Notes under the pieces: model-generated
The model's database searches: none
Seen by the model: only the letters and a program-made list of their open reading frames with translations
Told to the model about the DNA's origin: nothing
Translations under genes and position numbers: made by a program
In this document: piece by piece, positions 1 through 64,000 of the stretch
Layout of the letters: the number at the start of each line of letters is the position of its first letter
Numbering within the stretch: position 1 is the first letter of the stretch
IMG/VR virus record: IMGVR_UViG_3300008267_000011
Span: 1 to 64,000 of that record
From: a virus
Strand: one strand, 5' to 3'
Length of the DNA: 64,000 bases

Positions 1-80
1 CTCGCGTTCAAGACACAAAGAAGCAGAAGGAGCGACGTAGGAGCGGTAAGAAAAATAATTGGAATTTAGACAACGATTAG
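1..80 (+). CDS. C-terminal end of an upstream gene (partial)
   Basis: An open frame enters from the left edge (codons from base 3) and stops at TAG 78-80. The visible 25 residues are very basic and polar (RVQDTKKQKERRRSGKKNN, then WNLDND), as expected of a charged protein tail. The same strand and tight packing as the following genes support a real gene end, but too little is present to name it. Confidence 0.4.
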   Translation, partial: RVQDTKKQKERRRSGKKNNWNLDND

Positions 81-90
81 TAATTGCCTG

Positions 91-117
91 TTGACTTTAT
101 GGATTTTTAGGTATAAC
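91..117 (+). promoter_or_regulatory. Possible sigma70-like promoter
   Basis: TTGACT (91-96) and TATAAC (112-117) are separated by 15 bases in the short gap before the gene at 158. They resemble -35 and -10 boxes, although the spacer is shorter than the usual 17. An AT-rich run of TAATAAATAAT type follows (about 128-147). Bacteroidota promoters normally have a different -7 box, so this is a weak call. Confidence 0.25.
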
Positions 118-157
118 TTCAATATATAATAATAAATAATAAATAAGAAAAAGAAAA

Positions 158-325
158 ATGGTTACTATAGCAATAAGTACAATAGCAATATTAGCAATTG
201 GATTTGTATACATAAAGGCAAAGTTTGAAATAAACGAGTTGCATACGAAAGTACGAGATCTCGAGGTAAAAAATAGCTTATCAACTAAGTACTACGAAGC
301 GGAGCTAGCTAAAAAGAAAAAGTAG
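158..325 (+). CDS. Small single-pass membrane protein (55 aa)
   Basis: ATG at 158 opens a 55-residue frame ending TAG 323-325, four bases before the next gene. Residues 2-19 form a hydrophobic helix rich in Ile, Ala and Val. A charged, heptad-like stretch follows (about 22-47), and the tail is lysine-only (KKKK). The architecture, an N-terminal anchor plus a cytoplasmic or periplasmic coiled coil, is common in small phage envelope proteins such as holin accessories or spanin-like proteins. Nothing identifies the role, and no lipobox cysteine is present. The start is preceded by an A-rich leader without Shine-Dalgarno. Confidence 0.6.
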   Translation: MVTIAISTIAILAIGFVYIKAKFEINELHTKVRDLEVKNSLSTKYYEAELAKKKK

Positions 326-328
326 AAA

Positions 329-745
329 ATGAGTTGCTTTACAACATTAGTCGCTAACCAATTCTTAGCCAACGCACACTCTGAGATGATTGATGCTCGA
401 GCAAGAATTGTCTCTGAGATAGCCACCGATCCTGCTAATAACACATTCGTGTTTGATCGCAATCAAAGGCAGGAAGTGTACTACGTAGTAGGCAATATGT
501 ATGGCTTCTTCGATCAGCTATATAATATACAGTTCGAGGACAATAGGATTTATTACCTCACCTACGATTGCTACATGATGGTAGTATCTCGCAAAAAGCC
601 ACTAATCGATAATGCGATCTCCTCAGCGCATAATGTTAATGGAGATATACCTTATTATCGCACTAAGCATAAGTTTGGTGGTAAGTTAGTCCATAGCGTA
701 CTATTTAATACAAACTTCACAATACCCCCAGTAACATTAAACTAA
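329..745 (+). CDS. Hypothetical protein (138 aa)
   Basis: A 138-residue soluble-looking protein that I do not recognise. It has no signal peptide, membrane helix or obvious catalytic motif. The centre is rich in aromatic residues (VYYVVGNMYGFFDQLYN, then several Tyr and Asp), suggesting a small alpha/beta fold. It starts four bases after the preceding stop and is followed one base later by another small gene, so it belongs to the same transcript as the genes up to the late sigma factor. Confidence 0.65.
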   Translation: MSCFTTLVANQFLANAHSEMIDARARIVSEIATDPANNTFVFDRNQRQEVYYVVGNMYGFFDQLYNIQFEDNRIYYLTYDCYMMVVSRKKPLIDNAISSAHNVNGDIPYYRTKHKFGGKLVHSVLFNTNFTIPPVTLN

Positions 746-746
746 C

Positions 747-926
747 ATGAGAAACAAGCAAGTTATAGAGAAGGCAGCTACAGAAGCTGAGAACAATCTA
801 CTGAACCTTTATAGAGATATTGATAGCGGAAAACCGCATATGACAATCGATTACATCAAGCAGCAGTTGGCGTATGTAATCCATCGAACCGAAACCATTC
901 GTCACTACCTAGACTTAGAAGATTAA
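747..926 (+). CDS. Small helical hypothetical protein (59 aa)
   Basis: ATG at 747 follows the preceding stop by one base. The 59-residue frame ends TAA 924-926, four bases before the next ATG. The sequence is almost wholly helix-forming and charged (KQVIEKAATEAENNLLNLYR near the N-terminus, then IKQQLAYVIHRTETIRHYL), consistent with a small helical hairpin. No function can be assigned. The position between two translationally packed genes is the main support that it is real. Confidence 0.6.
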   Translation: MRNKQVIEKAATEAENNLLNLYRDIDSGKPHMTIDYIKQQLAYVIHRTETIRHYLDLED

Positions 927-930
927 GGTT

Positions 931-1344
931 ATGTGTATAGTTGAGTGTCAAAACTGCGGAGCTCTACAACCAAATGTCCCAGCAGGAACAAAAATAAAAA
1001 TGTGTTTTGATTGTGTACGTGAAGAGATTCACACCAAGATAGATTCACCAACACATACCCAGAGACGTGCTGGTTACCCTAAGGGTTGGAAATTCATGAA
1101 AGTTTTTGTATATTCAGATGGTACAGTTTACCACAAAGGCATTGAACAGCCTGAGTTGAAAGGTACATTAGAACCAACTCCATTAGTAGTTAAGGAGAGA
1201 AAAACCAAAGCTCAAAAAGCTAGAGAAAAGCAAGAGGTATTGGTACAACTCCAAAAACTAAAAGTGGAATTGAAAAAACAAACAAGAAAGACGGAGATCA
1301 AAAAGATTGAGTCTAAAATTAAAAAGTTACAAAAACAACTATGA
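931..1344 (+). CDS. Zinc-ribbon protein with C-terminal coiled coil
   Basis: The protein has 137 residues. Two CxxC knuckles (C6/C9 in CQNC and C25/C28 in CFDC) form a likely zinc ribbon. A block around GYPKGWKFMKVFVYSDG follows, which I recall as recurrent in marine T4-like phage hypotheticals. Residues about 85-137 are a lysine/glutamate-rich coiled coil. A related CxxC...MCFxC arrangement occurs in the 41.3 kb gene. Its stop overlaps the start of the HD hydrolase (ATGA). A nucleic-acid-binding or regulatory role is plausible but unproven. Confidence 0.75.
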   Translation: MCIVECQNCGALQPNVPAGTKIKMCFDCVREEIHTKIDSPTHTQRRAGYPKGWKFMKVFVYSDGTVYHKGIEQPELKGTLEPTPLVVKERKTKAQKAREKQEVLVQLQKLKVELKKQTRKTEIKKIESKIKKLQKQL

Positions 1345-2102
1345 AGAATCTAACAGCTGAACAACTACAAGAGAACTTTCTCAAGCTAGTTGGTTACATC
1401 GATGTCTACATTCCTGGAGAGAGGGGTGAGAATTTAAAAATGCTTTACAATGATCATGCTGAACGTATTATGCTCATGCCTGCAAGTGGTAATGAGAATT
1501 ATCACAACTGCTTTATTGGTGGTTACGTTGATCACGTTATCCGTGTTATTGACAGTGCCTTGGAAGTTGCTAAAGTGTGGAAAGCGTTTGGTGCTACGGA
1601 GAGTTTCACGACGGAAGAGTTGGTGTTTGCTGCTCTAAACCACGACTTAGGCAAGATCGGCACTGAGGAATCTGAAATGTACATACACAATGATTCTGAG
1701 TGGCATAGAAAGAACCAAGGTAAGATTTACAAAATGAATCCTGCTAACGCTTTTATGACAGTACCAGACCGCAGCTTACGTCTGCTAGCTGAAAGAGGTA
1801 TTCCTGTATCTGAGAACGAGTGGTTTGGAATTAAGTTGCATGATGGAATGTATGATGAGAGCAACAAGCACTACTACATTAGCCATGATCCAAATTCTCG
1901 TTTACGTACAAACCTACCGTACATTCTACACCAAGCTGATCAGTTGGCTGCTCGTGTCGAGTATGAGATGTGGGTAGCTGCCCAATCACCTTTTACAGCG
2001 ACAACTATCAAGCATAAAAAAGCTAACGTAGAAACAACAACAGCTTTGTCTGATGACCAAAAAGAGGACTTAATGGCTGCATTTAATAACCTATTCAAAT
2101 GA
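1341..2102 (+). CDS. HD-domain metal-dependent phosphohydrolase
   Basis: A 253-residue protein with the HD-superfamily metal ligands in order: H65 (GGYVDHVIRV), H101-D102 in NHDLGKIG, H167 (IKLHDGMYD) and D200 (ILHQADQLA). HD proteins hydrolyse phosphoesters of nucleotides, often dNTPs or cyclic nucleotides; the substrate here cannot be read from sequence. It overlaps the genes on both sides by four bases and sits two genes before the late sigma factor. Nucleotide-pool control or inactivation of a host signalling nucleotide are both reasonable. The family call is firm, the substrate unknown. Confidence 0.85.
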   Translation: MKNLTAEQLQENFLKLVGYIDVYIPGERGENLKMLYNDHAERIMLMPASGNENYHNCFIGGYVDHVIRVIDSALEVAKVWKAFGATESFTTEELVFAALNHDLGKIGTEESEMYIHNDSEWHRKNQGKIYKMNPANAFMTVPDRSLRLLAERGIPVSENEWFGIKLHDGMYDESNKHYYISHDPNSRLRTNLPYILHQADQLAARVEYEMWVAAQSPFTATTIKHKKANVETTTALSDDQKEDLMAAFNNLFK

Positions 2103-2404
2103 TTTTAACAATAGTCATATTGTCGATCCTACTAGCGGCTGCCTCCTATCTTGCGTTTGCAAACTATAGGAAATATACTAAAGCCGTTGAGTATGCTGAA
2201 AACGGCTTCTTTATCTATAACACTTTCATCGCAAACCTTTACGCTAAGTTTAAGGATGCGCATACTAATATGAAAACCATAGATCATAGAGGATCCTTTA
2301 GCTCTGATGATGAGGTTGGAATGACCTTCCAAGCAATCAAAGGATGCATTGACGAGTTGGACGAATACCTATCACGCTATGTCGAAAGTGAAGAAAAAAA
2401 CTAA
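2099..2404 (+). CDS. Membrane-anchored phage protein, RGSFxSDDEVG type (101 aa)
   Basis: Residues 2-22 form a hydrophobic anchor. The remaining soluble part carries HRGSFSSDDEVGMTFQAIKG near the C-terminus. I recall a similar arginine-glycine-serine-phenylalanine plus SDDEVG block in small proteins of T4-like cyanophages, whose function is unknown. The gene overlaps the HD hydrolase stop by four bases, and its 3-prime end overlaps the start of the sigma factor gene by 26 bases. This suggests translational coupling. Confidence 0.7.
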   Translation: MILTIVILSILLAAASYLAFANYRKYTKAVEYAENGFFIYNTFIANLYAKFKDAHTNMKTIDHRGSFSSDDEVGMTFQAIKGCIDELDEYLSRYVESEEKN

Positions 2405-3080
2405 GAATTACTACTTTACCTCAGCAGTCGATGACGCTATTAAAGTATTCAATAACACCGAAGATCAACTCACAAGAGACCTAATCTACCGCAAAGAAAT
2501 CCAACCAGCATTTGAAAAACTAGCTGAGAATATCATACACACCTTCAAGTTCTACTACACTGATGGCATTAGTTTGAAGGATTTACAACATGATGTGGTT
2601 AGTTTTTTAATTGAGAAGCTGCAGAAGTTTACATCAGACAAAGGAAAGGCATTTAGCTACTTCAGCATTGTTGCTAAAAACTACTTAATCTTAAACAACA
2701 ATAAGAATTACAAGAAGCTTACGGATAGTGAAAAACTAGAAGGGGTCAATGGTAGTACGTACGCCTTAGTAGTGGAAGAGGAGCCTACACCGATTGAGTT
2801 CTTTATACAAGAGATGGTAGACTACTTCGATGAGAATCTAGAAGAGTGTTTTCCAAAGAAGAACGATCAAGCAGTTGCTGGAGCAGTATTAGAGTTGTTC
2901 AGACGGAAAGAGTCGTTAGAGATTTTCAATAAGAAAGCGTTGTATATTTACATTCGTGAAATGACAAACGCAAACACTCAACAAGTGACGAAGGTTATTA
3001 AACTACTCAAAGAAAAGTACGTTAAGATGTTTAATGACTACGATCGATTGGGATTTATTCCACGTAATAACGTCTACTAA
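2379..3080 (+). CDS. 55: Late transcription sigma factor, T4 gp55-like
   Basis: I chose the ATG at 2379 (233 aa, MSKVKKKTKNYYFTS...) over the TTG at 2349, because it gives a natural basic N-terminus and a short overlap. Residues about 48-105 read as sigma region 2: a helix containing IIHTFKFYY, then LKDLQHDVVSFLIEKLQKF, then a DKGKAFSYFSIVAKNYL segment typical of core-binding and -10-reading helices. There is no convincing region 4. That fits T4 gp55, which recognises a -10-only late promoter together with the sliding clamp. Length exceeds T4 gp55 (185 aa). It is the probable reader of the TATTTAT elements listed below. Confidence 0.85.
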   Translation: MSKVKKKTKNYYFTSAVDDAIKVFNNTEDQLTRDLIYRKEIQPAFEKLAENIIHTFKFYYTDGISLKDLQHDVVSFLIEKLQKFTSDKGKAFSYFSIVAKNYLILNNNKNYKKLTDSEKLEGVNGSTYALVVEEEPTPIEFFIQEMVDYFDENLEECFPKKNDQAVAGAVLELFRRKESLEIFNKKALYIYIREMTNANTQQVTKVIKLLKEKYVKMFNDYDRLGFIPRNNVY

Positions 3081-3325
3081 TGATAGTCTACGCAAATAGG
3101 GAAGATTTAATCAATATAATAAGAGAAGAGATGTCAGCTTGGGAAGCGTTAGGACCAAACCCTAACGCTTTTGAGTTTGATCCTAAGGTAGTAGATCCAA
3201 AGCAATTGCACGAGTTAGGCTACTATGATAATATTGAGAGTTGGATTGCTGGAGCTAGATTGAATAAGCTAAGTGATTATCTGAAGCAGATTGAAAGCTT
3301 ACCGCAAGCTACAAATCTCAAATAA
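3080..3325 (+). CDS. Hypothetical protein (81 aa)
   Basis: A small acidic protein starting on the last base of the sigma factor stop codon (TAATG). It is predicted mostly helical and contains NPNAFEFDPKVVDPKQLHEL and a C-terminal helix. No motif is recognised. The coupling to the sigma factor makes a transcription-accessory role, such as a gp33-like partner, imaginable, but nothing in the sequence demonstrates it. It ends just before the first TATTTAT element, so it closes the early/middle-looking block. Confidence 0.6.
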   Translation: MIVYANREDLINIIREEMSAWEALGPNPNAFEFDPKVVDPKQLHELGYYDNIESWIAGARLNKLSDYLKQIESLPQATNLK

Positions 3326-3330
3326 CTCTG

Positions 3331-3337
3331 TATTTAT
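3331..3337 (+). promoter_or_regulatory. Candidate late promoter TATTTAT
   Basis: TATTTAT ends 14 bases before the ATG at 3352, in the only gap between the sigma factor block and the baseplate block. It is one of 14 identical heptamers placed just before genes in this window. No -35 box is visible. Confidence 0.6.
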
Positions 3338-3351
3338 TGTAAAGTATAGCT

Positions 3352-3699
3352 ATGGATAAAGATAGTATTTTATTTGACGACAAGTCCTTTAGTGACTTGT
3401 TACGTGACGTATACCAAAACACAAAAAAGAAAGAAAATCAGATCAATGGTCTTATTGATCAACTTAAAGCATTGGTACGAAATGTGACTGATGCATCAAT
3501 GATGGTTCCTTTAATTAAAGAGTATCTTGAGATTTCCGTAAAGAATGATGATAACTTAGTTAGGTTAACAGCAATCATTCAGAGGTTGCTCGTTACCGGT
3601 TCAAAAGATAATAAAGAAGGTGGTGAGTTAGGATTGACTGACCAAGAGAGAGCTCAATTACTATCAGAAGCCCAAGAGATTTTGGACAAATCTAAATGA
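3352..3699 (+). CDS. Hypothetical protein at head of baseplate block (115 aa)
   Basis: A helical, charged protein with no recognised motif. It is the first gene behind a candidate late promoter and overlaps the first gp5-like hub gene by four bases (ATGA). That makes a virion or assembly role likely, for example a baseplate assembly chaperone or minor baseplate protein. The sequence contains a long helix through residues 20-70 and an acidic C-terminal helix (LTDQERAQLLSEAQEILD). Confidence 0.65.
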   Translation: MDKDSILFDDKSFSDLLRDVYQNTKKKENQINGLIDQLKALVRNVTDASMMVPLIKEYLEISVKNDDNLVRLTAIIQRLLVTGSKDNKEGGELGLTDQERAQLLSEAQEILDKSK

Positions 3700-4688
3700 G
3701 TAGCTTATCAACAGGATTAGGTGAATTTATCAACACGACATCCCCGTCGCAGCAACCACCTACGTCCCCTACTCGCATATTTACCGCACACGTTTTAGAA
3801 GTCGTCAAGGACGAAAACTCACCTTACTACGATGAGAAACTAGGTCCTGCATGCATAGGCTCCATAAAGGTTAAGCTAATAGAAACACAGTATAATAAAT
3901 TCGAAGATCAACACTACTATAGAGCCTTTCCTTTGGATAGAGGTGATTACATGCTACCTCTTCCAGGAGAAGCAGTTGTGTGCGTAGTTGCACAAGGAAA
4001 CTACACTTCAGGCGCCGGTGGCACTTATATCGATCTTTTGTATTACGTGGGAGTGGTTTCTATGGAGCAACAGCTTACACTCAACACAGCACCGTTTTTA
4101 AGCTCCGACACCTACCACATCGATAGTGGACTAGCGTCGTTTGTAAAGCAGCTGTCTATAGATGTAGCTGTTTTTGCAAAGAGGTTTGATGGTAGGATCG
4201 ATATTGAAGGTGGTGCGTTCAAAAAAAACATAGGAGCAACAAAATCGACAGCGGGAGATACTGTGTTAGAAGGACGTTTTGGAAGCTTAATAAAGCTAAC
4301 AAGTAATTCTAAGGATAGATGGAGCACAGAACAAGTTTCAAATACTAAAGCTGGATTGCCCACAGACCCTTTTATAGTAATGAAGGCGTCGAGAAGATTT
4401 TTAGCAAACGAATCGTTTGAGGAGTTTGGATCAACCGCAATAGACGATAACCCAAATACAGACGATACTAGTGTCTATATAACAACGACGCAAAATATAC
4501 CTGCAATACTAAGTTGTTCGGAAAGATTGTCGTCTTGGAACTACGAGCAGGTACTAGGCTCGGTAGACGGTGAAGTCGATGAAGGAGCTGCTAATTTACA
4601 AACATTATACGGAGGAGGTTATGATTCAAATGCCAAAATCACCCTTAACCTAGTAGGATCGATTAACGTCAAAAAAGCAGGAACTTAA
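3696..4688 (+). CDS. Baseplate hub protein, gp5-like OB module without lytic domain
   Basis: The protein has 330 residues. It begins MSSLSTGLGEF and carries the same module as the next two genes: a strand-rich block with FTAHVLEVVKDENSPYYDE, then an FPLDRGDYMLPLPGEAVVCV motif (about 84-103) like the OB-fold of T4 gp5. A shared end follows, NLQTLYGGGYDSNA. It stops there, whereas its two paralogues continue into cell-wall hydrolase domains. T4 gp5 is the trimeric hub under the spike. The paralogy is seen directly; the gp5 assignment is by motif and context. It may trimerise with its neighbours or form another hub layer. Confidence 0.75.
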   Translation: MSSLSTGLGEFINTTSPSQQPPTSPTRIFTAHVLEVVKDENSPYYDEKLGPACIGSIKVKLIETQYNKFEDQHYYRAFPLDRGDYMLPLPGEAVVCVVAQGNYTSGAGGTYIDLLYYVGVVSMEQQLTLNTAPFLSSDTYHIDSGLASFVKQLSIDVAVFAKRFDGRIDIEGGAFKKNIGATKSTAGDTVLEGRFGSLIKLTSNSKDRWSTEQVSNTKAGLPTDPFIVMKASRRFLANESFEEFGSTAIDDNPNTDDTSVYITTTQNIPAILSCSERLSSWNYEQVLGSVDGEVDEGAANLQTLYGGGYDSNAKITLNLVGSINVKKAGT

Positions 4689-4699
4689 TAATTATAGCT

Positions 4700-6214
4700 A
4701 TGAGTTCGTTATTCAAGGGATTATCGGAGTTTGTCACTTCATTGCCACAATCTCCACCGACACAACTACGCAAGAATGACATATTTCCAGCGTATGTGGT
4801 TGATGTCGTATTAGACGAAATCTCAGAATATTACAATGGACCAGAGAGCTTGGGAGCTGTACGCTTTAAGCAATTGCCAAATGATACTACAAAATCAGAA
4901 AACGTCACTAATAAAATAGCCTATCCGCTAGATAGAGCTAACTTCGTGCAACCTTTAGCTGGTGAGCAAATTGTGTGCGTATTGTTATTTGACGCAGAGG
5001 CAAGGCAGCGTTACTTTTACATAACAACCGTTAGCACAGAGCAAACAGCAGCTGCTATAATATCTCCGTTTCTTGGTACCGATTTAACAATACTCAAGTC
5101 AGATGGATGGGCAACACCAGGCACTGCCGAAAAGCGATTTGATGCAAAAAATGGTTATGGAATTGAGTTTCTAAAGGCAAGAGTGTCTCAAGAAAAGCTA
5201 CGAGAGGGAGATAAGGTGCTTGAAGGTAAGTTTGGAGGGGTTATTAAGTTCACACACACAATAGGAAAGGCGGGAATATGGGATGCTCAAGATCAAATTA
5301 CCAATCTACCAACGCTATCTAATTTATTTGGAACAACAACTACTAGCGATGGTGATCCTATGTTAATTATCAAAAGTGCTTTACGATCTAGTAAATTTGA
5401 ATTTGAAGATGATGATGTAAATGTAGATGAGAGTAGTATGTATCTAACTACTACGCAAACTATTCCGTTAGAGATAAGTTGTGCTCAATTAAAGAGTTTT
5501 GAAGTTGAGCCAGAAGGCATATTGCTAAGTGCTCTAAATGATGAAGATGCTGCTAACTTGTCTAATATATTTGGTGGTGGATTTGATCCAAACGCATCGA
5601 TAATCAAACCGGAAAATGTGACACTAACAGGAACACCACAAGTGCAGTTGGTTCAAGGAGGTGGAAGTGGAGTGTTTGGAGGTGGTGCAACGGGAGAGAA
5701 CGGTAAATTACCAAATGAAGCATTAAAGTCTATTGGAATAGGTAACCATAGATTGGCTATAGAAGCAGCAGATGCGTGGATACAAATGGCTGCAGCTGCG
5801 CAAGCAGATGGAGTTACGCCAGCACTAACAGATTCTTACCGTACGTTTGAATCGCAGTACGAAATATTTGACTGGGATCTATATGTAGCTACGGGAGGAT
5901 CGTTGAGTGATACAACCCCTACCAAAAACGCAAAGAAAGCTAAAAAGGGCTCGAACGGAGAGACTGCAGCTGCATTCCCAGGTACATCGAATCACGGTTT
6001 AGGAAAAGCGGTTGATACCAAAGGAGGGGAGTTCCAAGCTTGGCTAAGAGCAAACGGTGTACGATTTGGTTGGTCATGGAAAGAGGGTAGGAGAGTTAAT
6101 GAAGCATGGCACTTCACCTACCTACCAGGCGAAACTGAAACATGGACATCGTACAGACCTGATGGAAAATACGGAGGACAAGCTCTACCGGTTTGGCCCA
6201 ATGACTTCACTTAA
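4700..6214 (+). CDS. Baseplate hub gp5-like with M15 peptidase domain
   Basis: The protein has 504 residues. Residues 1-300 repeat the gp5-like module (MSSLFKGLSEF; YPLDRANFVQPLAGEQIVCV; FGGGFDPNAS). After a glycine-rich linker (GGGSGVFGGGATG), residues about 345-500 form a peptidase M15/VanY-type domain. The signs are SYRTFESQ, NHGLGKAVD (zinc-binding H and D near 431 and 438) and EAWHF near 470 with the third zinc ligand. M15 enzymes cut D-Ala-D-Ala or L-Ala-D-Glu bonds of peptidoglycan peptides, so this hub would open the peptide cross-links during injection. T4 gp5 instead carries a glycosidase lysozyme. Confidence 0.85.
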   Translation: MSSLFKGLSEFVTSLPQSPPTQLRKNDIFPAYVVDVVLDEISEYYNGPESLGAVRFKQLPNDTTKSENVTNKIAYPLDRANFVQPLAGEQIVCVLLFDAEARQRYFYITTVSTEQTAAAIISPFLGTDLTILKSDGWATPGTAEKRFDAKNGYGIEFLKARVSQEKLREGDKVLEGKFGGVIKFTHTIGKAGIWDAQDQITNLPTLSNLFGTTTTSDGDPMLIIKSALRSSKFEFEDDDVNVDESSMYLTTTQTIPLEISCAQLKSFEVEPEGILLSALNDEDAANLSNIFGGGFDPNASIIKPENVTLTGTPQVQLVQGGGSGVFGGGATGENGKLPNEALKSIGIGNHRLAIEAADAWIQMAAAAQADGVTPALTDSYRTFESQYEIFDWDLYVATGGSLSDTTPTKNAKKAKKGSNGETAAAFPGTSNHGLGKAVDTKGGEFQAWLRANGVRFGWSWKEGRRVNEAWHFTYLPGETETWTSYRPDGKYGGQALPVWPNDFT

Positions 6215-6223
6215 CAATATAAC

Positions 6224-7897
6224 ATGAGTAGCTTAAATACAGGATTAGGAGAATTTTTTGCTGGAGCCTTTGGTAGCGATGGGGTGAAAAACGAAGTATC
6301 GCATCGTCTGTTCTTTGCGCATGTTTTAGATATAGTTAATGACGAATTTAGTATATGGTACGATGGACCGGATAGTATAGGAGCAGTTAGAGCGAGGATA
6401 TTGATGACAGGCTACAACAAATACGAAGATGAGCAAGATACATTACTGTACCCACTAGACCGATCTTACATTAGAGTACCATTTCCTGGAGAGCAGGTTG
6501 TTGGCATAGTCAGCTTTGGTCCTGCAGTAGCAGGAAGATACCTAATGAGATACTATTACTGGAAGATATTAACAGTTGATCAAAATATAACATATAGTGG
6601 ACAACCGTTTACAGGCACAGACCCATATAGCATTAAACCAGGCCTAAAGATTATGGTAGATGTTTCTGCCGAAGCAAAGAGATTTGAGACTAAGTTGCCA
6701 TATGACAAAGCATTGTTAGACGACAAGGCAGTTAATCAAAAGACTAGGCAAGGTGAGCGTACGGTAGAAAGTCGTTTTGGAGCTATGATAAAGTTCACAA
6801 GCACTCCCGATAAAGTAGGCATGTGGAACAATTCACAAATAAATAATCAAATAGCTTCGAGTGTAGGAGATCCTCTTGTAATCATAGGTGCTAATCCAAA
6901 GACATCGAATACTAATGAACTAACGACTCGAGACTTGGATGTGGATTTAGGGAGTAACATATACCTAGGGTCAACACAGAACTTACCGACTAAGCTAGGA
7001 TGCTCAACAAAGCTACATAGTTGGAATGTTGACGTCAGAGCAGGTAAGCTACAAGAAGGATTAGATGAGACAACAAATCTCCAAACACTATTTGGAGGTG
7101 GATTTAATCCAGAAAACCAACTAGCAATTGCTCTAGCTGGATCAATAGGATTACCAGGACAATCAGGAGGAACGCTTAGTCCAGTTGCAGGTATAAACGA
7201 AGCACAGGCTGCAGGTATACAGGCAATTAGCTTAAAGCTAAAGGAAGCGGGATTTGGTTGGCAATCTGTTGCAGCCATCGTTTGTGTATGCGGAAAGGAG
7301 TGCGGGCTTGTACCAGTCAACGAATCAAGCTACTCAGGAACAAGCCCAGCTGGCTTAAGAAAGCTATTTGGAAAATACTTAACAAATTATACAGACGAGC
7401 AACTATTACAATTACGTACAGACGATGTTTTATTCTACGATACGATATACGGATACTTGACGCAAAGGGGTAGAGATGCTGAAAACACTTCACCTGGAGA
7501 TGGTTATAAGTATCGAGGTCGAGGATATAACCAAATAACATTCAAAAGTGCGTACAGAAAGCTATCAGACTACACCAAGACGATTTCAACAGGATATCGA
7601 GATTACGTAAGTAACCCGGACCTATTAAACGATGTGGAAAATGCAGCAATCGGAGCAGCTTGGTACTTCGACAGAGCTGTGAGCCAGCCAGCTAAGTATA
7701 GAGAATACTCTGGAGAGGCAGTTAATCCAAAGCAGGGTACTAACCTAGATGTGCTTATCCACTACTACGTAAATGCAAACGCAGGAATGGGAAATGATTG
7801 GAATAGCGACGTTGTGATAACTAACTATAACAAGGCCAAAAATTGGGAATCAGCTGTTGTTAATTTCTTCAATAGCAATCCTCAACTAATGCAATAA
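6224..7897 (+). CDS. Baseplate hub gp5-like with GH19 muramidase-like domain
   Basis: The protein has 557 residues. The N-terminal 300 residues are the third copy of the gp5-like module (MSSLNTGLGEF; YPLDRSYIRVPFPGEQVVGI; FGGGFNPENQ). The C-terminal 200 residues resemble glycoside hydrolase family 19 (chitinase/lysozyme). A catalytic-type Glu lies in CGKECGLVP near 355, and the YRGRGYNQITFK block is near 430. ENAAIGAAWYFDRAV follows. GH19 phage endolysins cut the glycan strand of peptidoglycan. Together with the M15 hub this gives glycan and peptide cleavage in one baseplate. Nine bases separate it from the previous gene. Confidence 0.85.
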   Translation: MSSLNTGLGEFFAGAFGSDGVKNEVSHRLFFAHVLDIVNDEFSIWYDGPDSIGAVRARILMTGYNKYEDEQDTLLYPLDRSYIRVPFPGEQVVGIVSFGPAVAGRYLMRYYYWKILTVDQNITYSGQPFTGTDPYSIKPGLKIMVDVSAEAKRFETKLPYDKALLDDKAVNQKTRQGERTVESRFGAMIKFTSTPDKVGMWNNSQINNQIASSVGDPLVIIGANPKTSNTNELTTRDLDVDLGSNIYLGSTQNLPTKLGCSTKLHSWNVDVRAGKLQEGLDETTNLQTLFGGGFNPENQLAIALAGSIGLPGQSGGTLSPVAGINEAQAAGIQAISLKLKEAGFGWQSVAAIVCVCGKECGLVPVNESSYSGTSPAGLRKLFGKYLTNYTDEQLLQLRTDDVLFYDTIYGYLTQRGRDAENTSPGDGYKYRGRGYNQITFKSAYRKLSDYTKTISTGYRDYVSNPDLLNDVENAAIGAAWYFDRAVSQPAKYREYSGEAVNPKQGTNLDVLIHYYVNANAGMGNDWNSDVVITNYNKAKNWESAVVNFFNSNPQLMQ

Positions 7898-7929
7898 TGA
7901 AATTACTCATAGTTATATAAAAAGCAAGT

Positions 7930-8895
7930 ATGGCAGATAAAGAAAAGCTGGATGGTAACGGTAAACCAATAGGATCCCAAACACAGACGATAAACACGAG
8001 CGGACCAGCAGGAGCAACAGCCAACTTAACAGCTACTGTTGATACAGGTGAAGGAGCAGCTGCAGGTCAAGGAATAGGAGAAAAGATAGTTCTCGAAGAT
8101 AAGGTATATACGTTGCAACTACAAAACGCAGATCCCGTACCAGATAAAGGGTTTGAAGAGTTGCAAATACAAAAGGGAACTTATAGGAACGATGTAAAAG
8201 ATGGAAAGTCTTCTATTCTACTAAACTCAAGTAGGGTTGTGATTAATAGTAAAGACGACTATACAATCATAGCAGGCCAAAAGGGAGTTTCTATTTCATC
8301 ACCAAATAAAGTGAATCTAGATGCAGACCAAACAATATGCTTATATGGTGACCAAGGTTTATTTTTTGGTATTCCAAACAAAGGAATGGCTAAAGGAGTA
8401 CAACCTTCGAAGGATCCAAAGTACGCTGGTCCAAGCTACCTTAAAGAAGGCAAGAAGCTAAAATCAGTACCTGCAGACAATAATGACTATGAGCCATTGG
8501 TATTGGGATTGAGATTGGCAAACTGGCTCAATGATTTAATAATGACATTGAAAACAGCTGTCATTGTAGCTCCGATGGGAGATGCTAGTTTTCGTGAAGA
8601 TGCTCAATGGGATTTAGTGGCGTTAGAGTCTCGTATCAAAGACATGCTATCAAACTACGCTTACATCGATGGTTGGTCTCATGAAGAAGCTGGAGACGTG
8701 CCAAGTCCGCCAAAAGAAGAAGATTTAACAAGACCAAAACCAGAACTAACCGTTGATGTATCAGGCTTAACTATACAGATTCCGTCCGAGTTGTTTAATA
8801 CACAACCAACAGATCCAATGGCAACTGCAGCTGACTACTTTACAACAGCTGATGTGCAAAGCTTACCGCAACAAAACAACGAATCTAAAAACTAA
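7930..8895 (+). CDS. Putative tail spike / needle beta-helix protein
   Basis: The protein has 321 residues. The N-terminus is Gly/Thr/Ala-rich and disordered. Residues about 75-150 are short repeated strands (SSILLNSSRVVINSKDDYTI, then IAGQKGVSISSPNKVNLDAD), like the stacked beta-helix of gp5 C-terminal or VgrG-type spikes. A helical segment and a proline-rich acidic tail follow. Coming directly after three gp5-like genes that lack a gp5C beta-helix, it could be the separately encoded spike. This is inference; it could also be another hub component. Confidence 0.55.
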   Translation: MADKEKLDGNGKPIGSQTQTINTSGPAGATANLTATVDTGEGAAAGQGIGEKIVLEDKVYTLQLQNADPVPDKGFEELQIQKGTYRNDVKDGKSSILLNSSRVVINSKDDYTIIAGQKGVSISSPNKVNLDADQTICLYGDQGLFFGIPNKGMAKGVQPSKDPKYAGPSYLKEGKKLKSVPADNNDYEPLVLGLRLANWLNDLIMTLKTAVIVAPMGDASFREDAQWDLVALESRIKDMLSNYAYIDGWSHEEAGDVPSPPKEEDLTRPKPELTVDVSGLTIQIPSELFNTQPTDPMATAADYFTTADVQSLPQQNNESKN

Positions 8896-9737
8896 TGGCA
8901 ACAACACTAGCAGGATATACACCAGGAACAGCAGGAGCTAATTGGTTTGTTTCAAATGAAATGAAAACGAGGTTTGATGAGATGGCAAAGGCGATAGCAA
9001 TGGCTATCCCAAGCACGTTAATCTCACTATCAGACGGCTACATATCGCGATATGAATTGATAAGGCAGCTTGCAACTAAGTATGGATACGCCGACCAAGC
9101 ACTCAAAGATAAGGTTACAAACATACCAAGTAATGGTACAGTGACACCGGAGGAGTGGAATGCTCTGGAGTCGTACTTTAATGACGACGTAAGCTACGGT
9201 AGTCAAAAACCAGCAGCATATAAGTACATTGTGCATCCGTATTTGCAAGGAAACAATTCATTTGTATCTGAGGTTCCTAATAAACCAAATAGCGATCTAC
9301 GGAGAATTGGCACATATGTTAAAATAAAAAGCGGTGGCTTTGGCGCACAGTCGCAAGGAAATTGGAACGTTGCAGAATGGATGTTAAAAAATAGCCATAG
9401 ATATGGATTCTTTTTCGTAGGGCCAATAGACAGCGATTATCTATACCAGCCTAATTGGACGTTTGGTGAAAATTTCCAAAGTCAATTAGATACGTACGGA
9501 AATCGTATATGGATTAAATGGGCTGCGGATAACTTTAGATTTGGAGGTTTTAATTTAGACATAAACAACGTTGACGATAGAATAAAGCAAGAATTGCAAC
9601 AAAACACAATGCCTACGCTAGATCAAGTTATACAAAAGCTTAATAGCGTATCCAACCCTTCAAACGAAAGCATAAAGTCCGCTGTAGATGCTGCTAAATC
9701 ATCGGCACCATGGCTATACTTAGCAGAAAAGTTTTAA
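8895..9737 (+). CDS. Hypothetical baseplate-region protein with EF-hand-like loops (280 aa)
   Basis: It starts on the last base of the preceding stop. Two segments resemble calcium loops followed by a helix: SDGYISRYELIR (46-57) and SNGTVTPEEWNA (79-90). Near 156-173 the segment WNVAEWMLKNSHRYGFFF resembles the helix-turn before the active site of M15 peptidases. The downstream zinc His is not clear (YQPNWTF instead of EPWHF), so if related it is probably inactive. Its place among hub genes suggests a structural role. Function is not established. Confidence 0.6.
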   Translation: MATTLAGYTPGTAGANWFVSNEMKTRFDEMAKAIAMAIPSTLISLSDGYISRYELIRQLATKYGYADQALKDKVTNIPSNGTVTPEEWNALESYFNDDVSYGSQKPAAYKYIVHPYLQGNNSFVSEVPNKPNSDLRRIGTYVKIKSGGFGAQSQGNWNVAEWMLKNSHRYGFFFVGPIDSDYLYQPNWTFGENFQSQLDTYGNRIWIKWAADNFRFGGFNLDINNVDDRIKQELQQNTMPTLDQVIQKLNSVSNPSNESIKSAVDAAKSSAPWLYLAEKF

Positions 9738-9741
9738 TTAA

Positions 9742-12675
9742 ATGCTAAACTTCAAATTAGATTTTGAACAAAAATTTGCTCGTGGCTTGGTCGAAGGAGG
9801 CTATGCCACCCCTGCCGAGTTTGCTCAAGCTGTTACAAGGTTTTACATGACGACCATAGTCAAAGGTACCCCTGCAGGCATACCACCAACACTACCAGTA
9901 GGATACGTACCATTCAATCCAGCTCCCATAGGACCAGCCTCCCCTGTACCGTACCGCAATCGCGAAAAGATATTCTACAACACTATTAAGACGTATTACA
10001 CAATCAAGGATCTTAATAACACAAAAAGCTTTATAGCATTTGCAACTAGAGATATTCAAAATGCTGTTAAGACATCAATAAGGCTTAAGCAGGAGATTGA
10101 GGAGAAAATAAAACGCATTTCTGAAATTGATGACGAAGTTAAACAGCTTAAGGAGGATTTAAAGTCTATAGGACCTGAGATTAGAGATTATTTTAATGAG
10201 AAAAAAAATACCTTCCTTAAACTAGCAAAAAGCGTAGAAGAGCTAGTTAGTCGGTTAGACGAGCTCCCACTCCAAGAAGCTGCCCAAGGTGGAGCAGGTA
10301 AGTTCTTTGCAGAAGAAATTGCAATTTTCAATACAATTAAAAACTTCAAGATTGACATTAGTAATATAAAAGAGGCTGTGTTACTGGTCAATAATACACT
10401 AAAGCAGGCCACAGCCAAACAAAGAAAGTACGAAAACGACTTCAGCACCCAAGCAAACATAAGAGTGTTTTTTTGGAAACGTCTGCAAGCATTTCTAACC
10501 GAGGTCGCTAAGATAATCGGAACGGTAATAAATCCGGCTGATTCTATTGGATACCTCAAAGAATTACTATACGTACCAAAAGCTCAGAAATTCGCTAGAA
10601 TAATGATACGCATCATTAACAGAAACGCACAACTAAAGTATCAAAAAGACACCTTAATGCGATCAATTGATAGAATTAAGCAGGAGATAGAGGAGCAGGT
10701 TAAAAAGCGTATAGATGGAATGAATGCTGCAATACAAGAAAAGGTGAAGAAGTTATCAGGCATTCAGCGAAAAGGTGGACAAAAGAAAGCAAAGCGAGAC
10801 TCAATGAAACGTCTTAAAGAGGAGTTGAAGATTGTAGCACAGGATGTAAAATTTGCAATTAAAGTAGTTGGATATTTTACAAAATTACTAAACACGGTAG
10901 TGACGATAACTACAAAAATCACATTACTGATTGACGAATTTAAGGAGTATTGGAACACGACAATTAAGCAAGATATCCTACAAAGAGCAAAAGACGGTAT
11001 ACAAGCAATAAAGGATCAAATAAACCAAAGCCCTGAGCAAGGTATAGATGTTAATTTAATATTTAAGCAGTTTAAAATAACAAACAATGTAATAAAAACT
11101 GCACTAGATAAAATACTACAAAGTGTAAAATTAACAAGCCCTCAAATACTGGCAAAAGTCAAACAACCGGTAGACAAGTTCGAGCAGCTATTAAAAGCAA
11201 TTGAAGAAATCTTGCTACAAGACTTGCCATCGTTAGAGCATAGTGTAAATAATCCTCCTAAAAGAGACGGCTCAACAGCTAGACGATCTAACAAAAAACA
11301 AACCAAACCAGTCAAGCCTAAAAAAGCAAGAAAGGTAACAGCTGCTATGATACTGGACAAATTCACCTATGCTTTCAATTGGCTAGGTGAGCTTATTGAG
11401 CGTCTGAGGAAGGACTATGTTGAGAAGTATAAGAATGAAGCTATAAGTAAATTAAAGAAGCTCCAAAAGGACGTAACAGACTACATAGCTGAAATTACAA
11501 ACTTCAATCCAACACAAAAAAAGATACAATCTAAAAAACGAGAAGTTGATCAAGAAAGAGTTGAGTTGGAGGATGAGAAGATCAAAGCGCAGCTTATAGC
11601 GAAGTCAGCCGTTTTGTTTGCAAAGATGATCCAAGCTGGATTAAAGATTACTAACAGGCTTGCTCCTACAGATGGATCAACGAGACAACTTAGCATATCA
11701 GCAAACGAACGTGACCTTCTTGACTTTTTTAAGTACTTCAACCAGTGGGAAATATTGACAAAACGCAAAACAGAGCAGCAAGTCGCAGAATCAACGTTAC
11801 ACCTAAAACGTAAAATAAAGGATTTTAAGGTGTATGAGCAAATTTTTGAATTCTTTAAGGAAATGGTAGTAGAGATGAAGGAAGTAAGGGAAGATGGAAA
11901 GACCTTTAAGGATTACATAAATGAAAGGCTAGATTTACTGCAACAAAGAGCTCTCGATTCTGCGACATCGGATATTAAGGATAGGATTGACCAAATTAAA
12001 GGATTCTTTACAACTCCACCAAAAACAATAACTGATTTTGCAAACTTACCACTGGGTATATTTGACATAATAGACTTTAACACAGACCTCTTCTTAGGAG
12101 AAAATCGCTTTCTCAGAAAGACCAGGTCAAAAATTAAAAATCTACAAGACGAAATACCTGCGGATACTCAAGATAGCGTTTTGTTATTCTTCAGAGAGCA
12201 GTTAGGAAAGGGTGTTAGTGTTGTTGGAGAGATGATCAAGCTCTTCAAAAGAGGAGTAGACAAGCTTATTGCCTTCATTAAGCAAACGATAATAGACCCA
12301 GCACTAAAAACAGTTGGCACCTTTATTGAGGAAAGAAAGGTTAGGTTAAAAAACCAACAGCAGGAAAAAGCTAGACGTAAATTAGACGCAGAAGCACGTC
12401 GCAAGATTGACGCAGCCGCTGCTTCTTTTGTATTTGGACTCGCATCGCGATTGTTTTGGACTGGTCTTACCTGGAAAAACCCAGTTGATACAACCTTTAC
12501 GGTACTTAACATAGGACCCTTTAAACCAATTGATCCTAATGAGTACACTACAGCAGCTGGAATTGCCGAGCAAATGTCTAAGGGATTTGAAGGGCAGGTA
12601 CAATTAATGACCGGATTGTGCACTCCAAATCCATCTTTAGCAATTCCTCCGTTTCCATTTCAAGGATATATCTAA
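9742..12675 (+). CDS. Long helical virion protein, candidate tape measure or hub protein (977 aa)
   Basis: Residues 1-80 form a compact Pro/Gly-rich head (EGGYATPAEFAQAVTRFYMT). Residues about 90-900 are nearly continuous lysine/glutamate-rich helix and coiled coil, with repeated isoleucine/leucine heptads. The C-terminal 90 residues are again globular and proline-rich (PSLAIPPFPFQGYI). It lies in the baseplate block between hub genes and gp25. Its size and helicity would fit a tape-measure protein, which in T4 (gp29) is also a baseplate hub component. The globular ends could instead mark a wedge or hub structural protein. No enzyme motif is seen. Confidence 0.6.
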   Translation: MLNFKLDFEQKFARGLVEGGYATPAEFAQAVTRFYMTTIVKGTPAGIPPTLPVGYVPFNPAPIGPASPVPYRNREKIFYNTIKTYYTIKDLNNTKSFIAFATRDIQNAVKTSIRLKQEIEEKIKRISEIDDEVKQLKEDLKSIGPEIRDYFNEKKNTFLKLAKSVEELVSRLDELPLQEAAQGGAGKFFAEEIAIFNTIKNFKIDISNIKEAVLLVNNTLKQATAKQRKYENDFSTQANIRVFFWKRLQAFLTEVAKIIGTVINPADSIGYLKELLYVPKAQKFARIMIRIINRNAQLKYQKDTLMRSIDRIKQEIEEQVKKRIDGMNAAIQEKVKKLSGIQRKGGQKKAKRDSMKRLKEELKIVAQDVKFAIKVVGYFTKLLNTVVTITTKITLLIDEFKEYWNTTIKQDILQRAKDGIQAIKDQINQSPEQGIDVNLIFKQFKITNNVIKTALDKILQSVKLTSPQILAKVKQPVDKFEQLLKAIEEILLQDLPSLEHSVNNPPKRDGSTARRSNKKQTKPVKPKKARKVTAAMILDKFTYAFNWLGELIERLRKDYVEKYKNEAISKLKKLQKDVTDYIAEITNFNPTQKKIQSKKREVDQERVELEDEKIKAQLIAKSAVLFAKMIQAGLKITNRLAPTDGSTRQLSISANERDLLDFFKYFNQWEILTKRKTEQQVAESTLHLKRKIKDFKVYEQIFEFFKEMVVEMKEVREDGKTFKDYINERLDLLQQRALDSATSDIKDRIDQIKGFFTTPPKTITDFANLPLGIFDIIDFNTDLFLGENRFLRKTRSKIKNLQDEIPADTQDSVLLFFREQLGKGVSVVGEMIKLFKRGVDKLIAFIKQTIIDPALKTVGTFIEERKVRLKNQQQEKARRKLDAEARRKIDAAAASFVFGLASRLFWTGLTWKNPVDTTFTVLNIGPFKPIDPNEYTTAAGIAEQMSKGFEGQVQLMTGLCTPNPSLAIPPFPFQGYI

Positions 12676-12683
12676 AGTGCGTA

Positions 12684-12690
12684 TATTTAT
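12684..12690 (+). promoter_or_regulatory. Candidate late promoter TATTTAT
   Basis: TATTTAT ends 14 bases before the ATG at 12705, just after the stop of the 977-residue gene. It would drive the gp25-gp6 wedge block. Confidence 0.6.
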
Positions 12691-12704
12691 GTAAAACGTA
12701 TATT

Positions 12705-13091
12705 ATGAAATTGAGTCAGTTTAAATCGATGCTGCGTGAACTTATTCGAGAAGAAGTACAAACAGCAGTACGTACTGAGATGAAAAAACTTAACGAAGGA
12801 AGAGTGCCTGCTAAAGCAAGTCAAGCAACTTCAAGACCACCACTCTATCCTCAACAAAGAACAACTCCTTTGGTAACCTTAGATGAACCTTTTACTAATG
12901 TAGGAGGTGCTCTAGGAGATTTGCTTAATGAAACAGCAATGAATATGCAAGGATTTGGAGAAGAGATTTCTGAAGAGCCAAATCCTGATTTTATGGGAGT
13001 GAGTGGCGCATCAACAAACGCCTTTGTAAAAGACTACTCTGCACTGTTGAAGAGATCGGAAGAACTGAGCACTGGCAACTTTAGACCCTAA
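12705..13091 (+). CDS. Small virion-associated candidate with SQF-LRELIREE N-terminus (128 aa)
   Basis: ATG 12705 is preferred over the in-frame ATG at 12618. The latter would overlap the upstream gene by 58 bases and put the TATTTAT element inside the coding region. The N-terminus MKLSQFKSMLRELIREEVQT is an amphipathic helix. It resembles that of the 46.2 kb protein (RIKESQFRALVRREIKALLE) and contains a possible prohead-protease site (I-R-E). The rest is low complexity and probably disordered (APEEPNPDF-like). It precedes gp25 directly, sharing one base. A structural or assembly role is likely, specifics unknown. Confidence 0.65.
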   Translation: MKLSQFKSMLRELIREEVQTAVRTEMKKLNEGRVPAKASQATSRPPLYPQQRTTPLVTLDEPFTNVGGALGDLLNETAMNMQGFGEEISEEPNPDFMGVSGASTNAFVKDYSALLKRSEELSTGNFRP

Positions 13092-13510
13092 TGGCGTATA
13101 TAATACAAGTAAACCCTGTTGATCTAGAGACTAACGTAGCACTTGGTCTCGATCTTCCTATGAACGATAGCCATGGTGCTAGGTTTAAACAGAATTACTT
13201 ATCGATTGATCAAGCAGTAGCTAACGCAAAGAACCTACTAAAGACTGAGCCAGGAGAGAGAGCAATGTTGCCTCAATTTGGATGTGGATTAAGAAAAACC
13301 TTATTCGAACAACTAACTGATCAATCTATTGAAGTTTTACGAGATCGTATACAACAAAACTTTGCAACTTTTTTACCTTACATATTTATACATGAGCTTA
13401 ACATCACACCTAAACCGGACGAAAACAAACTGCTTGTGCAGTTGACAATAAGCCTTAGTGAATTAGGATTGGATCGTAGAGCGATACTAATTGAAACTAC
13501 AAATGGCTAA
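13091..13510 (+). CDS. 25: Baseplate wedge protein, gp25-like
   Basis: A 139-residue member of the gpW/gp25 family. The recognisable core runs from SIDQAVANAKNLLKTEPGER (about 38-57) through MLPQFGCGLRKTLFEQ to the C-terminal strand pair (LLVQLTISLSELGL). T4 gp25 is the small wedge subunit that nucleates the tail sheath and binds gp6 and gp53. Here gp6 follows immediately with an eight-base overlap, the canonical gene pair. Confidence 0.88.
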   Translation: MAYIIQVNPVDLETNVALGLDLPMNDSHGARFKQNYLSIDQAVANAKNLLKTEPGERAMLPQFGCGLRKTLFEQLTDQSIEVLRDRIQQNFATFLPYIFIHELNITPKPDENKLLVQLTISLSELGLDRRAILIETTNG

Positions 13511-15401
13511 ACTCATAAACAAACAAACAGATATTAAGTATGTAGGTAGAGACTTCGACTCCTTTAAGCAGGGGTTAATTGAATTTGCAAAAGCATACTA
13601 TCCTGATACGTACACAGACTTCAACGAAGCCTCACCAGGAAGCTTGTTTGTAGATTTAGCAGCGTATGTAGGAGATGTAATGTCGTATTACACCGACTAT
13701 AATTTTAGAGAAAACTTTCTACAGTACGCTCAAGAGAAGCGTAACTTGTTAGCAATGGCAGGAGCTTTTGGCTACATACCTAAGTTATCGGTACCATCAA
13801 TAGTAGCCCTGGATGTATTTCAGTTGCTACCTCCAACAGGAACAGGAACGAACACAGCACCAGACCTTTCTTACGGGTTAAAAATTAAAGAAGGTATGGA
13901 AGTACGTGCCGATCAGCTAGGGGTAAATTTTTTAACAACAACCAACCTCGACTTTACAATTGATACCAAAGAATCTCCAACCGAGATATCAGTGTACAGC
14001 TACGATGCCGGTACTGGAGCTATCAACTATTACTTAGCAAAGAAGACCGTCAAGGCTATTAGCGCTAGAACAAAAACACAAACTTTTACAATAGATAGTT
14101 CAACGAGATTCTTAAAATTAGCAGTAGAGGACGCTACAGATCCTATTATAGGAATACAAAGCATCACAGACGCAGATGGGAATCTCTGGACACAGGTACC
14201 ATATCTTGCACAGGATACTATCTTTGAGCGAGTAGAAAACACCACATTCAACGACCCAGAATCAGCAACGTACAGCTCAGAAACACCATGGTTATTAAAG
14301 TTAAAAAAGGTGCCACGTAGGTATGTTGTGCGTGTAACTGAAGATGGACTAGAGGTACAATTTGGAGCAGGCACGTCATCAAACCCTGACGAGGAGCTAC
14401 TAGCAACCCCGGAACAGATAGGATTGATCCTACCAAACGGAAAAGAGGATTTGGACTATAGCTTAGACCCTTCCAATCCGCTGATCACAAGCACATACGG
14501 ACTTGTGCCGTCAAATACAACGTTAACAGTGACCTACCTAGTAGGAGGAGGTACGCAAGCTAATGTACCATCTAATAGCATCACCACGGTAATATCCACA
14601 GATACCACAGAAACGTCGTTACCGCTTACAACACCAACTCTAAACAATGCAATACTACAGAGCATTGCAATCAACAATCCTGAAGCAGCAAGCGGTGGGC
14701 GTAACGAAGAGACCGTAGAGGAGATTAGACAAAACACACTAGCACAATTTGCATCGCAAAATAGAGCTGTAACACGAGAGGATTACATCATGCGTGTATA
14801 CAGCATGCCATCCACATACGGCTCAGCTGCAAAGGCATTCATAATGCCAGACGAACAACAAAACATTGGAACAAGTGAAGTTTTAGATACAGTAGCCAAT
14901 CCATTAGCTTTGAATTTATATCTATTAGGATACGATTCAAACAAAAATTGCACAACTCTTAATAGAGCAGTAAAGGAGAATGTAAAGACGTACCTAAGTC
15001 AATATAAAATGTTAACTGACAGCATCAACATTAGAGATGCGTATGTAATAAACATAGGAATCAAGTTTGACATTATTCCGTTGCCTAACTTCAATGCAAA
15101 TGAGGTGTTGTTAAACGCTATAGCCGTGGTTAAAAGGTATTTCGATATTGATAGATGGCAAATCTCACAACCAATAGTAATTAGCGATTTATACAACGAA
15201 TTATTTAATGTGGATGGAGTGCAAAGCGTTTCCTCTTTAAGGATTGTTAATCTAGACGATGAGTCATTAGGTTATAGTGGAATCGTCTACGACATAAACG
15301 CAGCAACTAGAAACGGCATAATATACCCAAGCTTGGATCCGTCTATATTTGAAGTTAAATTCCCAAACACCGATATACAAGGTCGTATAACAAACTACTA
15401 A
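13503..15401 (+). CDS. 6: Baseplate wedge protein, gp6-like
   Basis: ATG at 13503 (632 aa) is preferred to the TTG at 13491. The N-terminal region (DIKYVGRDFDSFKQGLIEFA and SPGSLFVDLAAYVGDVMSYY) is the signature of T4 gp6/baseplate J-like wedge proteins. The middle is beta-rich, and residues about 400-630 carry the J-domain core (EDYIMRVYSMPSTYGSAAKA). gp6 dimers form the inner ring that links wedges and triggers sheath contraction. The length is close to T4 gp6 (660 aa). Confidence 0.9.
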   Translation: MAKLINKQTDIKYVGRDFDSFKQGLIEFAKAYYPDTYTDFNEASPGSLFVDLAAYVGDVMSYYTDYNFRENFLQYAQEKRNLLAMAGAFGYIPKLSVPSIVALDVFQLLPPTGTGTNTAPDLSYGLKIKEGMEVRADQLGVNFLTTTNLDFTIDTKESPTEISVYSYDAGTGAINYYLAKKTVKAISARTKTQTFTIDSSTRFLKLAVEDATDPIIGIQSITDADGNLWTQVPYLAQDTIFERVENTTFNDPESATYSSETPWLLKLKKVPRRYVVRVTEDGLEVQFGAGTSSNPDEELLATPEQIGLILPNGKEDLDYSLDPSNPLITSTYGLVPSNTTLTVTYLVGGGTQANVPSNSITTVISTDTTETSLPLTTPTLNNAILQSIAINNPEAASGGRNEETVEEIRQNTLAQFASQNRAVTREDYIMRVYSMPSTYGSAAKAFIMPDEQQNIGTSEVLDTVANPLALNLYLLGYDSNKNCTTLNRAVKENVKTYLSQYKMLTDSINIRDAYVINIGIKFDIIPLPNFNANEVLLNAIAVVKRYFDIDRWQISQPIVISDLYNELFNVDGVQSVSSLRIVNLDDESLGYSGIVYDINAATRNGIIYPSLDPSIFEVKFPNTDIQGRITNY

Positions 15402-15402
15402 G

Positions 15403-16479
15403 ATGATCAAGTCAATATACAATATAAGCGACGCTACAATTTACGAAAGGTACAGCAAACTAAATACTGGACTTGATCAGGTAATAGAGCTACAGAAAAC
15501 GGAGGTAGACAGTCAGCAATATAATTCACGAATTGTATTAAAGTTTAATACAACCGAATTATCGTCATCTGTAGCTGGAGCGACTAATCCAAAGTTTTTC
15601 CTAAAGCTCTACACAACTGAACCATTAGAGATACCAGTAGATTATACCATATATGCCTATCCGATTTCACAAAGTTGGAATATGGGAACCGGAAGATACG
15701 GCAGCTTACCAACTGGAAGTGATGGAGTTACTTGGGTATACAGAAATAACACAACTGACACAGGATCAGCATGGACAACATCCAGCTTTGCAGCAACAAC
15801 AACTGGTAGCTGGGTAAACAATCCAGGAGGAGGTACATGGTATACATCCTCAACAGCATCACAAAGCTTTAGCTATGAAACTGCTGATGTATACATGGAT
15901 ATCACCAACATAGCATTAGCTTGGATCAGCGGTACAATCAACAACGATGGTCTCATTGTAAAGAAGAGCGATCAAGATGAGTCAAGCAGTAACGTGTTCA
16001 GCAGCCTACGTTTCTTTAGCAAAGATACGCATACGATATACCAACCGCGAATAGAGGTTAAGTACGACGATGCAATCTATCACACATCACATTCCGTAGT
16101 AGATTTTACAGACGAAGCAGTTGTAAACATAACAAACCTTCAATCTCAATACGCTAGCGGAAGTATTGTTAGAATAAACCTATCAGCTAGGCCAAAGTAT
16201 CCAACTAGAACATTTGCAACAAGCAGTAACTACCTAACAACCTATCAACTTCCATCATCAAGCTACTATAGCTTAGTAGATGCGCATACAAACGAAGCTG
16301 TAATGGACTTTGATTCAACCTACACAAAAGTAAGTGCTGATTCTAATGGAAGTTATTTCAAGATAAGTTTAGATCAACTACATGCCGATCGTTACTACAA
16401 AGTATTAATTAAGACGCAAACACAAAATCAAGAGACCTATATTTATGATAAGAACTGGATCTTTAAGGTCCTTAAATAG
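15403..16479 (+). CDS. Tail/baseplate protein with DNRLRE-like beta domain
   Basis: The protein has 358 residues. Residues 1-120 are beta-rich. Residues about 155-230 contain DVYMDITNIALAWISGTINN, then DGLIVKK and SLRFFSKDTHTIYQPRIEVK. This matches the DNRLRE/CBM96-like pattern of fibre-associated sandwich domains. It follows gp6 after one base, so it probably joins the periphery of the wedge, where T4 has gp7-gp10. The exact counterpart is not identifiable. Confidence 0.7.
   Translation: MIKSIYNISDATIYERYSKLNTGLDQVIELQKTEVDSQQYNSRIVLKFNTTELSSSVAGATNPKFFLKLYTTEPLEIPVDYTIYAYPISQSWNMGTGRYGSLPTGSDGVTWVYRNNTTDTGSAWTTSSFAATTTGSWVNNPGGGTWYTSSTASQSFSYETADVYMDITNIALAWISGTINNDGLIVKKSDQDESSSNVFSSLRFFSKDTHTIYQPRIEVKYDDAIYHTSHSVVDFTDEAVVNITNLQSQYASGSIVRINLSARPKYPTRTFATSSNYLTTYQLPSSSYYSLVDAHTNEAVMDFDSTYTKVSADSNGSYFKISLDQLHADRYYKVLIKTQTQNQETYIYDKNWIFKVLK
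16440..16446 (+). promoter_or_regulatory. TATTTAT inside the end of the preceding gene (weak promoter candidate)
   Basis: An exact heptamer lies 38 bases before the ATG at 16485, within coding sequence. The distance exceeds the 4-19 bases of the other cases, so it may be chance. Confidence 0.2.
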
Positions 16480-16484
16480 CATAT

Positions 16485-19400
16485 ATGGTCGACCCAACTG
16501 TTTACAGATACCTCAAGGACGCAACATCCCAGACTCCAGCAACAAAGCTGGTTGTAGACTTACAAGATGGGGTTAGTACTACAATGTCCGGTAGCATTAC
16601 TAGCGCTTTAGTTGAACGCTCAACGTTTGATGAAAACTTAACGCAGTATGCTTTGTATCCGTATGAGCTTAATCTACCGCCAATAATAGTAGACCCAATA
16701 TTAGAAGCTAGCGAACCTAAAATATACAACTCTGTTAACTGGGTAGATGGCCAAAAAGCCCTATATCAAAATGACGACGGAGCTGTGATAGTAGCAAAAG
16801 GGACAGCAATAGTACTAAGAGTAAATGCTCAACAACCAGATACACTTAACGTAGAAAATGGCATTCCAACAACCCTACAAGACAGTGAGAGGTTAAATTA
16901 TACATGGACTTTCAATGGAGTTGAGATACCTACAGACGTTGATGAAGGTATTGACGGACTGGTAGTTGATGGCAATGCATTGACGATTGAGAGCCTACGA
17001 CCTACTTTAGCAGGCACATATGTATGTGCAATTGCAAACGACTCTGGTGTAACTTCTACCAATCCAATATTACTACAAGTATTTGATCCATACTCGCAAC
17101 AAACAGATTTTTTTCGTAAAAATATAGTTGTAAACCCAACGCTCACAGACGGAACCAGCGGATGGACTAATGCAATTGGTGAAATTCTAAAAAGACCACT
17201 AATCACCCCGCAAACTCCAAAAGATTTACAACACATAATTGACCTAAAGAAGATAACAAACATCAGTAACACAGGATTTGCCCCAGAAATGTTTGAGCCT
17301 CAAATCGATACGGTGGATTATGTGGGAATCGATAGGCTAGATGATGGGACTCCGTATACCCTTGAGCCATTGCGTACTGGACAAGGAGGTTACGTAACTC
17401 GCAACTATCTCACCTACGGTGCAGCTGACGGAAAAAAAGTTGTAGTAGCATATCAAGATTTAGACCTATCAACAATACAAGATCACATTGCAGGAAAGAT
17501 TTGGGGCATTGACGGTGTAAAGGCGTACTTTGCGTGCTATCTAGGCAACAGCGTATCAAGCACAATACCAACAGAAGATGTACTGACTACCGAAGAACGT
17601 GGTAATAGTGGCAACTACTACACAGGAGCTCCTAGACTAACGCTAGAAAACATGTTGTTATCAGGTCTTCCTTTTGTAGATGAAACACTCACCGTATATA
17701 TTCAAGAGTATTACGACAATGAGCTATTAGCTAGTACAATTTACGATCCACGAACAGGGCAAAAAACACAAACAACTTCAGCAAACGTCGTAGACCCAAT
17801 AACCGAGGTAGTAAGGAATCTCGATACACAACCCGCAGCTACAGCAGATGGATTTGTAGTAGCATCAGCACAGGACCCTGTTGCTAAGATAGCAAAGACG
17901 TTCAAACAACTTTACGGTAATGAGAGTAGGTATTACACCAACGGTCAAGTTGTTAAGCAACGTGAGTTGGTATTCGATAAGCTTAACTCTCGTACAAACA
18001 AAGTGCGTATTAGTTTGAAATTTGAGCTCAACACAATTAGATTTGAAGAGACGGAACAAACAGCAATTGACTCAAGTCGTCTATTGGAGATGGTATCGTA
18101 TGAGAGGGTGTATAAGAAAGGGTTAATTGAGAGAGGGGATTATGCATTAGCTAAAATTAGAACCAAAAGTGGGTATGATGCAAATACAACAATAACTAAG
18201 GCTTTTTTAGACGCAAGTCTGTCTAGAGTAATGGCGACTGCTTTTACTTTTGTTACAAATCCAATTGTATCAAATGATGGCTTAACAAAGGGAAATAGCC
18301 TTTTTGCAAACAACATTAAGAGAGTGCGTCAGCAGATGGACTATGACACAAGAGCAACACTCCTAGGCTCAATATTTCAGTACAACACCAGCTTTTTATC
18401 AAAATACTTAGGTAATACAAAAAAGCCTAGAGCTATTACCTATGAAGCTGCTGTAAACTTATTACCACTAAACCGATCGATCCCATCGTGGGTATCGCCT
18501 ACTGATTGGAGAAATGCTACTCAACAGTGGGAAGCGCAGATAAACGTACTAGAGACAGATTTGACTACAGGTCAGACATCTCCTTCAACAGACAGCTATT
18601 TTACAGCCTTTGAGCAACCTATAGAAAACTTAAATAGCCGCTACTATAATCAACTCAATAGCGACATAACCGTAAGTTTAGCAAATCCATCATCCCAATT
18701 TAAAAGAAAGGGGATTACAAAAACAACACCACAACCCTTAACAATCCGAGATGTCGCAATATCAGACTCTGGCTCCGTAGCTAATTACTTGACAAATGCG
18801 GCAAACAGGCAAGTATCACAAACTACGTTAGATTTAAGAAAGTGGATACAATCCGATTACTACAATCAAATATCAAATACGTTAAATGATAATAGACGGC
18901 TACCACTTGCAAATACACTCAAAGTGACCTTCGACTTACTTCATTGGAAGAGTGGTACCCTAACCAAGATTGCTAGCACTACAAAAACCTTCATGGCTGG
19001 AAAGCAGATTAAGCTGACCTTTGCAGACTTTATACCGGAAAACGCTCAACAGTCATCGTACGAGTTTGCAGCAAAGTCTTTTACTGGTGCACGAAACGTA
19101 TACGTTGTTCCTACAGCAATAGAGCAGGTATTTCAAGTCCCAGTTTGGAACCTGGAAGATCACGAGATAGCTATTCCAAACCTAAAGGATAAGATAATTG
19201 TACTGATTGACGGTAGTGGGCTTAGTGAATACTATAAAGATGCTCTAAAGGACTTTGCAGATGAGATAGATGGCAGTGCGTATGCTGAGGTGGGAACCAT
19301 TCGTACTATGATCAATAAAGTGCAAAACTGGTCCACAGACATAGGAACGACAATTCTTGACGACATCCTACAAAAACTTACAGATCTCAAAAACAACGAA

Positions 19401-19574
19401 GGATATCAACCAGCCCCTCCAGGATATGTGACAGTTCAGGAACCAGGAGACAATATTATAGACTACATCCAAGTCATTGCAAACACACCAGTCACAGGGT
19501 TATTGGATATTGTAAACGATAGTAGCAACGGAGATGTATTTATGTATAACTACAAATTAACAAGTACATTGTGA
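16485..19574 (+). CDS. Large tail protein with Ig-like domain (1029 aa)
   Basis: Residues about 104-200 form an I-set-like immunoglobulin domain: core Trp in YTWTFNGVEIP and the LAGTYVCAIANDSG hallmark near 175-188. A jelly-roll-type opening follows (NIVVNPTLTDGTSGW). A segment DLSTIQDHIAGKIWGIDGVK recurs in altered form in the next gene. The C-terminal half is mixed. Phage Ig domains bind weakly to surface carbohydrates, and proteins of this type sit on the baseplate or tail periphery. It overlaps the following paralogue by four bases (GTGA). Confidence 0.75.
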   Translation: MVDPTVYRYLKDATSQTPATKLVVDLQDGVSTTMSGSITSALVERSTFDENLTQYALYPYELNLPPIIVDPILEASEPKIYNSVNWVDGQKALYQNDDGAVIVAKGTAIVLRVNAQQPDTLNVENGIPTTLQDSERLNYTWTFNGVEIPTDVDEGIDGLVVDGNALTIESLRPTLAGTYVCAIANDSGVTSTNPILLQVFDPYSQQTDFFRKNIVVNPTLTDGTSGWTNAIGEILKRPLITPQTPKDLQHIIDLKKITNISNTGFAPEMFEPQIDTVDYVGIDRLDDGTPYTLEPLRTGQGGYVTRNYLTYGAADGKKVVVAYQDLDLSTIQDHIAGKIWGIDGVKAYFACYLGNSVSSTIPTEDVLTTEERGNSGNYYTGAPRLTLENMLLSGLPFVDETLTVYIQEYYDNELLASTIYDPRTGQKTQTTSANVVDPITEVVRNLDTQPAATADGFVVASAQDPVAKIAKTFKQLYGNESRYYTNGQVVKQRELVFDKLNSRTNKVRISLKFELNTIRFEETEQTAIDSSRLLEMVSYERVYKKGLIERGDYALAKIRTKSGYDANTTITKAFLDASLSRVMATAFTFVTNPIVSNDGLTKGNSLFANNIKRVRQQMDYDTRATLLGSIFQYNTSFLSKYLGNTKKPRAITYEAAVNLLPLNRSIPSWVSPTDWRNATQQWEAQINVLETDLTTGQTSPSTDSYFTAFEQPIENLNSRYYNQLNSDITVSLANPSSQFKRKGITKTTPQPLTIRDVAISDSGSVANYLTNAANRQVSQTTLDLRKWIQSDYYNQISNTLNDNRRLPLANTLKVTFDLLHWKSGTLTKIASTTKTFMAGKQIKLTFADFIPENAQQSSYEFAAKSFTGARNVYVVPTAIEQVFQVPVWNLEDHEIAIPNLKDKIIVLIDGSGLSEYYKDALKDFADEIDGSAYAEVGTIRTMINKVQNWSTDIGTTILDDILQKLTDLKNNEGYQPAPPGYVTVQEPGDNIIDYIQVIANTPVTGLLDIVNDSSNGDVFMYNYKLTSTL

Positions 19575-21706
19575 TAAAGCAGTATGAAATAAGCACACAA
19601 AAGACGTTACTACGAGGTACGGACGAAGAAAACTTTCAACTCAAGCGAAAGCGTCAACAACTACCTATAATTATAGGTCAGCCAGTAGATAACGTTTTCC
19701 AGTTTAAGTATATAAAAAACAACATTCCCGGAAAGGTAACAGCGGTAAATAACGTAGTATCGTTGGTAGTTGGAATTGGTTTTACTATAAACGTATTAGC
19801 ATTAGATCCATCAAACACAGAGGATCCTACCGTTGTAAGTGATTTGAGGTACGTTTGGAAGTATAATGGAGGTGAGATCTTTGTAGCAAATAATGTGGGT
19901 AATGGTAAGGGAACGAGCTCGCTAAGATTTACAGACGAGCAATCCCGCGTAGGCTTGACTGGGGAGTATGTTTGTGAGGTTACAAATCAATACGGCACAA
20001 CAACAACAGCAGCATTTACACTAGAGATTGTGGATGCGACTAGATATCCCCTCTACTACAGAAACTTAATAACAAATGGATGTGGCGAAGCAGGTACAGA
20101 CGGTTGGACAGCTGATGATAAAATTACCGTAAGTGAGTTCAACCAAAACACCACATACTTCAACAACTTTGGCACAATTGAAAGATTAATAACGACAAAG
20201 GATGCGCAAGACAACTACATAGAAATACAACCAGCAGTGCCATTCAAATTCACAAAAGATGCAAACTGGGCGAATCTTGAGAGATATTTTCAAGATATAA
20301 ACTTTGCTAACGCAGATGGGGCATTTTTGTGGAAAAATCTGAAACCAAGTTTAATACAAAACGAGCATCCTTATGAGGAGTTTGCAAGTTTTTTTCCATC
20401 AATGAAGTATGTTGATGAGTATAACAAAAACGAAAACAAGAATGGGTTGCAAAGCGCTTTTAAAGTTTCTCCAACCTATTTTACTCGCGAAGCAATGGGA
20501 TTTGAAAAAGATGGAGAACCTCAAACAGTTCAACTAACGCAAACCATTGATTTATCCGATTACAAGAATCACATCGATGGTCGAGTTGTGGGAATAGATA
20601 ATATTGTCGGTAGGTTTTTTTGCTACATAGGCGCTGGTTTAGATAAGTATGAGTATGAGATTATTACATCGACAAACAACGAAGAGAATCAAGTACCAGC
20701 AGATCCAGATCTATTTAACTTAGCATACAATTCAATACCACCAGGATTAGGTTCATTCTTAGACCGATACGTACTAGCCAAGGAAGCGTACATTAATGCA
20801 GGAGGAACCTTTATCAGCAGCATAGTATCGGCAGTTGATGGACAAATTCCTCGATACAATACATTTGTAATGAGTGCAAAATCGTTGGAGCTGTTTGCAA
20901 ATGATCAATCGTTTCCTAAGTTAGTGGCATCAAATGTGACTCGAATCAACTTAATACCAAAGACACACAATACGGCAAACATAAAGATAACGGCTATAAG
21001 AGAGAATCAACCACCAGTAGAGTTGTCAAACCTACAAGGACCAAGCGAAAATGACCTATTTGCTACCAAAGAACTAGCTTTCCTATCGCACTATCTACAA
21101 CGATTATTTGCCAATACTGCAACCCTCTCACAAAAAACTCCAATATACTACCAAGATAAAAAAATATGCGAAGTAGGGCCTGGATCGGAACAAGCAAATG
21201 TAGACTATATCACAAGTAGAGTAGCTCAATACGATCAATCGTATTATGGACTGCAAAACACTCCTAAGGAAGTCTTATCGGATACAGGCGTACAAGCTTT
21301 CTTTGCAGTTGGAAGTGGTTTTAGCATACCTAAAGGTACAAGGAGTTTGCAAGTTAGTGTAACTATGAACCACAACTCTCGTGCATACTTTAACGCAAGT
21401 CCTCAAAACGGAGGAGCAGTCACATGGAACCAAGACACTCTGTACGCGGAGCATCTTGATGAAGTTAACGTAAATGGGGCCTTTTACAAAGCTAACAGTC
21501 CAAAAATCGCAGTAACCCAAATGAAGCTATCGCTATATGATAACGAATACGGCCGTATTGAAACACAACCGACGTTCTTTATACCAGAAAACAGCATTAT
21601 TTCAAATCGTCGTGAAACTCTACGTACTGTTAATTTAGATGATTCAATTCCCAACCAACCAAGTTACTTTATCACACCGGTACCGGACTCCTATTTTAAA
21701 AGCTAA
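19571..21706 (+). CDS. Second Ig-domain tail protein, paralogue of the preceding gene (711 aa)
   Basis: It starts with GTG overlapping the upstream stop. Residues about 60-155 are an Ig-like domain (YVWKYNGGEIF; LTGEYVCEVTNQYGTTTTAA). A jelly-roll start follows (RNLITNGCGEAGTDGWTADD), then DLSDYKNHIDGRVVGIDNIV. The same three elements occur in the same order in the 1029-residue neighbour, so the pair arose by duplication. The role is probably a peripheral baseplate or fibre-anchoring protein. A candidate late promoter follows the gene. Confidence 0.75.
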   Translation: MIKQYEISTQKTLLRGTDEENFQLKRKRQQLPIIIGQPVDNVFQFKYIKNNIPGKVTAVNNVVSLVVGIGFTINVLALDPSNTEDPTVVSDLRYVWKYNGGEIFVANNVGNGKGTSSLRFTDEQSRVGLTGEYVCEVTNQYGTTTTAAFTLEIVDATRYPLYYRNLITNGCGEAGTDGWTADDKITVSEFNQNTTYFNNFGTIERLITTKDAQDNYIEIQPAVPFKFTKDANWANLERYFQDINFANADGAFLWKNLKPSLIQNEHPYEEFASFFPSMKYVDEYNKNENKNGLQSAFKVSPTYFTREAMGFEKDGEPQTVQLTQTIDLSDYKNHIDGRVVGIDNIVGRFFCYIGAGLDKYEYEIITSTNNEENQVPADPDLFNLAYNSIPPGLGSFLDRYVLAKEAYINAGGTFISSIVSAVDGQIPRYNTFVMSAKSLELFANDQSFPKLVASNVTRINLIPKTHNTANIKITAIRENQPPVELSNLQGPSENDLFATKELAFLSHYLQRLFANTATLSQKTPIYYQDKKICEVGPGSEQANVDYITSRVAQYDQSYYGLQNTPKEVLSDTGVQAFFAVGSGFSIPKGTRSLQVSVTMNHNSRAYFNASPQNGGAVTWNQDTLYAEHLDEVNVNGAFYKANSPKIAVTQMKLSLYDNEYGRIETQPTFFIPENSIISNRRETLRTVNLDDSIPNQPSYFITPVPDSYFKS

Positions 21707-21745
21707 TAAGTGGATTCAAGAAATATCTAGAAAGTAACTTAGCTA

Positions 21746-21752
21746 TATTTAT
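21746..21752 (+). promoter_or_regulatory. Candidate late promoter TATTTAT
   Basis: The heptamer ends 5 bases before the ATG at 21758. A transcript starting a few bases downstream would be almost leaderless. Confidence 0.6.
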
Positions 21753-21757
21753 ATTCA

Positions 21758-24700
21758 ATGGCAAAGAAACCGACTGATAAGCAAGTATCGTTTTTACAAG
21801 AAAAACCTAGCAAGGTTAGTACTACAATGGCAAAGCCTTTAGCATTGCCAAACCTAGTCGTATCACCACAGGGATATGGTACCTACAAACTAAAGCAACC
21901 GTTTGACTACCCAATAGACGATGTTGTACTGAATGTTTATGGTCGTAATGGGCAGTTGCTTGAAACCTTACCGACACCAAATGGACCTGCAATAGACTTT
22001 GCAGTAGAAAATGGTGCTATTGCAATTGATCTTGAGCAACAGCTAAAAAACTACAACTACCTAGCAGGAGAATTTACAGTAGAGCTAGTTGCAATTAGAA
22101 ATTACTTAGGAGCAGCTCAAGGAGCTAAATTGCAGATCCAAGAAATTTCAAACGATCGACAAGAAATTAGAGCTGTACCAGCACTAATCGACATAAATGC
22201 ACAAGGAAAGTCTGCAAACAGTGATGTAATATTTCAAGACTTCTTCTCAACTGGATTTTTTGAATTAGATAAGCTTAGCATACTACCAAACCTAAGAGTG
22301 TATTGGACGCAACAAGATTCGGTGAAGGTATTCGACTATATTCAAGATAAGTTTACAATCCAAGTAGCTCCGTATAGTATAATATTCAAGCTCATTGAGC
22401 CATTACCTAATGTCCTATCTGTGGACGACTTCATATGGGTAACTCAAAACATAAGCGAACCTATTACAGAAAATGTCATAGTAATACCGCAATCGGAGGT
22501 AAAACAGAGAAAGCGTATTGCTGGACCTAACTTTGATGTAAACGCTAAGAGATCGTTACAACAGTCAACTGGATACAAGAACTGGGATAGTATTCTTACT
22601 TACGCAAGTTCGAGCATAATCGATACAGCATATTCGCAATCTATGGTAGAGGGTATAGCTCTTAACGTGGATTACACGCGATTTGAAAACTTTGTTCACT
22701 TTGGAAGTGCTTACAATCGATTATTCAACTTCACAGAGAAAATTAAGAAGATTGAATACTACCAAAGTATAATTGACTCCGTCAGTACAGACCTAACTGG
22801 ATTAGCAAACAGCGACCTAACATCCAGCCTATACTACGTTACACAAAAACAGACGTATCGAGCTAAGATAGACACAATTAAAGGAGCGTTTGATGGATTT
22901 GAACGCTACCTGTACCACGAGTCGTCAAGCTACGTATCAAATAGTTTTGGTGAGTTTTTAGATATGGCTTGGCCAAAGTCTACCTCAACAAAACCTTACA
23001 CGCTTTATGGATCAAATACGGTTCAAGTAGAGAATTGGCTGACAGGCATTTATGAGTCGGCAAGTGTATACGATCAAAACAATCCACACAAATTATCATC
23101 GTTAGTGCCAAGTCACATCTTAGAGGATGAGTCCAACGAGACTGCGTTAGTTTTAGTGGATATGATAGGTCACTTTTTTGATGTGCAATATGGGTACGTC
23201 GATCACTTTACAAAGATATATAATCGAAACCAAAACTTAACAGAAGGCTTTGCAAAGGACTTAGTGTATCACGTAGCTCAAAGCTTGGGAGCGGATTTTG
23301 ATAATGGTCAATCATTCAACGACCTATGGACGTACACTCTAGGATTCAACTCATCAGGAAGCTACGACAACGAATTAAAACTATCAGCAGAAGATCGTAC
23401 TCGAGAGGTGTGGAAGCGTATTGTTAACAACCTTCCGTACTTAATGAGAACGAGAGGTACGGAGAGAGGATTAAGAGCGTTAATAAACTGCTTTGGTTTG
23501 CCATCTACGATTCTACGAATAAGAGAATTTGGAGGACCTGAACCTGACTTTGATACAAGTTCTACTTACAACCATGATAGGTTTTATTATGCATTAAACG
23601 TTGGAGCTGGTGATACGACTACATCGGGATCGTACATTGCAGTGCCTTGGCTATCAAGCGGATCTACAAATGCACCAGTGGGACTAGAACTGCGTTTCAA
23701 AGCCGCACCGTTTTCTGGCAGCGTTCGACGGTACAACTTAGCAGCATGGTATAGTGGTTCTGTAGGACCAGACTGGGACCCAGCAGGCACCTTTCAGAAT
23801 GCATATGGTACTAATCTAACTAATCCGTATGGTACACTAGACGTCGGTAGAGATAGTGGTGGTGACTTTGTTGAGTATATTGGAGGAACCGGCCAAGATT
23901 ACATAGTTACATCTCAATCATTAAAACTATACATACCAACATCATCAAATAGCCAAACGTTATTTGATGGAGATTGGATTACATTGTATTTGCGAAGAAC
24001 GGGAAGTGCGGTGTTAGGAGTGGGAGTGACTGGTAGTTATGAAATATATGCTGGTAAAAAGACATCCTATAGCGAAACACCACTAGTATATAGTGCTAGC
24101 GTACTTTACACAGGATCTTTTAGCGACACGCTTGGTACAGACGGATACCGTAATGCCCGCGCATTTGCCTACTGGGGTTATACCGGATCTCCAAATACTT
24201 TTAGATGGATGCTAATAGGTAGTTCCAGTACACCAGGAGGTTTTGGATCTCAAACAACAGCAAGCTTCAGTGGAAGTATTCAAGAAGTGAGGTTTTGGAA
24301 CCAGTTTGCTGTAGAAGGAACGGTACCATCAACTGGTTCAACGCTTATTCAACCTTTAGGGCTAAACCTAGAGCAAAGTCCTTTTTATGCCCATACACTA
24401 AACCCAACAACAATTGTAGGTGCAAACTACGCAAACCCAAACTGGACTGGTGCAACTAGTAGTTTTAACGATCTCAACTTTAGATTAAATCTAGGAACGG
24501 ATAATAAAAAAACAAATTTAGATACGACAAGATCGTCATCAAGTTATACGAGCTTTATTATATCGGCTAGTGGCATCATTACAGCCAATCAGTTTCTAAC
24601 AAACTACAACACGCCAATGCTGGTGAGTGGTGGATTCGCTACAGCATCTTGGAACACAGCATCAATGTCCCAATCGTCAAATATTGCCGATTACCCATCC

Positions 24701-27115
24701 GGATATGACTTGTACATTGTCAATATGTACAATTTTGGTTTAACTACCAACCAAATGAAATTAGCGCTAGACTTATTTGATGCAGGATACACAGTACATA
24801 CAATTGGAAACGATTCAACAATAGCAAATTTAACTGGATCTGGAGGAACAACTTGGCCGATCTTATCAGGATCAGCAGCCCCAGCCAATTCTTTTAGCTT
24901 TTCTGGTTCTAAGGCAACTGGAACTTACGGAGTTCCTTCAAATCACCCAATTGGATTTGGGTGGTCTAATTGGCCAGACAACGATAATGATAGTGGTAGA
25001 TGGATCGACAAGTTAAACACAAAACCAGGTCCTAATACCTTAGTATATCCATTAGCAGTATCAGGAGGGTTGCAACTAACAACAACCCCAGAAACAAATA
25101 CAACTGCGCACATGCTTGGGTTTTATGCAGTTAACGTAAAAACAGGCGGTAGGTGGGTACATACGCAAAATAGAGGATACCCGAGTCTATACTTTAGTTC
25201 ATCGGGAGTAATTCCAAATCAAATTATTAATTTCTTATTGAAGAGACCTGATTCGGAGTACATATCAGGATCGCAACCAAATCAAAATTCCAACTGGGCA
25301 GCCCCAACTGCTTTTATTGGGTTTAATGCAAACACAAGCTCGTATTGGACGCCAATAGCAGAATCAAACTATACGCCATGGCCAGATATTGCAGGAAATC
25401 GTCAAATTAGCAACAAGATAAGAGTAGATGAGACGTATTTGCCAAGCGACCAACTATACTGGAATGTAAAAACGGAAAAGGGATTGCAAGATTCTCAACC
25501 AACAGACAGTCCAAAATTAGGAGTTTATCTATCAACAGCCGATCAAGTAAATGAGGACATTGCTGAGCAATTTGGAGGCATCCACTTAGACGATTACATT
25601 GGAAGTTATGCTGATATCTACGAATCTTCTTACGACTCATTGGAAGATGTCCAACGTGAGTATTTTAAAAAGTATGGGTGGAGAGAGGGAGCAAGGTTCA
25701 ACTCACAAACCTATATCAGATTGTTAAGCAACTTTGACGGAGCTCTATTCAGCTTAGTAAAACAATTTGTACCTTACAGAGCAAACTTGCAAACTGGATT
25801 GGTAGTAGAACCTCACGTTTTGCACCGTCCAAAGATTGCAACCAAAAAGCCAACAATCGAAGACCTTTCTTACGAAAGTGCAATCAACATACCCGATCAG
25901 ACGCAGACACCGGGAGGAGAGGTGCAAGATGCTGCAGGAGGAGGACAAGCTAACTATGTTTGGGATGCGGAAATAGACCAACAATACGTTACACCAGTTG
26001 GCGATTATTTTTTACAAGCAGAAGGATCTGTAAGCACTGAAACTACTTTAACGGTAGGAGGTTTGCAAAACGAATTCAATAACAGTCAAGTAGGAGAGCA
26101 AAGGTCAACAGGAGGATCATTATATAGCACAGTACGTGCTGATGAGACGTCTTATGGACGACCAAAGATTGAAGGATCGCAATATGACTTCTACAATTGG
26201 TATAAGACTGGTTCTGGTGATCAAGATTGGACTTATAGCAGAGCTAATTCTAGAGATTACTGGGATCCAATTCAAACAACCGTTCTAGATAGTAGAAAGT
26301 CTGAGACTATGTTAATAGCGGACGCTGGCGTATCTTACAATGGAACGGATATCTACGCAAGTAAAGGAAATTTCTCAGATAACCCACCCAGCATATACAT
26401 ACTAGATAGTGGTTACGTCCAAGACGTTAATGAGGATCCGTCTACAGGCAACAGTATCGTAGGTACCTTAGGATTGAGGGTATTGACGACTTCTCAATCA
26501 ATATCAACTTACTCCAACGCCAATCATTACTGGAGATTGGATACAGGAAATACGCTAACCTACCGAATAGGAGCAACCAGCGCAGCGGTAATATCGACCG
26601 GATCTGCTTGGTTTAATGCCTTCACAACAAGAAACAATCAGGCGGATTACAGTACGGTTGCGTTTAGCTACAAAGCTACCACAGTAGTGCAAAGTGCAAC
26701 AATGTCTGTATGGTTTGGAACATCAGGATCGACGACAACCCCAGAACTAACGCGATCTTTTACAACAACAACAACTACCTCCATCCCTACGCAAACTATC
26801 GTAGGTCCACGAGCAAATTCAGACCTATATGTCGAAATTCGAGCCAGCGGAAGCTTTACTAATGGTGGATTTGCAATCGATGATCTAGTTGTCAAGCATT
26901 TTCAATACGCACCGGTACAAGATTACCACTGCGGCGACAATGCAGCCACTGGACAAAAGAACCAAAAGTACAACGGATCAAAATTAATAAGCACAGATTG
27001 GAATGAAGATAGTTCAGATACAATTGACGGAGGACCGGTGATATCTATTATAGAAGGACCATCTCCAGTGATAGCTGTTAATCCAAATACAAATGGAACC
27101 TTTACTTTTAGATAA
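21758..27115 (+). CDS. Giant modular tail/adhesion protein (1785 aa)
   Basis: It is the largest gene in the window. The N-terminal 150 residues are beta-rich, and about 250-600 are mixed. Residues about 625-850 look like a LamG/concanavalin-type sandwich (GLELRFKAAPFSGS to SGSIQEVRFWNQF). Residues about 930-1180 hold an alpha/beta insert (YDLYIVNMYNFGLTTNQMKL) framed by Ser/Thr-rich sequence. About 1270-1360 is a Tyr-rich block (REYFKKYGWREGARFNSQTY). The end carries a jelly-roll finishing GGFAIDDLVVKHFQ. The N- and C-terminal parts look scaffold-like and the LamG and jelly-roll modules glycan-binding. By position it may play the role of T4 gp7/gp10 plus receptor binding. Confidence 0.7.
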   Translation: MAKKPTDKQVSFLQEKPSKVSTTMAKPLALPNLVVSPQGYGTYKLKQPFDYPIDDVVLNVYGRNGQLLETLPTPNGPAIDFAVENGAIAIDLEQQLKNYNYLAGEFTVELVAIRNYLGAAQGAKLQIQEISNDRQEIRAVPALIDINAQGKSANSDVIFQDFFSTGFFELDKLSILPNLRVYWTQQDSVKVFDYIQDKFTIQVAPYSIIFKLIEPLPNVLSVDDFIWVTQNISEPITENVIVIPQSEVKQRKRIAGPNFDVNAKRSLQQSTGYKNWDSILTYASSSIIDTAYSQSMVEGIALNVDYTRFENFVHFGSAYNRLFNFTEKIKKIEYYQSIIDSVSTDLTGLANSDLTSSLYYVTQKQTYRAKIDTIKGAFDGFERYLYHESSSYVSNSFGEFLDMAWPKSTSTKPYTLYGSNTVQVENWLTGIYESASVYDQNNPHKLSSLVPSHILEDESNETALVLVDMIGHFFDVQYGYVDHFTKIYNRNQNLTEGFAKDLVYHVAQSLGADFDNGQSFNDLWTYTLGFNSSGSYDNELKLSAEDRTREVWKRIVNNLPYLMRTRGTERGLRALINCFGLPSTILRIREFGGPEPDFDTSSTYNHDRFYYALNVGAGDTTTSGSYIAVPWLSSGSTNAPVGLELRFKAAPFSGSVRRYNLAAWYSGSVGPDWDPAGTFQNAYGTNLTNPYGTLDVGRDSGGDFVEYIGGTGQDYIVTSQSLKLYIPTSSNSQTLFDGDWITLYLRRTGSAVLGVGVTGSYEIYAGKKTSYSETPLVYSASVLYTGSFSDTLGTDGYRNARAFAYWGYTGSPNTFRWMLIGSSSTPGGFGSQTTASFSGSIQEVRFWNQFAVEGTVPSTGSTLIQPLGLNLEQSPFYAHTLNPTTIVGANYANPNWTGATSSFNDLNFRLNLGTDNKKTNLDTTRSSSSYTSFIISASGIITANQFLTNYNTPMLVSGGFATASWNTASMSQSSNIADYPSGYDLYIVNMYNFGLTTNQMKLALDLFDAGYTVHTIGNDSTIANLTGSGGTTWPILSGSAAPANSFSFSGSKATGTYGVPSNHPIGFGWSNWPDNDNDSGRWIDKLNTKPGPNTLVYPLAVSGGLQLTTTPETNTTAHMLGFYAVNVKTGGRWVHTQNRGYPSLYFSSSGVIPNQIINFLLKRPDSEYISGSQPNQNSNWAAPTAFIGFNANTSSYWTPIAESNYTPWPDIAGNRQISNKIRVDETYLPSDQLYWNVKTEKGLQDSQPTDSPKLGVYLSTADQVNEDIAEQFGGIHLDDYIGSYADIYESSYDSLEDVQREYFKKYGWREGARFNSQTYIRLLSNFDGALFSLVKQFVPYRANLQTGLVVEPHVLHRPKIATKKPTIEDLSYESAINIPDQTQTPGGEVQDAAGGGQANYVWDAEIDQQYVTPVGDYFLQAEGSVSTETTLTVGGLQNEFNNSQVGEQRSTGGSLYSTVRADETSYGRPKIEGSQYDFYNWYKTGSGDQDWTYSRANSRDYWDPIQTTVLDSRKSETMLIADAGVSYNGTDIYASKGNFSDNPPSIYILDSGYVQDVNEDPSTGNSIVGTLGLRVLTTSQSISTYSNANHYWRLDTGNTLTYRIGATSAAVISTGSAWFNAFTTRNNQADYSTVAFSYKATTVVQSATMSVWFGTSGSTTTPELTRSFTTTTTTSIPTQTIVGPRANSDLYVEIRASGSFTNGGFAIDDLVVKHFQYAPVQDYHCGDNAATGQKNQKYNGSKLISTDWNEDSSDTIDGGPVISIIEGPSPVIAVNPNTNGTFTFR

Positions 27116-27121
27116 TTGACA

Positions 27122-27128
27122 TATTTAT
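27122..27128 (+). promoter_or_regulatory. Candidate late promoter TATTTAT
   Basis: The heptamer ends 19 bases before the ATG at 27148, in a 32-base gap. An A-rich leader (ACAAAACAACTAATACAAA) follows. Confidence 0.6.
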
Positions 27129-27147
27129 ACAAAACAACTAATACAAA

Positions 27148-27855
27148 ATGGGATATTTAGATAACTCAACAGTCACAGTAGATGCTATCCTGACTAACAA
27201 AGGAAGACAGATCCTTGCATCAGGAGGCCAGCTAAACATTACAAAGTTTGCTGTAGCAGATGACGAAATTGATTACGATTTGTGGAATCCATCACATACC
27301 TTAGGATCAAACTACTATGGAGCAGTGATTGAAGCTATGCCAATCGTAGAAGCACTACCAGACGAAACGCAACTAATGCGCTATAAGCTGGTAACCTTAC
27401 CAAAGGATGTAACAGGAATCCCAGCAGTGACAATTGGAAGAAACACAGTTTCTATTACATCAGCAAATCAAAGAGAAACAATCACACCTGCAGTGACGAA
27501 CTTTGCTGGAGGTAACTCAACCCTTGGATACACAGCAATTATCTCAGATGACACGGTAGCTACTTTGGAAGTAGTTGGTGGAACACCTGGAACAATGGCA
27601 CCAGGATCAGGAGCAGCAGTAAACAATGCACTTTCAGTAACAAACTTCTTAGATGATGAGGCTACAGGAATAACAACAGCTGGTAAGTCTATTACGCGAG
27701 TTGGCCAATCATTCGAGATTAAAGCAGCTTCTGGAACAACTGGCCAAGGTGCTAAATCTTGTTTGTTGACTTTAATTGGAAATGAAACTGGCGGATTTAA
27801 AACAGTTACTATTACAGTAAACGTACCATTGTTAGCTGACGTAGGACAAAGATAA
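27148..27855 (+). CDS. Virion structural protein, MGYLDNSTVTVDA type (235 aa)
   Basis: The N-terminal half (MGYLDNSTVTVDAILTNKGR, then FAVADDEIDYDLWNPSH) matches a structural protein I recall from many T4-like cyanophages, generally annotated as tail or fibre-associated. Residues about 95-235 add a bacterial Ig-like beta domain (VTIGRNTVSITSANQ; ending FKTVTITVNVPLL). It forms a small block with the next gene, ending at a terminator. The exact position in the virion is unknown. Confidence 0.75.
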   Translation: MGYLDNSTVTVDAILTNKGRQILASGGQLNITKFAVADDEIDYDLWNPSHTLGSNYYGAVIEAMPIVEALPDETQLMRYKLVTLPKDVTGIPAVTIGRNTVSITSANQRETITPAVTNFAGGNSTLGYTAIISDDTVATLEVVGGTPGTMAPGSGAAVNNALSVTNFLDDEATGITTAGKSITRVGQSFEIKAASGTTGQGAKSCLLTLIGNETGGFKTVTITVNVPLLADVGQR

Positions 27856-27875
27856 TAAAGAGATAAAAGTACAAA

Positions 27876-28931
27876 ATGGCAAACATATATAAAAGCTTCG
27901 GAGCAGACGATATCGTAGTAGGAGATATCCAAACAGTGAGTCAACCACTATGGTCTGAAAACATTAACCCACTATCAGGAGGCTATGCCACTGGGGTTGG
28001 GTTTTTCACATCATCTACTCAAATCTCACAAAGTGGTAATTATTACACAAACGTGTACCACAAGAATCCTGCATCAGACACCAATGCGGCAATCCAATTT
28101 GCAATTGCATATGGAAATAGGGTAGGTAGCGGATCAGTAGGAGATACAAACACAGTAGGTCAGAACGTAAACGATACTCCAACAAGAGCCGTATACGGAC
28201 AGTATCGTAACCTATTACTTCCACCATCAGATACAGCCTTTACTATCAGTGGATCGACCCCTAACGATATCTTTGTAATAAACGTTGCTCGCTCTCGCTT
28301 CAAGCAAAAGCTAGATCCAGGTAACTGGACATTGCGTATTGGTAGTGGATCGGGTGGAACAGGATCAGCAGCATTGACAAGCTACCTCTCCTTCACCGAC
28401 AATAGTGGAGCAAATACAAATCCAGAAATTAACCAAGCAGGTCGTATATTCTACATCATGTCAGGTTCAGAAGGAACTACAGTAGGTACGACTGTATACG
28501 GACTCTTCTACCCAGATGCAGGCGTGTACGTGTTTAACGCAACTTTGTTGAGCTCGTCTTTAGGAATGGTGCCAGCTACACAATTCAACACAGGAAGTAA
28601 CTCCAACACCGTGAAAAACGCTGTATCATTATTTACTCGTATCAGCGCATCTAGCTACTACGCAGCTCGTAGCGAAGAAAAGATTACATCAACCCATTTC
28701 TTTGTTCGTGTGACAAATAAAGAGTTCAACTTTAGTAACAATCCAACGTTTGTAACAGGAAGTAATGGAGATTTCAAATACGCATCTATGCTAAGAAACC
28801 CAAGTGTGTATGTCACAACTATTGGAATGTATGATGATGCAAATCGCCTATTAGCTGTTGCTAAGCTAAGTCAACCGTTGTTGAAGACTTTTAATCGTGA
28901 GGCATTAGTTAAAGTAAAACTAGACTACTAA
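27876..28931 (+). CDS. Tail structural protein with KLSQPL C-terminus (351 aa)
   Basis: The protein opens MANIYKSFGADDIVVGDIQT and is Ser/Gly/Thr-rich throughout. Its last 60 residues (IGMYDDANRLLAVAKLSQPL) align by eye with the end of the gene at 29007 (IGLYNDKGSLVVAGKLSQPI), and both start with MA-x-x-(Y/F)KS-(F/L)-x-A-D. The two are paralogous tail components. The leader is A-rich (AGATAAAAGTACAAA) with no late-promoter heptamer, so it is probably co-transcribed with the 27148 gene. A strong terminator follows. Confidence 0.7.
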   Translation: MANIYKSFGADDIVVGDIQTVSQPLWSENINPLSGGYATGVGFFTSSTQISQSGNYYTNVYHKNPASDTNAAIQFAIAYGNRVGSGSVGDTNTVGQNVNDTPTRAVYGQYRNLLLPPSDTAFTISGSTPNDIFVINVARSRFKQKLDPGNWTLRIGSGSGGTGSAALTSYLSFTDNSGANTNPEINQAGRIFYIMSGSEGTTVGTTVYGLFYPDAGVYVFNATLLSSSLGMVPATQFNTGSNSNTVKNAVSLFTRISASSYYAARSEEKITSTHFFVRVTNKEFNFSNNPTFVTGSNGDFKYASMLRNPSVYVTTIGMYDDANRLLAVAKLSQPLLKTFNREALVKVKLDY

Positions 28932-28956
28932 CCCCTCTCTGAATAGCATTCTGAGA

Positions 28957-28985
28957 CAGACCCTCCAAATCTGGAGGGTTTCTTT
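28957..28985 (+). terminator. Rho-independent terminator
   Basis: The stem ACCCTCC (28960-28966) pairs perfectly with GGAGGGT (28973-28979) around a six-base loop. A T-rich tract follows (TTCTTTTT). It lies 29 bases after the stop of the 27876 gene and just before a new TATTTAT element. It therefore separates two transcription units. Confidence 0.9.
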
Positions 28986-28994
28986 TTATCAACA

Positions 28995-29001
28995 TATTTA
29001 T
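28995..29001 (+). promoter_or_regulatory. Candidate late promoter TATTTAT
   Basis: It lies directly after the terminator and ends 5 bases before the ATG at 29007. The terminator/heptamer/ATG arrangement is strong circumstantial support that the heptamer is a promoter. Confidence 0.7.
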
Positions 29002-29006
29002 ACACA

Positions 29007-30593
29007 ATGGCAGGAGTATTTAAAAGTTTAGATGCATCAGACGTAAGGATTACGCCCTTCAGAGCCTATAAAGCTTTTAGTGGAGCTGATTCATACACCA
29101 CATACAGCTTGCAACTATCAGCAACGCCTACAGAGTTGGGCAACGATGCTCTGGATTCAGATGCAACCTTATACACAACTAACGGAGTGTTAAAAGACTC
29201 TGCATGGCGATCAACCAATCATCTTTTTTACCAGAACTATTACGATAACACTAAAGCTAGTTTTGGACCATACAACTTTGTAAACCAACCTCGTTTATTA
29301 AGCAATATTGCGTACGTATTATCAATGCCTCAACGTTATATAGGAGAGGGTATAGCTCCAAATACATTAGAAGTTAGTATTGATGGAAATGTATACGTAA
29401 ACGACTTGTATAACAATCTAGTAAAGAGAGACGGTAGATGGTATGCAGGCGGAGAAGTAAGTGCAAGTAGTGTTGTATTTGCAACAAAGCCTTCGAGAGT
29501 TGCTAGAGAATACGATCAAACTGTAAACTACACCTTTGCATCTGCAAGCGCTTTATCGTACGCAACAGACCAGTACCCATCAGAAGTTCAAGTTGAAAAA
29601 TGCCAAGTTCAATATTCAAGTACCCAAGGTACTATGCTGAAGTTGCAGCAGTCGTCTAGTATTGTAATTAAACCAAATGCTGAGGAGTATAATAGAGCTT
29701 TCAATTTCATAGGTAGAGACTTCAGCATTGCAGCATCATTTGACGTGTCTAGTGTAACTGGCGATTGTGTTTTATTGCAAAAATACGAACCATCGAATAC
29801 TTGGCGAGTAACGGAGAATGGAGAAGTCGCAACGCAACCGTTACGTAACTACCCATACAAGCTAACCTATCGTCAAAGTGACGGATATCTTGTGTTTGAA
29901 AAAACAGATGGTTTTACCACCATGTCCTTTTCAAGTAGCGCAGCCTATAGTAGCAATGAAGTGTTTTTACTAGCACGATCAGGCTCAACTTTCTATCTTG
30001 GATCAGATCCAAGCAACTTAGCAACAGCCACAGACACCTTTGTAAGTGGAGGAGTTGACCAACATTGTGCAAATCCTTCACCAATTTATATTGGCAGTAG
30101 TTACACAAAAACTACAGCAAATTTGCTAGTTGGTAATGTGAGCTTTTTTGATGAGTGCTTGACTGACAATCAACTGAGGTCCTTACAAAGCAGTGTAGTG
30201 TTGAATAACCCATACGCAACTGTAGGCAATGTATTCCCGCAACATGGAATGGTGGTAATAACCAGCCCGACATTAGCAGCGACAGCAACTAGTGATGGAG
30301 TAGGTGATGTTCAGTATAGAGGAACAACAACAATATACGAAAACGAAATTAGCTGTACAATCTCTCCAGGTGAGTTTGGATTTAGTGGCAATCCAACTCT
30401 ACAAAAGTATAATCCAACTACAAATCAATATGAGCTTACTGATTTTGCAACAGGATCTGCGTTTAGACCTTACATATCACAAATAGGCTTGTATAATGAC
30501 AAGGGTAGCTTGGTTGTAGCAGGAAAGCTATCGCAACCAATACGGTTACCAAATAACGTAGATACTACAATAATAGTAAAATTTGACAGATAA
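29007..30593 (+). CDS. Tail structural protein with LamG-like insert (528 aa)
   Basis: The N-terminus MAGVFKSLDASDVRITPFRA and the C-terminus IGLYNDKGSLVVAGKLSQPI are paralogous to the 27876 product. In between (about residues 215-400) is an inserted LamG-like sandwich (FSIAASFDVSSVTGDCVLLQ; LLVGNVSFFDECLTDNQLRS), typical of glycan-binding fibre modules. It is the first gene after a terminator and candidate promoter, and its stop shares a base with the resolvase start (TAATG). Tail-fibre or collar decoration is the likely role. Confidence 0.7.
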   Translation: MAGVFKSLDASDVRITPFRAYKAFSGADSYTTYSLQLSATPTELGNDALDSDATLYTTNGVLKDSAWRSTNHLFYQNYYDNTKASFGPYNFVNQPRLLSNIAYVLSMPQRYIGEGIAPNTLEVSIDGNVYVNDLYNNLVKRDGRWYAGGEVSASSVVFATKPSRVAREYDQTVNYTFASASALSYATDQYPSEVQVEKCQVQYSSTQGTMLKLQQSSSIVIKPNAEEYNRAFNFIGRDFSIAASFDVSSVTGDCVLLQKYEPSNTWRVTENGEVATQPLRNYPYKLTYRQSDGYLVFEKTDGFTTMSFSSSAAYSSNEVFLLARSGSTFYLGSDPSNLATATDTFVSGGVDQHCANPSPIYIGSSYTKTTANLLVGNVSFFDECLTDNQLRSLQSSVVLNNPYATVGNVFPQHGMVVITSPTLAATATSDGVGDVQYRGTTTIYENEISCTISPGEFGFSGNPTLQKYNPTTNQYELTDFATGSAFRPYISQIGLYNDKGSLVVAGKLSQPIRLPNNVDTTIIVKFDR

Positions 30594-30997
30594 TGGCAAG
30601 AAAGGTTACAAAAAAACAAGCAGCAAAAGCAAAAGGATATCGTAGCGGTCTAGAGGTGGATTTACAAGAATCCCTGGACCGATTAGGCATTAATGGTGAG
30701 TACGAAAAACACAAAATCAAATACACCAAACCAGCAACAGATCACACCTACACCCCAGACTTTAAGTTACCTAATGGTATTTTTATAGAAACTAAAGGTA
30801 GGTTTGTTACAGAAGATAGAAAGAAACATGTGCTAATAAAAAAGCAGTATCCAGAGCTAGACATTCGTTTCATATTTCAAAATTCAAAAAACAAGATTCG
30901 TAAAGGATCACCAACAACCTATGCTGATTGGTGCAATAAACACGGCTTTCTATATGCAGATAAAACAATCCCACAAGAGTGGTTGGATTGTAAATAA
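30593..30997 (+). CDS. Holliday-junction resolvase, T7 endonuclease I family
   Basis: A 134-residue PDDEXK nuclease. The catalytic pattern is E21 (SGLEVDL), D56 (YTPDFKL) and E66-x-K68 (FIETKGR), matching the spacing known for T7 endonuclease I (E20, D55, E65, K67). KKHVLIKKQYPELDIRFIFQ and the TTYADWCNKHGF block follow. The enzyme cuts four-way DNA junctions and debranches DNA before packaging, the job of gp49 in T4. It is the first of three DNA-metabolism genes embedded among structural genes. Confidence 0.92.
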   Translation: MARKVTKKQAAKAKGYRSGLEVDLQESLDRLGINGEYEKHKIKYTKPATDHTYTPDFKLPNGIFIETKGRFVTEDRKKHVLIKKQYPELDIRFIFQNSKNKIRKGSPTTYADWCNKHGFLYADKTIPQEWLDCK

Positions 30998-31017
30998 TCT
31001 GGCGTATAGTTAGTTCT

Positions 31018-31941
31018 ATGGACATAAACCAAGCTCAACTTAAACAGATAGTAGATGGACACTTAGGCGCAGGAACTCCTGGCAATAAGGGAGAAACTGC
31101 ATACTACTGTCCATTTTGCAGTCATCACAAGAAGAAGCTGCAAGTGAACTTTGTGTTGGAGAAGTTTCACTGTTGGGTATGTAATACTAAGGGAAGCTCT
31201 ATAGCTAACCTGCTCAAGAAGAGTAATGCAGCCAAGCACCTGATACAGAAGGCAATTGAGCTTGGAACTAGGAGATTTAGTATTCCATTAACAGAAGTTA
31301 GATCAACACAATTAACACTACCAGAAGAGTACATTCCTATGTGGAAAGCGAGTCCAAACAGCCCACACTTTAAGAATGCGCTACACTACCTACTAAACGT
31401 AAGAGGCTTGACTAAGCATGATATTCTCAAGTATCAGATAGGCTACTGCGAGACTGGTGAGTATGGAGGAATGGTTATCATTCCAAGCTACGATGAGCAT
31501 GGAGTTGTTAACTTCTTCACAGGAAGAAGCTTCTACCAAGAAGCAGGTCGTAGACACAACAACCCAGACGTATCCAAGGATATCATCGGATTTGAGAACC
31601 TAATAGACTGGTCTCAGCCAATCACCTTAGTAGAAGGTGCATTTGATGCAATATCAACAAAAAGAAATGCAATTCCGTTGTTTGGTAAGATGATTCTTAG
31701 TAAACTGCAAATAAAAATAATTGAACAAAGCGTTAAGCGAATCAACATAGCACTCGATCCAGATGCACTACCAAAGGCTGTAGAGGCTATTGAGTCGTTT
31801 ATCAATAATGGTGTCGATGTTCGATTAGTTAAACTAGATGAGGATCCTAATGACACAGGATTTGTGGATATGAGACCAAAGGTCGATGAGGCAACTGCAA
31901 TCGATTTGTTTGATTTGATATCGTTAAAAATGGCTATATGA
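31018..31941 (+). CDS. DNA primase, DnaG-like with zinc finger and TOPRIM
   Basis: The protein has 307 residues. The N-terminal zinc-binding motif (CPFCSHHKKKLQVNF, then FHCWVCNTKG, about 28-60) recognises primer start sites in DnaG-type primases. The TOPRIM domain (about 200-300) has LVEGAFDAIS with the catalytic Glu, and IALDPDALPKA in place of the usual DxD. It is shorter than bacterial DnaG and resembles gp61-type phage primases. It makes RNA primers for lagging-strand synthesis with a DnaB-like helicase not seen in this window. It overlaps the SbcCD gene by four bases. Confidence 0.88.
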   Translation: MDINQAQLKQIVDGHLGAGTPGNKGETAYYCPFCSHHKKKLQVNFVLEKFHCWVCNTKGSSIANLLKKSNAAKHLIQKAIELGTRRFSIPLTEVRSTQLTLPEEYIPMWKASPNSPHFKNALHYLLNVRGLTKHDILKYQIGYCETGEYGGMVIIPSYDEHGVVNFFTGRSFYQEAGRRHNNPDVSKDIIGFENLIDWSQPITLVEGAFDAISTKRNAIPLFGKMILSKLQIKIIEQSVKRINIALDPDALPKAVEAIESFINNGVDVRLVKLDEDPNDTGFVDMRPKVDEATAIDLFDLISLKMAI

Positions 31942-34900
31942 TTAATAAAGTTAAGACAAGCTTAAAGAAGGTTGACAAAATCCTTCACATTGCGGATGTT
32001 CACATTCGTAACTGGAAGCGCCATAAAGAATACAAGTTGGTATTCGATAAATTATTCGAAGCAGCAAAGCAACTGCCAGAGGATTCCATCATTACTATTG
32101 GTGGAGATATTGTACATGCTAAGACCGATATGAGCCCAGAGTTGATTCACATGGTATCTTACCTATTCAACAACTTAGCAGACATCAGACCGACGATAGT
32201 AATTTGTGGTAACCACGATACCAATCTGAACAATAACAATAGATTAGATGCTTTAACACCTATTATTGAAGCACATGGGCATCCTAACTTGTTTTATTTA
32301 AGAGACAGTGGTGCTCATAAGATTGGTGACGTAATGATCAACATAATGTCGTTACTCGACGATCCAAAGGAGTATAAGTTAGCCGATGCGTTAATAGGAA
32401 AAGCTGATACTTTAATTGCTATGTACCACGGAACTATTGCAAATAGTAAGGTGGATAGTGGATTAAACATTGCACATGGATTAGACTGGGACACCTTTGC
32501 TGGACATGATATAGTTCTACTTGGAGACATTCACAAAAGACAAATCCTTAGCGACGCTAATCCACTAATATTCTATCCTGGAAGTACTGTTCAGCAGAAC
32601 TTTGGAGAATCTTACGAAGGGCATGGGTATGCCATCGTCGATGTGGCGAGTAGAACGGTTGAGCACTTCGACATTCCAAACGACTACGGATACTTTACAT
32701 TTGAAATTAAAGACGGAATTGTACCTGACAACTTACCAATCACATCCAAAACGAGCGTAAGAGCAAAGGTTTACAACACATCACCAGCACAACTGAAAAA
32801 GGCACTAGCCGAGGTAAGAAAGAAGTATAAGAATGGAGAGGTGCTTGTTACCAACATGGACAAAAGTCAGATACAAAATGGTCTTAAAATAGACGATACA
32901 TTGCATGGTTTAGATGTTAGAAATGTAGACTACCAAACGACGCTACTAAAGGAGTACTTGGATCAATTCCACTTAGAGGAGGAGTTGGTTGATAAGATTA
33001 TTAGCACCAACAAAGGATTCAACTCAGCTGTAATATCAGGCGAATTAGTGCGTAATGTTGTATGGACTCCAAAGAAGTTTGAGTTTGATAATATGTTCTC
33101 ATATGGTGAGGGCAACGTGATTGGATTTGACAACCTCAATGGCATATGTGGATTGTTTGCACCAAACCATGCAGGTAAGTCAGCTACATTAGATGCATTA
33201 TGCTTTTGCTTATTTGACCACTCCTATAGAGCAAGCAAAGCTGAGCAGGTGCTTAATAGAAAGAAAGATGGCTTCTGGTGTCGTTTTAACTTTGAATTAA
33301 ACGGATTAGACTACTATATCGAAAAGAGAGCTGCAAGGTACCAAAAGGGACCTTTGGCTGGAAAATTGCGTGTGGATATTGATTTCTGGTATGTTGACCA
33401 TGAAGGGCAGAAGCATTTACTAAATGGTGAGCAGAGAAAGGACACTAACCGAATCATACAATCGTATGTTGGATCCTTTGACGACTTTATTCTAACAGCA
33501 TTATCGCTTCAAGGTAACAACAGTAGCTTCATTGAGAAAACTCAAGGGGAGCGAAAGGATTTGCTAGCAAACTTTTTGGACCTAAAGATTTTTGACAACC
33601 TATACGAGTTAGCAAACAAGGAAATCAGAACAACAACAGTGCTGTTAGAAGAGTACGAAAAGCAGGACTTTGAGCAATCGTTAGGAGATGCTCAACGATC
33701 ACTAGAAACTAACGAGGAGTTGTATAAGGATAAGTTTGCCGAGTATGAAAAGGTACAAGAAGCAATTCAAGACCTAAACGATCAAATCATCAAATTATCC
33801 GAGCAAATCAAGCCAACTGAAGCAGATGGATTGGATTTACCAAACCTACAAACTCAACAGACCTCTTTGGAGAAAGAAGTTGAGTCCAAGATCAATGACC
33901 AACAAACAATACAAGACAAGATCAATGCAGTCAATGCAGAAATTGGTAGACTTGACCAGGAATTTAACAAAACCGATGTAGGTGAGGTACAATCAAATTA
34001 CGCAGACTTCTGCATGATGCTGTCACGTAAAACTGAGTTGGATACAAAACTACAGCACTATAAAGTGACAATCTCAACTAAGCTAGATAAGCTTAAGAGA
34101 TTAGAAGAACACGAGTACGATCCTAACTGCAAGTACTGCGTCGAGAATGTATTTGTTAAGGATGCAATCAAGACCAAGCAAGAGCTTGATGAGGATAAGA
34201 AGCACGTAGCAGAGTTCCTTAGTGAAAGAAAGCAAGTAGAGGAATATGTCGAAAAGTATAAGGATATCGAAGAGCAGTACAAGTACTTTGAAGGAATAGC
34301 GACTGAGAAGCAAAGGTTGACAAATGGATTGAGTGTTTTAGATTCCAAACTAGAGTCAATTGATAGCCAAATACAGACGTATAGGGCTAAATTAGAGCGG
34401 GTAGAATCGAGTATCAAGACGTACAATGACAACTTAGCTACAATTGAGACAAACAGCTCTTTAAACAAGTCTATTAAGGTTTTACGAGAGCAAGCAACTA
34501 AGACCAAACAACAAGCTGAAACGCTAAATAAGGAGGCTCAAAACTATCACGGAAAGGTAAAAGTTAGTGAGAAGGTAATTAGTGAGTGTGAAAAGAGCAT
34601 TAGGCATATGCAAGAGCTATCAGAAAAGCAAATAGCTTACGACTATTACCTAAAAGCAATGGGTCGTGATGGGATACCATATTCTCTAATCAGCAAAGCA
34701 ATACCATACATCCAATCCTACGTCAACAACATCCTAGCTCAGGTAACCGATTTCACAATCGAGATTGAGACTGACGGTAAAAACATCAATGTACATATCT
34801 GCTATGACGATAATAAGTGGCCATTGGAATTAGCTTCTGGAATGGAGAGATTTGTTAGTTCGCTTGCTATTCGTGTAGCTTTGATTAAGATCACCAACCT

Positions 34901-35105
34901 ACCAAAGCCTAACTTTATAGCAATTGATGAAGGACTAGGTGTATTGGATAGCAATAATCTCAACTCAATGCATATGTTCTTCAACTACCTAAAGGATACG
35001 TTCAAGTTTGGACTAATCATTAGTCACATTGACGTGGTGCGCGACATGGTGGATACCATCATTACTATCGATAGAAAGGAGGATTTCAGCTATATTAGAT
35101 GTTGA
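31938..35105 (+). CDS. Fused SbcD-SbcC (gp47-gp46) recombination nuclease/ATPase
   Basis: One 1055-residue frame joins both subunits. Residues about 12-360 are the Mre11/SbcD phosphoesterase: D20-x-H22, GGDIVH, GNHDT, a histidine in MYHGTIANSK and GDIHKR. Residues about 375-1055 are the Rad50/SbcC ATPase: Walker A region GLFAPNHAGKS near 404-414, long coiled coil, CKYC zinc hook near 731, ABC signature LASGMERF near 964 and Walker B FIAIDEGLGVLD near 992. In T4, gp47 and gp46 are separate and resect DNA ends for recombination-dependent replication. The first Walker A glycine is Ala here (APNHAGKS). Confidence 0.92.
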   Translation: MINKVKTSLKKVDKILHIADVHIRNWKRHKEYKLVFDKLFEAAKQLPEDSIITIGGDIVHAKTDMSPELIHMVSYLFNNLADIRPTIVICGNHDTNLNNNNRLDALTPIIEAHGHPNLFYLRDSGAHKIGDVMINIMSLLDDPKEYKLADALIGKADTLIAMYHGTIANSKVDSGLNIAHGLDWDTFAGHDIVLLGDIHKRQILSDANPLIFYPGSTVQQNFGESYEGHGYAIVDVASRTVEHFDIPNDYGYFTFEIKDGIVPDNLPITSKTSVRAKVYNTSPAQLKKALAEVRKKYKNGEVLVTNMDKSQIQNGLKIDDTLHGLDVRNVDYQTTLLKEYLDQFHLEEELVDKIISTNKGFNSAVISGELVRNVVWTPKKFEFDNMFSYGEGNVIGFDNLNGICGLFAPNHAGKSATLDALCFCLFDHSYRASKAEQVLNRKKDGFWCRFNFELNGLDYYIEKRAARYQKGPLAGKLRVDIDFWYVDHEGQKHLLNGEQRKDTNRIIQSYVGSFDDFILTALSLQGNNSSFIEKTQGERKDLLANFLDLKIFDNLYELANKEIRTTTVLLEEYEKQDFEQSLGDAQRSLETNEELYKDKFAEYEKVQEAIQDLNDQIIKLSEQIKPTEADGLDLPNLQTQQTSLEKEVESKINDQQTIQDKINAVNAEIGRLDQEFNKTDVGEVQSNYADFCMMLSRKTELDTKLQHYKVTISTKLDKLKRLEEHEYDPNCKYCVENVFVKDAIKTKQELDEDKKHVAEFLSERKQVEEYVEKYKDIEEQYKYFEGIATEKQRLTNGLSVLDSKLESIDSQIQTYRAKLERVESSIKTYNDNLATIETNSSLNKSIKVLREQATKTKQQAETLNKEAQNYHGKVKVSEKVISECEKSIRHMQELSEKQIAYDYYLKAMGRDGIPYSLISKAIPYIQSYVNNILAQVTDFTIEIETDGKNINVHICYDDNKWPLELASGMERFVSSLAIRVALIKITNLPKPNFIAIDEGLGVLDSNNLNSMHMFFNYLKDTFKFGLIISHIDVVRDMVDTIITIDRKEDFSYIRC

Positions 35106-35109
35106 CAAC

Positions 35110-35116
35110 TATTTAT
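35110..35116 (+). promoter_or_regulatory. Candidate late promoter TATTTAT
   Basis: The heptamer ends 17 bases before the ATG at 35134. It restarts late transcription after the replication/recombination island. Confidence 0.6.
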
Positions 35117-35133
35117 TAGAAAAACAGTTGTAA

Positions 35134-38100
35134 ATGGCAATCGTACAACGTCCCTTTCTAAGGAGAAACTTTACACAATACCAATACGCTGTCGTTGATT
35201 CGAGTGAAACTTCGCCTGATTTCTTCGACATTTCCTTCTTTCCTACTAAGATTGGAGGTGGAAAGAGTGTTATCAAATTCAAAGGAAATCCTAACAACCT
35301 AGCGCTGCTAAAGGAGGTTGAGATTGAGGTAGTAGACGCAGCAGGCAATCCAGTAAAATCTGAGGTTGTTGAGTTAGTTGATAGATTCAACAACTACTTT
35401 GCTTCTATTAACGTACACGACGACACTGCTGCTGGAACAGGATACGTTTACTTGGTAGGAGTTGCAAATAAGAATTCTACTGGCCAGCCGTTAGATAGAT
35501 CGAGCTATAACGAGTTAGGGTATAACTTAATTTGGGGTAGGCCAATAGACATCCAACCATTTGAACGAAACGACTCAGAGCTAATCTTCAACGAAGCTCC
35601 AGCAATCCAAGTAGCACAGATAATTGCACCAGCCCGTATTAGCTCTAATTTAGTGGCAGAAAGCTTATTCACAGCAACGACTTCATCAAACGCAACAATA
35701 ACAACTTCAAAGTTCAGGGGGTTTGATAAGAAGCAATCGACAAGCGTACAAGTTGTCGATAAAAAGCTCAACAGCATAAAGATACAGCCTGATACGCAAG
35801 CAACCACTACAAACATTGTAGACACTACAATAAGAACAGCAAACCCCGACGTTATAGGAGGCTACCAGGCAAACGACTTAGAGAGATTCAACACAGTAGC
35901 AACAACCGCTGTTTCCTTTTTTAGTAGTAGCCATGTCGGTGGCTACATGCAATTTTTTACACAAAGCTATACGCTACAACCCTCATTACCATCCACATCG
36001 CTACTAGCAACAACAAACCCATACAATAGCTTTGAGGTTAATGGGCTGACGCAATCGATAGACGATCAATTAGGATACTGGAAATCTACAGTAGTTCGTG
36101 TACTAAACGACAAGACTGCCTATCTCGAAACTCCGGTGCAAGTTAACACTAGAGTTCCTGGAAGATTAGGCTATGTGCAAAACACCCACACGTACAGCAA
36201 CGTATCCCAGTTCACAGCTAGTTTGATATACGTAGACAATTCGAGTCTGTATATAACAAGTAGCCTAATGTCTCAAAGCTATATCCAAGTCACTTGCTAC
36301 GATTTAAAACCAATTGCTGGAGAGGTTACTAGAATAAAGACCTATTTCAAAAGGTCATCTGCAACACAAGACTGGACGCTGTTGGGTGACCAGGAAGTCT
36401 ATCCTCCTGAGTACCTAACAGACGCTGAAAAGCCTAATCAAGCATCGTACGCACGCACGCTAAGCGACTTCTTGCTAATAGGACACTTTACAGACAACGC
36501 AGTACTGCAAGACAATTGGAGTTTTATCAATGAGACGCCAACTGGATTTGATAATGCAACGGGATCAATCGTAAACAATCCACTGCAGGATAGTGTACGT
36601 TTGCAAACAAGTGGATCGACGAATAAGATACTAACGACAAAATACAACCAAAGCTACTTAGAGAGTCAAGTATACACTATAGCATTTGATTGTGTGCTGG
36701 ATCCGTATACTGATCTAGAGGTTTACATGAATAGTGATGTGCTAAGCACAACGTTAATATCGCAGGACTTTTTGCCTAAAGCGTATACTAAGTCCAAAAA
36801 CAAAGAACTGACGCGTTACCCGGATGGGTACTCGAGGTTTGGTAGATCGATTGGACGTATTGCAAATGCAACCGATCAACAAAAACAATATGGCCGTGTG
36901 CTGTTTGATTTCCTTACAGATGGAGATGGATTAGGTAAGCCTCTACTTAGATGTGTACCAAATGGAGATGTGACTGGATCAAGCTATATCTCAAAAGTTA
37001 ATCTAACACCAAGAAAACTAAACGGATACACACCAGAACTAATACAATTTGCACTACCAGCACCACCAGACTTTAGCTACAACCTTTCAGAGAGCATTGA
37101 TTACAAATTCGAATACTACGACTACTCAGGTAAGCAGTCTGAGTTTATTAGCTACATAAAGGACGAAAACCTAGAACTTGTTTCAGAGATCCAAACAAAT
37201 AAGTGCCAAGCTGAGCGTAAAAGCTTCAGCTTTACATCAGACTACTGGATTTCGTCAAGTTACACAATTCCTAACTACATAGTAAGTGGTCGTACCTTGG
37301 AGCAAATTACTTCCGAGAGCTATAGTGCGGATACGAGACTATATCCTATGTTTGTTAACGGTGCTGTAGGCAGTATACTCGGATCGTACGCAGGTGCAGC
37401 TGCTAGTAACACACCAGTAGACGGATGGAATTGCGCAATACCCTACAATTATATGTTCTCTAACTCAGTAACATATTCAAGCTTCCGGTATATATCGGCA
37501 TCAATATCGACTACAAACATGACGGTGTATCAAAACGCAGCTGGTCGTGTTACAAGTTCGTGGAGGTGGTTTGATACCTTCACCGACCTATACAACACAG
37601 GACCGGGGATTGGGACAGCATTGCAAGCTTACGCGTACACTACAGCCTCTATTTCAGCAATCGACAACGCGCGATTCACAACTCACAGCTGTGTTGGAAT
37701 CAGACGCGACGATGTATCACAATCATATGCAGACTACACTAACGCAGCAAGTAATACAGCGCGAACTGTAGCGTTAAAGAAGAGAAGATTGGTTTGGCCA
37801 ACTGGCGGATCTGTCACATCAAGCTACTTTACTGAAAATGGAGGTATATACAACGTTAAGTTCAAACTAAAAAAAGACACAGACTACCTACCCGATACAG
37901 GATCGTACTTGATGGTCTACCTATTCAATGCATACACAGACTATACAACAAGTAGCATAGGAACAGCTGGTTGGTATCCACCATCAAGAAACATAGTAAA
38001 GATAGGACATGGATACACATCAGGCAGTATCACAACGCCAACTATAACCTGGTACGACAGTGCAACGGGATACTACTACGATGAATACGACATAAACCTA

Positions 38101-38310
38101 ATACAATACGGATCCTCAGCGCAATTGGTATTTGAGCCATCTGGTGATGGGGGAAAGTATTTTGGTACGTTGGTTGATGATATAGAATTTTGCAAAGTTG
38201 GCGTTACAACAGATCCGTTGTTCATCAAACCACAATCAGCAGCTAACCTGTCACGTTTTGGTAACATAGCATTTATCCCAAGTCCTGATACTCCAAGCGG
38301 TCAAAAATGA
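35134..38310 (+). CDS. Large tail structural protein (1058 aa)
   Basis: It opens MAIVQRPFLRRNFTQYQYAV with a DISFFPTKIGGGKSVIKFKG beta block. Most of the length is Ser/Thr/Tyr-rich beta sequence. Middle segments (FERNDSELIFNEAPAI; TRIKTYFKRSSATQDW) and a C-terminal jelly-roll-like part (FKLKKDTDYLPDTGSYLMVY) suggest stacked sandwich domains. No enzyme motif is visible. Size, composition and promoter resemble the 21.8 kb giant gene, and the two may contact each other in the tail periphery. It overlaps the next gene by four bases. Confidence 0.65.
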   Translation: MAIVQRPFLRRNFTQYQYAVVDSSETSPDFFDISFFPTKIGGGKSVIKFKGNPNNLALLKEVEIEVVDAAGNPVKSEVVELVDRFNNYFASINVHDDTAAGTGYVYLVGVANKNSTGQPLDRSSYNELGYNLIWGRPIDIQPFERNDSELIFNEAPAIQVAQIIAPARISSNLVAESLFTATTSSNATITTSKFRGFDKKQSTSVQVVDKKLNSIKIQPDTQATTTNIVDTTIRTANPDVIGGYQANDLERFNTVATTAVSFFSSSHVGGYMQFFTQSYTLQPSLPSTSLLATTNPYNSFEVNGLTQSIDDQLGYWKSTVVRVLNDKTAYLETPVQVNTRVPGRLGYVQNTHTYSNVSQFTASLIYVDNSSLYITSSLMSQSYIQVTCYDLKPIAGEVTRIKTYFKRSSATQDWTLLGDQEVYPPEYLTDAEKPNQASYARTLSDFLLIGHFTDNAVLQDNWSFINETPTGFDNATGSIVNNPLQDSVRLQTSGSTNKILTTKYNQSYLESQVYTIAFDCVLDPYTDLEVYMNSDVLSTTLISQDFLPKAYTKSKNKELTRYPDGYSRFGRSIGRIANATDQQKQYGRVLFDFLTDGDGLGKPLLRCVPNGDVTGSSYISKVNLTPRKLNGYTPELIQFALPAPPDFSYNLSESIDYKFEYYDYSGKQSEFISYIKDENLELVSEIQTNKCQAERKSFSFTSDYWISSSYTIPNYIVSGRTLEQITSESYSADTRLYPMFVNGAVGSILGSYAGAAASNTPVDGWNCAIPYNYMFSNSVTYSSFRYISASISTTNMTVYQNAAGRVTSSWRWFDTFTDLYNTGPGIGTALQAYAYTTASISAIDNARFTTHSCVGIRRDDVSQSYADYTNAASNTARTVALKKRRLVWPTGGSVTSSYFTENGGIYNVKFKLKKDTDYLPDTGSYLMVYLFNAYTDYTTSSIGTAGWYPPSRNIVKIGHGYTSGSITTPTITWYDSATGYYYDEYDINLIQYGSSAQLVFEPSGDGGKYFGTLVDDIEFCKVGVTTDPLFIKPQSAANLSRFGNIAFIPSPDTPSGQK

Positions 38311-38825
38311 TACCAAGTAGAAACATAAGAAATACTCGTGTAACGATGCCAATTCTCAATATGTTGGTAGATGCACCTTTTTTGGAAAAGACGACGTTAA
38401 AAGCCTTGTACCCACAGTGGAAGGGAGAATCTATAGCGGAAATAAAAGAGAAGCATAGTGATAATCCGTATAGGGTAAGAATAGGAACGCCAAACACTGA
38501 TAAAGCGATGCAAGCGGATCACGCCTTGTTTATACAAAGTTACCTATCGTATAATCCAATCACAAAACAGCTCGAAAAGCGAGAGCTATTACCATATCGT
38601 AACGTTGAGAAAGTTTATATAGGGGAGCAGAGAATAGATGAGCATAATTACGGTAACTACACTCTATTCATAAACGGATCTATTGTAGCGGAGGACCTAA
38701 TTCTGTTGAATAATAAGCAATCTTTATTGGAGATAATAAAGAAGTTGACGGAAGAGGTAGCAGAGTTACGGGTAGAAGTTCACAAATTACACACTCAAAC
38801 CAAACAACAACCTATTTATAGATAA
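38307..38825 (+). CDS. Hypothetical protein with C-terminal coiled coil (172 aa)
   Basis: It overlaps the previous stop by four bases. Residues about 20-60 contain LVDAPFLEKTTLKALYPQWK, and about 60-135 are mixed alpha/beta. The last 35 residues form a heptad-rich helix (LLEIIKKLTEEVAELRVEVH), suggesting oligomerisation. The coupling to a large tail protein suggests an assembly chaperone or attachment factor; no homology is recognised. Its stop codon overlaps the following ATG. Confidence 0.6.
   Translation: MIPSRNIRNTRVTMPILNMLVDAPFLEKTTLKALYPQWKGESIAEIKEKHSDNPYRVRIGTPNTDKAMQADHALFIQSYLSYNPITKQLEKRELLPYRNVEKVYIGEQRIDEHNYGNYTLFINGSIVAEDLILLNNKQSLLEIIKKLTEEVAELRVEVHKLHTQTKQQPIYR
38813..38819 (+). 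promoter_or_regulatory. Candidate late promoter TATTTAT
   Basis: The heptamer lies within the last codons of the preceding gene and ends 5 bases before the ATG at 38825. Confidence 0.55.
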
Positions 38826-41038
38826 TGAGTTCGTTATCAAAATTTATAGTAGAGTCCCTTCTCAAGGAAGCGGGTGAGCAAACAACAGTTCTGTTCCCTG
38901 GAGGATTCAAGCCACCTCATGGAGGACATCTGGAGTTAGCAACACGCTACGCCGAGCAGCCTAATGTTGGGCAAGTTATCATACTCATTGGCCCTGAGCC
39001 AAGAGAAGGTATTACTAGAGACCAAAGCATTGCTATATGGAGAGAGTTAACTAAGAACAACAGCAAAATTCTTATCCAAAAAACCGAAGTAAACAGCCCG
39101 CTAGCAGCAGCATATAAGTTTTTAGAGACAGCTAAACCGGGATCCTATGCACTTGCAGCAAGTTCAAAGGGAGACGACTACAAAAGAGTCCAGCAATTTG
39201 TTGCAGGACACCAACCTGGAGCAAAGTACGCAAAAGAAGGTGTGGAAGTTGTAGAGCTTCCGTTGGATACTAAACCGTTAGTCTACAAAGATAGGTCACC
39301 AAAAGCAGAAAAGTATGTACCAGGAAAGAGTGAGAATGGAAAGGGAGTTAGCGCTAGTATTTTGAGAGCTGACTTAAAGAATGGAGATCAAGAAGCTTTT
39401 GCAACAAACTATCCAAACGTAGCAGACAAAGGAACTCTTGATAGAGTGTTTGGTATTTTAAAAAAAAAGCTATCTGAAGAGATCCAACCTAGCGATTTGT
39501 TTTCCAAAATGAAAATGAGATTTAAAGACTTCCTTCAAAAAGTCAATCAAGAAAAAGAGGAAACAAAGCAAGCATTCACCCTTATCGCACAGGCAGCCCA
39601 AGGGAAAAGAAAACTCACTCCAGAAGAGCAAAAGCAGGTTGGAGAGCAAATGAGAGATGTTCTTAAAACAATGGGAATTGGAGCAGCCACAATGCTACCA
39701 GGAGGAACGATATACTTCTTAATAATCAAACTATTGAAATTGGAAAAATACACAATGCCATCGTCTTTCATAACCGAAAAGGTGCAATTAAATGAGGGTG
39801 GTGGAGCAGGTCACTTAGCTCATCCGTATGAGGACTTGGAGCTAACCTTCGCAGACATTAAGGAAATGATAAAGGCTGCCTTATCAGGCAAACTAGAATA
39901 TGCACAAGAAAAGTTAGACGGTCAAAACCTATTAGTTACTTACAAGGATGGCAGAGTTAGAGCAGCAAGAAACAAAACTGAGCTCAAGAATTATGGCCAA
40001 GAAAGTAAGACAATTGAACAAGTAGCCGAGAAATTTGCAGGTAGAGGAGCTATACAGGCAGCCTTTGTTGAAACTATGCGTGACTTAGAGTCAGCAATTA
40101 ACAAGCTAGACAAGACACAAAAAGAAACTTTCTTCAAGAATGGACAGAGGTTCATGAACTTGGAGATCCTCTATCCCGACACACAAAACGTGATTCCTTA
40201 TGGAGCAACTTTAATTAGAATGCACCACTTTAAGGAGTATGATCAAAATGCAAAAGAGGTTGCAACAGATAACAAAGGCGTAGAGTTGCTTCAAAGAGCA
40301 TTCGACAATGTACAGGCACAAGAGTCTGATCAAAAAACCTTTGAAATCGGAGTCACAAACCCAGCAACAATTAAGCAAGATGCAGACTACGCTAGCCAAG
40401 AAAAGCAATTCATTGCCATGGCTGATGACGTTAAGCGAAAATATAACCTTGGCGATGAGACTAAGGTGAGTGAGTATGTTAAAAAATACTGGACTGACTT
40501 TGTCAAAGATAACGCAGAGCGTTACAATTACGAAGTTCCTACAGATGTACTAGATATGGTTGTAAATCGTTGGGCATTTACTGACAAATCCATCTCTTTA
40601 CCAAACGTAAAAGCTAAAATAGCTAATGAAGAGTTTGCAAGTTGGTTTATCAACTTTGACAAAGGATCAAACGTAGAAGAGGTTAAAAAAAGAATACTGA
40701 GACCTATTGAGCAGTTGTTCCTAAAATTAGGAGTTAGGGTGTTAAAGAACATTGAGAACCTAACAGCAGTTAACCCAAACGACTCTACAAAAAAGATTAA
40801 GCAAAGCGTATCTGCAGCAATCAGAGGAATCCAAGACGCAATCAACAACGAAACTATTGCAGACAACGATAAGGCAATTAAGTTTTTAAGACGTGAATTG
40901 GGAAGATTAAAAGACATTGGAGGCTTTGAAGCTATTGTTCCGACTGAGGGGGTAGTATTTAGATATAAGGGTAAGCTGTATAAGCTTACTGGAGCCTTCG
41001 CACCCGTTAACCAATTATTAGGCTATTTAAGATTTTAA
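38825..41038 (+). CDS. Nucleotidyltransferase / LETM1-like / RNA-ligase fusion with capsid-targeting-like N-terminus
   Basis: The protein has 737 residues. (1) The N-terminus MSSLSKFIVESLLKEAGEQ ends in two [L/I]-x-E sites (after E10 and E15) and resembles the T4 internal-protein tag MKTYQEFIAEA. (2) About 20-215 is a HIGH-type nucleotidylyltransferase of NMNAT/cytidylyltransferase class: GGFKPPHGGH with H32 and H35, and VSASILR near 175. (3) About 260-320 is a hydrophobic LETM1-like stretch (GIGAATMLPGGTIYFLIIKL). (4) About 325-737 is a ligase domain: nucleophile Lys in KLDGQN near 363, FMNLEILYP, TEGVVFRYKGK and YKLTG. It could adenylylate NMN and seal RNA, and may be packaged in the head. 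Substrates are not shown. Confidence 0.8.
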   Translation: MSSLSKFIVESLLKEAGEQTTVLFPGGFKPPHGGHLELATRYAEQPNVGQVIILIGPEPREGITRDQSIAIWRELTKNNSKILIQKTEVNSPLAAAYKFLETAKPGSYALAASSKGDDYKRVQQFVAGHQPGAKYAKEGVEVVELPLDTKPLVYKDRSPKAEKYVPGKSENGKGVSASILRADLKNGDQEAFATNYPNVADKGTLDRVFGILKKKLSEEIQPSDLFSKMKMRFKDFLQKVNQEKEETKQAFTLIAQAAQGKRKLTPEEQKQVGEQMRDVLKTMGIGAATMLPGGTIYFLIIKLLKLEKYTMPSSFITEKVQLNEGGGAGHLAHPYEDLELTFADIKEMIKAALSGKLEYAQEKLDGQNLLVTYKDGRVRAARNKTELKNYGQESKTIEQVAEKFAGRGAIQAAFVETMRDLESAINKLDKTQKETFFKNGQRFMNLEILYPDTQNVIPYGATLIRMHHFKEYDQNAKEVATDNKGVELLQRAFDNVQAQESDQKTFEIGVTNPATIKQDADYASQEKQFIAMADDVKRKYNLGDETKVSEYVKKYWTDFVKDNAERYNYEVPTDVLDMVVNRWAFTDKSISLPNVKAKIANEEFASWFINFDKGSNVEEVKKRILRPIEQLFLKLGVRVLKNIENLTAVNPNDSTKKIKQSVSAAIRGIQDAINNETIADNDKAIKFLRRELGRLKDIGGFEAIVPTEGVVFRYKGKLYKLTGAFAPVNQLLGYLRF

Positions 41039-41039
41039 T

Positions 41040-41345
41040 ATGAAACTAAAAAAATTAATTCCTCTAGAGGAAAAGAAAGAGGCGATAGCCTCATCACCAG
41101 CAACTAACCTAACTCTTCACTTTGACAAAGGCTTTCAAGCTGTAGGTGAAGAAGGTACTCCTGAAGCAAACTTTACTATTAGCATCAGTAGTGTTGGTGG
41201 AAAGGAGTTCTTTCGTGGGGTAGGCGATAGTGCTGAAGCTGATAAAATTACAGAGGGTGTTAAGTTGGAATTACGCAGAGCAATGCGTAAGTTCGATAAA
41301 CACGTTCAGCATATACTAGATAAATACAAGTTTCATACAAGATGA
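41040..41345 (+). CDS. Small tagged protein MKLKKLIPLEE (101 aa), putative internal head protein
   Basis: It starts one base after the ligase-fusion stop. The N-terminus MKLKKLIPLEEKKEA is nearly identical in pattern to MKLINLIPLREA (45.1 kb) and LKLKDLIPLREA (52.9 kb), with a possible prohead-protease site L-E-E. The remaining 85 residues form a small alpha/beta domain (LTLHFDKGFQAVGEEGTPEA; ITEGVKLELRRAMRKFDKHV) with no recognised function. It overlaps the next gene by four bases. Confidence 0.65.
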   Translation: MKLKKLIPLEEKKEAIASSPATNLTLHFDKGFQAVGEEGTPEANFTISISSVGGKEFFRGVGDSAEADKITEGVKLELRRAMRKFDKHVQHILDKYKFHTR

Positions 41346-41830
41346 GTTATTACGTTACGACCAACAAAAAATCCTTTACAGAGCATTCTGAAGGCGAAGT
41401 CTGGGAAGAGTCAGGCAAGACATGGACTATTCGAAATGGTGTCAAGCGCACCGTGTCTAAGATGGAATCTTTCCGCAAACAAATTATTACTCCAATCGCA
41501 TGTCCACACTGTGGAATGAAGATGGAAAGTCCAGTGCACAAGTGGGCTTGGAACACACATAAGATGTGTTTTAATTGCGTTGTAGACATGGAACATGAGA
41601 TTATGAAGGTAGGTAGACTTGAGGAGTATCAAAACGCTCTATTTAAGGCAAACATGGAATCTTTCTATGGAGACCTAGAGCAGTTTGTTCAAGAGTTTGC
41701 AAAAGAAAAAACAACCGTTTTCACCGAAGATGGTGTAAAAGAGAACTGGGTTGATAACAGTGGTAAAGTGATAGAGGAGATAGGTAAGAAAGAATTAGAA
41801 GCACTAAAATCAAAAATTGAAGAGGTATGA
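41342..41830 (+). CDS. Zinc-ribbon hypothetical protein (162 aa)
   Basis: Residues 20-45 (WEESGKTWTIRNGVKRTVSK) lead into a zinc ribbon with C54/C57 (CPHC) and C76/C79 (CFNC). A long helical tail rich in Glu and Lys follows. I recall this GKTWT..NG..(Q/R)TV plus CPxC layout from T4-like marine phages, without assigned function. It lacks the hydrophobic [L/I]-x-E tag of its neighbours. It is coupled by ATGA overlap to the membrane GAF-like gene. Confidence 0.7.
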   Translation: MSYYVTTNKKSFTEHSEGEVWEESGKTWTIRNGVKRTVSKMESFRKQIITPIACPHCGMKMESPVHKWAWNTHKMCFNCVVDMEHEIMKVGRLEEYQNALFKANMESFYGDLEQFVQEFAKEKTTVFTEDGVKENWVDNSGKVIEEIGKKELEALKSKIEEV

Positions 41831-42438
41831 CGGATGCAATTTGGGTTGCAATAATCGGAGGGGTAATTGGGCCCGTAATTGTATTATCTATCAAGTGGTG
41901 GTTTGACCATAAGATGGGTAAGAAAAAGACTGATATGGTCACTGAGGCGTTGTTAGTTGGAGACTTGATCACTAACAAATTAGACTCAGTTAAGGAAGAG
42001 TATGGAGCAGACCGTGTATGGATTAGTCAATTTCACAACGGTGGTCATTTTTATCCAACCGGAAAGAGCATAGCTAAGTTCAGTATCTTTTATGAGACTG
42101 TATCAGCAAACGCACCATCTCTCCAACTCAACCTAAAAAACATTCCAGTAGCACTATTCTCAAGAAGCTTCAATCAACTACTATCTCACAACATAATTCA
42201 CATTGAAGACTTCAAAGATGAGACTGTAGCAACTTATGGATTAAAGTACTTTGCAGAAGAGTATAAAACAAAGTCGCAATATTTATATGCGATAAAGAGC
42301 TTTGAAGGAAAGTTCATAGCTATTTTAGGGATTGACTACACAACTAGAAAGCACAAGCTAACCCATGAAGATGATGATGAGCTAATGAGAATTGCAACAT
42401 CGCTTGGTGGAGTACTAGCAGGACATTTAAAGGTATGA
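41827..42438 (+). CDS. Membrane-anchored GAF-like domain protein (203 aa)
   Basis: Residues about 4-24 are a transmembrane helix (AIWVAIIGGVIGPVIVLSIK) followed by a basic stop-transfer. About 45-200 reads as a GAF/PAS-like sensory fold: DRVWISQFHNGGHFYPTGKS, FSIFYETVS, then YLYAIKSFEGKFIAILGIDY. GAF domains bind small ligands such as cyclic nucleotides. No output domain is attached, so it may sense or sequester a ligand at the host membrane. It overlaps the genes on both sides by four bases. Confidence 0.65.
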   Translation: MTDAIWVAIIGGVIGPVIVLSIKWWFDHKMGKKKTDMVTEALLVGDLITNKLDSVKEEYGADRVWISQFHNGGHFYPTGKSIAKFSIFYETVSANAPSLQLNLKNIPVALFSRSFNQLLSHNIIHIEDFKDETVATYGLKYFAEEYKTKSQYLYAIKSFEGKFIAILGIDYTTRKHKLTHEDDDELMRIATSLGGVLAGHLKV

Positions 42439-42959
42439 CAAACGAAGAATCAAAAGGGCTTTGGGCAAACATACGAGCTAAAAGAGCACGTGGTGAGAAG
42501 CCTGCCCGTAAAGGTTCAGATGCCTACAACAAAGCAGTAGCAGCTGCTAAAAAGATCAACGCTACAAACGAAGAGCGTGAGGAAGAAAAAGACAGACCAG
42601 CACAAACAATTACAACTGGAACAAAGGCAGCAATGCCAGTAGGTTGGTACGAAACTACAATGTGCGAGACTTGTGCAATTGCTCTACTAGAAGACATTAA
42701 AGCTGGTAAGTTTCCACTTACAGAAGCCGAGTACCAAGGACGTAAAGTTCCACTTGGCAAGCCTATGAGAGGCGATGTCAAGAAGTTCAAGGTATATGTC
42801 AAGAAGGGAGATAAAGTTGTTAAAGTTAACTTTGGAGACCCTAACATGAAAATAAAAAAGTCAAATCCAGAAAGACGTAAATCATTCAGAGCAAGACACC
42901 GTTGTGCCACTCCAGGTCCAAGATGGAAAGCTCGTTACTGGTCTTGTAGAAAATGGTAA
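42435..42959 (+). CDS. Conserved phage protein with FGDPNM...RARH...ARYWSCRKW C-terminus (174 aa)
   Basis: The N-terminal 35 residues (GLWANIRAKRARGEKPARKG) and the C-terminal block (VNFGDPNMKIKKSNPERRKS, then FRARHRC and ARYWSCRKW) are both familiar to me as short modules recurring in T4-like and other large phages, often fused to different partners. The middle has CETC (C-x-x-C) and a basic segment. The strong positive charge suggests nucleic-acid or scaffold contact. Function unknown. Confidence 0.7.
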   Translation: MTNEESKGLWANIRAKRARGEKPARKGSDAYNKAVAAAKKINATNEEREEEKDRPAQTITTGTKAAMPVGWYETTMCETCAIALLEDIKAGKFPLTEAEYQGRKVPLGKPMRGDVKKFKVYVKKGDKVVKVNFGDPNMKIKKSNPERRKSFRARHRCATPGPRWKARYWSCRKW

Positions 42960-42965
42960 TCAAAC

Positions 42966-43547
42966 ATGATTAAGTTAGGAAAAATACTACAAGAGGCTTC
43001 TAAGACTGGAGCAATGACTGGAACGCAGGAAAGAGAGCTTAGCACAGGCTTACGTAGCATACATTGGAAGCATGCGGATTTTGAGCGTTATGCAATAAAC
43101 AGCTCCACACCTCACAGTACTATTAACTTTGGTGGATGTGGTATATTTGCAAAGTTGCTTTATTACAATATGCGCAAATATTTAAACATAACACCAGAAA
43201 TCATTTGCATTGACCTAGATGAGCATCAGATAAGTCCAGGGGAAATTAACGATTACAAGACCGTACAGGAGTATAATGAAGACGGCAATATGTGCATACA
43301 CATAGTGTTAAAGTTAGGCGATAAGTACATAGACTCATCAGGAATACATGCTTTTTCTTGGTTTGAGCAACAAGTGTATCGTCATCCTCTTTGTCAACAA
43401 GAAGGAATGACAATACAAACATTAACTAGATGGTGCGCATCAAGCAACAGCTGGAACCCTACATTCAATAGATACAACATCGGAGACATAAATGACGATA
43501 TGGTCAAAGTGATGAAATTTGCAAAAAAAAGCGGAATAAAAAAATAA
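42966..43547 (+). CDS. Papain-fold-like Cys-His-Asp protein with N-terminal tag (193 aa)
   Basis: The N-terminus MIKLGKILQEASKTG has the tag pattern with an L-Q-E/A site after E10. The body resembles a papain-like or transglutaminase-like fold. Candidate nucleophile C58 sits at the start of a helix (NFGGCGIFAKLLYYNM), H112 in a strand (MCIHIVLKLGDKYID) and D123 nine residues later in YIDSSG. The order Cys-His-Asp with these contexts is typical of the superfamily (cysteine peptidases, amidases, acyltransferases). If packaged and injected it could act on a host protein at once. Neither activity nor packaging is demonstrated. Confidence 0.65.
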   Translation: MIKLGKILQEASKTGAMTGTQERELSTGLRSIHWKHADFERYAINSSTPHSTINFGGCGIFAKLLYYNMRKYLNITPEIICIDLDEHQISPGEINDYKTVQEYNEDGNMCIHIVLKLGDKYIDSSGIHAFSWFEQQVYRHPLCQQEGMTIQTLTRWCASSNSWNPTFNRYNIGDINDDMVKVMKFAKKSGIKK

Positions 43548-43553
43548 CTAAAC

Positions 43554-44573
43554 GTGCCATATAAAGTTAAAAAGCAAGGAGACAAGTACGTGGTATACAA
43601 AAAAGATACTGGTAAACGTGTAGGCGCTACTGCTGGAAACAAAGAAGCATTACGAAAGTATATGGCAGCCTTGCACATAAACACTAAAGAATCGACAATG
43701 AAATTAAAAAACCTTCTTCCCGAAGACGCAGCCACAGACGTCCAAGACCTTATTAAAAACGTATCTAACTACGAAGAGTTTGTTAATAAACTAGGTCAGT
43801 TAGCGCAAGACCCTAAAGTACAAGCTTTCTTGAAATCTGGAAAAGCAGACGGAGATCAGACAGATGATAAGTTTACAGCAACATCGAAAGCGATTCCTGT
43901 AAAAGAACTAAGACCAACTCAAAATGAGATTGACGTAGACGGATCGCTAAAATGGCCTCTAACCAAACCTGACTCACTCAAAAACTGCTTACAGAAAGGA
44001 CCAATAACAATTAAAGCACCAGTTGTCACATACAATGGAGAGTTTATTATAGACGGTCACCACAGATGGAGCCAACTGTACGCCATGAACAAAGAAGGGC
44101 AGATCAATTGCGTAGATTTAACAGGACCTAAGATGGACCCAATCCAAGTACTAAAAGTAGTTCAGCTTGCAATAGCAGCTGACCTAGGTAAGGTACCAGT
44201 AGCTACAGTCAAGGGAAATAACTTACTTAAACTCGATGGTAAGCAAGTAGCAGAGTACGTAAAGAAGACTATTACTGGAGATTGTGTAAAGGTATTTAAT
44301 ACAATGCGTAGTGCTGCATTAGGCAAACTCGATCCTAACAGCATAGCAGGTAAGGTGATTGTTCCAAACGTCATGGAGATGAAAAAAACATCACAACCAG
44401 CACCAGGAGCACCAAAGAGAGATGTAATGCCTCAGACAGACGATGCTACAAACGCTATGAGTATGATTGCAAAAGGTGCAGTAAACTACAACGATCCTTA
44501 CGTAGCTGAACAAAAATTACGTAGAGCAATTCGCAAAGCAATATTGCAAGAAGTCAAAAGACTAAAAAAATAA
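43554..44573 (+). CDS. ParB-like nuclease-domain protein with leading MPYKVKK module
   Basis: It starts with GTG (339 aa). Residues 1-45 are a stand-alone-type module (PYKVKKQGDKYVVYKKDTGK, then KEALRKYMAALH) that I recall as a separate small protein in other phages. An in-frame ATG at 43698 begins MKLKNLLPEDAATD, a tag like its neighbours with an L-P-E/D site, so a shorter product is possible. Residues about 120-230 are ParB/sulfiredoxin-like (GEFIIDGHHRWSQLYAMN near 162-179). The C-terminus is basic helix (LRRAIRKAILQEVKRLKK). A DNA-binding or nuclease role is possible; an internal head protein is inferred. Confidence 0.7.
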   Translation: MPYKVKKQGDKYVVYKKDTGKRVGATAGNKEALRKYMAALHINTKESTMKLKNLLPEDAATDVQDLIKNVSNYEEFVNKLGQLAQDPKVQAFLKSGKADGDQTDDKFTATSKAIPVKELRPTQNEIDVDGSLKWPLTKPDSLKNCLQKGPITIKAPVVTYNGEFIIDGHHRWSQLYAMNKEGQINCVDLTGPKMDPIQVLKVVQLAIAADLGKVPVATVKGNNLLKLDGKQVAEYVKKTITGDCVKVFNTMRSAALGKLDPNSIAGKVIVPNVMEMKKTSQPAPGAPKRDVMPQTDDATNAMSMIAKGAVNYNDPYVAEQKLRRAIRKAILQEVKRLKK

Positions 44574-44601
44574 GTTTAACCAAACCCCACGTAAATGGAA
44601 G

Positions 44602-44814
44602 GTGATAGTAGACAACAAGAAAATATCGAAACAGACCTTAGCGACCTGGTGCATGATGCTGGCTCTATTCTTCAATCCTCTTGGATTCGACGTAGTCCAG
44701 TACTGGCTAATTGCCTTAACTGGGAGTCTATGGAGCGCCAATATTGCTTTGTATTGTGTGGCGGGACTATTCTTTGGGCTATCCATCTTGCTACGCTGTT
44801 TATCTAAACAATGA
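44602..44814 (+). CDS. Two-helix membrane protein (70 aa)
   Basis: The GTG start at 44602 gives MIVDNKKISKQTLATW, then two hydrophobic helices (about 14-36 and 44-64) separated by LTGSLWSA. A competing frame at 44595 (70 aa) was rejected. I recall similar small proteins with LFFNPLGFD and a terminal FFGL(S/Y) helix in marine T4-like phages. Holin or inner-membrane accessory are possible roles. It ends two bases before a TATTTAT element. Confidence 0.65.
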   Translation: MIVDNKKISKQTLATWCMMLALFFNPLGFDVVQYWLIALTGSLWSANIALYCVAGLFFGLSILLRCLSKQ

Positions 44815-44815
44815 C

Positions 44816-44822
44816 TATTTAT
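44816..44822 (+). promoter_or_regulatory. Candidate late promoter TATTTAT
   Basis: The heptamer ends 4 bases before the ATG at 44827 and begins one base after the preceding stop, leaving no room for a normal leader. Confidence 0.6.
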
Positions 44823-44826
44823 TAAC

Positions 44827-45105
44827 ATGAACACGAACCCAAAAACATTAGTAGCCGTAAAGTGGGCCGACCTAAAGACATCGTCAGACTTAACAGATTT
44901 CATATTAGATCAAATGCAAGACGGTGATCAAAACGCACAAAGCTATATAACAAGACAATGGTTAGCAGGCACACTCACAGCATTAAAGGATCTTGATTCT
45001 ACAATTGAAGATGAGGAAGACTTTGATCCAAAGCTAACAAGAGAGCTTGCGGAAGTAGCAAAGGTCGTTACCGCAAAAGGAATACAAATAATTTTAGTAG
45101 AATGA
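44827..45105 (+). CDS. Hypothetical protein (92 aa)
   Basis: A helical acidic protein (TDFILDQMQDGDQNAQSYIT; DSTIEDEEDFDPKLTREL) without known motif. It is the first gene behind a candidate late promoter and overlaps the tagged 45.1 kb gene by four bases. A small head-assembly or core function is possible from context only. Confidence 0.6.
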   Translation: MNTNPKTLVAVKWADLKTSSDLTDFILDQMQDGDQNAQSYITRQWLAGTLTALKDLDSTIEDEEDFDPKLTRELAEVAKVVTAKGIQIILVE

Positions 45106-45509
45106 AACTGATCAACCTAATACCTCTAAGAGAGGCAGACGAGCCAACTTCACCAGAATTGATCGCTACTCCTTACTTCCGTGAATTTCAAACAGCTCAT
45201 GGATACAAGCCATTGTTTAAGTACTTAGGTACAAAGAGCGAGGAGATGATCTTTGTTGCTGACTTAACAGAATTTGGCATGCTAGATTTGATCATCAGCG
45301 ATGCAAAGCTTGTTGCTAAGATAACGGAGAAGACTGCAATCTTTGGAATCGTATACACTCTAACTGGATTAGAGCGTTTTGATGCAACTGTTTGTGCAAT
45401 GAAACAAAAGGATGGTGTTATCGAGCGTATCACATTCGATAACAAAGACAAGAAAAATTTTGGAGCAGCACAAACAAACTTCTTAAAAGTAATTGAAGAC
45501 CAAAAGTAA
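45102..45509 (+). CDS. Tagged protein MKLINLIPLREA (135 aa), putative internal head protein
   Basis: The first 12 residues, MKLINLIPLREA, fit the tag family with an L-R-E/A cleavage site after E11, leaving a 124-residue mature protein. The remainder is a compact alpha/beta domain (EMIFVADLTEFGMLDLIISD; IFGIVYTLTGLERFDATVCA), not recognised. It lies in a run of ATG-overlapping genes just before the terminase. Confidence 0.65.
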   Translation: MKLINLIPLREADEPTSPELIATPYFREFQTAHGYKPLFKYLGTKSEEMIFVADLTEFGMLDLIISDAKLVAKITEKTAIFGIVYTLTGLERFDATVCAMKQKDGVIERITFDNKDKKNFGAAQTNFLKVIEDQK

Positions 45510-46174
45510 TGTTTAAAGTACTAGACTATAAATTAGTACCACATCCATACATTAGCGAGCCACTACCAGACGAATCAGTATTTGAAAGGTTAGTGGCTCC
45601 TGAATTTTTTGATAGGTTTGGCTACGAGCTAACCTACATCGAAAGCCTCTATCATCAACACAACAACATACCAGGACACGTACTAGTGCCAGGAAGTCCT
45701 ACAGATGCAGCAGCTTGCATACAGGACTGGATGATACAGGAACAACAACATCCAAACATTTTCTTAGATCATTGCCATCTTAATACGAGATATGCTTACA
45801 AAGGAGAAGCGTTAGAGCAGTTAAAAAGGCTTAGCAAAAAGTACCCACGGTTGGTAAAGATTCTAAACATTAAACCAAAATACATGGTTGATTTTTGTGT
45901 GGATTACATTACGGACGGAAAGGTAGTTGAGTTGGTTCACATAGAGCACGACTTCCATGAATTTGAGCAGTACAAGAGCCATATTGCTTTTTGCGAAGTT
46001 CTTATAGCGGAGGCAAATTGGGGTAAGGTCTACAAAGATTTAAAGCCGTTTTTCGAGACAGAATACAACTACGATGAGTATGCACAAGCGCAGTACAAGG
46101 CAAAATACTTTGGATTTGATAAGCTAGACTACTTACATGAGCCAAAAATGTTATCGTATAAGAAGGTTTACTGA
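45509..46174 (+). CDS. Hypothetical protein (221 aa)
   Basis: It starts on the last base of the preceding stop. Histidine and aromatic residues are frequent (LYHQHNNIPGHVLVPG; NIFLDHCHLNTRYAYKGEAL; VELVHIEHDFHEFEQYKSH). This could indicate a metal site, but no family is recognised. There is no tag, membrane helix or signal. The conserved-looking aromatic C-terminus (YKAKYFGFDKLDYLHEPKM) suggests a well-folded protein. Confidence 0.6.
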   Translation: MFKVLDYKLVPHPYISEPLPDESVFERLVAPEFFDRFGYELTYIESLYHQHNNIPGHVLVPGSPTDAAACIQDWMIQEQQHPNIFLDHCHLNTRYAYKGEALEQLKRLSKKYPRLVKILNIKPKYMVDFCVDYITDGKVVELVHIEHDFHEFEQYKSHIAFCEVLIAEANWGKVYKDLKPFFETEYNYDEYAQAQYKAKYFGFDKLDYLHEPKMLSYKKVY

Positions 46175-46181
46175 TATTTAT
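46175..46181 (+). promoter_or_regulatory. Candidate late promoter TATTTAT
   Basis: The heptamer starts on the base after the TGA stop of the preceding gene and ends 16 bases before the ATG at 46198. Confidence 0.6.
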
Positions 46182-46197
46182 TTAAAAACCACATAAA

Positions 46198-46515
46198 ATG
46201 CGTATAAAAGAATCACAATTTAGAGCACTTGTTCGTAGAGAGATTAAAGCTCTTTTGGAAGCTAACGAAGAAGAGCCAGAAATGACTGGAGCTCCAGAAG
46301 CAGGCGCTGAAGAACAACCAGAACCAGAACAAGAAGAGGTTAGCAAAGCTACAAGAATGGCACAAAAGCTTGTTGAGAAGATCAAACAAGATAGCGAACT
46401 TACATCAGCTGAGTCTATCCAGGATATGTTTGTTGTGTTTATTGAATCAATGGGATTCAGCAACGAAACAAAGCTTAGAATTTTACAAAGCGTTAAATCA
46501 GAAACGATCCGATGA
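46198..46515 (+). CDS. Acidic small protein with SQFRALVRREI N-terminus (105 aa)
   Basis: The N-terminus RIKESQFRALVRREIKALLE is an amphipathic helix ending L-L-E/A. It is related to the start of the 12.7 kb protein (LSQFKSMLRELIREEV). An acidic, Pro/Ala-rich low-complexity stretch (EEEPEMTGAPEAGAEEQPEP) and a C-terminal helical domain follow. The composition resembles prohead core proteins of T4-like phages. It overlaps the next gene by four bases, upstream of the terminase. Confidence 0.65.
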   Translation: MRIKESQFRALVRREIKALLEANEEEPEMTGAPEAGAEEQPEPEQEEVSKATRMAQKLVEKIKQDSELTSAESIQDMFVVFIESMGFSNETKLRILQSVKSETIR

Positions 46516-46883
46516 AAACTTCGCATATAATTAAGCGTCTGCAAGAAGATACAGCTTACCAAGAGTTCTTTAAAAAGGCTATGGATAAGTTTGGTATTAG
46601 TTCAATTGGTGATTTAGATGGAGAAAAGAAAAAGCAATTTTTCAACTACATCGACAAAAACTACACAGCTAAGGTTGAAGAAGGTTATATGCCAAATGAT
46701 AGCAGTATCTCAAGAGAGGTACAGGCCGTTGGAAATCAGATCGACACTATACTAGGAGACCTTAGTGCAAGATTTAAAGTACCAAGCCAAGACTTGTCCA
46801 AGTTAGCAGATCTTATTTGGGACTACGCTGATGTATATGCAGAATCTCGAATTGAAGCCTTAGAAGGCGATAGAAGTTTCTAA
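46512..46883 (+). CDS. Small tagged protein upstream of terminase (123 aa)
   Basis: The start MKTSHIIKRLQEDTAYQEFF carries a possible L-Q-E/D site after E12. The middle (FFKKAMDKFGISSIGDLDGE, then KKKQFFNYIDKNYTAK) is a helical module I recall from several marine T4-like phage proteins. The C-terminal 50 residues are helical and acidic. By position it could be a small terminase-like factor (gp16), but it lacks a recognisable DNA-binding motif, and the tag argues for a head-core protein. Confidence 0.6.
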   Translation: MKTSHIIKRLQEDTAYQEFFKKAMDKFGISSIGDLDGEKKKQFFNYIDKNYTAKVEEGYMPNDSSISREVQAVGNQIDTILGDLSARFKVPSQDLSKLADLIWDYADVYAESRIEALEGDRSF

Positions 46884-46900
46884 AACAATAACAGTTACGT

Positions 46901-48475
46901 ATGTCAGAAAAGACCTTAAAAGAGATCATTAAGGAGGAGTACGTTAAGTGCGCTACTAATCCTGGGTACTTTATTAACAAGTACTGCATGATCCAACATC
47001 CAACGAGAGGAAAGATACCTTTCCACTTATACCCATATCAGGTAACTACGTTGGATGACTTTATGAAGTTCGATAGAACAATCGTACTAAAGTCTCGTCA
47101 GCTTGGCATCAGTACGCTTATTGCAGCTTATAGTCTATGGTTGATTCTTTTCCATAGCGATAAGAACGTGCTCGTAGTAGCGATTGATCAAAACACATCC
47201 AAGAACCTTGTAACAAAGGTTCGAGTTATGTTTGACAACTTACCAAGTTGGTTAAAGATGAAATGTGTAGAGAGTAATAAACTCTCAATGCGATTATCAA
47301 ACGGTTCTCAAATTAAAGCAGTAGCAAGTACAGGAACATCAGGACGTTCAGAGGCACTATCGTTGGTTATTATTGACGAGGCAGCTTTCGTAGATGGAGC
47401 TGAAGAGTTGTGGGCATCCTTGCAACAAACGCTATCTACTGGAGGACAGGGTATCCTATTATCGACTCCAAATGGTACTGGTAACTTTTTCCATAAGATT
47501 TGGATTAAGGCAGAGGCTGGAGAAAATAAGTTTAAGACTATTCGCCTACCTTGGCAAGTGCATCCAGAAAGAGACCAAGAGTGGAGAGATAGGCAAGACG
47601 CTGAGTTGGGTCTCAGATTAGCAGCACAAGAGTGCGATTGCGACTTTAGTAGTTCGGGTAATACACTAGTGGATCCTGGATTAATACAATGGTACTTGGC
47701 AACATATGCACAAGAACCAGTAGAGAGGAGAGGTGCAGACCAAAGCTATTGGTTATGGGAACAACCATCAATGAGCAAGAGCTATATTGTAACAGCAGAC
47801 GTTGCTCGAGGTGATGGATCCGATTACTCAGCATTTCATGTAATTGAACCAGAAAGCTTAACTCAAGTAGCGGAGTTTAAAGGCCAATTAACAACAAAGG
47901 ATTTTGGAAACATGCTAGTAAACGTAGCTACGGAGTGGAATGATGCATTGCTGGTAATAGAAAATAACAACGTAGGTTGGGCAACCATTCAACAAGTTTT
48001 AGATAGAGGCTACAAAAACCTATACTACACATACAAGAGCGACGTATTAGACTCAGACGTCTTCTTAGCAAAAGGATACGACTTAGTCAGCAAGATTGAT
48101 ATGGTTGCTGGATTTACAATGTCACATAAGGTCAGACCACTTGCAATTAGTAAGTTTGATTTGCTAACCCGCGAAAAAAGCATTATATTCAGAAGTAAGC
48201 GATTTATGGATGAGTTAGCTACTTTCATTTGGAAAGAGGGCAAAGCTCAAGCAGCAAATGGATATAATGACGACTTAGTAATGTGTATGTGTCAGGGTAT
48301 TTGGGTTAGAGATACGGCTTTAAGATTAAGACAAGCTGGTATTGATATTACAAAGGCATCTCTTAACGCATCAAAGAGTTCAGCAACGCTTTACTCTGGA
48401 ACAACGTTCAGGTCAAGTAACCCATGGAAGCAGAATGTCCAAGGTCGCGATGAAGATTTAACGTGGTTATTGTAA
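46901..48475 (+). CDS. 17: Terminase large subunit, gp17-like
   Basis: The protein has 524 residues. The ATPase domain has the P-loop variant KSRQLGIST (64-72), Walker B LVIIDE (155-160) and coupling motif LLSTPNG (187-193). The nuclease domain has D in TADVARGDGSDY near 300, E in LLVIENNNVG near 350 and DD in GYNDDLVMC near 455. The motor packages DNA into the prohead and cuts concatemers. The P-loop has Ile-Ser where T4 gp17 has Lys-Thr (SRQLGKT), a form also used by other terminases with the basic residue at the loop start. The leader is A-rich with no TATTTAT, so it is probably transcribed from 46175. Confidence 0.93.
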   Translation: MSEKTLKEIIKEEYVKCATNPGYFINKYCMIQHPTRGKIPFHLYPYQVTTLDDFMKFDRTIVLKSRQLGISTLIAAYSLWLILFHSDKNVLVVAIDQNTSKNLVTKVRVMFDNLPSWLKMKCVESNKLSMRLSNGSQIKAVASTGTSGRSEALSLVIIDEAAFVDGAEELWASLQQTLSTGGQGILLSTPNGTGNFFHKIWIKAEAGENKFKTIRLPWQVHPERDQEWRDRQDAELGLRLAAQECDCDFSSSGNTLVDPGLIQWYLATYAQEPVERRGADQSYWLWEQPSMSKSYIVTADVARGDGSDYSAFHVIEPESLTQVAEFKGQLTTKDFGNMLVNVATEWNDALLVIENNNVGWATIQQVLDRGYKNLYYTYKSDVLDSDVFLAKGYDLVSKIDMVAGFTMSHKVRPLAISKFDLLTREKSIIFRSKRFMDELATFIWKEGKAQAANGYNDDLVMCMCQGIWVRDTALRLRQAGIDITKASLNASKSSATLYSGTTFRSSNPWKQNVQGRDEDLTWLL

Positions 48476-48483
48476 GTACCACA

Positions 48484-48490
48484 TATTTAT
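48484..48490 (+). promoter_or_regulatory. Candidate late promoter TATTTAT
   Basis: The heptamer ends 18 bases before the portal ATG at 48509, in a 33-base gap after the terminase gene. Confidence 0.65.
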
Positions 48491-48508
48491 CTAAAAGCGC
48501 TTTAAAAT

Positions 48509-50317
48509 ATGGCAGAGAACAATCCTTCTCTATTTCAGAGGTTACAGAGATTGTTTTCCACCGATGTTATCATTCGTAACGTTGGAGGGAATCAATTAAA
48601 AGTTATAGACGTTGACAAAGTACAGTCAAGTGGTAACATTGATCAGAATCGACGTGTAGATCGCTTCTCCCGTATGTATCAAAACATGCCGGGATTTTCC
48701 TATTATCATGGACAGCTTCACTTAGCTACTCGTCTAGAGTTGTTTAAGGACTACGAAGCAATGGACACAGATAGTATTATTTCATCCGCTTTGGATTTGT
48801 ACGCTGATGAGTGTACAACAAAAGATGAGATGGGTAATGTTTTAATTATCCGATCTCCAAATGAAAAAGTACAGAAGGTATTGCATAACTTATTTTACGA
48901 CATTCTAAATGTTGAATTTAACTTATGGCCTTGGACTAGAAACCTACTAAAGTACGGAGACTTCTTCTTAAAACTAAACATAGCAGATAAGTACGGTATC
49001 ATTGGTGTAGAGCCAATGGCAGCTTATGAGATCATTCGTGAAGAAAACTTTGATCCAGAGAACCCATCGAGAGTTAGATTCAAGAGAGATTTTTCTGCAC
49101 TAGCTGCAAGATCTCACGTCGTTAACACAGAGACTGAGGAGTTTGAGAACTACGAAGTTGCTCACTTCCGTCTATTAACGGACACAAACTTCTTGCCATA
49201 CGGACGTTCTCTAATTGAACCTGCAAGAAAGGTTTGGAAACAGATCACTCTAATGGAAGATGCGATGTTGATTCACCGTATTATGCGTGCTCCAGACAAG
49301 CGTGTATTTAAAATCGATATCGGAAACATTCCACCAAACGAAGTAGATGCTTACATGGAAGGAATGATCAACCGTATCAAGAAAGTTCCTTTTGTCGATC
49401 CTGAGACAGGACAATACAACTTGAAGTACAACATGATGAACCTACTTGAGGACTTCTACTTCCCAGTACGTGGAGGAGAGAGTGCAACAGCTGTAGAGTC
49501 TTTGGCGGGTGTACAATATGACAGTATCCAAGACATTGAATACCTTAAAGCTCGTTTGTTGGGATCATTGAAGATTCCAAAAGCTTTCCTAGGATTTGAA
49601 GAAGACATCTCAGGTAAGGCAACACTAGCATCACAAGACTTTCGTTTTGCTAGAACAGTTGAGCGTATTCAACGCATTATTGCTAGTGAGCTTTACAAGA
49701 TAGCAATCATTCACCTTTACTCACAAGGATTTAACGACCAAGACCTAGTTGATTTTGAACTAGAACTGACTGTAGGATCATCCGTATACGAAAAAGAAAA
49801 GGTTGAGATTTGGTCAAGCAAAGTTACCCTAGCTGGTGATATGGTTGACAAAAAGCTATTTAGTCGTCAATGGGTATATGAAAACCTATTTGGTATGTCC
49901 GATGATGAGTTCCTAAAAGAACAAGAGAGAATGGTTCAAGATTACAAATTACAATTTCGTCTTGAGCAGATTAAAACAGAAGGTAATGATCCAGTTAAGA
50001 CAGGAATGTCCTTTGGTACTCCACACGACCTTGCATCACTATATAAAGGTAATGGAGGAGTTCCAGGTGGGTACGATGAGAAGATGCCTGAAGGAGGCTG
50101 GCCAGGTGCTGGACGTCCAGAGGAATCAGGTACATATGGTACACATAAGCACCCATTAGGTTGGGATCCTTTGGGAAACAAAGGAAGAAGGGTTAATGAA
50201 GAGTTTACAATGTTTATTAGAAATTTGAAAGGGAGTGCATTGAAGCAGACAATTGGTAACACATCTGAAATTTCAGAGCCAGATTTGCTCTCAGAGTCTA
50301 ACATTTTAAACGATTAA
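48509..50317 (+). CDS. 20: Portal protein, gp20-like
   Basis: The 602-residue protein follows the terminase, as expected of a T4-type portal. Typical stretches are SRMYQNMPGFSYYHGQLHLA, then LFKDYEAMDTDSIISSALDL (early clip/wing region), YGRSLIEPARKVWKQITLME and AMLIHRIMRAPDKRVFKIDI. YLKARLLGSLKIPKAFLGFE lies in the crown-proximal region. The C-terminal 90 residues are Gly/Pro-rich and flexible. The dodecameric portal is the DNA gate, nucleates prohead assembly and binds the terminase. Confidence 0.93.
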   Translation: MAENNPSLFQRLQRLFSTDVIIRNVGGNQLKVIDVDKVQSSGNIDQNRRVDRFSRMYQNMPGFSYYHGQLHLATRLELFKDYEAMDTDSIISSALDLYADECTTKDEMGNVLIIRSPNEKVQKVLHNLFYDILNVEFNLWPWTRNLLKYGDFFLKLNIADKYGIIGVEPMAAYEIIREENFDPENPSRVRFKRDFSALAARSHVVNTETEEFENYEVAHFRLLTDTNFLPYGRSLIEPARKVWKQITLMEDAMLIHRIMRAPDKRVFKIDIGNIPPNEVDAYMEGMINRIKKVPFVDPETGQYNLKYNMMNLLEDFYFPVRGGESATAVESLAGVQYDSIQDIEYLKARLLGSLKIPKAFLGFEEDISGKATLASQDFRFARTVERIQRIIASELYKIAIIHLYSQGFNDQDLVDFELELTVGSSVYEKEKVEIWSSKVTLAGDMVDKKLFSRQWVYENLFGMSDDEFLKEQERMVQDYKLQFRLEQIKTEGNDPVKTGMSFGTPHDLASLYKGNGGVPGGYDEKMPEGGWPGAGRPEESGTYGTHKHPLGWDPLGNKGRRVNEEFTMFIRNLKGSALKQTIGNTSEISEPDLLSESNILND

Positions 50318-50330
50318 CCGAACTAATACA

Positions 50331-50337
50331 TATTTAT
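50331..50337 (+). promoter_or_regulatory. Candidate late promoter TATTTAT
   Basis: The heptamer ends 6 bases before the ATG at 50344, in the 26-base gap after the portal gene. Confidence 0.6.
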
Positions 50338-50343
50338 TACTAG

Positions 50344-51213
50344 ATGAAAAAATCGAGCCACAACAAAATTAAGAATACAATAATCTTGTTTGAGTTGCTT
50401 ACAAGACAAGTAGCATCCGATACGCTGAAGGGTGTCGAAAAGTCGCCTGCATTAACCATCATTAAGAACCACTTCAAGTCCAACTCAGCACTAGGAAAGG
50501 AATTGGTAATGTATCAGACGTTGGTAAACGAAAGCTACAAAAGTAAGGCTAAGGCAACTTCGTTGATGAGTACTGTAGTTGGGTTAAGAAAGAAGCTAAC
50601 TAACGAATCTCTAAAAAAAGAGAAGTATGAATTGATCCGCGAGATCAAAAAGCATTACGATCTAGCAGCCTTCTTTAATACTAAGATTCAAAGCTACAAA
50701 CTATTTGCATCAATATACAGAGTATTTGAAGGTGTATCAGTAGCACGTGCAGCTGAGTTAGTCGATAGTCGTTTTACGATTATTGAGCACTTGACTCGAA
50801 CAAAGCAAAAGACTGCAGAGGACGGATCAGCTATCGTACTTAATGAGTATAAGAAGCAGGATCAGGATGTTCGTTTACTAGCGTATCAGTTAATGGTTGA
50901 TAAGTTTAATGCAAAGTATGCAGACCTTTCACCAAGACAAAGAAACATCCTAAAGGAATACATCAACAACGTATCAAACACTGATAACCTAAGAGAGTTT
51001 ATGCTTAAGGAAGCATACGCTTTGAAGTTGGAATTACAGAAGCAAGCAAAAGCTGTTACTGATAAGGTTGTTAAGATTAAACTTAACGAAGCTGTTGGTT
51101 TGATGAAGAAGTACGAAAAGACAAAGAGTGTTAAAGAGCACAACGTGCTATCACTTTTATTATACCATGAACTACTAAAAGAGCTAAGACATGCGCAAAA
51201 AGGATCTAAGTGA
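50344..51213 (+). CDS. Helical head-cluster protein of unknown function (289 aa)
   Basis: An all-helical basic protein (KKSSHNKIKNTIILFELLTR at the start; REFMLKEAYALKLELQKQAK later). It lies between portal and prohead protease, where T4-like phages keep prohead core genes (gp67, gp68). A head-core or portal-associated role is therefore plausible. It ends 23 bases into the next gene, indicating translational coupling. No enzyme motif is seen. Confidence 0.65.
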   Translation: MKKSSHNKIKNTIILFELLTRQVASDTLKGVEKSPALTIIKNHFKSNSALGKELVMYQTLVNESYKSKAKATSLMSTVVGLRKKLTNESLKKEKYELIREIKKHYDLAAFFNTKIQSYKLFASIYRVFEGVSVARAAELVDSRFTIIEHLTRTKQKTAEDGSAIVLNEYKKQDQDVRLLAYQLMVDKFNAKYADLSPRQRNILKEYINNVSNTDNLREFMLKEAYALKLELQKQAKAVTDKVVKIKLNEAVGLMKKYEKTKSVKEHNVLSLLLYHELLKELRHAQKGSK

Positions 51214-51940
51214 AGTACAGGCGTTTGTTAAAGAGCTGAACAAAAAGCTTAAAGAAGGTAGTACTACTGATGGAGCTGGTGGTTATCCAACTCCTAAAGC
51301 TTTTGTAGGTGATGAGGATGCTGAAGGAAGTAAGAAAGGCTTAGATGCCTCTACAGCATTTACTGTCAAGCCACCAAAGAAAAAAAAGTTCTTCATCGGA
51401 TATAAGGACCAGGGAGTTCACTTATCCGATATCAAAGAAGCAAACTACAGACAATTCAAAGAGGATGCTTCTATTCCAAACCACAAGAAAATCAATCAAG
51501 CCATTCTTGAGATCAATCGCAAGATTTCCGAAATTAATAAGCTATTTGAACACTCCATAAAGCTAAAAACAGAAACTCAAGTAGGAGATGAAAAATTGTG
51601 GAAGAAAACTAACGAAGCTTTGCTTAAGATTCATAGAAGATTAAACGAAGCAACTAAGCGTGTAAGAAACGTTGCAAATCTCAAAGAGATAGAAGTCAAT
51701 ACAGCTAAGGACAAGTTTCTAAAGATTTTTATGAGAGCTGGTATGACTATCGATGCACAAGACGTTGAGATAGTAAAGCAAGGCAACACCCACATTATCG
51801 ATGTGATGATAAATGGGGAACCTTCTGGATTTGATCTAGAAAACGACATCCTAACTTATCAAGGCTTTGATAAAGAAGTTGAGCTGGGAAATATTAACAG
51901 AGAACAAGAGGTTGCCGACAAGCTTAAAACAATATTCTGA
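51191..51940 (+). CDS. Head-cluster protein, possible prohead core component (249 aa)
   Basis: The N-terminus RKKDLSEVQAFVKELNKKLK, then EGSTTDGAGG, contains an L-K-E/G site near residue 22 followed by a flexible Gly-rich stretch. This is the pattern of a processed core protein. A helical middle (INQAILEINRKISEINKLFE) and a small C-terminal beta domain (QDVEIVKQGNTHIIDVMING) follow. It is located directly before the protease gene. Its function is inferred from position only. Confidence 0.6.
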   Translation: MRKKDLSEVQAFVKELNKKLKEGSTTDGAGGYPTPKAFVGDEDAEGSKKGLDASTAFTVKPPKKKKFFIGYKDQGVHLSDIKEANYRQFKEDASIPNHKKINQAILEINRKISEINKLFEHSIKLKTETQVGDEKLWKKTNEALLKIHRRLNEATKRVRNVANLKEIEVNTAKDKFLKIFMRAGMTIDAQDVEIVKQGNTHIIDVMINGEPSGFDLENDILTYQGFDKEVELGNINREQEVADKLKTIF

Positions 51941-51947
51941 TATTTAT
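51941..51947 (+). promoter_or_regulatory. Candidate late promoter TATTTAT
   Basis: The heptamer begins on the base after the TGA stop at 51938-51940 and ends 4 bases before the protease ATG at 51952. Confidence 0.6.
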
Positions 51948-51951
51948 TAAC

Positions 51952-52551
51952 ATGAAAACATTACTTATAGATTCAATCGGATGCCTCTCTGTAACCCCAG
52001 AGCAGATCAACGAGTCTATGCAACAAAACAACGGAAAGGTTATTCTATCCGGAGTTATGCAAAGAGCAGATGCCACTAACCAAAATGGCAGACAATACCC
52101 TGAGGATATCCTACGTCGTGAAGCTGACAAGTATAAGCAAGTATTTGTAACAGAGCGTAGAGCATTAGGAGAATTAGATCATCCAGACTCATCCGTAGTG
52201 AACCTACAAAACGTATCGCATAACGTAGTTGATCTATGGTGGAATGGTGGTGATTTAATGGGTAAGATAGAAATCCTAAGCACCCCATCAGGAAACATTG
52301 CAAAAGAGTTGCTAAAGTCCGGTATCCGTTTAGGAATCAGCTCTCGTGGCATGGGTAGTGTTAAAAATATTGGAGAAGGAAAGGTAGAAGTTCAAGACGA
52401 CTTTGAAATTGTTTGTTGGGACTTGGTATCTAATCCATCTACACACGGTGCATTTATGTCACCACTTAACGAATCGGTATCTCACGACAACAAGCAAAAC
52501 AAGTACACAAAGGTACACTCATTGATAAACGATATAATCTCAGTAATGTAA
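51952..52551 (+). CDS. 21: Prohead protease, gp21-like
   Basis: The 199-residue protein has the Ser-His arrangement of herpes-type prohead proteases: H77 in GELDHPD and S130/S131 in LGISSRGMGS. The conserved WDLVSNPSTHGAFM block follows at about 156-169. T4 gp21 matures the head by cutting scaffold, core, internal and capsid proteins after [L/I]-x-E. A PLNE/S site at 171-175 could allow self-inactivation near the C-terminus, as T4 gp21 is destroyed by self-cleavage. It is the enzyme expected to trim the tagged proteins in this window. Confidence 0.92.
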   Translation: MKTLLIDSIGCLSVTPEQINESMQQNNGKVILSGVMQRADATNQNGRQYPEDILRREADKYKQVFVTERRALGELDHPDSSVVNLQNVSHNVVDLWWNGGDLMGKIEILSTPSGNIAKELLKSGIRLGISSRGMGSVKNIGEGKVEVQDDFEIVCWDLVSNPSTHGAFMSPLNESVSHDNKQNKYTKVHSLINDIISVM

Positions 52552-52552
52552 T

Positions 52553-52918
52553 ATGAAACTCAAGAAATTATTAGAAGGACTAGAAGGAGATTCCCCTAAA
52601 AAGACCACAAACGAAAAGGCTGCGTTCATTCAGGAAGTGAAAAAGTTTAACGAATACGGATCGGTAATCTATCGTACTGAGGATCTACGTCGTGTTGCTG
52701 AGGAGATCAATGAGCTTGTGACTAAAGCAGAAGCAGTAACCCTACAAGAAACTCAAGACTGGTTTGACGAGATTACGGTAAAGCGTAATCTAAAGACTTT
52801 GCGTGAAGGCAATAAGCAGTTTGGACAAACTGTGAAGGAAATCTCTAAACTACAACAACGTTTAGAATCTTTGTACGAAGAAATGGGTCACAATCTATCA
52901 AGATACTATGAGCTTTAA
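52553..52918 (+). CDS. Tagged helical head-cluster protein MKLKKLLEG (121 aa)
   Basis: It starts one base after the protease stop. The tag-like start MKLKKLLEGLEGD has an L-L-E/G site after E8. The remaining sequence is helical (RRVAEEINELVTKAEAVTLQ; TVKEISKLQQRLESLYEEMG). With its location between protease and scaffold, this suggests a prohead core protein. It overlaps the next gene by eleven bases. Confidence 0.65.
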   Translation: MKLKKLLEGLEGDSPKKTTNEKAAFIQEVKKFNEYGSVIYRTEDLRRVAEEINELVTKAEAVTLQETQDWFDEITVKRNLKTLREGNKQFGQTVKEISKLQQRLESLYEEMGHNLSRYYEL

Positions 52919-53309
52919 AATACTCAAACTAAAAGACTTAATACCACTTCGTGAAGCTGAAGGTGACGAAGAGGAAGCTGGTGGTGGAAATCCATTTGCT
53001 GCTGCTGGAGGAGACGAGGGTGGTGCTGAAGGTGGTGACGATGCTGCTGCTGCAGATGATGCAGGAGGTGATGAAGCCGGTGCTGAAGGTGGAGAAGAAG
53101 GAGGCGAAGAGGAAACGGGAGATGCTAAGAAGCAGCCTGATTTAAAGTACCCTATTAAGTTCAATATTGGTAGAGTAAAAAAATACAACAATGCTGATTT
53201 TATTAGCAACCAAGGAGAATTAAAGAGCATCAACAGCAAGGGAATGACTGTAACAGTTCAACCAGACAATGTAGATGTGTTTGTGAATTTTAACGATATT
53301 ATCGACTAA
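52908..53309 (+). CDS. Acidic Gly/Ala/Glu-rich tagged core protein (133 aa)
   Basis: The start MSFKILKLKDLIPLREAEGD contains the same KLKxLIPLxEA tag as the 41.0 and 45.1 kb proteins, with an L-R-E/A site after E16. Residues about 19-68 are almost only Glu, Asp, Gly and Ala, as in prohead core proteins that are later degraded. The last 60 residues form a small folded domain (YPIKFNIGRVKKYNNADFIS; TVTVQPDNVDVFVNFNDII). The antisense frame opposite the acidic run is a composition artefact. Confidence 0.7.
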   Translation: MSFKILKLKDLIPLREAEGDEEEAGGGNPFAAAGGDEGGAEGGDDAAAADDAGGDEAGAEGGEEGGEEETGDAKKQPDLKYPIKFNIGRVKKYNNADFISNQGELKSINSKGMTVTVQPDNVDVFVNFNDIID

Positions 53310-53965
53310 TGAAACTGCAACCAATACTAGAAGGAATCCTTAGAGAGGAAGAAGATAAGAAGCAAATTGCAGCCATGGACCAAGCTATGCAATCAGCAGC
53401 TGCTGAACTTGCTAAGTTGTATAAGGATAATGAGGCTGAGATTAAACAAGATGTTGAGCAATCAGAAGAAGAGCTCAATGAGTCTTTAGGAGCAGTAGCT
53501 ATTATTGGATTTATCCTAGCTCTACCTAAAGTAGTGGAGTTGCTAGTTAAGGGAATAGGTAAAATCGTAGCTGTTTGGAAAAAGCTAGTTAAACCAGGAC
53601 AAGCTAAGGGTAACGAAGAGGAGTTTGCTCATAACATTATTGAGTTTACGCACAAATGGCACAAGACCTACATTAAAGGATTGAAATGGATTCTACAGAT
53701 GTCAGGAGTATTTAAGAAAGCAAACATTACTGGAGATGCTGCACAGATGAAAGCAGCAGAAGCAATATACTATACAATTATTGCAGGACTAGCAATTTAC
53801 TCCGGAGTGGGTGCAGTAGGCGCATTTAAAGCAGCAGCTCAAGGAGCAGCACATGGCGGTAGCTTTTCGCTAGGAGCATTTGAAGCAGCTATGGCTTCTG
53901 TTAAGACGGGAGAAGTTGGAGAGTTTCTTGGGAAACTTGGACTAAAGGCTGCAAAAGCTGCATAA
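53309..53965 (+). CDS. Head-cluster protein with membrane-like helices and tag (218 aa)
   Basis: It shares one base with the upstream stop. The start MKLQPILEGILREEEDKK has sites I-L-E/G (after E8) and L-R-E. An acidic helix follows, then a hydrophobic segment (AVAIIGFILALPKVVELLVK, about 65-85). A second Ala/Gly-rich hydrophobic region is at about 150-190 (YYTIIAGLAIYSGVGAVGAF). Hydrophobic internal proteins could contact membrane during injection. The function is unknown. It is followed by the longest intergenic gap in the window. Confidence 0.6.
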   Translation: MKLQPILEGILREEEDKKQIAAMDQAMQSAAAELAKLYKDNEAEIKQDVEQSEEELNESLGAVAIIGFILALPKVVELLVKGIGKIVAVWKKLVKPGQAKGNEEEFAHNIIEFTHKWHKTYIKGLKWILQMSGVFKKANITGDAAQMKAAEAIYYTIIAGLAIYSGVGAVGAFKAAAQGAAHGGSFSLGAFEAAMASVKTGEVGEFLGKLGLKAAKAA

Positions 53966-54107
53966 TTTCTGGAAAATTTTATCGTTTGGTGGTTTTATAG
54001 ACTACCTATAGAGGAATACGTCATCATCTATATGGCGTTGCTTTAATATAATCGAATTGTGGCTCCCAATCTAATAGCCGCACAAAACCAAAAAACATTT
54101 ATTAAAA
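53966..54107 (+). promoter_or_regulatory. 142-base leader region before scaffold gene, with CATTTAT element and hairpin
   Basis: No gene is seen here. It contains an imperfect stem TGTGGCT (54058-54064) with AGCCGCA (54076-54082), seven pairs including one G-T, around an 11-base loop. There is no T-tract after it, so it is not a typical terminator. A late-promoter-like CATTTAT (54096-54102) ends 5 bases before the scaffold ATG. TATAG/CTATA (53996-54010) is a weak second hairpin. The gap precedes the two genes expected to be expressed most (scaffold, capsid). Confidence 0.4.
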
Positions 54108-55130
54108 ATGAACAAATTGCTTAAAGACGCAATCGCAGACGCTAAAGCCGTACGCGAAACCGCCTTGGCTAACGCTAAACTAGCATTGGAAGAAGCATTT
54201 GCTCCAAAACTCCAAAACATGGTATCTGCAAAGATCCGTGAAGAAATGGACGAAGAAGAGCCAATGGGAACTGAAGATGAGATGATGGCTGGTCAAGACG
54301 AAGAAACCCGCATGAAAGAGCTTGCTGGAATTTCTGAAGAAGATGAAGACTACTCTGAAGAGGGTGGTGAAGAAGACTTCGGAGGAGAAGAAGGTGGAGA
54401 AGAAGATTTCGGCGGTGAAGAAGACTACTCCGACGAAGGAGAAGAGGACTTTTCAGATGAAGGTGGAGAAGAAGACTTCTCTGACGAAAGCGACGAGGAC
54501 CTAGAAGAAATTCTACGCGAACTAGACGCTGAAGGATCTTCAGAAGAAGAGGAAATGATGGAAGGTGAAGGCGAAGAAGAAGAAATGGATCTTGATGAAA
54601 TCATCAACGCACTTCGTGAAGAAGAGGGCGAAGAAGAGGACAAAGAGGAAATGGACGAAGAAATCGACCTTAACGAACTACTAAACTCTTTGAACGAAGA
54701 GGAAGGTGAAGAAGAAGAGAAAGAAGAGATGGAAGAAGGCAAAATGAAGATGAAGAAGAAAATGAACAAAATGGAGGAAGAGCTTAACGAAGCTTACTCT
54801 GCTGTTAAATTCTTGCGCACTAAGCTTTCTGAAGTTAATCTTTTGAACGCTAAACTTCTTTATGTGAACAAATTGTTCCGTAACAACCTAACCGAAGCTC
54901 AAAAGGTTAAGATCATTGAAACATTTGATCGTGCTAAGACTGTAAGAGAAGCTAAACTTGTTTTTGCAACTCTATCAGAATCAATCAAAGTAAATGTTTC
55001 TACAAAAACAAACAACAAAAAGTCTGTTATGGAAGGATACGCTTCTAAGCCAACCAAGAAAACTAACACTGTGTTGACTGAAGGAAACGATATTGCAAAC
55101 AGATTTAAAAAGTTAGCAGGTATTATTTAA
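54108..55130 (+). CDS. 22: Prohead core scaffold, gp22-like
   Basis: The protein has 340 residues. A helical N-terminus (LLKDAIADAKAVRETALANA) leads to about 160 extremely acidic residues with repeated EEDFGGEE and EEDFSDE units. Coiled coil follows (LNEAYSAVKFLRTKLSEVNL; LLNAKLLYVNKLFRN) and a segment IIETFDRAKTVREAKLVFAT recalling T4 gp22. Scaffolds of this type fill the prohead and are destroyed by gp21; many L/I-x-E triplets are available (for example LEE, INE-like sites). It sits directly before the capsid gene as in T4 (22-23). Confidence 0.85.
   Translation: MNKLLKDAIADAKAVRETALANAKLALEEAFAPKLQNMVSAKIREEMDEEEPMGTEDEMMAGQDEETRMKELAGISEEDEDYSEEGGEEDFGGEEGGEEDFGGEEDYSDEGEEDFSDEGGEEDFSDESDEDLEEILRELDAEGSSEEEEMMEGEGEEEEMDLDEIINALREEEGEEEDKEEMDEEIDLNELLNSLNEEEGEEEEKEEMEEGKMKMKKKMNKMEEELNEAYSAVKFLRTKLSEVNLLNAKLLYVNKLFRNNLTEAQKVKIIETFDRAKTVREAKLVFATLSESIKVNVSTKTNNKKSVMEGYASKPTKKTNTVLTEGNDIANRFKKLAGII
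54349..54500 (+). repeat. Acidic coding repeats in the scaffold gene
   Basis: Purine-rich near-repeats (GGTGGAGAAGAAGA(C/T)TTC type) encode EGGEEDFGGEE and EEDFSDE units of the prohead scaffold. They also create long spurious antisense serine-rich frames. Confidence 0.7.
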
Positions 55131-55157
55131 AAACAAAAACTCTAAAAACTCAAAAAA

Positions 55158-56774
55158 ATGAATTTATTCGAAAACATTCAAGAGCCAAACAGAGGACAAG
55201 AAAACCGCGCCTTAGTAGGTAAGTGGAAGAAGTCTGGTCTTTTGGAAGGCTTGAAAGGTACAGAACAAGCAACTGTTGCTGTCCTTTTGGAAAATCAAGC
55301 AAAGCAGTTGATTAAGGAAGGTAACGCTTCTTCTGCTGGTACAGCTGGTGCTGGATTTGAACAATGGCACGGTGTTGCTTTGCCTTTGATCCGTCGTGTA
55401 TTTGCTGAGATCTCTGCAAAAGAGTTCGTCAGCGTACAACCAATGAACCTACCTTCTGGTCTAGTATTCTATTTGGATTTCAAATATGGTACTAACAAAG
55501 GACCACAAGGATTTGCACCTGGTGCTAAGAACCAAACTGGTACTTTGCAAGGTATCACTTCACAGTCTGGAGCTCCAACCGACGGTCTTTATGGCGCTGG
55601 TCGTTTTGGATATTCTGCAAACAACAAAGCTAACACAGGAGTGTTGACAACTACCGGTTCTACGAGCTTAGGTGATGTAAACTACGACGGAGCTTTCACA
55701 GCTTCAGTAAACACAGCAACTGGGTACAAGACAGTAGCGGTAACTTTGCCAACTGACGCAGATGCTTTGGCCGTTCGTTCATTCCGTTTGTTCTCTGGAT
55801 CAACTGAATTGACTGCAGGAACTCAATACTTCCCAGCATTCACCAAGGTTGCAGGTGGCAATGTGCAATTCGTAATTACTGCATCTGCAGTAACTACTGG
55901 ATCTTTCACAGCTGCAATTTCCTACTCTATCCAACCAACTAACGATGCTCGTACAGACTTTGAATACGCTGCAAATCGTGTAAGCGATTCTAGCTCATTG
56001 AGCCTAGACACTGACCTTAACATCCCAGAAATCGAATTGCAAATGCGTTCAATTCCTGTGACTGCTAAGACTCGTAAGTTGAAAGCAAGCTGGACTCCAG
56101 AATTTGCTCAAGACCTTAACGCTTACCATTCAGTAGATGCTGAAGCAGAATTGACTGCTATGTTGTCTGAGTACGTTTCTATGGAAATTGACTTGGAAAT
56201 CTTAGATATGTTGATTTCTTCTGCTGCTACTACTGAGTACTGGTCAGCTGAGGTTGGTAAGAACTACAATGCTGCAACACAAGCGTTTGAAACTTCTGGA
56301 TTCAGTGGTCAAGCTTATATTCAAGGTACTTGGTTTGCTACATTGGGAACAAAACTACAAAAAGTTTCTAACCAAATCCACGCTAAGACCCTTCGTGGTG
56401 GTGCTAACTTCCTAGTATGTTCTCCAGACGTATCTACTATCCTTGAGTCTATCCCAGGATATGCTGCAGATGGTGATGGTGAAAAAGTTAAGTATGCAAT
56501 GGGTGTACAGAAAGTGGGTGCTTTGACTAGCCGCTACACAGTGTACAAGAACCCATACATGCAAGAGAACACTGTATTGATGGGATTCCGTGGATCTCAG
56601 TTCTTGGAAACAGGTGCTGTGTACGCTCCATACATTCCATTGATGTTGACTCCACTTGTATACGATCCTGCTAACTTCATCCCACGTCGTGGTGTGATGA
56701 CACGTTACGCTAAGATCGTCACTCGTCCAGAGTTCTACGGTAAGGTGTATGTAGCTGGTTTAGCTCAATACTAA
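55158..56774 (+). CDS. 23: Major capsid protein, gp23-like
   Basis: The protein has 538 residues. The N-terminal propeptide (GKWKKSGLLEGLKGTEQATV) ends at a likely gp21 site QLIKE/GNAS (after E54), matching the T4 gp23 cleavage position after residue 65. The HK97-type core is recognisable in LIRRVFAEISAKEFVSVQPM, VTAKTRKLKASWTPEFAQDL and LTPLVYDPANFIPRRGVMTR. A Thr/Ser-rich beta segment at about 150-270 (TGYKTVAVTLPTDADALAVR) looks like an insertion domain. The leader is A-rich. No own TATTTAT is present, so it is probably co-transcribed with the scaffold. A terminator follows. Confidence 0.93.
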   Translation: MNLFENIQEPNRGQENRALVGKWKKSGLLEGLKGTEQATVAVLLENQAKQLIKEGNASSAGTAGAGFEQWHGVALPLIRRVFAEISAKEFVSVQPMNLPSGLVFYLDFKYGTNKGPQGFAPGAKNQTGTLQGITSQSGAPTDGLYGAGRFGYSANNKANTGVLTTTGSTSLGDVNYDGAFTASVNTATGYKTVAVTLPTDADALAVRSFRLFSGSTELTAGTQYFPAFTKVAGGNVQFVITASAVTTGSFTAAISYSIQPTNDARTDFEYAANRVSDSSSLSLDTDLNIPEIELQMRSIPVTAKTRKLKASWTPEFAQDLNAYHSVDAEAELTAMLSEYVSMEIDLEILDMLISSAATTEYWSAEVGKNYNAATQAFETSGFSGQAYIQGTWFATLGTKLQKVSNQIHAKTLRGGANFLVCSPDVSTILESIPGYAADGDGEKVKYAMGVQKVGALTSRYTVYKNPYMQENTVLMGFRGSQFLETGAVYAPYIPLMLTPLVYDPANFIPRRGVMTRYAKIVTRPEFYGKVYVAGLAQY

Positions 56775-56795
56775 TCCGCAATAGCGAATAATTAA

Positions 56796-56823
56796 AAAGC
56801 CCCTCCATGTGAGGGGTTTTTTG
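56796..56823 (+). terminator. Rho-independent terminator after the capsid gene
   Basis: CCCCTC (56800-56805) pairs perfectly with GAGGGG (56811-56816) around CATGT, followed by six T. It ends the scaffold-capsid transcript and is followed by a new TATTTAT element. Confidence 0.93.
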
Positions 56824-56834
56824 TTTTTGCAATC

Positions 56835-56841
56835 TATTTAT
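56835..56841 (+). promoter_or_regulatory. Candidate late promoter TATTTAT
   Basis: It lies 12 bases after the capsid terminator T-tract and ends 14 bases before the PhoH ATG at 56856. The terminator-then-heptamer order again marks a new unit. Confidence 0.7.
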
Positions 56842-56855
56842 AGGAAACAATATCT

Positions 56856-57524
56856 ATGGAAGAAGTTACGGGCAAGCGTAAGCCAAAGGGCCCAATCAAG
56901 TTTCAAGTCACTCTGACTGATGAACAGAAGCAAGCAAAAGCAACCATCCTAGACAGCACAATCACAGTGCTAAAGGGATCGGCAGGAAGCGGAAAGTCTA
57001 TGGTAGCTGCACAAGTGGCATTAGATTTATTATTCCGTAGAGAAATTCAAAAGATCGTACTAACAAGGCCAGCAGTCACCTCAGGTGAAGAAATTGGATT
57101 TTTGCCCGGTGATAAGGATGCAAAACTAGCTCCATACACTGCTGCAATATATGACAATATGTATCGTCTGTATAAAAAGGATCTTATCGATAAACACATT
57201 GCTGAAGGTAACATCGAAGTGATTCCATTAGCGTTTATGAGAGGTAGAAACTTATCAGACTGCTTAGTTGTAGTTGATGAAGCACAAAATATCACTCACA
57301 GACAAATGGAGCTTCTTTTAGGTCGCTTATGCACTGGAGCTAGAATGATCCTATGCGGAGACGTAGCACAGATTGACTTGAGAGATAAAAAGCAATCTGG
57401 ATTTGACTTTGTAGTAAAAAGACTAACAGTCATCCCAGGATTCTCAGTAATTACGCTAAAGACAAACCACAGACACGAAATCGTAGAGCCTATCCTAAAT
57501 GTTTACAATGAATATCGCGATTAA
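56856..57524 (+). CDS. phoH: PhoH-like P-loop ATPase
   Basis: The protein has 222 residues. Walker A is GSAGSGKS (41-48), followed by IQKIVLTRPAVTSGEEIGFL and Walker B CLVVVDEAQN near 130-139. QIDLRDKKQSGFDFVVKRL and a TNHRHEIVEPI end complete the PhoH pattern. PhoH proteins are widespread in phages. They may unwind RNA or aid nucleotide metabolism, but their phage role is not settled. The late-type promoter and the placement between capsid and neck genes are notable for a presumed metabolic gene. Confidence 0.9.
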   Translation: MEEVTGKRKPKGPIKFQVTLTDEQKQAKATILDSTITVLKGSAGSGKSMVAAQVALDLLFRREIQKIVLTRPAVTSGEEIGFLPGDKDAKLAPYTAAIYDNMYRLYKKDLIDKHIAEGNIEVIPLAFMRGRNLSDCLVVVDEAQNITHRQMELLLGRLCTGARMILCGDVAQIDLRDKKQSGFDFVVKRLTVIPGFSVITLKTNHRHEIVEPILNVYNEYRD

Positions 57525-57529
57525 CGTGA

Positions 57530-57536
57530 TATTTAT
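57530..57536 (+). promoter_or_regulatory. Candidate late promoter TATTTAT
   Basis: The heptamer ends 15 bases before the ATG at 57552, in the 27-base gap after phoH. Confidence 0.6.
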
Positions 57537-57551
57537 ATGAAAACTTAGTGA

Positions 57552-58736
57552 ATGGCAAATATACCTATCTGGCCTGGTTCAAGTTCCTTTGTACTGGCTT
57601 CAGCTTCATACTACAATACTCCGTCTACTGGTTCTAGACCAACACCATTTGGCTATTACGATAACGATAGTACTTTTAAGACAGATGCAGATAGTGTTGC
57701 AACATTCTGCGCAGTTAAGTTAGGATATCCTATCCTTGAGGTAGAGATGCAAGATCGTAACTTCTGGGCTTGCTTAGAAGAGGCTGTGACAGAGTTTTCT
57801 ACTCAAGTTAATATGTACAATGCTAAGGATTATATGCTATCCTTAGTTGGTGCATCAAATCAAACAAACTTGACAGGAAACGTAGTTACTCCAAACCTAG
57901 GACGTATAATCGACTTAGCGCACAACTACGGTAGTGAGGTTGGAAGTGGTGGAGATGTAGATTGGAAGAAGGGCTACATAGACATGGTACCAGGATCACA
58001 AAGCTACGATCTAGATGTACTATGGGCAAATGTGAGTGAGAGTGGTAATAGAATTGAAGTGAAGCGTGTGTATCACGACTTCTCCCCAGCAATCTCAAGA
58101 TACTTTGACCCGTATGTAGGAACAGGAGCTGGAACTCAGCAATTACTGGATGGCTTTGGTTGGGGATCGTATTCACCTGCAGTAAACTTCTTAGTAATGC
58201 CTTTATACGCGGATTTGCTGCGTATACAAGCGATAGAAATGAACGACCAGATAAGGAAGTCATCTTACACTTTTGAACTGCGTAATAACAAGTTAAATCT
58301 GTTTCCAATCCCAACTGTAGCAGTTCGAATGTGGTTTGAGTATGTGGTAGTTGAGGATAGAAATAACCCAGTAAAAGTGAGTGGATCAAATTATATCACA
58401 GACCTTAGCAATGTTCCTTACAATAGAATAGAGTACACTAACATTAACCACATTGGAAAGCAATGGATATACAAGTATGCTCAGGCGTGTGCTAAGGAGT
58501 TGCAAGGAGTTATCCGAAGCAAATACTCAACAGTTCCAATCCCAGGAGCCGAAGTAACGCTTAATGGAACTGATTTGATTGCACAAGGCAGAGAGGATAA
58601 GACAAACCTACTGACAGAGCTTAAGGAATTGCTTCAAGGAATGACAAGACAAGGTCAGTTTGAGCAAGAGCAAGCAGTAGCAACTGCTATGAATTACCAA
58701 TTAGGAAAAGTACCTTTACCAATATACATTAAGTAA
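57552..58736 (+). CDS. Neck/head-completion protein, gp13 position (394 aa)
   Basis: Distinctive stretches are FGYYDNDSTFKTDADSVATF, then GYPILEVEMQDRNFWACLEE and AVTEFSTQVNMYNAKD. I recall these from structural (neck) proteins of T4-like marine phages. The C-terminal half includes WIYKYAQACAKELQGVIRSK and a helical end. With the next two genes it occupies the place of T4 13-14-15, the set that closes the head and joins the tail. The specific equation with gp13 is by order only. Confidence 0.65.
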   Translation: MANIPIWPGSSSFVLASASYYNTPSTGSRPTPFGYYDNDSTFKTDADSVATFCAVKLGYPILEVEMQDRNFWACLEEAVTEFSTQVNMYNAKDYMLSLVGASNQTNLTGNVVTPNLGRIIDLAHNYGSEVGSGGDVDWKKGYIDMVPGSQSYDLDVLWANVSESGNRIEVKRVYHDFSPAISRYFDPYVGTGAGTQQLLDGFGWGSYSPAVNFLVMPLYADLLRIQAIEMNDQIRKSSYTFELRNNKLNLFPIPTVAVRMWFEYVVVEDRNNPVKVSGSNYITDLSNVPYNRIEYTNINHIGKQWIYKYAQACAKELQGVIRSKYSTVPIPGAEVTLNGTDLIAQGREDKTNLLTELKELLQGMTRQGQFEQEQAVATAMNYQLGKVPLPIYIK

Positions 58737-58737
58737 C

Positions 58738-59232
58738 ATGGCATTATTTGGAAGTAGTAGGGATATTAGCTTTATCAAGAAGATAAATAGTGAGTTGATC
58801 GACAACGTAATTCAGCAAGAGGTAGATTACTACGTCTTGTCGCTAAAGGATACGACAAAGAATCTTTACGGAGAAGCATCAGCTGGAAAAACTTACTACG
58901 CACCAGTCCGAGTTACCTGCTTACTAGAAAGAGGAGATCAGACCTATGTGGCAGATGACCAATTTGGTTCTGATGTAACGCAGCAAATGACCTTCAAATT
59001 CCTAAAACCAAAGTTGAGAGAGCTTAATCTGATACCAGAGGCAGGGGATATTGTTGAGGTTAGAGGAATTTACTACGAGATTGATCAAATCAATGAGAAT
59101 CAATTTGTTGTAGGTAAAGATAACGACTATGGAAAGAGTGTAGGGTCTGAGTTTGGTGAAAGTTTGAGTATAGTCGCTATAGGACACCATGCACGAGTTA
59201 CACGACTTCAAATAGAAAAAGCTAGACCATGA
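58738..59232 (+). CDS. Neck protein, gp14 position / head-closure type (164 aa)
   Basis: The start MALFGSSRDISFIKKINSEL precedes a beta-rich core (YYAPVRVTCLLERGDQTYVA; LIPEAGDIVEVRGIYYEIDQ; ENQFVVGKDNDYGKS). This resembles head-closure or neck proteins with an SH3/OB-like barrel. It follows the gp13-position gene after one base and overlaps the gp15-like gene by four bases. Its role in the neck is inferred from fold pattern and order. Confidence 0.65.
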   Translation: MALFGSSRDISFIKKINSELIDNVIQQEVDYYVLSLKDTTKNLYGEASAGKTYYAPVRVTCLLERGDQTYVADDQFGSDVTQQMTFKFLKPKLRELNLIPEAGDIVEVRGIYYEIDQINENQFVVGKDNDYGKSVGSEFGESLSIVAIGHHARVTRLQIEKARP

Positions 59233-60404
59233 GCACTAAATCTAAATCCGCAAACCAAAAAGAAATACTTGCAGGTCAAGATGCGCCAACTTACAATCGA
59301 GCCAACGATGTTCGGATGGATGATGGGTTGAAAGGTTTGACTATTGGCTTAAAGGATTTAGATTACACAATCAAGTACTACTTTGATGAGGTAATTCGAC
59401 CAACAATAGATGACTTTGGGTCAAGACGAGCAGTACCGGTGATATACGGATCTCCTGAAAGATGGAAAAACATTCAAGAGGATGGTTATTTTCGTGATAG
59501 AGAGGGAAAGATTCTAGCACCAATAGTTGCTTACAAGAGAACCGGAGTAGCTAAAAACAGAATGTTGGGTAGTAAGGTTGATGGCAATCACCCACAAGTA
59601 TACTACACCCAGCAGATCAAGTACAATCAAGAAAATAGATACGATCAATTTAGCAGACTAACAAATAGATCACCACTCAAGCGTTATGTTAATACGGTGA
59701 TGGCTGATTACGTTGACATTACATACGAAGTAGTCATTTGGACAGACTTTGTTGATCAGATGAATGAGATAGTGGAAGCAGTATTGTACTCAGAGGGAAG
59801 CTTTTGGGGAGAGAAGGATCGTTTTAAGTTTAGAACTAAGATTGATAGCTTTACAAACACAACAGACGCTTTGCAAGATAATGAGCGTATTGTGAGAACT
59901 AACTTCACAATTACTTTATTTGGTTATATTGTACCTGACGTTACTGTGAAACATTTGAGCGAGAAGCTAGCAGATAATACACTTAGCATAGCGCAAATCA
60001 ATACGGAAATTGAAAGTGACGCAATTCTCGAAACGACAACCACATCACAACAACCAGCACAAGCAATAGCAGCGACACCACCGCCAAATAGAGTAACTAC
60101 AACAGTAGACAATTCAGTGGTAGTCTACATAGGAACCAACAGAGCATTAAGTGCAAATCCAACAAACACAAACACAGTGGTATTCAACCCAGCGACGTTC
60201 TTAGAAGCACCACATCCACTATCGGCAACAGACAAGACATCGTTTACGTACTTTATTAATGGGCAACTAATAGAACCAGCTGCAGTGTCTGATTTCGTAG
60301 ACAACGGAAACGATACTTGTACGCTTACAATCGACATAGCGCAATTAGGATTCACACTAGCTACTAGCGATGAGGTAGTTGCAATCGGTAAATTTACAAT
60401 ATAA
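59229..60404 (+). CDS. 15: Tail completion / sheath terminator protein, gp15-like
   Basis: Residues about 45-240 follow T4 gp15 in layout. There is a strand with RRAVPVIYGSPERWKN, then the motif pair YVDITYEVVIWTDFVDQMNE and IVEAVLYSEGSFWGEKDRFK. FTNTTDALQDNERIVRTNFT and LFGYIVPD follow (T4: IYELSIFTRYEDDMFQIVEQ ... FEVNGWMYPP). gp15 caps the tail tube and sheath and binds the neck. The C-terminal 130 residues are an extra Thr-rich linker plus beta domain not expected from T4 (272 aa), perhaps a decoration domain. Confidence 0.75.
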   Translation: MSTKSKSANQKEILAGQDAPTYNRANDVRMDDGLKGLTIGLKDLDYTIKYYFDEVIRPTIDDFGSRRAVPVIYGSPERWKNIQEDGYFRDREGKILAPIVAYKRTGVAKNRMLGSKVDGNHPQVYYTQQIKYNQENRYDQFSRLTNRSPLKRYVNTVMADYVDITYEVVIWTDFVDQMNEIVEAVLYSEGSFWGEKDRFKFRTKIDSFTNTTDALQDNERIVRTNFTITLFGYIVPDVTVKHLSEKLADNTLSIAQINTEIESDAILETTTTSQQPAQAIAATPPPNRVTTTVDNSVVVYIGTNRALSANPTNTNTVVFNPATFLEAPHPLSATDKTSFTYFINGQLIEPAAVSDFVDNGNDTCTLTIDIAQLGFTLATSDEVVAIGKFTI

Positions 60405-61228
60405 TGAGCTTAATAAGAGGAGTGCAATTAAGAGAGGCAACTGGTAGCTATGCAACTACTGGAAGTAATGTGTTTGTAGGTAATCAAATTGTTACTGGAA
60501 GTTTGTTTACAACTGGATCAAATACGCTAATAGGCTCCACTACACTAACTGGATCATTTAGCGTATCAGGCTCTACCTTACAAACGGGCAACAATACTCT
60601 AATTGGAAATACGGTATTAAGTGGTAGTATAGAGGTAAGTGGGTCCTCAAACTTCCATAACAGCTCATTCACTGTTACTGGATCAAGTAACTTTTTAGGA
60701 AACATCAACTTTGACGGCAATGTTAATGTAGTTTATTCATCTTCATTTTATCATTGGGGGAATAAGCTGTTTAACTACGGAGCATTCTCAGACACAACAT
60801 CTCAATCAGGATCAGCTAATACGGCTTATCCAATGACATTTAACACTAACGATGTTGTTGGTTATGGTATTAACATAGTATCACAATCTAGAATTACGAT
60901 TGATCACACAGGACTATATAATCTACAATTCTCAGCACAATTAAATAGAGTAGCTAGCTCAGGACATGCTGATGTTTCTATATGGTTACGAGTTACTGGA
61001 AGTGATGTTGCAAATAGCTGTACTGACGTATCATTAAATGGCAATGCTAGCCAAGCTGCTGTAGTAGCTGCATGGAACTTTGTATTCCCAATGTCCGCAA
61101 GTCAGTACTGTGAGTTGGTATGGAGCACTACAGATCCTAACATAAACATCTCATCTATATCCACACGCACTGACCCAGTACGTCCAGCAGTACCCTCTAT
61201 AATTTTAACAGTTACCCAAGTAGCATAA
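60404..61228 (+). CDS. Fibre-like protein with TGS repeats and C1q-like head (274 aa)
   Basis: It overlaps the previous stop by one base. Residues about 12-110 consist of short repeats (TTGSNTLIGSTTLTGSFSV, QTGNNTLIGNTVLSGSIEV; about 18-24 residues apart), typical of a trimeric beta-helical shaft. Residues about 125-274 read as a C1q/TNF-like jelly roll (YGINIVSQSRITIDHTGLYN, LQFSAQLNRVASSGHADVSI). Such heads occur at fibre tips in phages. It is likely a short fibre attached near the neck or baseplate. Confidence 0.75.
   Translation: MSLIRGVQLREATGSYATTGSNVFVGNQIVTGSLFTTGSNTLIGSTTLTGSFSVSGSTLQTGNNTLIGNTVLSGSIEVSGSSNFHNSSFTVTGSSNFLGNINFDGNVNVVYSSSFYHWGNKLFNYGAFSDTTSQSGSANTAYPMTFNTNDVVGYGINIVSQSRITIDHTGLYNLQFSAQLNRVASSGHADVSIWLRVTGSDVANSCTDVSLNGNASQAAVVAAWNFVFPMSASQYCELVWSTTDPNINISSISTRTDPVRPAVPSIILTVTQVA
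60455..60730 (+). repeat. Coding repeats TGSxxLxG of a fibre shaft
   Basis: Several units encoding TTGSNxxxGxxxxTGSxxxSGS recur in the 60.4 kb gene, with repeated ACTGGATCA-type codons for Thr-Gly-Ser. They fit a trimeric beta-helix shaft. Confidence 0.65.
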
Positions 61229-61542
61229 TGGCAACAAGAATACCCTTTACCTGGAACAATGCCAACTTTGCTTGGAACAACAATCCTTACCTATGGGAAG
61301 ATTGTGCTTTAGTAGAAGAGCTAGCAGCAGCATTAGGAGGGCATGGAACAGCTGGTGTATACAAAGAAGTACAAAAGGTTCTCAAGGATAAGGAAAAGAA
61401 AAAGCGGTTTATTAAACTCCTATGTAAAGTAAAAGGTGTAGAACACGAAGAACAGAAGGAAATCAAGAACTTCAAGATAGTTATATCAGACGTGGAGTTG
61501 GTTGTTAATGAGGTAATGAGTAGCGTAAAAATTCTGATATAA
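61228..61542 (+). CDS. Hypothetical protein (104 aa)
   Basis: An N-terminal aromatic/Asn segment (FTWNNANFAWNNNPYLWEDC) precedes a helical basic part (VYKEVQKVLKDKEKKKRFIK). It shares one base with the genes on both sides, between two fibre genes. A fibre-attachment or chaperone role is possible; no family is recognised. Confidence 0.6.
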   Translation: MATRIPFTWNNANFAWNNNPYLWEDCALVEELAAALGGHGTAGVYKEVQKVLKDKEKKKRFIKLLCKVKGVEHEEQKEIKNFKIVISDVELVVNEVMSSVKILI

Positions 61543-62144
61543 TGTACAAACTATTTACAGACAAAGTAGAACTTTTTGAATGCGATGTTAAGCTAGAAGG
61601 AGCTTCCTTAAAGAATAGCGTAGCGAGAATTGTAATAGAGTCTGAGGATGTTAATCTTCTATTTAATGGAGAGATCACCTCGGAAGGAAAGTGTAAAATT
61701 CCTATTAAGAAACTAAGAGGCCTATTGGGTGAAAACACAAAAGGAACTCTCAAACTGGAAATTATAGCAGAAGACACGTACTTTGTTCCATGGACTTCTG
61801 AGTTTGCAGTGCAAGCAGCTAAGAAGGTAACAGTGGAGATCAAATCACAAGCAGCAACTAAGATAGTTGAAAGTGCAACTCCTGCAGTAAAAGTGACCTC
61901 TGTAAAGGGTCAAGTAAAAGAAAACAAACAACCAATCAAAAATAAACGCGTACCACTGTCGGTTCAAGAGCATATTGTGCGTATAGTGAAGTTATTAGTG
62001 CGAGAGGATATAAAGCTAAGCAATCTAAAGATTAAGAAAGATAGATTGAATAATATCATGGCTGTATATACTCGTAGATGCGCTATAAACGAAAATCAAA
62101 CTTCACAAATAATTGAAGGTATATTGAAAAATCTACCAAAGTAA
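61542..62144 (+). CDS. Conserved T4-like phage protein of unknown function (200 aa)
   Basis: The N-terminal half is beta-rich (FTDKVELFECDVKLEGASLK; VNLLFNGEITSEGKCKIPIK; GTLKLEIIAEDTYFVPWTSE). I recall closely similar text in marine T4-like phages without a function. A Lys/Val-rich linker leads to a C-terminal helical domain (LSVQEHIVRIVKLLVREDIK). Its placement between fibre genes suggests a virion protein. Confidence 0.65.
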   Translation: MYKLFTDKVELFECDVKLEGASLKNSVARIVIESEDVNLLFNGEITSEGKCKIPIKKLRGLLGENTKGTLKLEIIAEDTYFVPWTSEFAVQAAKKVTVEIKSQAATKIVESATPAVKVTSVKGQVKENKQPIKNKRVPLSVQEHIVRIVKLLVREDIKLSNLKIKKDRLNNIMAVYTRRCAINENQTSQIIEGILKNLPK

Positions 62145-62152
62145 TTTAGGTT

Positions 62153-64000
62153 ATGGCAGGACCTCTAGATTTCACAGGTCAAAATATTGAAGACAGTTAT
62201 CAACGGGTCTTACAGACTGATGGTCTCATCATTACTGATGGAACTGGGTCTTTTGTAAATTTACAATTTACTGGATCATTTTCTGGGTCCCTTGAAGGAA
62301 CAGCAACAACAGCATCTTACGTACAACAAGCTGAATCAGCTAGCTATGTGACAATTAATCAAGGAGACGGTATTACTGTTTCCGGAATGACTATATCGGC
62401 TAACTTACGTAGCGTAAATGGAAACTTGCCTGATGGAAGTGGCAATGTATCTGTGTCCTTAGCAGCAGTGTTGACAGGAACTTCTGCATCACTTGCCTCG
62501 TATGCAACTGGTGGATTGGCCGAAGGTACTGTTTGGATTGTGTCTGGAGACGCTGCTCCCGAAAAGAATGGAACCTCATACGTCTACGATTCCGGCTCTG
62601 TTGGAGTATGGTATCAAATAGCACCGCTAGATCAAACAGCAGCAGATGCTAGATATGCGAGGATAAACACAACGACAGTTCAAAACCTAACTAGCAGCTT
62701 TGCTACGACAGCATCCTATGCAGCTAATGGAGGTGTTACGCGGATACTAGCCGGTAGTGGAATATCCTTATCGCCAACAAATGGACTAGGAGCTGTAACC
62801 ATTACAAGCACAGGAGGAGGCGGTGGAGGAACTTTTCCATTCTCTGGAAGTGCTGTAATTACCGGATCTTTAGTAGTTTCTAGCTCTACCCCAACTATTA
62901 ACGGGCTTACAATAAGTCCAATAAAAAACACGACTACAAACATATCGATAGGCCTTGGTGCGCTTCTCACCGTAAGTAGTGGTGTGCGTAACATAGGGAT
63001 TGGATCCGGATCACTTCAAGGAGGTAATCAGTCAGACAATGTGGCTATAGGAATATCTGCTATGGCCAACTCTGGAAACACCGGCTACAACGGAGTAGCT
63101 ATAGGAAGTTACGCGCTACAAAATGGCACAGGTGCATCAAACACAGTAGTCGGATACTCAGCAATGAGGTATGCAACAAGCTGGGCAAGCTGCTTAGCTG
63201 TTGGATTTGAGGCTGGATTGTACTTAACTGGATCTAATAATACACTACTTGGTGTAGGAGCAGGAAGGACTTTTGTTGGCGATCGAAGTGTGCTTATAGG
63301 TGGTGCAGCGGGAGAACGTGGAGCCGGATCTTCAACTGGCAACAGAGGTAATGTTGCAATAGGAGCTCTTGCTTTAGCGGGAGATAACGTGTTACCTCCC
63401 AGAAGCATAACTGGTCAGTATAACTTTGCTATGGGATATCGTGCTATGGGCCAAGGTCATAATGGAGCAGGTAACACCGCCATCGGTACAGAAGCCCTAT
63501 TAGAACTAGCCACGGGATCATACAACGTCGCTCTAGGATATAGAGCATCACAGGCGCTTGTAAATGGTACCAGTAACTTTTATATGGGCTACGATGCCGG
63601 TACTACTAACAGATATGGCAATGGTACTATTGCAATAGGAAATAGTGCTGCTAGAGCGTTATTTTACGACCCTGCCTTTCTAGGTGTGAACACTAGAACG
63701 ATTGCAATCGGAGCTTCGGCTTTACGAGCAAGTAGTACACTTAACGTATCTGTAGACAATATTGCAATTGGAGAAAGCTCGATGACCCTACACGTATCAG
63801 GCTCAGGCAACATTTCAATTGGAGTAGAATCGCTAAACGCACATACCTCTGGAAGCGGTAACGTGGCAATTGGACACCAAGCCATGAAGAATAGTCCAGT
63901 TAGCTCGATAATAGAAAACAACGTAGCTATAGGACTTACAGCTGGTCAGTATCTCTCCGGAAGCAACAACACAATACTAGGAGCTAATGGTACAAACAAT
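62153..64000 (+). CDS. Large tail fibre with YadA-head-like repeats (partial, runs off window)
   Basis: ATG 62153 opens a frame without stop through base 64000 (616 residues visible). The N-terminus MAGPLDFTGQNIEDSYQRVL is followed by Ser/Thr/Gly-rich beta sequence and a linker (ITSTGGGGGGTFPFSGS). From about residue 262 to the edge there are about 20 repeats of 15-24 residues with core N-x-(A/V)-(I/V/L)-G-x-x-(A/S)-(L/M), for example NVAIGISAM, NTAIGTEAL and NIAIGESSM. This is the left-handed beta-roll repeat of YadA-type trimeric adhesin heads. It is a probable receptor-binding fibre. Confidence 0.88.
   Translation, partial: MAGPLDFTGQNIEDSYQRVLQTDGLIITDGTGSFVNLQFTGSFSGSLEGTATTASYVQQAESASYVTINQGDGITVSGMTISANLRSVNGNLPDGSGNVSVSLAAVLTGTSASLASYATGGLAEGTVWIVSGDAAPEKNGTSYVYDSGSVGVWYQIAPLDQTAADARYARINTTTVQNLTSSFATTASYAANGGVTRILAGSGISLSPTNGLGAVTITSTGGGGGGTFPFSGSAVITGSLVVSSSTPTINGLTISPIKNTTTNISIGLGALLTVSSGVRNIGIGSGSLQGGNQSDNVAIGISAMANSGNTGYNGVAIGSYALQNGTGASNTVVGYSAMRYATSWASCLAVGFEAGLYLTGSNNTLLGVGAGRTFVGDRSVLIGGAAGERGAGSSTGNRGNVAIGALALAGDNVLPPRSITGQYNFAMGYRAMGQGHNGAGNTAIGTEALLELATGSYNVALGYRASQALVNGTSNFYMGYDAGTTNRYGNGTIAIGNSAARALFYDPAFLGVNTRTIAIGASALRASSTLNVSVDNIAIGESSMTLHVSGSGNISIGVESLNAHTSGSGNVAIGHQAMKNSPVSSIIENNVAIGLTAGQYLSGSNNTILGANGTNN
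62938..64000 (+). repeat. Coding repeats of the YadA-head-like beta-roll
   Basis: About 20 degenerate units of roughly 45-72 bases encode (N/T)-x-(A/V)-(I/L/V/M)-G-x-x-(A/S)-(L/M/A). DNA conservation is low, so the repeat is old or kept by structure rather than by recent duplication. It continues beyond the window. Confidence 0.8.

Follow-up and report, generated by a model that had tools for sequence, protein, structure and literature searches.

Three tandem paralogs of a likely phage spike-base protein, two with different predicted C-terminal wall-cutting enzymes

Three tandem genes (A, B, and C) in a 64,000-nucleotide stretch of viral DNA (positions 1 to 64,000 of IMG/VR record IMGVR_UViG_3300008267_000011, hereafter the window) encode paralogs that are likely the base proteins of a gp5-like tail spike and that differ in what is attached at the C terminus. 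On the basis of related loci, we consider it probable, with some reserve, that the spike base is a heterotrimer with A, B, and C present once each, resting on a homotrimer of the product of a separate gene, D, and that the base subunits are slots for interchangeable enzymes.

Results

Three likely hub genes with one shared module

A, B, and C were found as tandem open reading frames where the original prediction had placed them, with an N-terminal module of ~310 aa common to all three (Table 1). Pairwise BLASTP alignments among them gave 35% over 334 aa (3e-44), 34% over 328 aa (2e-57), and 35% over 313 aa (9e-43), a similarity far beyond chance, and the only places matching A in the whole 94,415-base record were A, B, and C. 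The predicted MSSLxxGLxEF start and (Y/F)GGG(Y/F)(D/N) motif hold in all three alike, whereas the predicted middle motif is present in B and C (PLDR...GEQ(V/I)V) and altered in A (PLDR...GEAVV). A ends at the end of the module, and B and C extend into enzyme domains. The difference in payload claimed for the three genes was thus confirmed, with no payload in A, a VanY/M15 peptidase domain in B that matched PF02557, and a GH19-like domain in C identified by PHROG and PDB matches.

Table 1. Features of the putative spike region of the window
Feature	Position	Strand	Basis
Conserved 115-aa protein just upstream of the hub genes; 4-base overlap with A	3352..3699	+	Synteny anchor
A, likely hub/spike-base paralog, bare, 330 aa; OB-fold domain and proximal beta strands	3696..4688	+	ORF, BLASTP, model
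B, likely hub/spike-base paralog, 504 aa; VanY/M15 peptidase at C terminus	4700..6214	+	ORF, Pfam, BLASTP
VanY (PF02557) match in B, residues 350-476	5747..6127	+	Pfam
C, likely hub/spike-base paralog, 557 aa; GH19-like hydrolase at C terminus	6224..7897	+	ORF, PHROG, PDB, BLASTP
GH19-like region of C, residues 354-484	7283..7675	+	PHROG, PDB matches
D, presumed needle (beta-helix) protein, single copy, 321 aa	7930..8895	+	Homology to C-terminal part of relatives' one-gene spikes
E, gene after needle D, 280 aa	8895..9737	+	ORF
gp25-like baseplate wedge protein (PF04965)	13091..13510	+	Pfam E 8.2e-11
gp6/baseplate-J-like wedge protein	13491..15401	+	PHROG E 4.1e-23

The VanY match of B, at 50.3 bits and E 2.7e-13, lies above the curated cut-off (25 bits) and includes H432 and D439 in SNHGLGKAVD and E468 and H471 in EAWHF, the presumed zinc and catalytic residues of this family. 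The corresponding region of C contains GKECG (E359) and YRGRGYNQ (430-437), likewise presumed to act as in the family. No Pfam match, and so no Glyco_hydro_19 match above the curated cut-off, was obtained for C. However, C matched the PHROG endolysins (phrog_181, E 2.5e-18) and, among proteins of known structure, endolysins as well as glycoside hydrolases (E 1.5e-8 to 0.05), and two of its homologs matched Glyco_hydro_19 below cut-off (L101_C, E 3.9e-5, 24.0 vs 25.5 bits; L014_C, E 0.011), which together argue that the GH19-like label is right. A Foldseek search of viral predicted structures returned three matches at E 0.001, one of them a 549-aa protein deposited for an uncultured phage as "Glycoside hydrolase, family 19, catalytic"; such proteins are therefore already in databases, named by their payload.

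Gene neighborhood and predicted fold

A-C lie upstream of the gp25- and gp6-like genes, within a baseplate cluster as expected for a central spike. The conserved protein preceding A, which served as the anchor for comparison, showed 45% identity in Flavobacterium phage immuto and 37% in Microcystis phage Mel-JY01. The original prediction covered A-C only; the presumed needle half of the putative spike is a separate single gene, D, which is fused to the module in relatives. No family match was found in Pfam or PHROGs for the next gene, E, which by eye has a faint M15-like look.

At the sequence level, no gp5, VgrG, or gpV family was found for A in Pfam or PHROGs at E 0.1, and B and C returned essentially payload families only, with no gp5/VgrG family. 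In VgrG proteins a single chain comprises a gp27-like part, an OB part, and the needle. Here no gp27-like domain precedes the OB domain, which in A begins near residue 24-28; B and C can be aligned with A from residue 1. Matches to DUF2345 in relatives were below cut-off only, the D profile had no match among PDB sequences, and comparison of the needle and hub alignment profiles with solved structures gave nothing useful.

An AlphaFold2 single-chain model of A (50 sequences, mean pLDDT 74.6) showed a confident OB-like domain at residues 31-100 (pLDDT >90). Foldseek found no PDB match at E 0.001 for this model or for that of L045, a one-gene homolog described below; the best PDB match of A was a baseplate chain of a Streptomyces contractile injection system (E 0.012). 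Among the 50 VIA matches shown for A, which are OB folds, many of those confined to the OB domain were ribosomal or proteasomal proteins, and the 11 reaching at least residue 255 were all spike-type proteins of phages, T6SS, and contractile injection systems, in lists where the absence of other families proves nothing. The spike-type scores for A were Z 6.6 for P1, 6.3 and 5.7 for VgrG, 6.1 for both Streptomyces and AFP, 5.8 for Anabaena, 5.8 for T4 gp5 (1k28_A, 145 residues, rmsd 4.9), 5.6 for PVC, 5.4 for P2 gpV and Mu, and 5.3 for Algoriphagus. From residue 1 to ~300-312, the L045 model aligned with the P1 spike (172 residues, 4.3 Å), VgrG (176 residues, 4.3 Å), and the PVC spike (160 residues, 3.7 Å) at weak Z of 6.1-6.9. 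All spike scores of the two models (Z 5.3-6.9) fall short of Z 8, the level for trusting single matches. The gp5-like assignment nevertheless appears likely from the pattern of matches and the neighborhood: the OB domain in the predicted fold, the longer alignments to spike proteins, and the gp25/gp6 neighbors favor it, although the Foldseek and VIA scores are each weak alone.

Putative one-gene spikes of relatives

Among named phages, tblastn found no relatives of A and none of D and matched only the enzyme part of B; a viral-contig scan with A as sole query also found none. Named relatives were reached via gp6 only, namely Mel-JY01, immuto, and a 484-kb uncultured phage, each of which has one gene in the neighborhood occupied by A-D. 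The hub profile aligned with the first part of the one-gene profile (hhalign Prob 98.5, E 2e-15) and the D profile with its C-terminal part (Prob 92, E 6.5e-7), and profile comparison of hub with D gave no match. On the basis of this succession of hub and then D along one chain, a one-gene spike appears to have been split into three base paralogs and one needle in the lineage of the window. The proteins immuto gp116 and Mel-JY01 WWT39504 are homologous to those of the window and share their gene neighborhood, but hub and needle are fused in a single gene, and in Mel-JY01 the enzyme, annotated "putative chitinase," is a separate next gene. A genome-contig scan identified a single homolog of the needle. 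It lies in an Actinomycetota MAG, on a contig of 7.9 kb that is probably viral.

Copy number in related loci

The profile of the anchor protein gave the best 80 of 557 relatives, and needle profiles added more. After removal of 15 loci repeating the contig of another, 121 loci (numbered with the prefix L) including the window were classified and 98 counted as complete; being drawn from the best-scoring relatives, the sample is biased toward near ones, and some loci are near-copies. The one-gene form accounted for 61 of the 98, and as the commonest form we infer that it came first. One hub with one needle was found in 17, plus L042 with the same layout. The other complete loci comprised eight with three hubs and one needle, four with two hubs and one needle, four with one hub and three needles, two with one hub and two needles, although one of these, L021, is in fact truncated where its contig ends, and L092 with a hub only.

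Among eleven further contigs were L138, L140, and L139, which bring the complete three-hub, two-hub, and two-needle loci to nine, five, and two, respectively. The 20 complete multi-copy loci are thus nine with three hubs and one needle, five with two hubs, four with one hub and three needles (L023, L118, L119, and L127; L122 lacks the hub end), and two with two needles. More than three copies of hub or needle were seen in none of the 20, and hub and needle were both multiplied in none. In the eight measured of the nine three-hub loci, the gaps between A, B, and C were -4 to 30 bases.

Slot clades, selection, and a possible cassette switch

A tree of 62 hub modules, built without L112 and the odd hubs of L034, L037, and L042, among others, placed the 26 triple-hub rows in one clade (100/100), the two-hub rows in another (100/100), and five hubs of the tripled-needle type in a third (99/95). 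A focused tree separated six slot clades, IA, IB, IC, IIA, IIB, and IIC, each with support of at least 100/98 and one member per locus. Family I contains slots A, B, and C of the window, L004, and L005, and family II contains slots A', B', and C' of L014, L095, L096, L098, L101, and L138, with L010 contributing A' and B'. The slots of the two families are not matched by position in the 62-module tree, where B pairs with A', and an AU test rejected neither of the two pairings IA with IIC (p 0.22) and IC with IIC (p 0.14). The tree does not resolve the joining order of the six clades, and hub tripling may have occurred either once with reshuffling or twice. The one-hub locus L137 fell inside the triple-hub group with weak support (82/64), a placement by which it may be a surviving unmultiplied relative or a reversal.

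In a needle tree of 42 rows, from which several near-copies were omitted, the needles of three-hub loci formed one clade with the same two families. The tripled needles grouped elsewhere as D1 (100/99), D2 (100/96), and D3 (98/99), with L023_D3 placed weakly by D1; the two needles of L109 represent a further duplication (100/99). Because the tripled needles occupy a different part of the tree from those of three-hub loci, base and needle were multiplied independently.

The copies compared are under purifying selection, with dN/dS of 0.03-0.13 in all 12 comparisons with measurable dS (of 14), which included hubs, needles, and both hubs of a two-hub locus; dS was saturated for A and C between the window and L005.

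Finally, as far as base 4361-4362, a point ~24 bases inside hub A, the DNA of L010 was 84.8% identical to L005 and 78.3% identical to the window. Past base ~4361 only a 50-60-base patch still matches, and the hubs of L010 group with family II as A' and B'. The base genes thus seem to have been exchanged together, which would be expected if they must fit one another, and a chimeric assembly is also possible. The L010 contig ends within B'.

Payload families across slots

Comparison of the payloads indicates that enzyme families are mobile among the slots as well as from base to needle or the reverse. An M23 domain was found in slot C of L004, B of L005, and B' of L101. VanY occurs on hubs in slot B of the window and L016/L095, the second hub of L024, and the first hub of L140, on needle D1 of L023, and, by clustering, on the second hubs of L130, L131, and L132 and needle D1 of L021. 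Similarly, Phage_lysozyme2 (tail lysozyme) was found on hub A of L004 and on needle D1 of L122 and L127, and GH24 on A' of L138 by Pfam and on A' of L101 and C' of L095 by clustering and alignment. The phrog_3000 domains of A' in L014 and the needle in L025 share an H...SxGC pattern that we take to resemble the L,D-transpeptidase motif. Payload clusters 7, 9, and 12 had no PDB match.

In one-hub loci with a separate gene between hub and needle (10 tested), this gene matched GH108 above cut-off in L018, L107, L110, L120, and L137 and below cut-off in L109, with no GH108 match in L118, L127, L021, and L025.

Whether payload sets are non-redundant or complementary within a locus was assessed on 12 representatives, which are not phylogenetically independent; loci repeating the payload set of another (L096, L098, L119, L127, L132, and L139), loci with at most one recognized payload (L024, L130, and L140), and truncated loci were left out. 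No enzyme family was repeated among the paralogs of one locus against 1.69 expected, which is not significant (P 0.16). Glycosidase and peptidase were paired in six of the 12 loci with strict labels (mean 3.85, P 0.10) and in eight when LDT-motif and weak papain-like labels were added (mean 5.13, P 0.044). With by-eye labels the pairing rose to 11 of 12 (P 0.00085), a result not relied on, as SGNH-like, LDT-like, and several cluster labels were assigned by eye. These tests are at most suggestive of non-redundant or complementary payloads.

Discussion

In the arrangement we favor, A, B, and C would be the paralogous base subunits of a contractile-tail central spike, each contributing an OB-fold and first beta strands, and the A:B:C heterotrimer would sit on a homotrimer of D, the needle continuing the spike below. 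Each base subunit would provide a slot for a swappable C-terminal wall-cutting enzyme, and on tail contraction a single spike would deliver the predicted peptidase of B and glycan hydrolase of C to the wall, the slot of A being empty. Two-copy loci would form A2B trimers. A heterotrimer would account for three and never four copies, for the bare copy, for stable slots with moving payloads, and for the same number where the needle was multiplied instead. The heterotrimer, one of the options raised in the original prediction, is partly supported by the comparison of loci, through the three stable slots, the needle tripling, the ceiling of three, the payload swaps, and the apparent cassette swap. 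However, two-copy loci (seven of the 20) count against it, as they need the A2B rule or another explanation. We are evenly divided on a broader proposal, in which an obligate heterotrimeric spike of broken symmetry would have arisen at least twice in one lineage, by tripling of the base and of the needle, with the slots serving as sockets that phages exchange as cassettes and combine to suit the wall chemistry of their hosts.

The nearest precedent for how A:B:C would work may be VgrG1/2/3 of V. cholerae, paralogous type VI secretion spike subunits of which two have C-terminal enzyme domains and one does not, and for which PMC8668125 cites a heterotrimer as required. For A. dhakensis, the data outlined there tie the need for a heterotrimer to effectors (PMC8668125). 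The window differs from VgrG, "evolved" VgrGs included, in its tandem three-gene phage cassette, and in relatives the needle is tripled as well. In cyanophage A-1(L), whose baseplate has gp25 as spike and gp15 as hub, PMC10966104 describes two complementary wall activities at the tail tip, a peptidase and an endoglucanase. There both reside on one trimeric hub protein, whereas the activities predicted for the window would be on different spike paralogs.

Alternatively, and also in line with the original prediction, virions may carry A3, B3, or C3, or a mixture, as a population of spikes for different walls. Two-copy loci are compatible with such homotrimers, and a trimer of a single chain is known, T4 gp5 being a homotrimer. 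T4 gp5 combines an OB-fold base, a muralytic enzyme on the chain, and a beta-helix needle with gp25/gp6 neighbors, as is predicted for the window; unlike T4, the window has three putative base paralogs and a separate gene for the presumed needle, and its payloads are C-terminal and belong to different families. For T4 gp5, OB, lysozyme, and needle are in one chain with a triple-stranded helix (PMC4576200). Serratia VgrG1 and VgrG2 do not mix and were judged unable to form heterotrimers (PMC4924876), so heterotrimers are not a rule among VgrG proteins. However, homotrimers leave unexplained the ceiling of three in both the hub- and the needle-multiplied branches, the retention of a bare A, and the stable slot identity with a conserved order per family, and we regard them as rather unlikely.

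It is improbable that only some of the paralogs are structural and the others are carrier copies, for example enzymes that are set free and retain the OB module so that they can be loaded. The GH108 lysozyme gene between hub and needle in one-hub loci indicates that separately encoded enzymes are usual in this cluster, but hub genes of all slots are under similar purifying selection, and A has no enzyme at all. Successive homotrimeric discs, A3, B3, and C3, of a longer spike ending in D3 would put all three proteins in every virion and would suit the constant gene order within a family. We find this even harder to credit, since A, B, and C start alike and have the same module, the slots of families I and II are unmatched by position in the trees, and one-gene relatives have one such module only.

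To our knowledge, phage spikes of known structure are threefold symmetric. No heterotrimeric phage spike was found in a literature search that was light on subscription journals and bioRxiv. If the heterotrimer is correct, the three-chain spike would be a naturally occurring example of gene duplication breaking a symmetry, and would explain how a single virion can deliver complementary wall enzymes with no need for three copies of every one. It would also bear on whether VgrG spikes work as heterotrimers. The triplings in different halves of the spike, with their ceiling of three, would offer a natural experiment on the dependence of paralog number on oligomer number.

Variation in needles and adjacent genes

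Loci homologous to the window's spike genes, located on other contigs, load a C-terminal wall-enzyme domain (payload) onto hub or needle in several arrangements. At L034, L037 and L042 the needle bears an unrelated N-terminal domain of approximately 230 aa and the adjoining hub has a VanY-type payload; this would be a further way to load the spike. Among loci with one hub and three needles, the first needle gene of L119 contains a stop ahead of the payload, whose reading continues in a different frame, reflecting either a genuine break or a sequencing error. The third needles of L118, L122 and L127 carry the cluster 2 payload, possibly a new wall-active or binding domain; searching Pfam and PHROGs with the L118 member gave no match.

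A conserved 253-aa protein upstream of the spike genes is 89% identical to that of L010. In L010, identity breaks abruptly at the start of hub A, with L005-like DNA on the 5′ side and hub genes of family II, the second group of triple-hub genes, on the 3′ side. The same test that identified primase, terminase and portal returned no family for seven of ten window proteins tried.

Positions of the features (locus prefix, coordinates of that contig; no prefix, window)
Feature	Position	Annotation
253-aa protein	1341-2102	phosphohydrolase (in Flavobacterium phage immuto)
Gene E, 3′ of needle D	8895-9737	
E counterpart	L018:3243-4556	
DNA primase	31018-31941	PHROGs
Terminase large subunit	46901-48475	PHROGs
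Portal	48509-50317	PHROGs
Identity break	L010:4338-4361	
Needles with extra N-terminal domain	L034:8294-9607; L037:12050-13408; L042:3740-4990	
Needle gene 1	L119:3757-4367	
Cluster 2 payload family	L118:10359-11741; L122:3833-5206; L127:5663-7024	
Hub-needle intervening gene	L018:1402-2325; L107:8785-9684; L118:6090-7256; L127:1471-2682	

Inspected by eye, gene E looks like a decayed M15 peptidase. Its L018 counterpart has a VanY-like tail that appears intact by eye. Between hub and needle, one-hub loci hold an intervening gene, which matched GH108 lysozyme in Pfam at some loci; at others, tripled-needle ones among them, it had no Pfam match. The pattern reads as if the intervening enzyme had degenerated after the needles gained payloads.

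What the first reader, a model, noticed from the sequence alone, without database searches (positions are those of the whole stretch)
38825..53965. A family of capsid-targeting-like N-terminal tags: a packaged internal-protein arsenal
Seen: at least nine genes start with a short basic/hydrophobic peptide ending in [L/I]-x-E followed by A, G, S, D, E or K. Examples: MSSLSKFIVE/S..LLKE/A (38825), MKLKKLIPLEE (41040), MIKLGKILQE/A (42966), MKLKNLLPE/D (internal ATG 43698), MKLINLIPLRE/A (45102), MKTSHIIKRLQE/D (46512), MKLKKLLE/G (52553), KLKDLIPLRE/A (52908), MKLQPILE/G (53309). Known: T4 internal proteins carry MKTYQEFIAEA-type capsid-targeting sequences cut by gp21 after [L/I]-x-E, and are injected with the DNA. 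Inference: this phage tags a much broader set, some with enzyme domains, and the gp21-like protease at 51952 processes them.
Basis: partly seen in the sequence, partly recalled or inferred. Interest (0 to 1): 0.92.

Follow-up and report, generated by a model that had tools for sequence, protein, structure and literature searches.

The report
N-terminal tag marking packaged phage proteins
A T4-like phage puts a short, apparently cleavable address label on many otherwise unrelated proteins, and the same kind of label marks enzymes found inside the particles of other phages, so proteins delivered with phage DNA can probably be predicted from sequence.

Summary
In the 94-kb record, 23 of 83 genes have [LI]-x-E at residues 7-16 (7.8 expected by shuffling). 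They concentrate at 38825-53965 (10/18 against 13/65 elsewhere); the strict K-L-x-x-[LI][LI]..E tag occurs there 5 times and nowhere else.

The capsid-targeting reading is well supported by comparison but unproven for this phage. Unrelated bodies share only the tag. One body carries different tags in relatives, nearly all ending [LI]-x-E. In the 41040 family P3 is Leu and P1 Glu in 15/15, while P2 takes eight residues. Tag sites recur at junctions of fused proteins. A pattern built from the T4 targeting residues (hydrophobic 4 and 7, [LI]8, E10) finds IPII, IPIII and gp24 in T4 and is about 34 times enriched in this clade. MIKLxxILxE heads at least 70 unrelated protein families in IMG/VR; a permuted control behaves like noise. 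In two cyanophages with published virion mass spectrometry, 5 of 6 tagged ORFs examined were in the particle.

This is a broad variant of the T4 system.

The parts
38825..38854 (+). Tag MSSLSKFIVE|S on the nucleotidyltransferase/ligase-like protein 38825-41038; a second site LLKE|A ends at 38869
   Evidence: Exact T4 register: hydrophobic 4 and 7, I8, E10; sequence
39761..39796 (+). Internal site SSFITE|KVQLNE|GGGAGHLAHPYED before the ligase-like (KxDG) module of 38825
   Evidence: [LI]xE|GG at the module start in five lineages with different upstream sequence; stand-alone tagged gene in LR756500
41040..41072 (+). Tag MKLKKLIPLEE|K on a 101-aa protein
   Evidence: P3 Leu 15/15, P1 Glu 15/15, P2 eight residues; same site at a fusion junction in L042
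42966..42995 (+). Tag MIKLGKILQE|A on a 193-aa protein of unknown fold
   Evidence: Exact T4 register; tag conserved in two relatives; no significant fold match
43698..43724 (+). Tag-like MKLKNLLPE|D at an in-frame ATG inside ORF 43554-44573, before a ParB/sulfiredoxin-like domain (DGHHRW)
   Evidence: Same domain carries other [LI]xE-ending tags in relatives and in Mel-JY01
45102..45134 (+). Tag MKLINLIPLRE|A on a 135-aa protein
   Evidence: 24 distinct relatives; P3 [LI] in all, P1 Glu 83%
46198..46260 (+).
   Evidence: Helices that vary in sequence but mostly end [IL]xE|A/E in relatives
46512..46547 (+). Tag MKTSHIIKRLQE|D on a 123-aa protein
   Evidence: L-[KQR]-E-[DE] in 19/19 anchored relatives; also internal in fused proteins
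52553..52576 (+). Tag MKLKKLLE|G; gene directly after the protease, possible prohead-core protein
   Evidence: [IL]-x-E in 28/28 matched relatives; family in nearly all loci
52908..52955 (+). Tag MSFKILKLKDLIPLRE|A on an acidic low-complexity protein, possible core protein
   Evidence: Same body with class I and class II tags in relatives
53309..53332 (+). Tag MKLQPILE|G (second site LRE|E) on a 218-aa protein
   Evidence: Different tags on the same body in relatives
51952..52551 (+). gp21-family prohead protease, the presumed cutter
   Evidence: phrog_207 head maturation protease, E 1.4e-55
54108..55130 (+). Scaffold-like protein, presumed tag receptor; conserved VLTE|GN site 15 residues before its C-terminal RFxxLAGI helix
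   Evidence: Site and helix conserved in relatives, immuto and Mel-JY01; receptor role inferred
55158..56774 (+). Major capsid protein; predicted maturation site LIKE|GN (Glu54, bases 55317-55319)
   Evidence: Aligns with T4 gp23 FLTE|A; Glu invariant in relatives

Best explanation
The tags are capsid-targeting propeptides of the T4 kind, used on a wide and changing set of proteins. During head assembly the short amphipathic N-terminus docks the protein on the scaffold/core of the prohead (inferred from T4). The gp21-family protease then cuts after [LI]-x-E, freeing the body inside the head (inferred; sequence signature shown). Proteins that stay inside leave with the DNA at infection (inferred). 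The tag is a module: different tags sit on the same body in different phages, and the same tag sits on tens of unrelated bodies (shown). Neighbouring cargo genes also fuse, with the cut site kept at the junction, which would make packaged polyproteins that the protease separates (fusion shown, cutting inferred).
For: Enrichment in this genome. T4-derived pattern M..[hydrophobic]..[hydrophobic][LI].E: in T4 1-127 kb it hits ipII, ipIII, gp24 and 61.1 only (4 of 203 ORFs); in this clade 13 of 203 families, 7.5 per draw against 0.22 shuffled. Free P2 between fixed P3 and P1. Tag swapping on constant bodies. Module starts at [LI]xE|GG in five lineages, stand-alone and tagged in LR756500. MIKLxxILxE in IMG/VR: 137 of 138 matches begin an ORF of 40 aa or more, 70 body families, head genes in 46/120 loci; permuted control 17 of 100, head genes in 7/100. 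Cargo includes NUDIX, GNAT, SET, ADP-ribosyltransferase, zeta kinase, NT5C, ATP-grasp. MCP site aligned with T4 gp23. Virion mass spectrometry: S-CREM2 4/15 tagged among detected non-structural ORFs against 1/126 undetected, p 4e-4; S-SCSM1 1/12 against 0/75; pooled p 9e-5. T4 facts: CTS residues 4 and 7 target, 8 and 10 process; gp21 cuts after L/I-X-E (PMC9026906).
Against: No proteomics or N-terminal peptide exists for this phage. Most non-structural proteins detected in S-CREM2 and S-SCSM1 virions lack a strict tag (11/15 and 11/12), so the pattern has low sensitivity or packaging has other routes. Conserved internal [LI]xE triplets with variable P2 also occur in head proteins (5 of 57 against 3 of 9 N-terminal), so that signature alone does not prove cutting. 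ParB-like homologues in Aeromonas phages 65 and avDM6, and the immuto nucleotidyltransferase, have no tag. Mel-JY01 shows no significant overall excess in its head region. Some MIKL-tagged cargo are lysozymes and an M23 peptidase, which could act elsewhere in the virion.
Confidence: 0.83

Rival explanations
1. Docking without cutting: the tags are amphipathic helices that bind scaffold or shell and stay on the protein; [LI]xE is part of the helix.
For: Class II tags are long helices; in giant phages some head proteins keep regions that are removed in relatives (PMC5694885).
Against: P3 and P1 fixed while P2 varies; fusion junctions keep the site with different upstream sequence; MKSFKTFLTE|GGNVF and MIKLKDILLE|GGNLF against untagged immuto M|GGNVF put the natural start right after Glu.
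Confidence: 0.1
2. The tagged genes here are mainly prohead-core/scaffold proteins (gp67/68-like) whose [LI]xE sites are for degradation at maturation, not injected effectors.
For: 52553, 52908 and 53309 lie between protease and scaffold, recur in nearly all relatives, and 52908 is acidic and low-complexity like T4 gp67.
Against: 41040, 42966, 43698 and 45102 are patchy among relatives; tagged proteins elsewhere are enzymes; tagged enzymes are found in cyanophage virions. Core and cargo roles can coexist.
Confidence: 0.25
3. A shared leader cassette spread by recombination at DNA level, for translation or regulation, with no protein-level role.
For: Tag swapping on constant bodies looks like recombination at gene starts.
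Against: Tags use different synonymous codons and vary in residues while keeping hydrophobic register and [LI]xE; sites persist inside fused proteins.
Confidence: 0.03
4. Chance or compositional bias.
For: The loose [LI]xE motif is common; T4 as a whole shows no excess.
Against: Shuffles, internal windows, the permuted IMG/VR control and virion mass spectrometry all exclude it.
Confidence: 0.01

Closest known systems
T4 internal proteins IPI-IPIII and Alt with capsid-targeting sequences cut by gp21 (PMC9026906)
   Same: Short N-terminal peptide, hydrophobic residues at 4 and 7, [LI]8-x-E10, gp21-family protease, unrelated bodies sharing only the tag
   Different: Tag sequence differs (MIKLxxILxE / KLxxLIPLRE against MKTYQEFIAE); a second helix-type tag is interchangeable; many cargo types including enzymes; fused cargo with internal sites; packaging not shown here
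Variable ip loci of T-even phages (about 10 Ips reported; Ip1-3 inhibit distinct GmrSD enzymes; PMC12373910)
   Same: Variable genes recognised through a shared leader
   Different: T-even Ips in the literature read are small anti-restriction proteins; here the tag spans at least 70 body families, with a different lineage-specific spelling
phiKZ/SPN3US ejection proteins with propeptides (PMC5694885)
   Same: Many inner-head proteins processed at x-x-E by a diverged gp21 homologue
   Different: Propeptides mostly above 100 residues and no shared short tag

Membership tests
T4-type capsid-targeting sequence | N-terminal peptide of about 7-20 residues ending [LI]-x-E | tested here: met
   class II tags run to about 21-26 residues
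T4-type capsid-targeting sequence | Hydrophobic residues at 4 and 7 with [LI]8 and E10 | tested here: met
   Met exactly by 38825 and 42966 and by 13 clade families; the KLxxLIPLRE tags have a shifted register
T4-type capsid-targeting sequence | Unrelated proteins share only the tag | tested here: met
   70 body families for MIKLxxILxE
T4-type capsid-targeting sequence | gp21-family prohead protease in the same genome | tested here: met
   phrog_207, E 1.4e-55
T4-type capsid-targeting sequence | Major capsid protein with a matching maturation site | tested here: met
   LIKE|GN aligns with T4 FLTE|A; Glu invariant
T4-type capsid-targeting sequence | Tagged proteins are in the virion | tested here: inconclusive
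   No data for this phage; 5 of 6 tagged ORFs in the examined parts of S-CREM2 and S-SCSM1 were detected
T4-type capsid-targeting sequence | Tag removed by the protease after Glu | not testable with these tools
   Needs N-terminal peptide mapping
T4-type capsid-targeting sequence | Tag sufficient to package a foreign protein | not testable with these tools
   Needs a fusion experiment
gp67/gp68 prohead-core proteins (for 52553, 52908, 53309) | Position near portal/protease/scaffold genes and [LI]xE sites | tested here: inconclusive
   Position and acidity fit; no family match

The most novel reading that the evidence does not exclude
T4-superfamily phages share one readable delivery code: a roughly 10-residue N-terminal register (hydrophobic 4 and 7, [LI]8, E10) with lineage-specific spelling (MKTYQEFIAE, MKSFxxFLxE, MIKLxxILxE, KLxxLIPLRE), plus an interchangeable long-helix class. 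It marks hundreds of unrelated enzymes and counter-defence proteins for packaging, cutting and injection, including fused cargo split by the prohead protease.
Probability: 0.6. Interest if true: 0.88.

Novelty: new variant of a known kind. Interest (0 to 1): 0.82.

Why it matters
Which phage proteins are injected at the start of infection is mostly unknown outside T4. A short sequence rule that recovers T4 IPII, IPIII and gp24, and that flagged 6 ORFs in the examined parts of two cyanophage genomes of which 5 were found in particles, would let injected effectors be predicted from sequence. It would also explain why enzymes such as NMN adenylyltransferase, SAM hydrolase and kinases keep appearing in cyanophage virion preparations, which the authors could not tell from contamination. 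The T4 targeting peptide already serves to load foreign proteins into heads; lineage-specific peptides would extend that to other hosts.

Tried and rejected
Loose [LI]xE counts as stand-alone evidence: not enriched in T4 or the Syn9 head region, so stricter patterns and comparison were needed. P3/P1-fixed, P2-variable conservation as proof of cutting: also seen at 5 of 57 internal triplets, all in the portal and the neighbours 50344 and 51191. First idea that L042 carries a separate ligase gene: wrong, its ORF runs in from the locus edge; the clean stand-alone case is LR756500. 42966 as a cysteine hydrolase: invariant Cys58 and His112, but no significant fold or family match, so not claimed. 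ParB-like fold of 43554: Pfam E 0.017 and fold hit Atu1540 E 0.18 are weak; the name rests on the invariant DGHHRW motif. Homology of the window ligase module to the cyanophage MKSF-tagged KxDG protein: no BLAST match, so only an analogy. Search for a published virion proteome of immuto: none found in the library. The blanket junction scan gave mostly contig-edge artefacts; only junctions checked by eye are cited.
Full report
SETTING. The window is bases 1-64000 of a 94,415-base IMG/VR virus record. Nearly all coding ORFs lie on the + strand. It holds a T4-type head module: terminase 46901, portal 48509, gp21-family protease 51952 (phrog_207, E 1.4e-55), scaffold-like 54108 and a gp23-type major capsid protein 55158. 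By protease, the nearest named phages with good coverage are Microcystis phage Mel-JY01 and Flavobacterium phage immuto, both about 56% identical. Eighty related loci came from IMG/VR with protease identity 67-94%. The host is unknown.

IS IT REAL? The nine peptides are there. [LI]xE with E at residues 7-16 occurs at 23 of 83 gene starts; shuffling the first 40 residues gives 7.8 (none of 2000 shuffles reaches 23) and internal windows predict 9.3. The region 38825-53965 has 10/18 against 13/65 elsewhere (p 0.005), and the strict K-L tag 5/18 against 0/65 (p 0.0003; 0.07 expected). Fourteen of fifteen large relative loci show an excess at nominal p below 0.05, and the immuto head region has 15/30 against 4.0; Mel-JY01 does not (6 against 4.2). 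T4 overall (27 against 23.0) and the Syn9 head region (3 against 3.9) show none, so the loose motif alone is weak.

WHAT THE RELATIVES SHOW. First, the cut site is kept while the rest drifts: in the 41040 family the residues before KKEAI are L-x-E in 15/15 with eight different x; in the 46512 family L-[KQR]-E in 19/19; in the 52553 family [IL]-x-E in 28/28 matched. Second, tags are swapped on constant bodies. The 52908 body follows KLKDLIPLRE|AEG here, MKLNKKQLEELVRRVAKSYIIE|ADK in L068, MRYGKSLLERHIRKIIKEYLRE|EEE in L064 and MKSTKKVNWNRISKSFKQYLKE|AEE in L054. The ParB-like domain follows LLPE|D here, MGILKQLLKE|I in Mel-JY01, GLLTE|D in L049, DILSE|S in L073 and EYLNE|D in L044. Third, sites sit at module junctions: the ligase-like module starts at LNE|GGGAGH here, LSE|GG in L042, LLE|GG in L057 and IAE|GG in Mel-JY01, and is a stand-alone tagged gene in the huge phage record LR756500, MKFLKSYEEFLNENLILE|GGSYGH, with a T4-like look. 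L042 fuses the ligase module to the 41040-type protein with LTE|EKEIVATAP at the joint. Fourth, the same nucleotidyltransferase is MKSFKTFLTE|GGNVF in L330, MIKLKDILLE|GGNLF in L183 and simply M|GGNVF in immuto. Codons of the tags differ, so selection is at protein level.

A PATTERN TAKEN FROM T4. In T4 IPIII, residues 4 and 7 matter for targeting and 8 and 10 for processing, and gp21 cuts after L/I-X-E (PMC9026906). The pattern M..[hydrophobic]..[hydrophobic][LI].E finds only ipII, ipIII, gp24 and 61.1 among 203 ORFs of T4 1-127 kb. In this clade it occurs in 13 of 203 families: 7.5 per random draw of one member per family against 0.22 after shuffling.

BREADTH. A permuted pattern with the same composition found 100 matches in the whole collection, 17 beginning such an ORF (median 13). 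Head-gene homologues lie in 46/120 tag loci against 7/100 control loci; other T4-register tags in 70/1393 against 3/1031 ORFs. Pfam domains of the cargo include ATP-grasp/RimK, NUDIX, ADP-ribosyltransferase, SET, GNAT, zeta-type kinase, NT5C, 2'-5' RNA ligase, M23 peptidase and lysozymes.

A TEST AGAINST PUBLISHED PROTEOMES. The pattern was fixed, before these data were seen. S-CREM2 virions contained 52 proteins by mass spectrometry (PMC10665884, Table 3). In the two 50-kb stretches examined, detected proteins not assigned to the shell or tail carried strict tags in 4/15: SAM hydrolase MKDFDSFLEE, gp13 MKDLHSFLTE, APH/ChoK-like kinase MKRFDAFLTE, cytidylyltransferase MKNFSSFLTE; undetected ORFs 1/126 (p 4e-4). 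Near misses among the detected are gp136 MQTFSMFFSE and the Cas9-like gp12 (RFASFMAE, about 17 residues in). In S-SCSM1 (PMC9602691; virion labels from the GenBank record) the NMN adenylyltransferase is MKSFLQFLKE, 1/12 against 0/75. Pooled p is 9e-5. The S-CREM2 paper does not mention N-terminal tags and leaves contamination open.

MECHANISM. Most likely the tag docks the protein on the prohead core, the protease removes it, and the body is packaged and injected. Shown: tags, their conservation, modularity, the protease, and the matching maturation site of the capsid protein (LIKE|GN aligned with T4 FLTE|A). Inferred: docking, cutting, packaging and injection here. The scaffold carries its own conserved [IL]xE|[SG]N site just before a C-terminal RFxxLAGI helix, so cutting there could release the core from the shell (inference).

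CARGO AND ROLE. 38825 combines an adenylyl/cytidylyltransferase-like domain (weak matches), a LETM1-like stretch and a KxDG ligase-like module; 43554 is ParB/sulfiredoxin-like (weak); 42966 is unknown. T4 Ip1-3 each block a different GmrSD restriction enzyme (PMC12373910). By analogy the variable tagged genes are candidate first-minute counter-defence or take-over proteins (inference). 52553, 52908 and 53309 may instead be core proteins.

LIMITS. Gene starts come from a simple ORF caller for most loci. The many untagged virion proteins show that the pattern is far from complete. Helix-type tags were not tested against proteomes.

Noticed in passing
window 21758, 29007, 38825, 50344, 51952; record 70247 (upstream of start codons): TATTTAT lies within 40 nt upstream of 14 of 84 genes (0.95 expected by shuffling), often 4-6 nt before ATG, and is biased to the coding strand; a candidate late promoter with near-leaderless starts, not the T4 TATAAATA.
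   Followed up: partly
window 38825-41038, aa 239-315: A LETM1-like segment (NCBIfam NF040639, E 6.7e-8, below its cutoff) sits between the nucleotidyltransferase and ligase-like modules.
   Followed up: no
window 54108-55130, C-terminus: Scaffolds of this clade, immuto and Mel-JY01 end in [IL]xE|[SGV]..RFxxLAGI(I); ParB-like cargo in L045, L049, L050, L073 ends in a similar RAGIxK tail and an immuto tag contains RMQKLAGIITE, hinting at a shared docking peptide.
   Followed up: partly
window 12618-13091 (internal) and record 78357-78695: Helix-type tags (MKLSQFKSMLRELIREE; MKKSDLHRIIREEIQDHLIEE) also occur in the tail region, so class II helices may have wider use.
   Followed up: no
L090 (LR756508), 1001-3748: A huge-phage ORF of 915 aa fuses ParB-like, nucleotidyltransferase and ligase-like modules that are separate or pairwise fused elsewhere.
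   Followed up: partly
L437 (S-CREM2), gp12 7704-10313 minus strand: A Cas9-like nuclease detected in virions has a tag-like RFASFMAE|AA about 17 residues into the annotated start.
   Followed up: partly
T4 gene 61.1 (NC_000866, 18966-19130): MKTFKEFIKE|D fits the targeting register although 61.1 is annotated as hypothetical.
   Followed up: no
window 3696, 4700, 6224: Three paralogous proteins start MSSLxxGLxEF; they account for part of the loose-motif excess outside the region.
   Followed up: no
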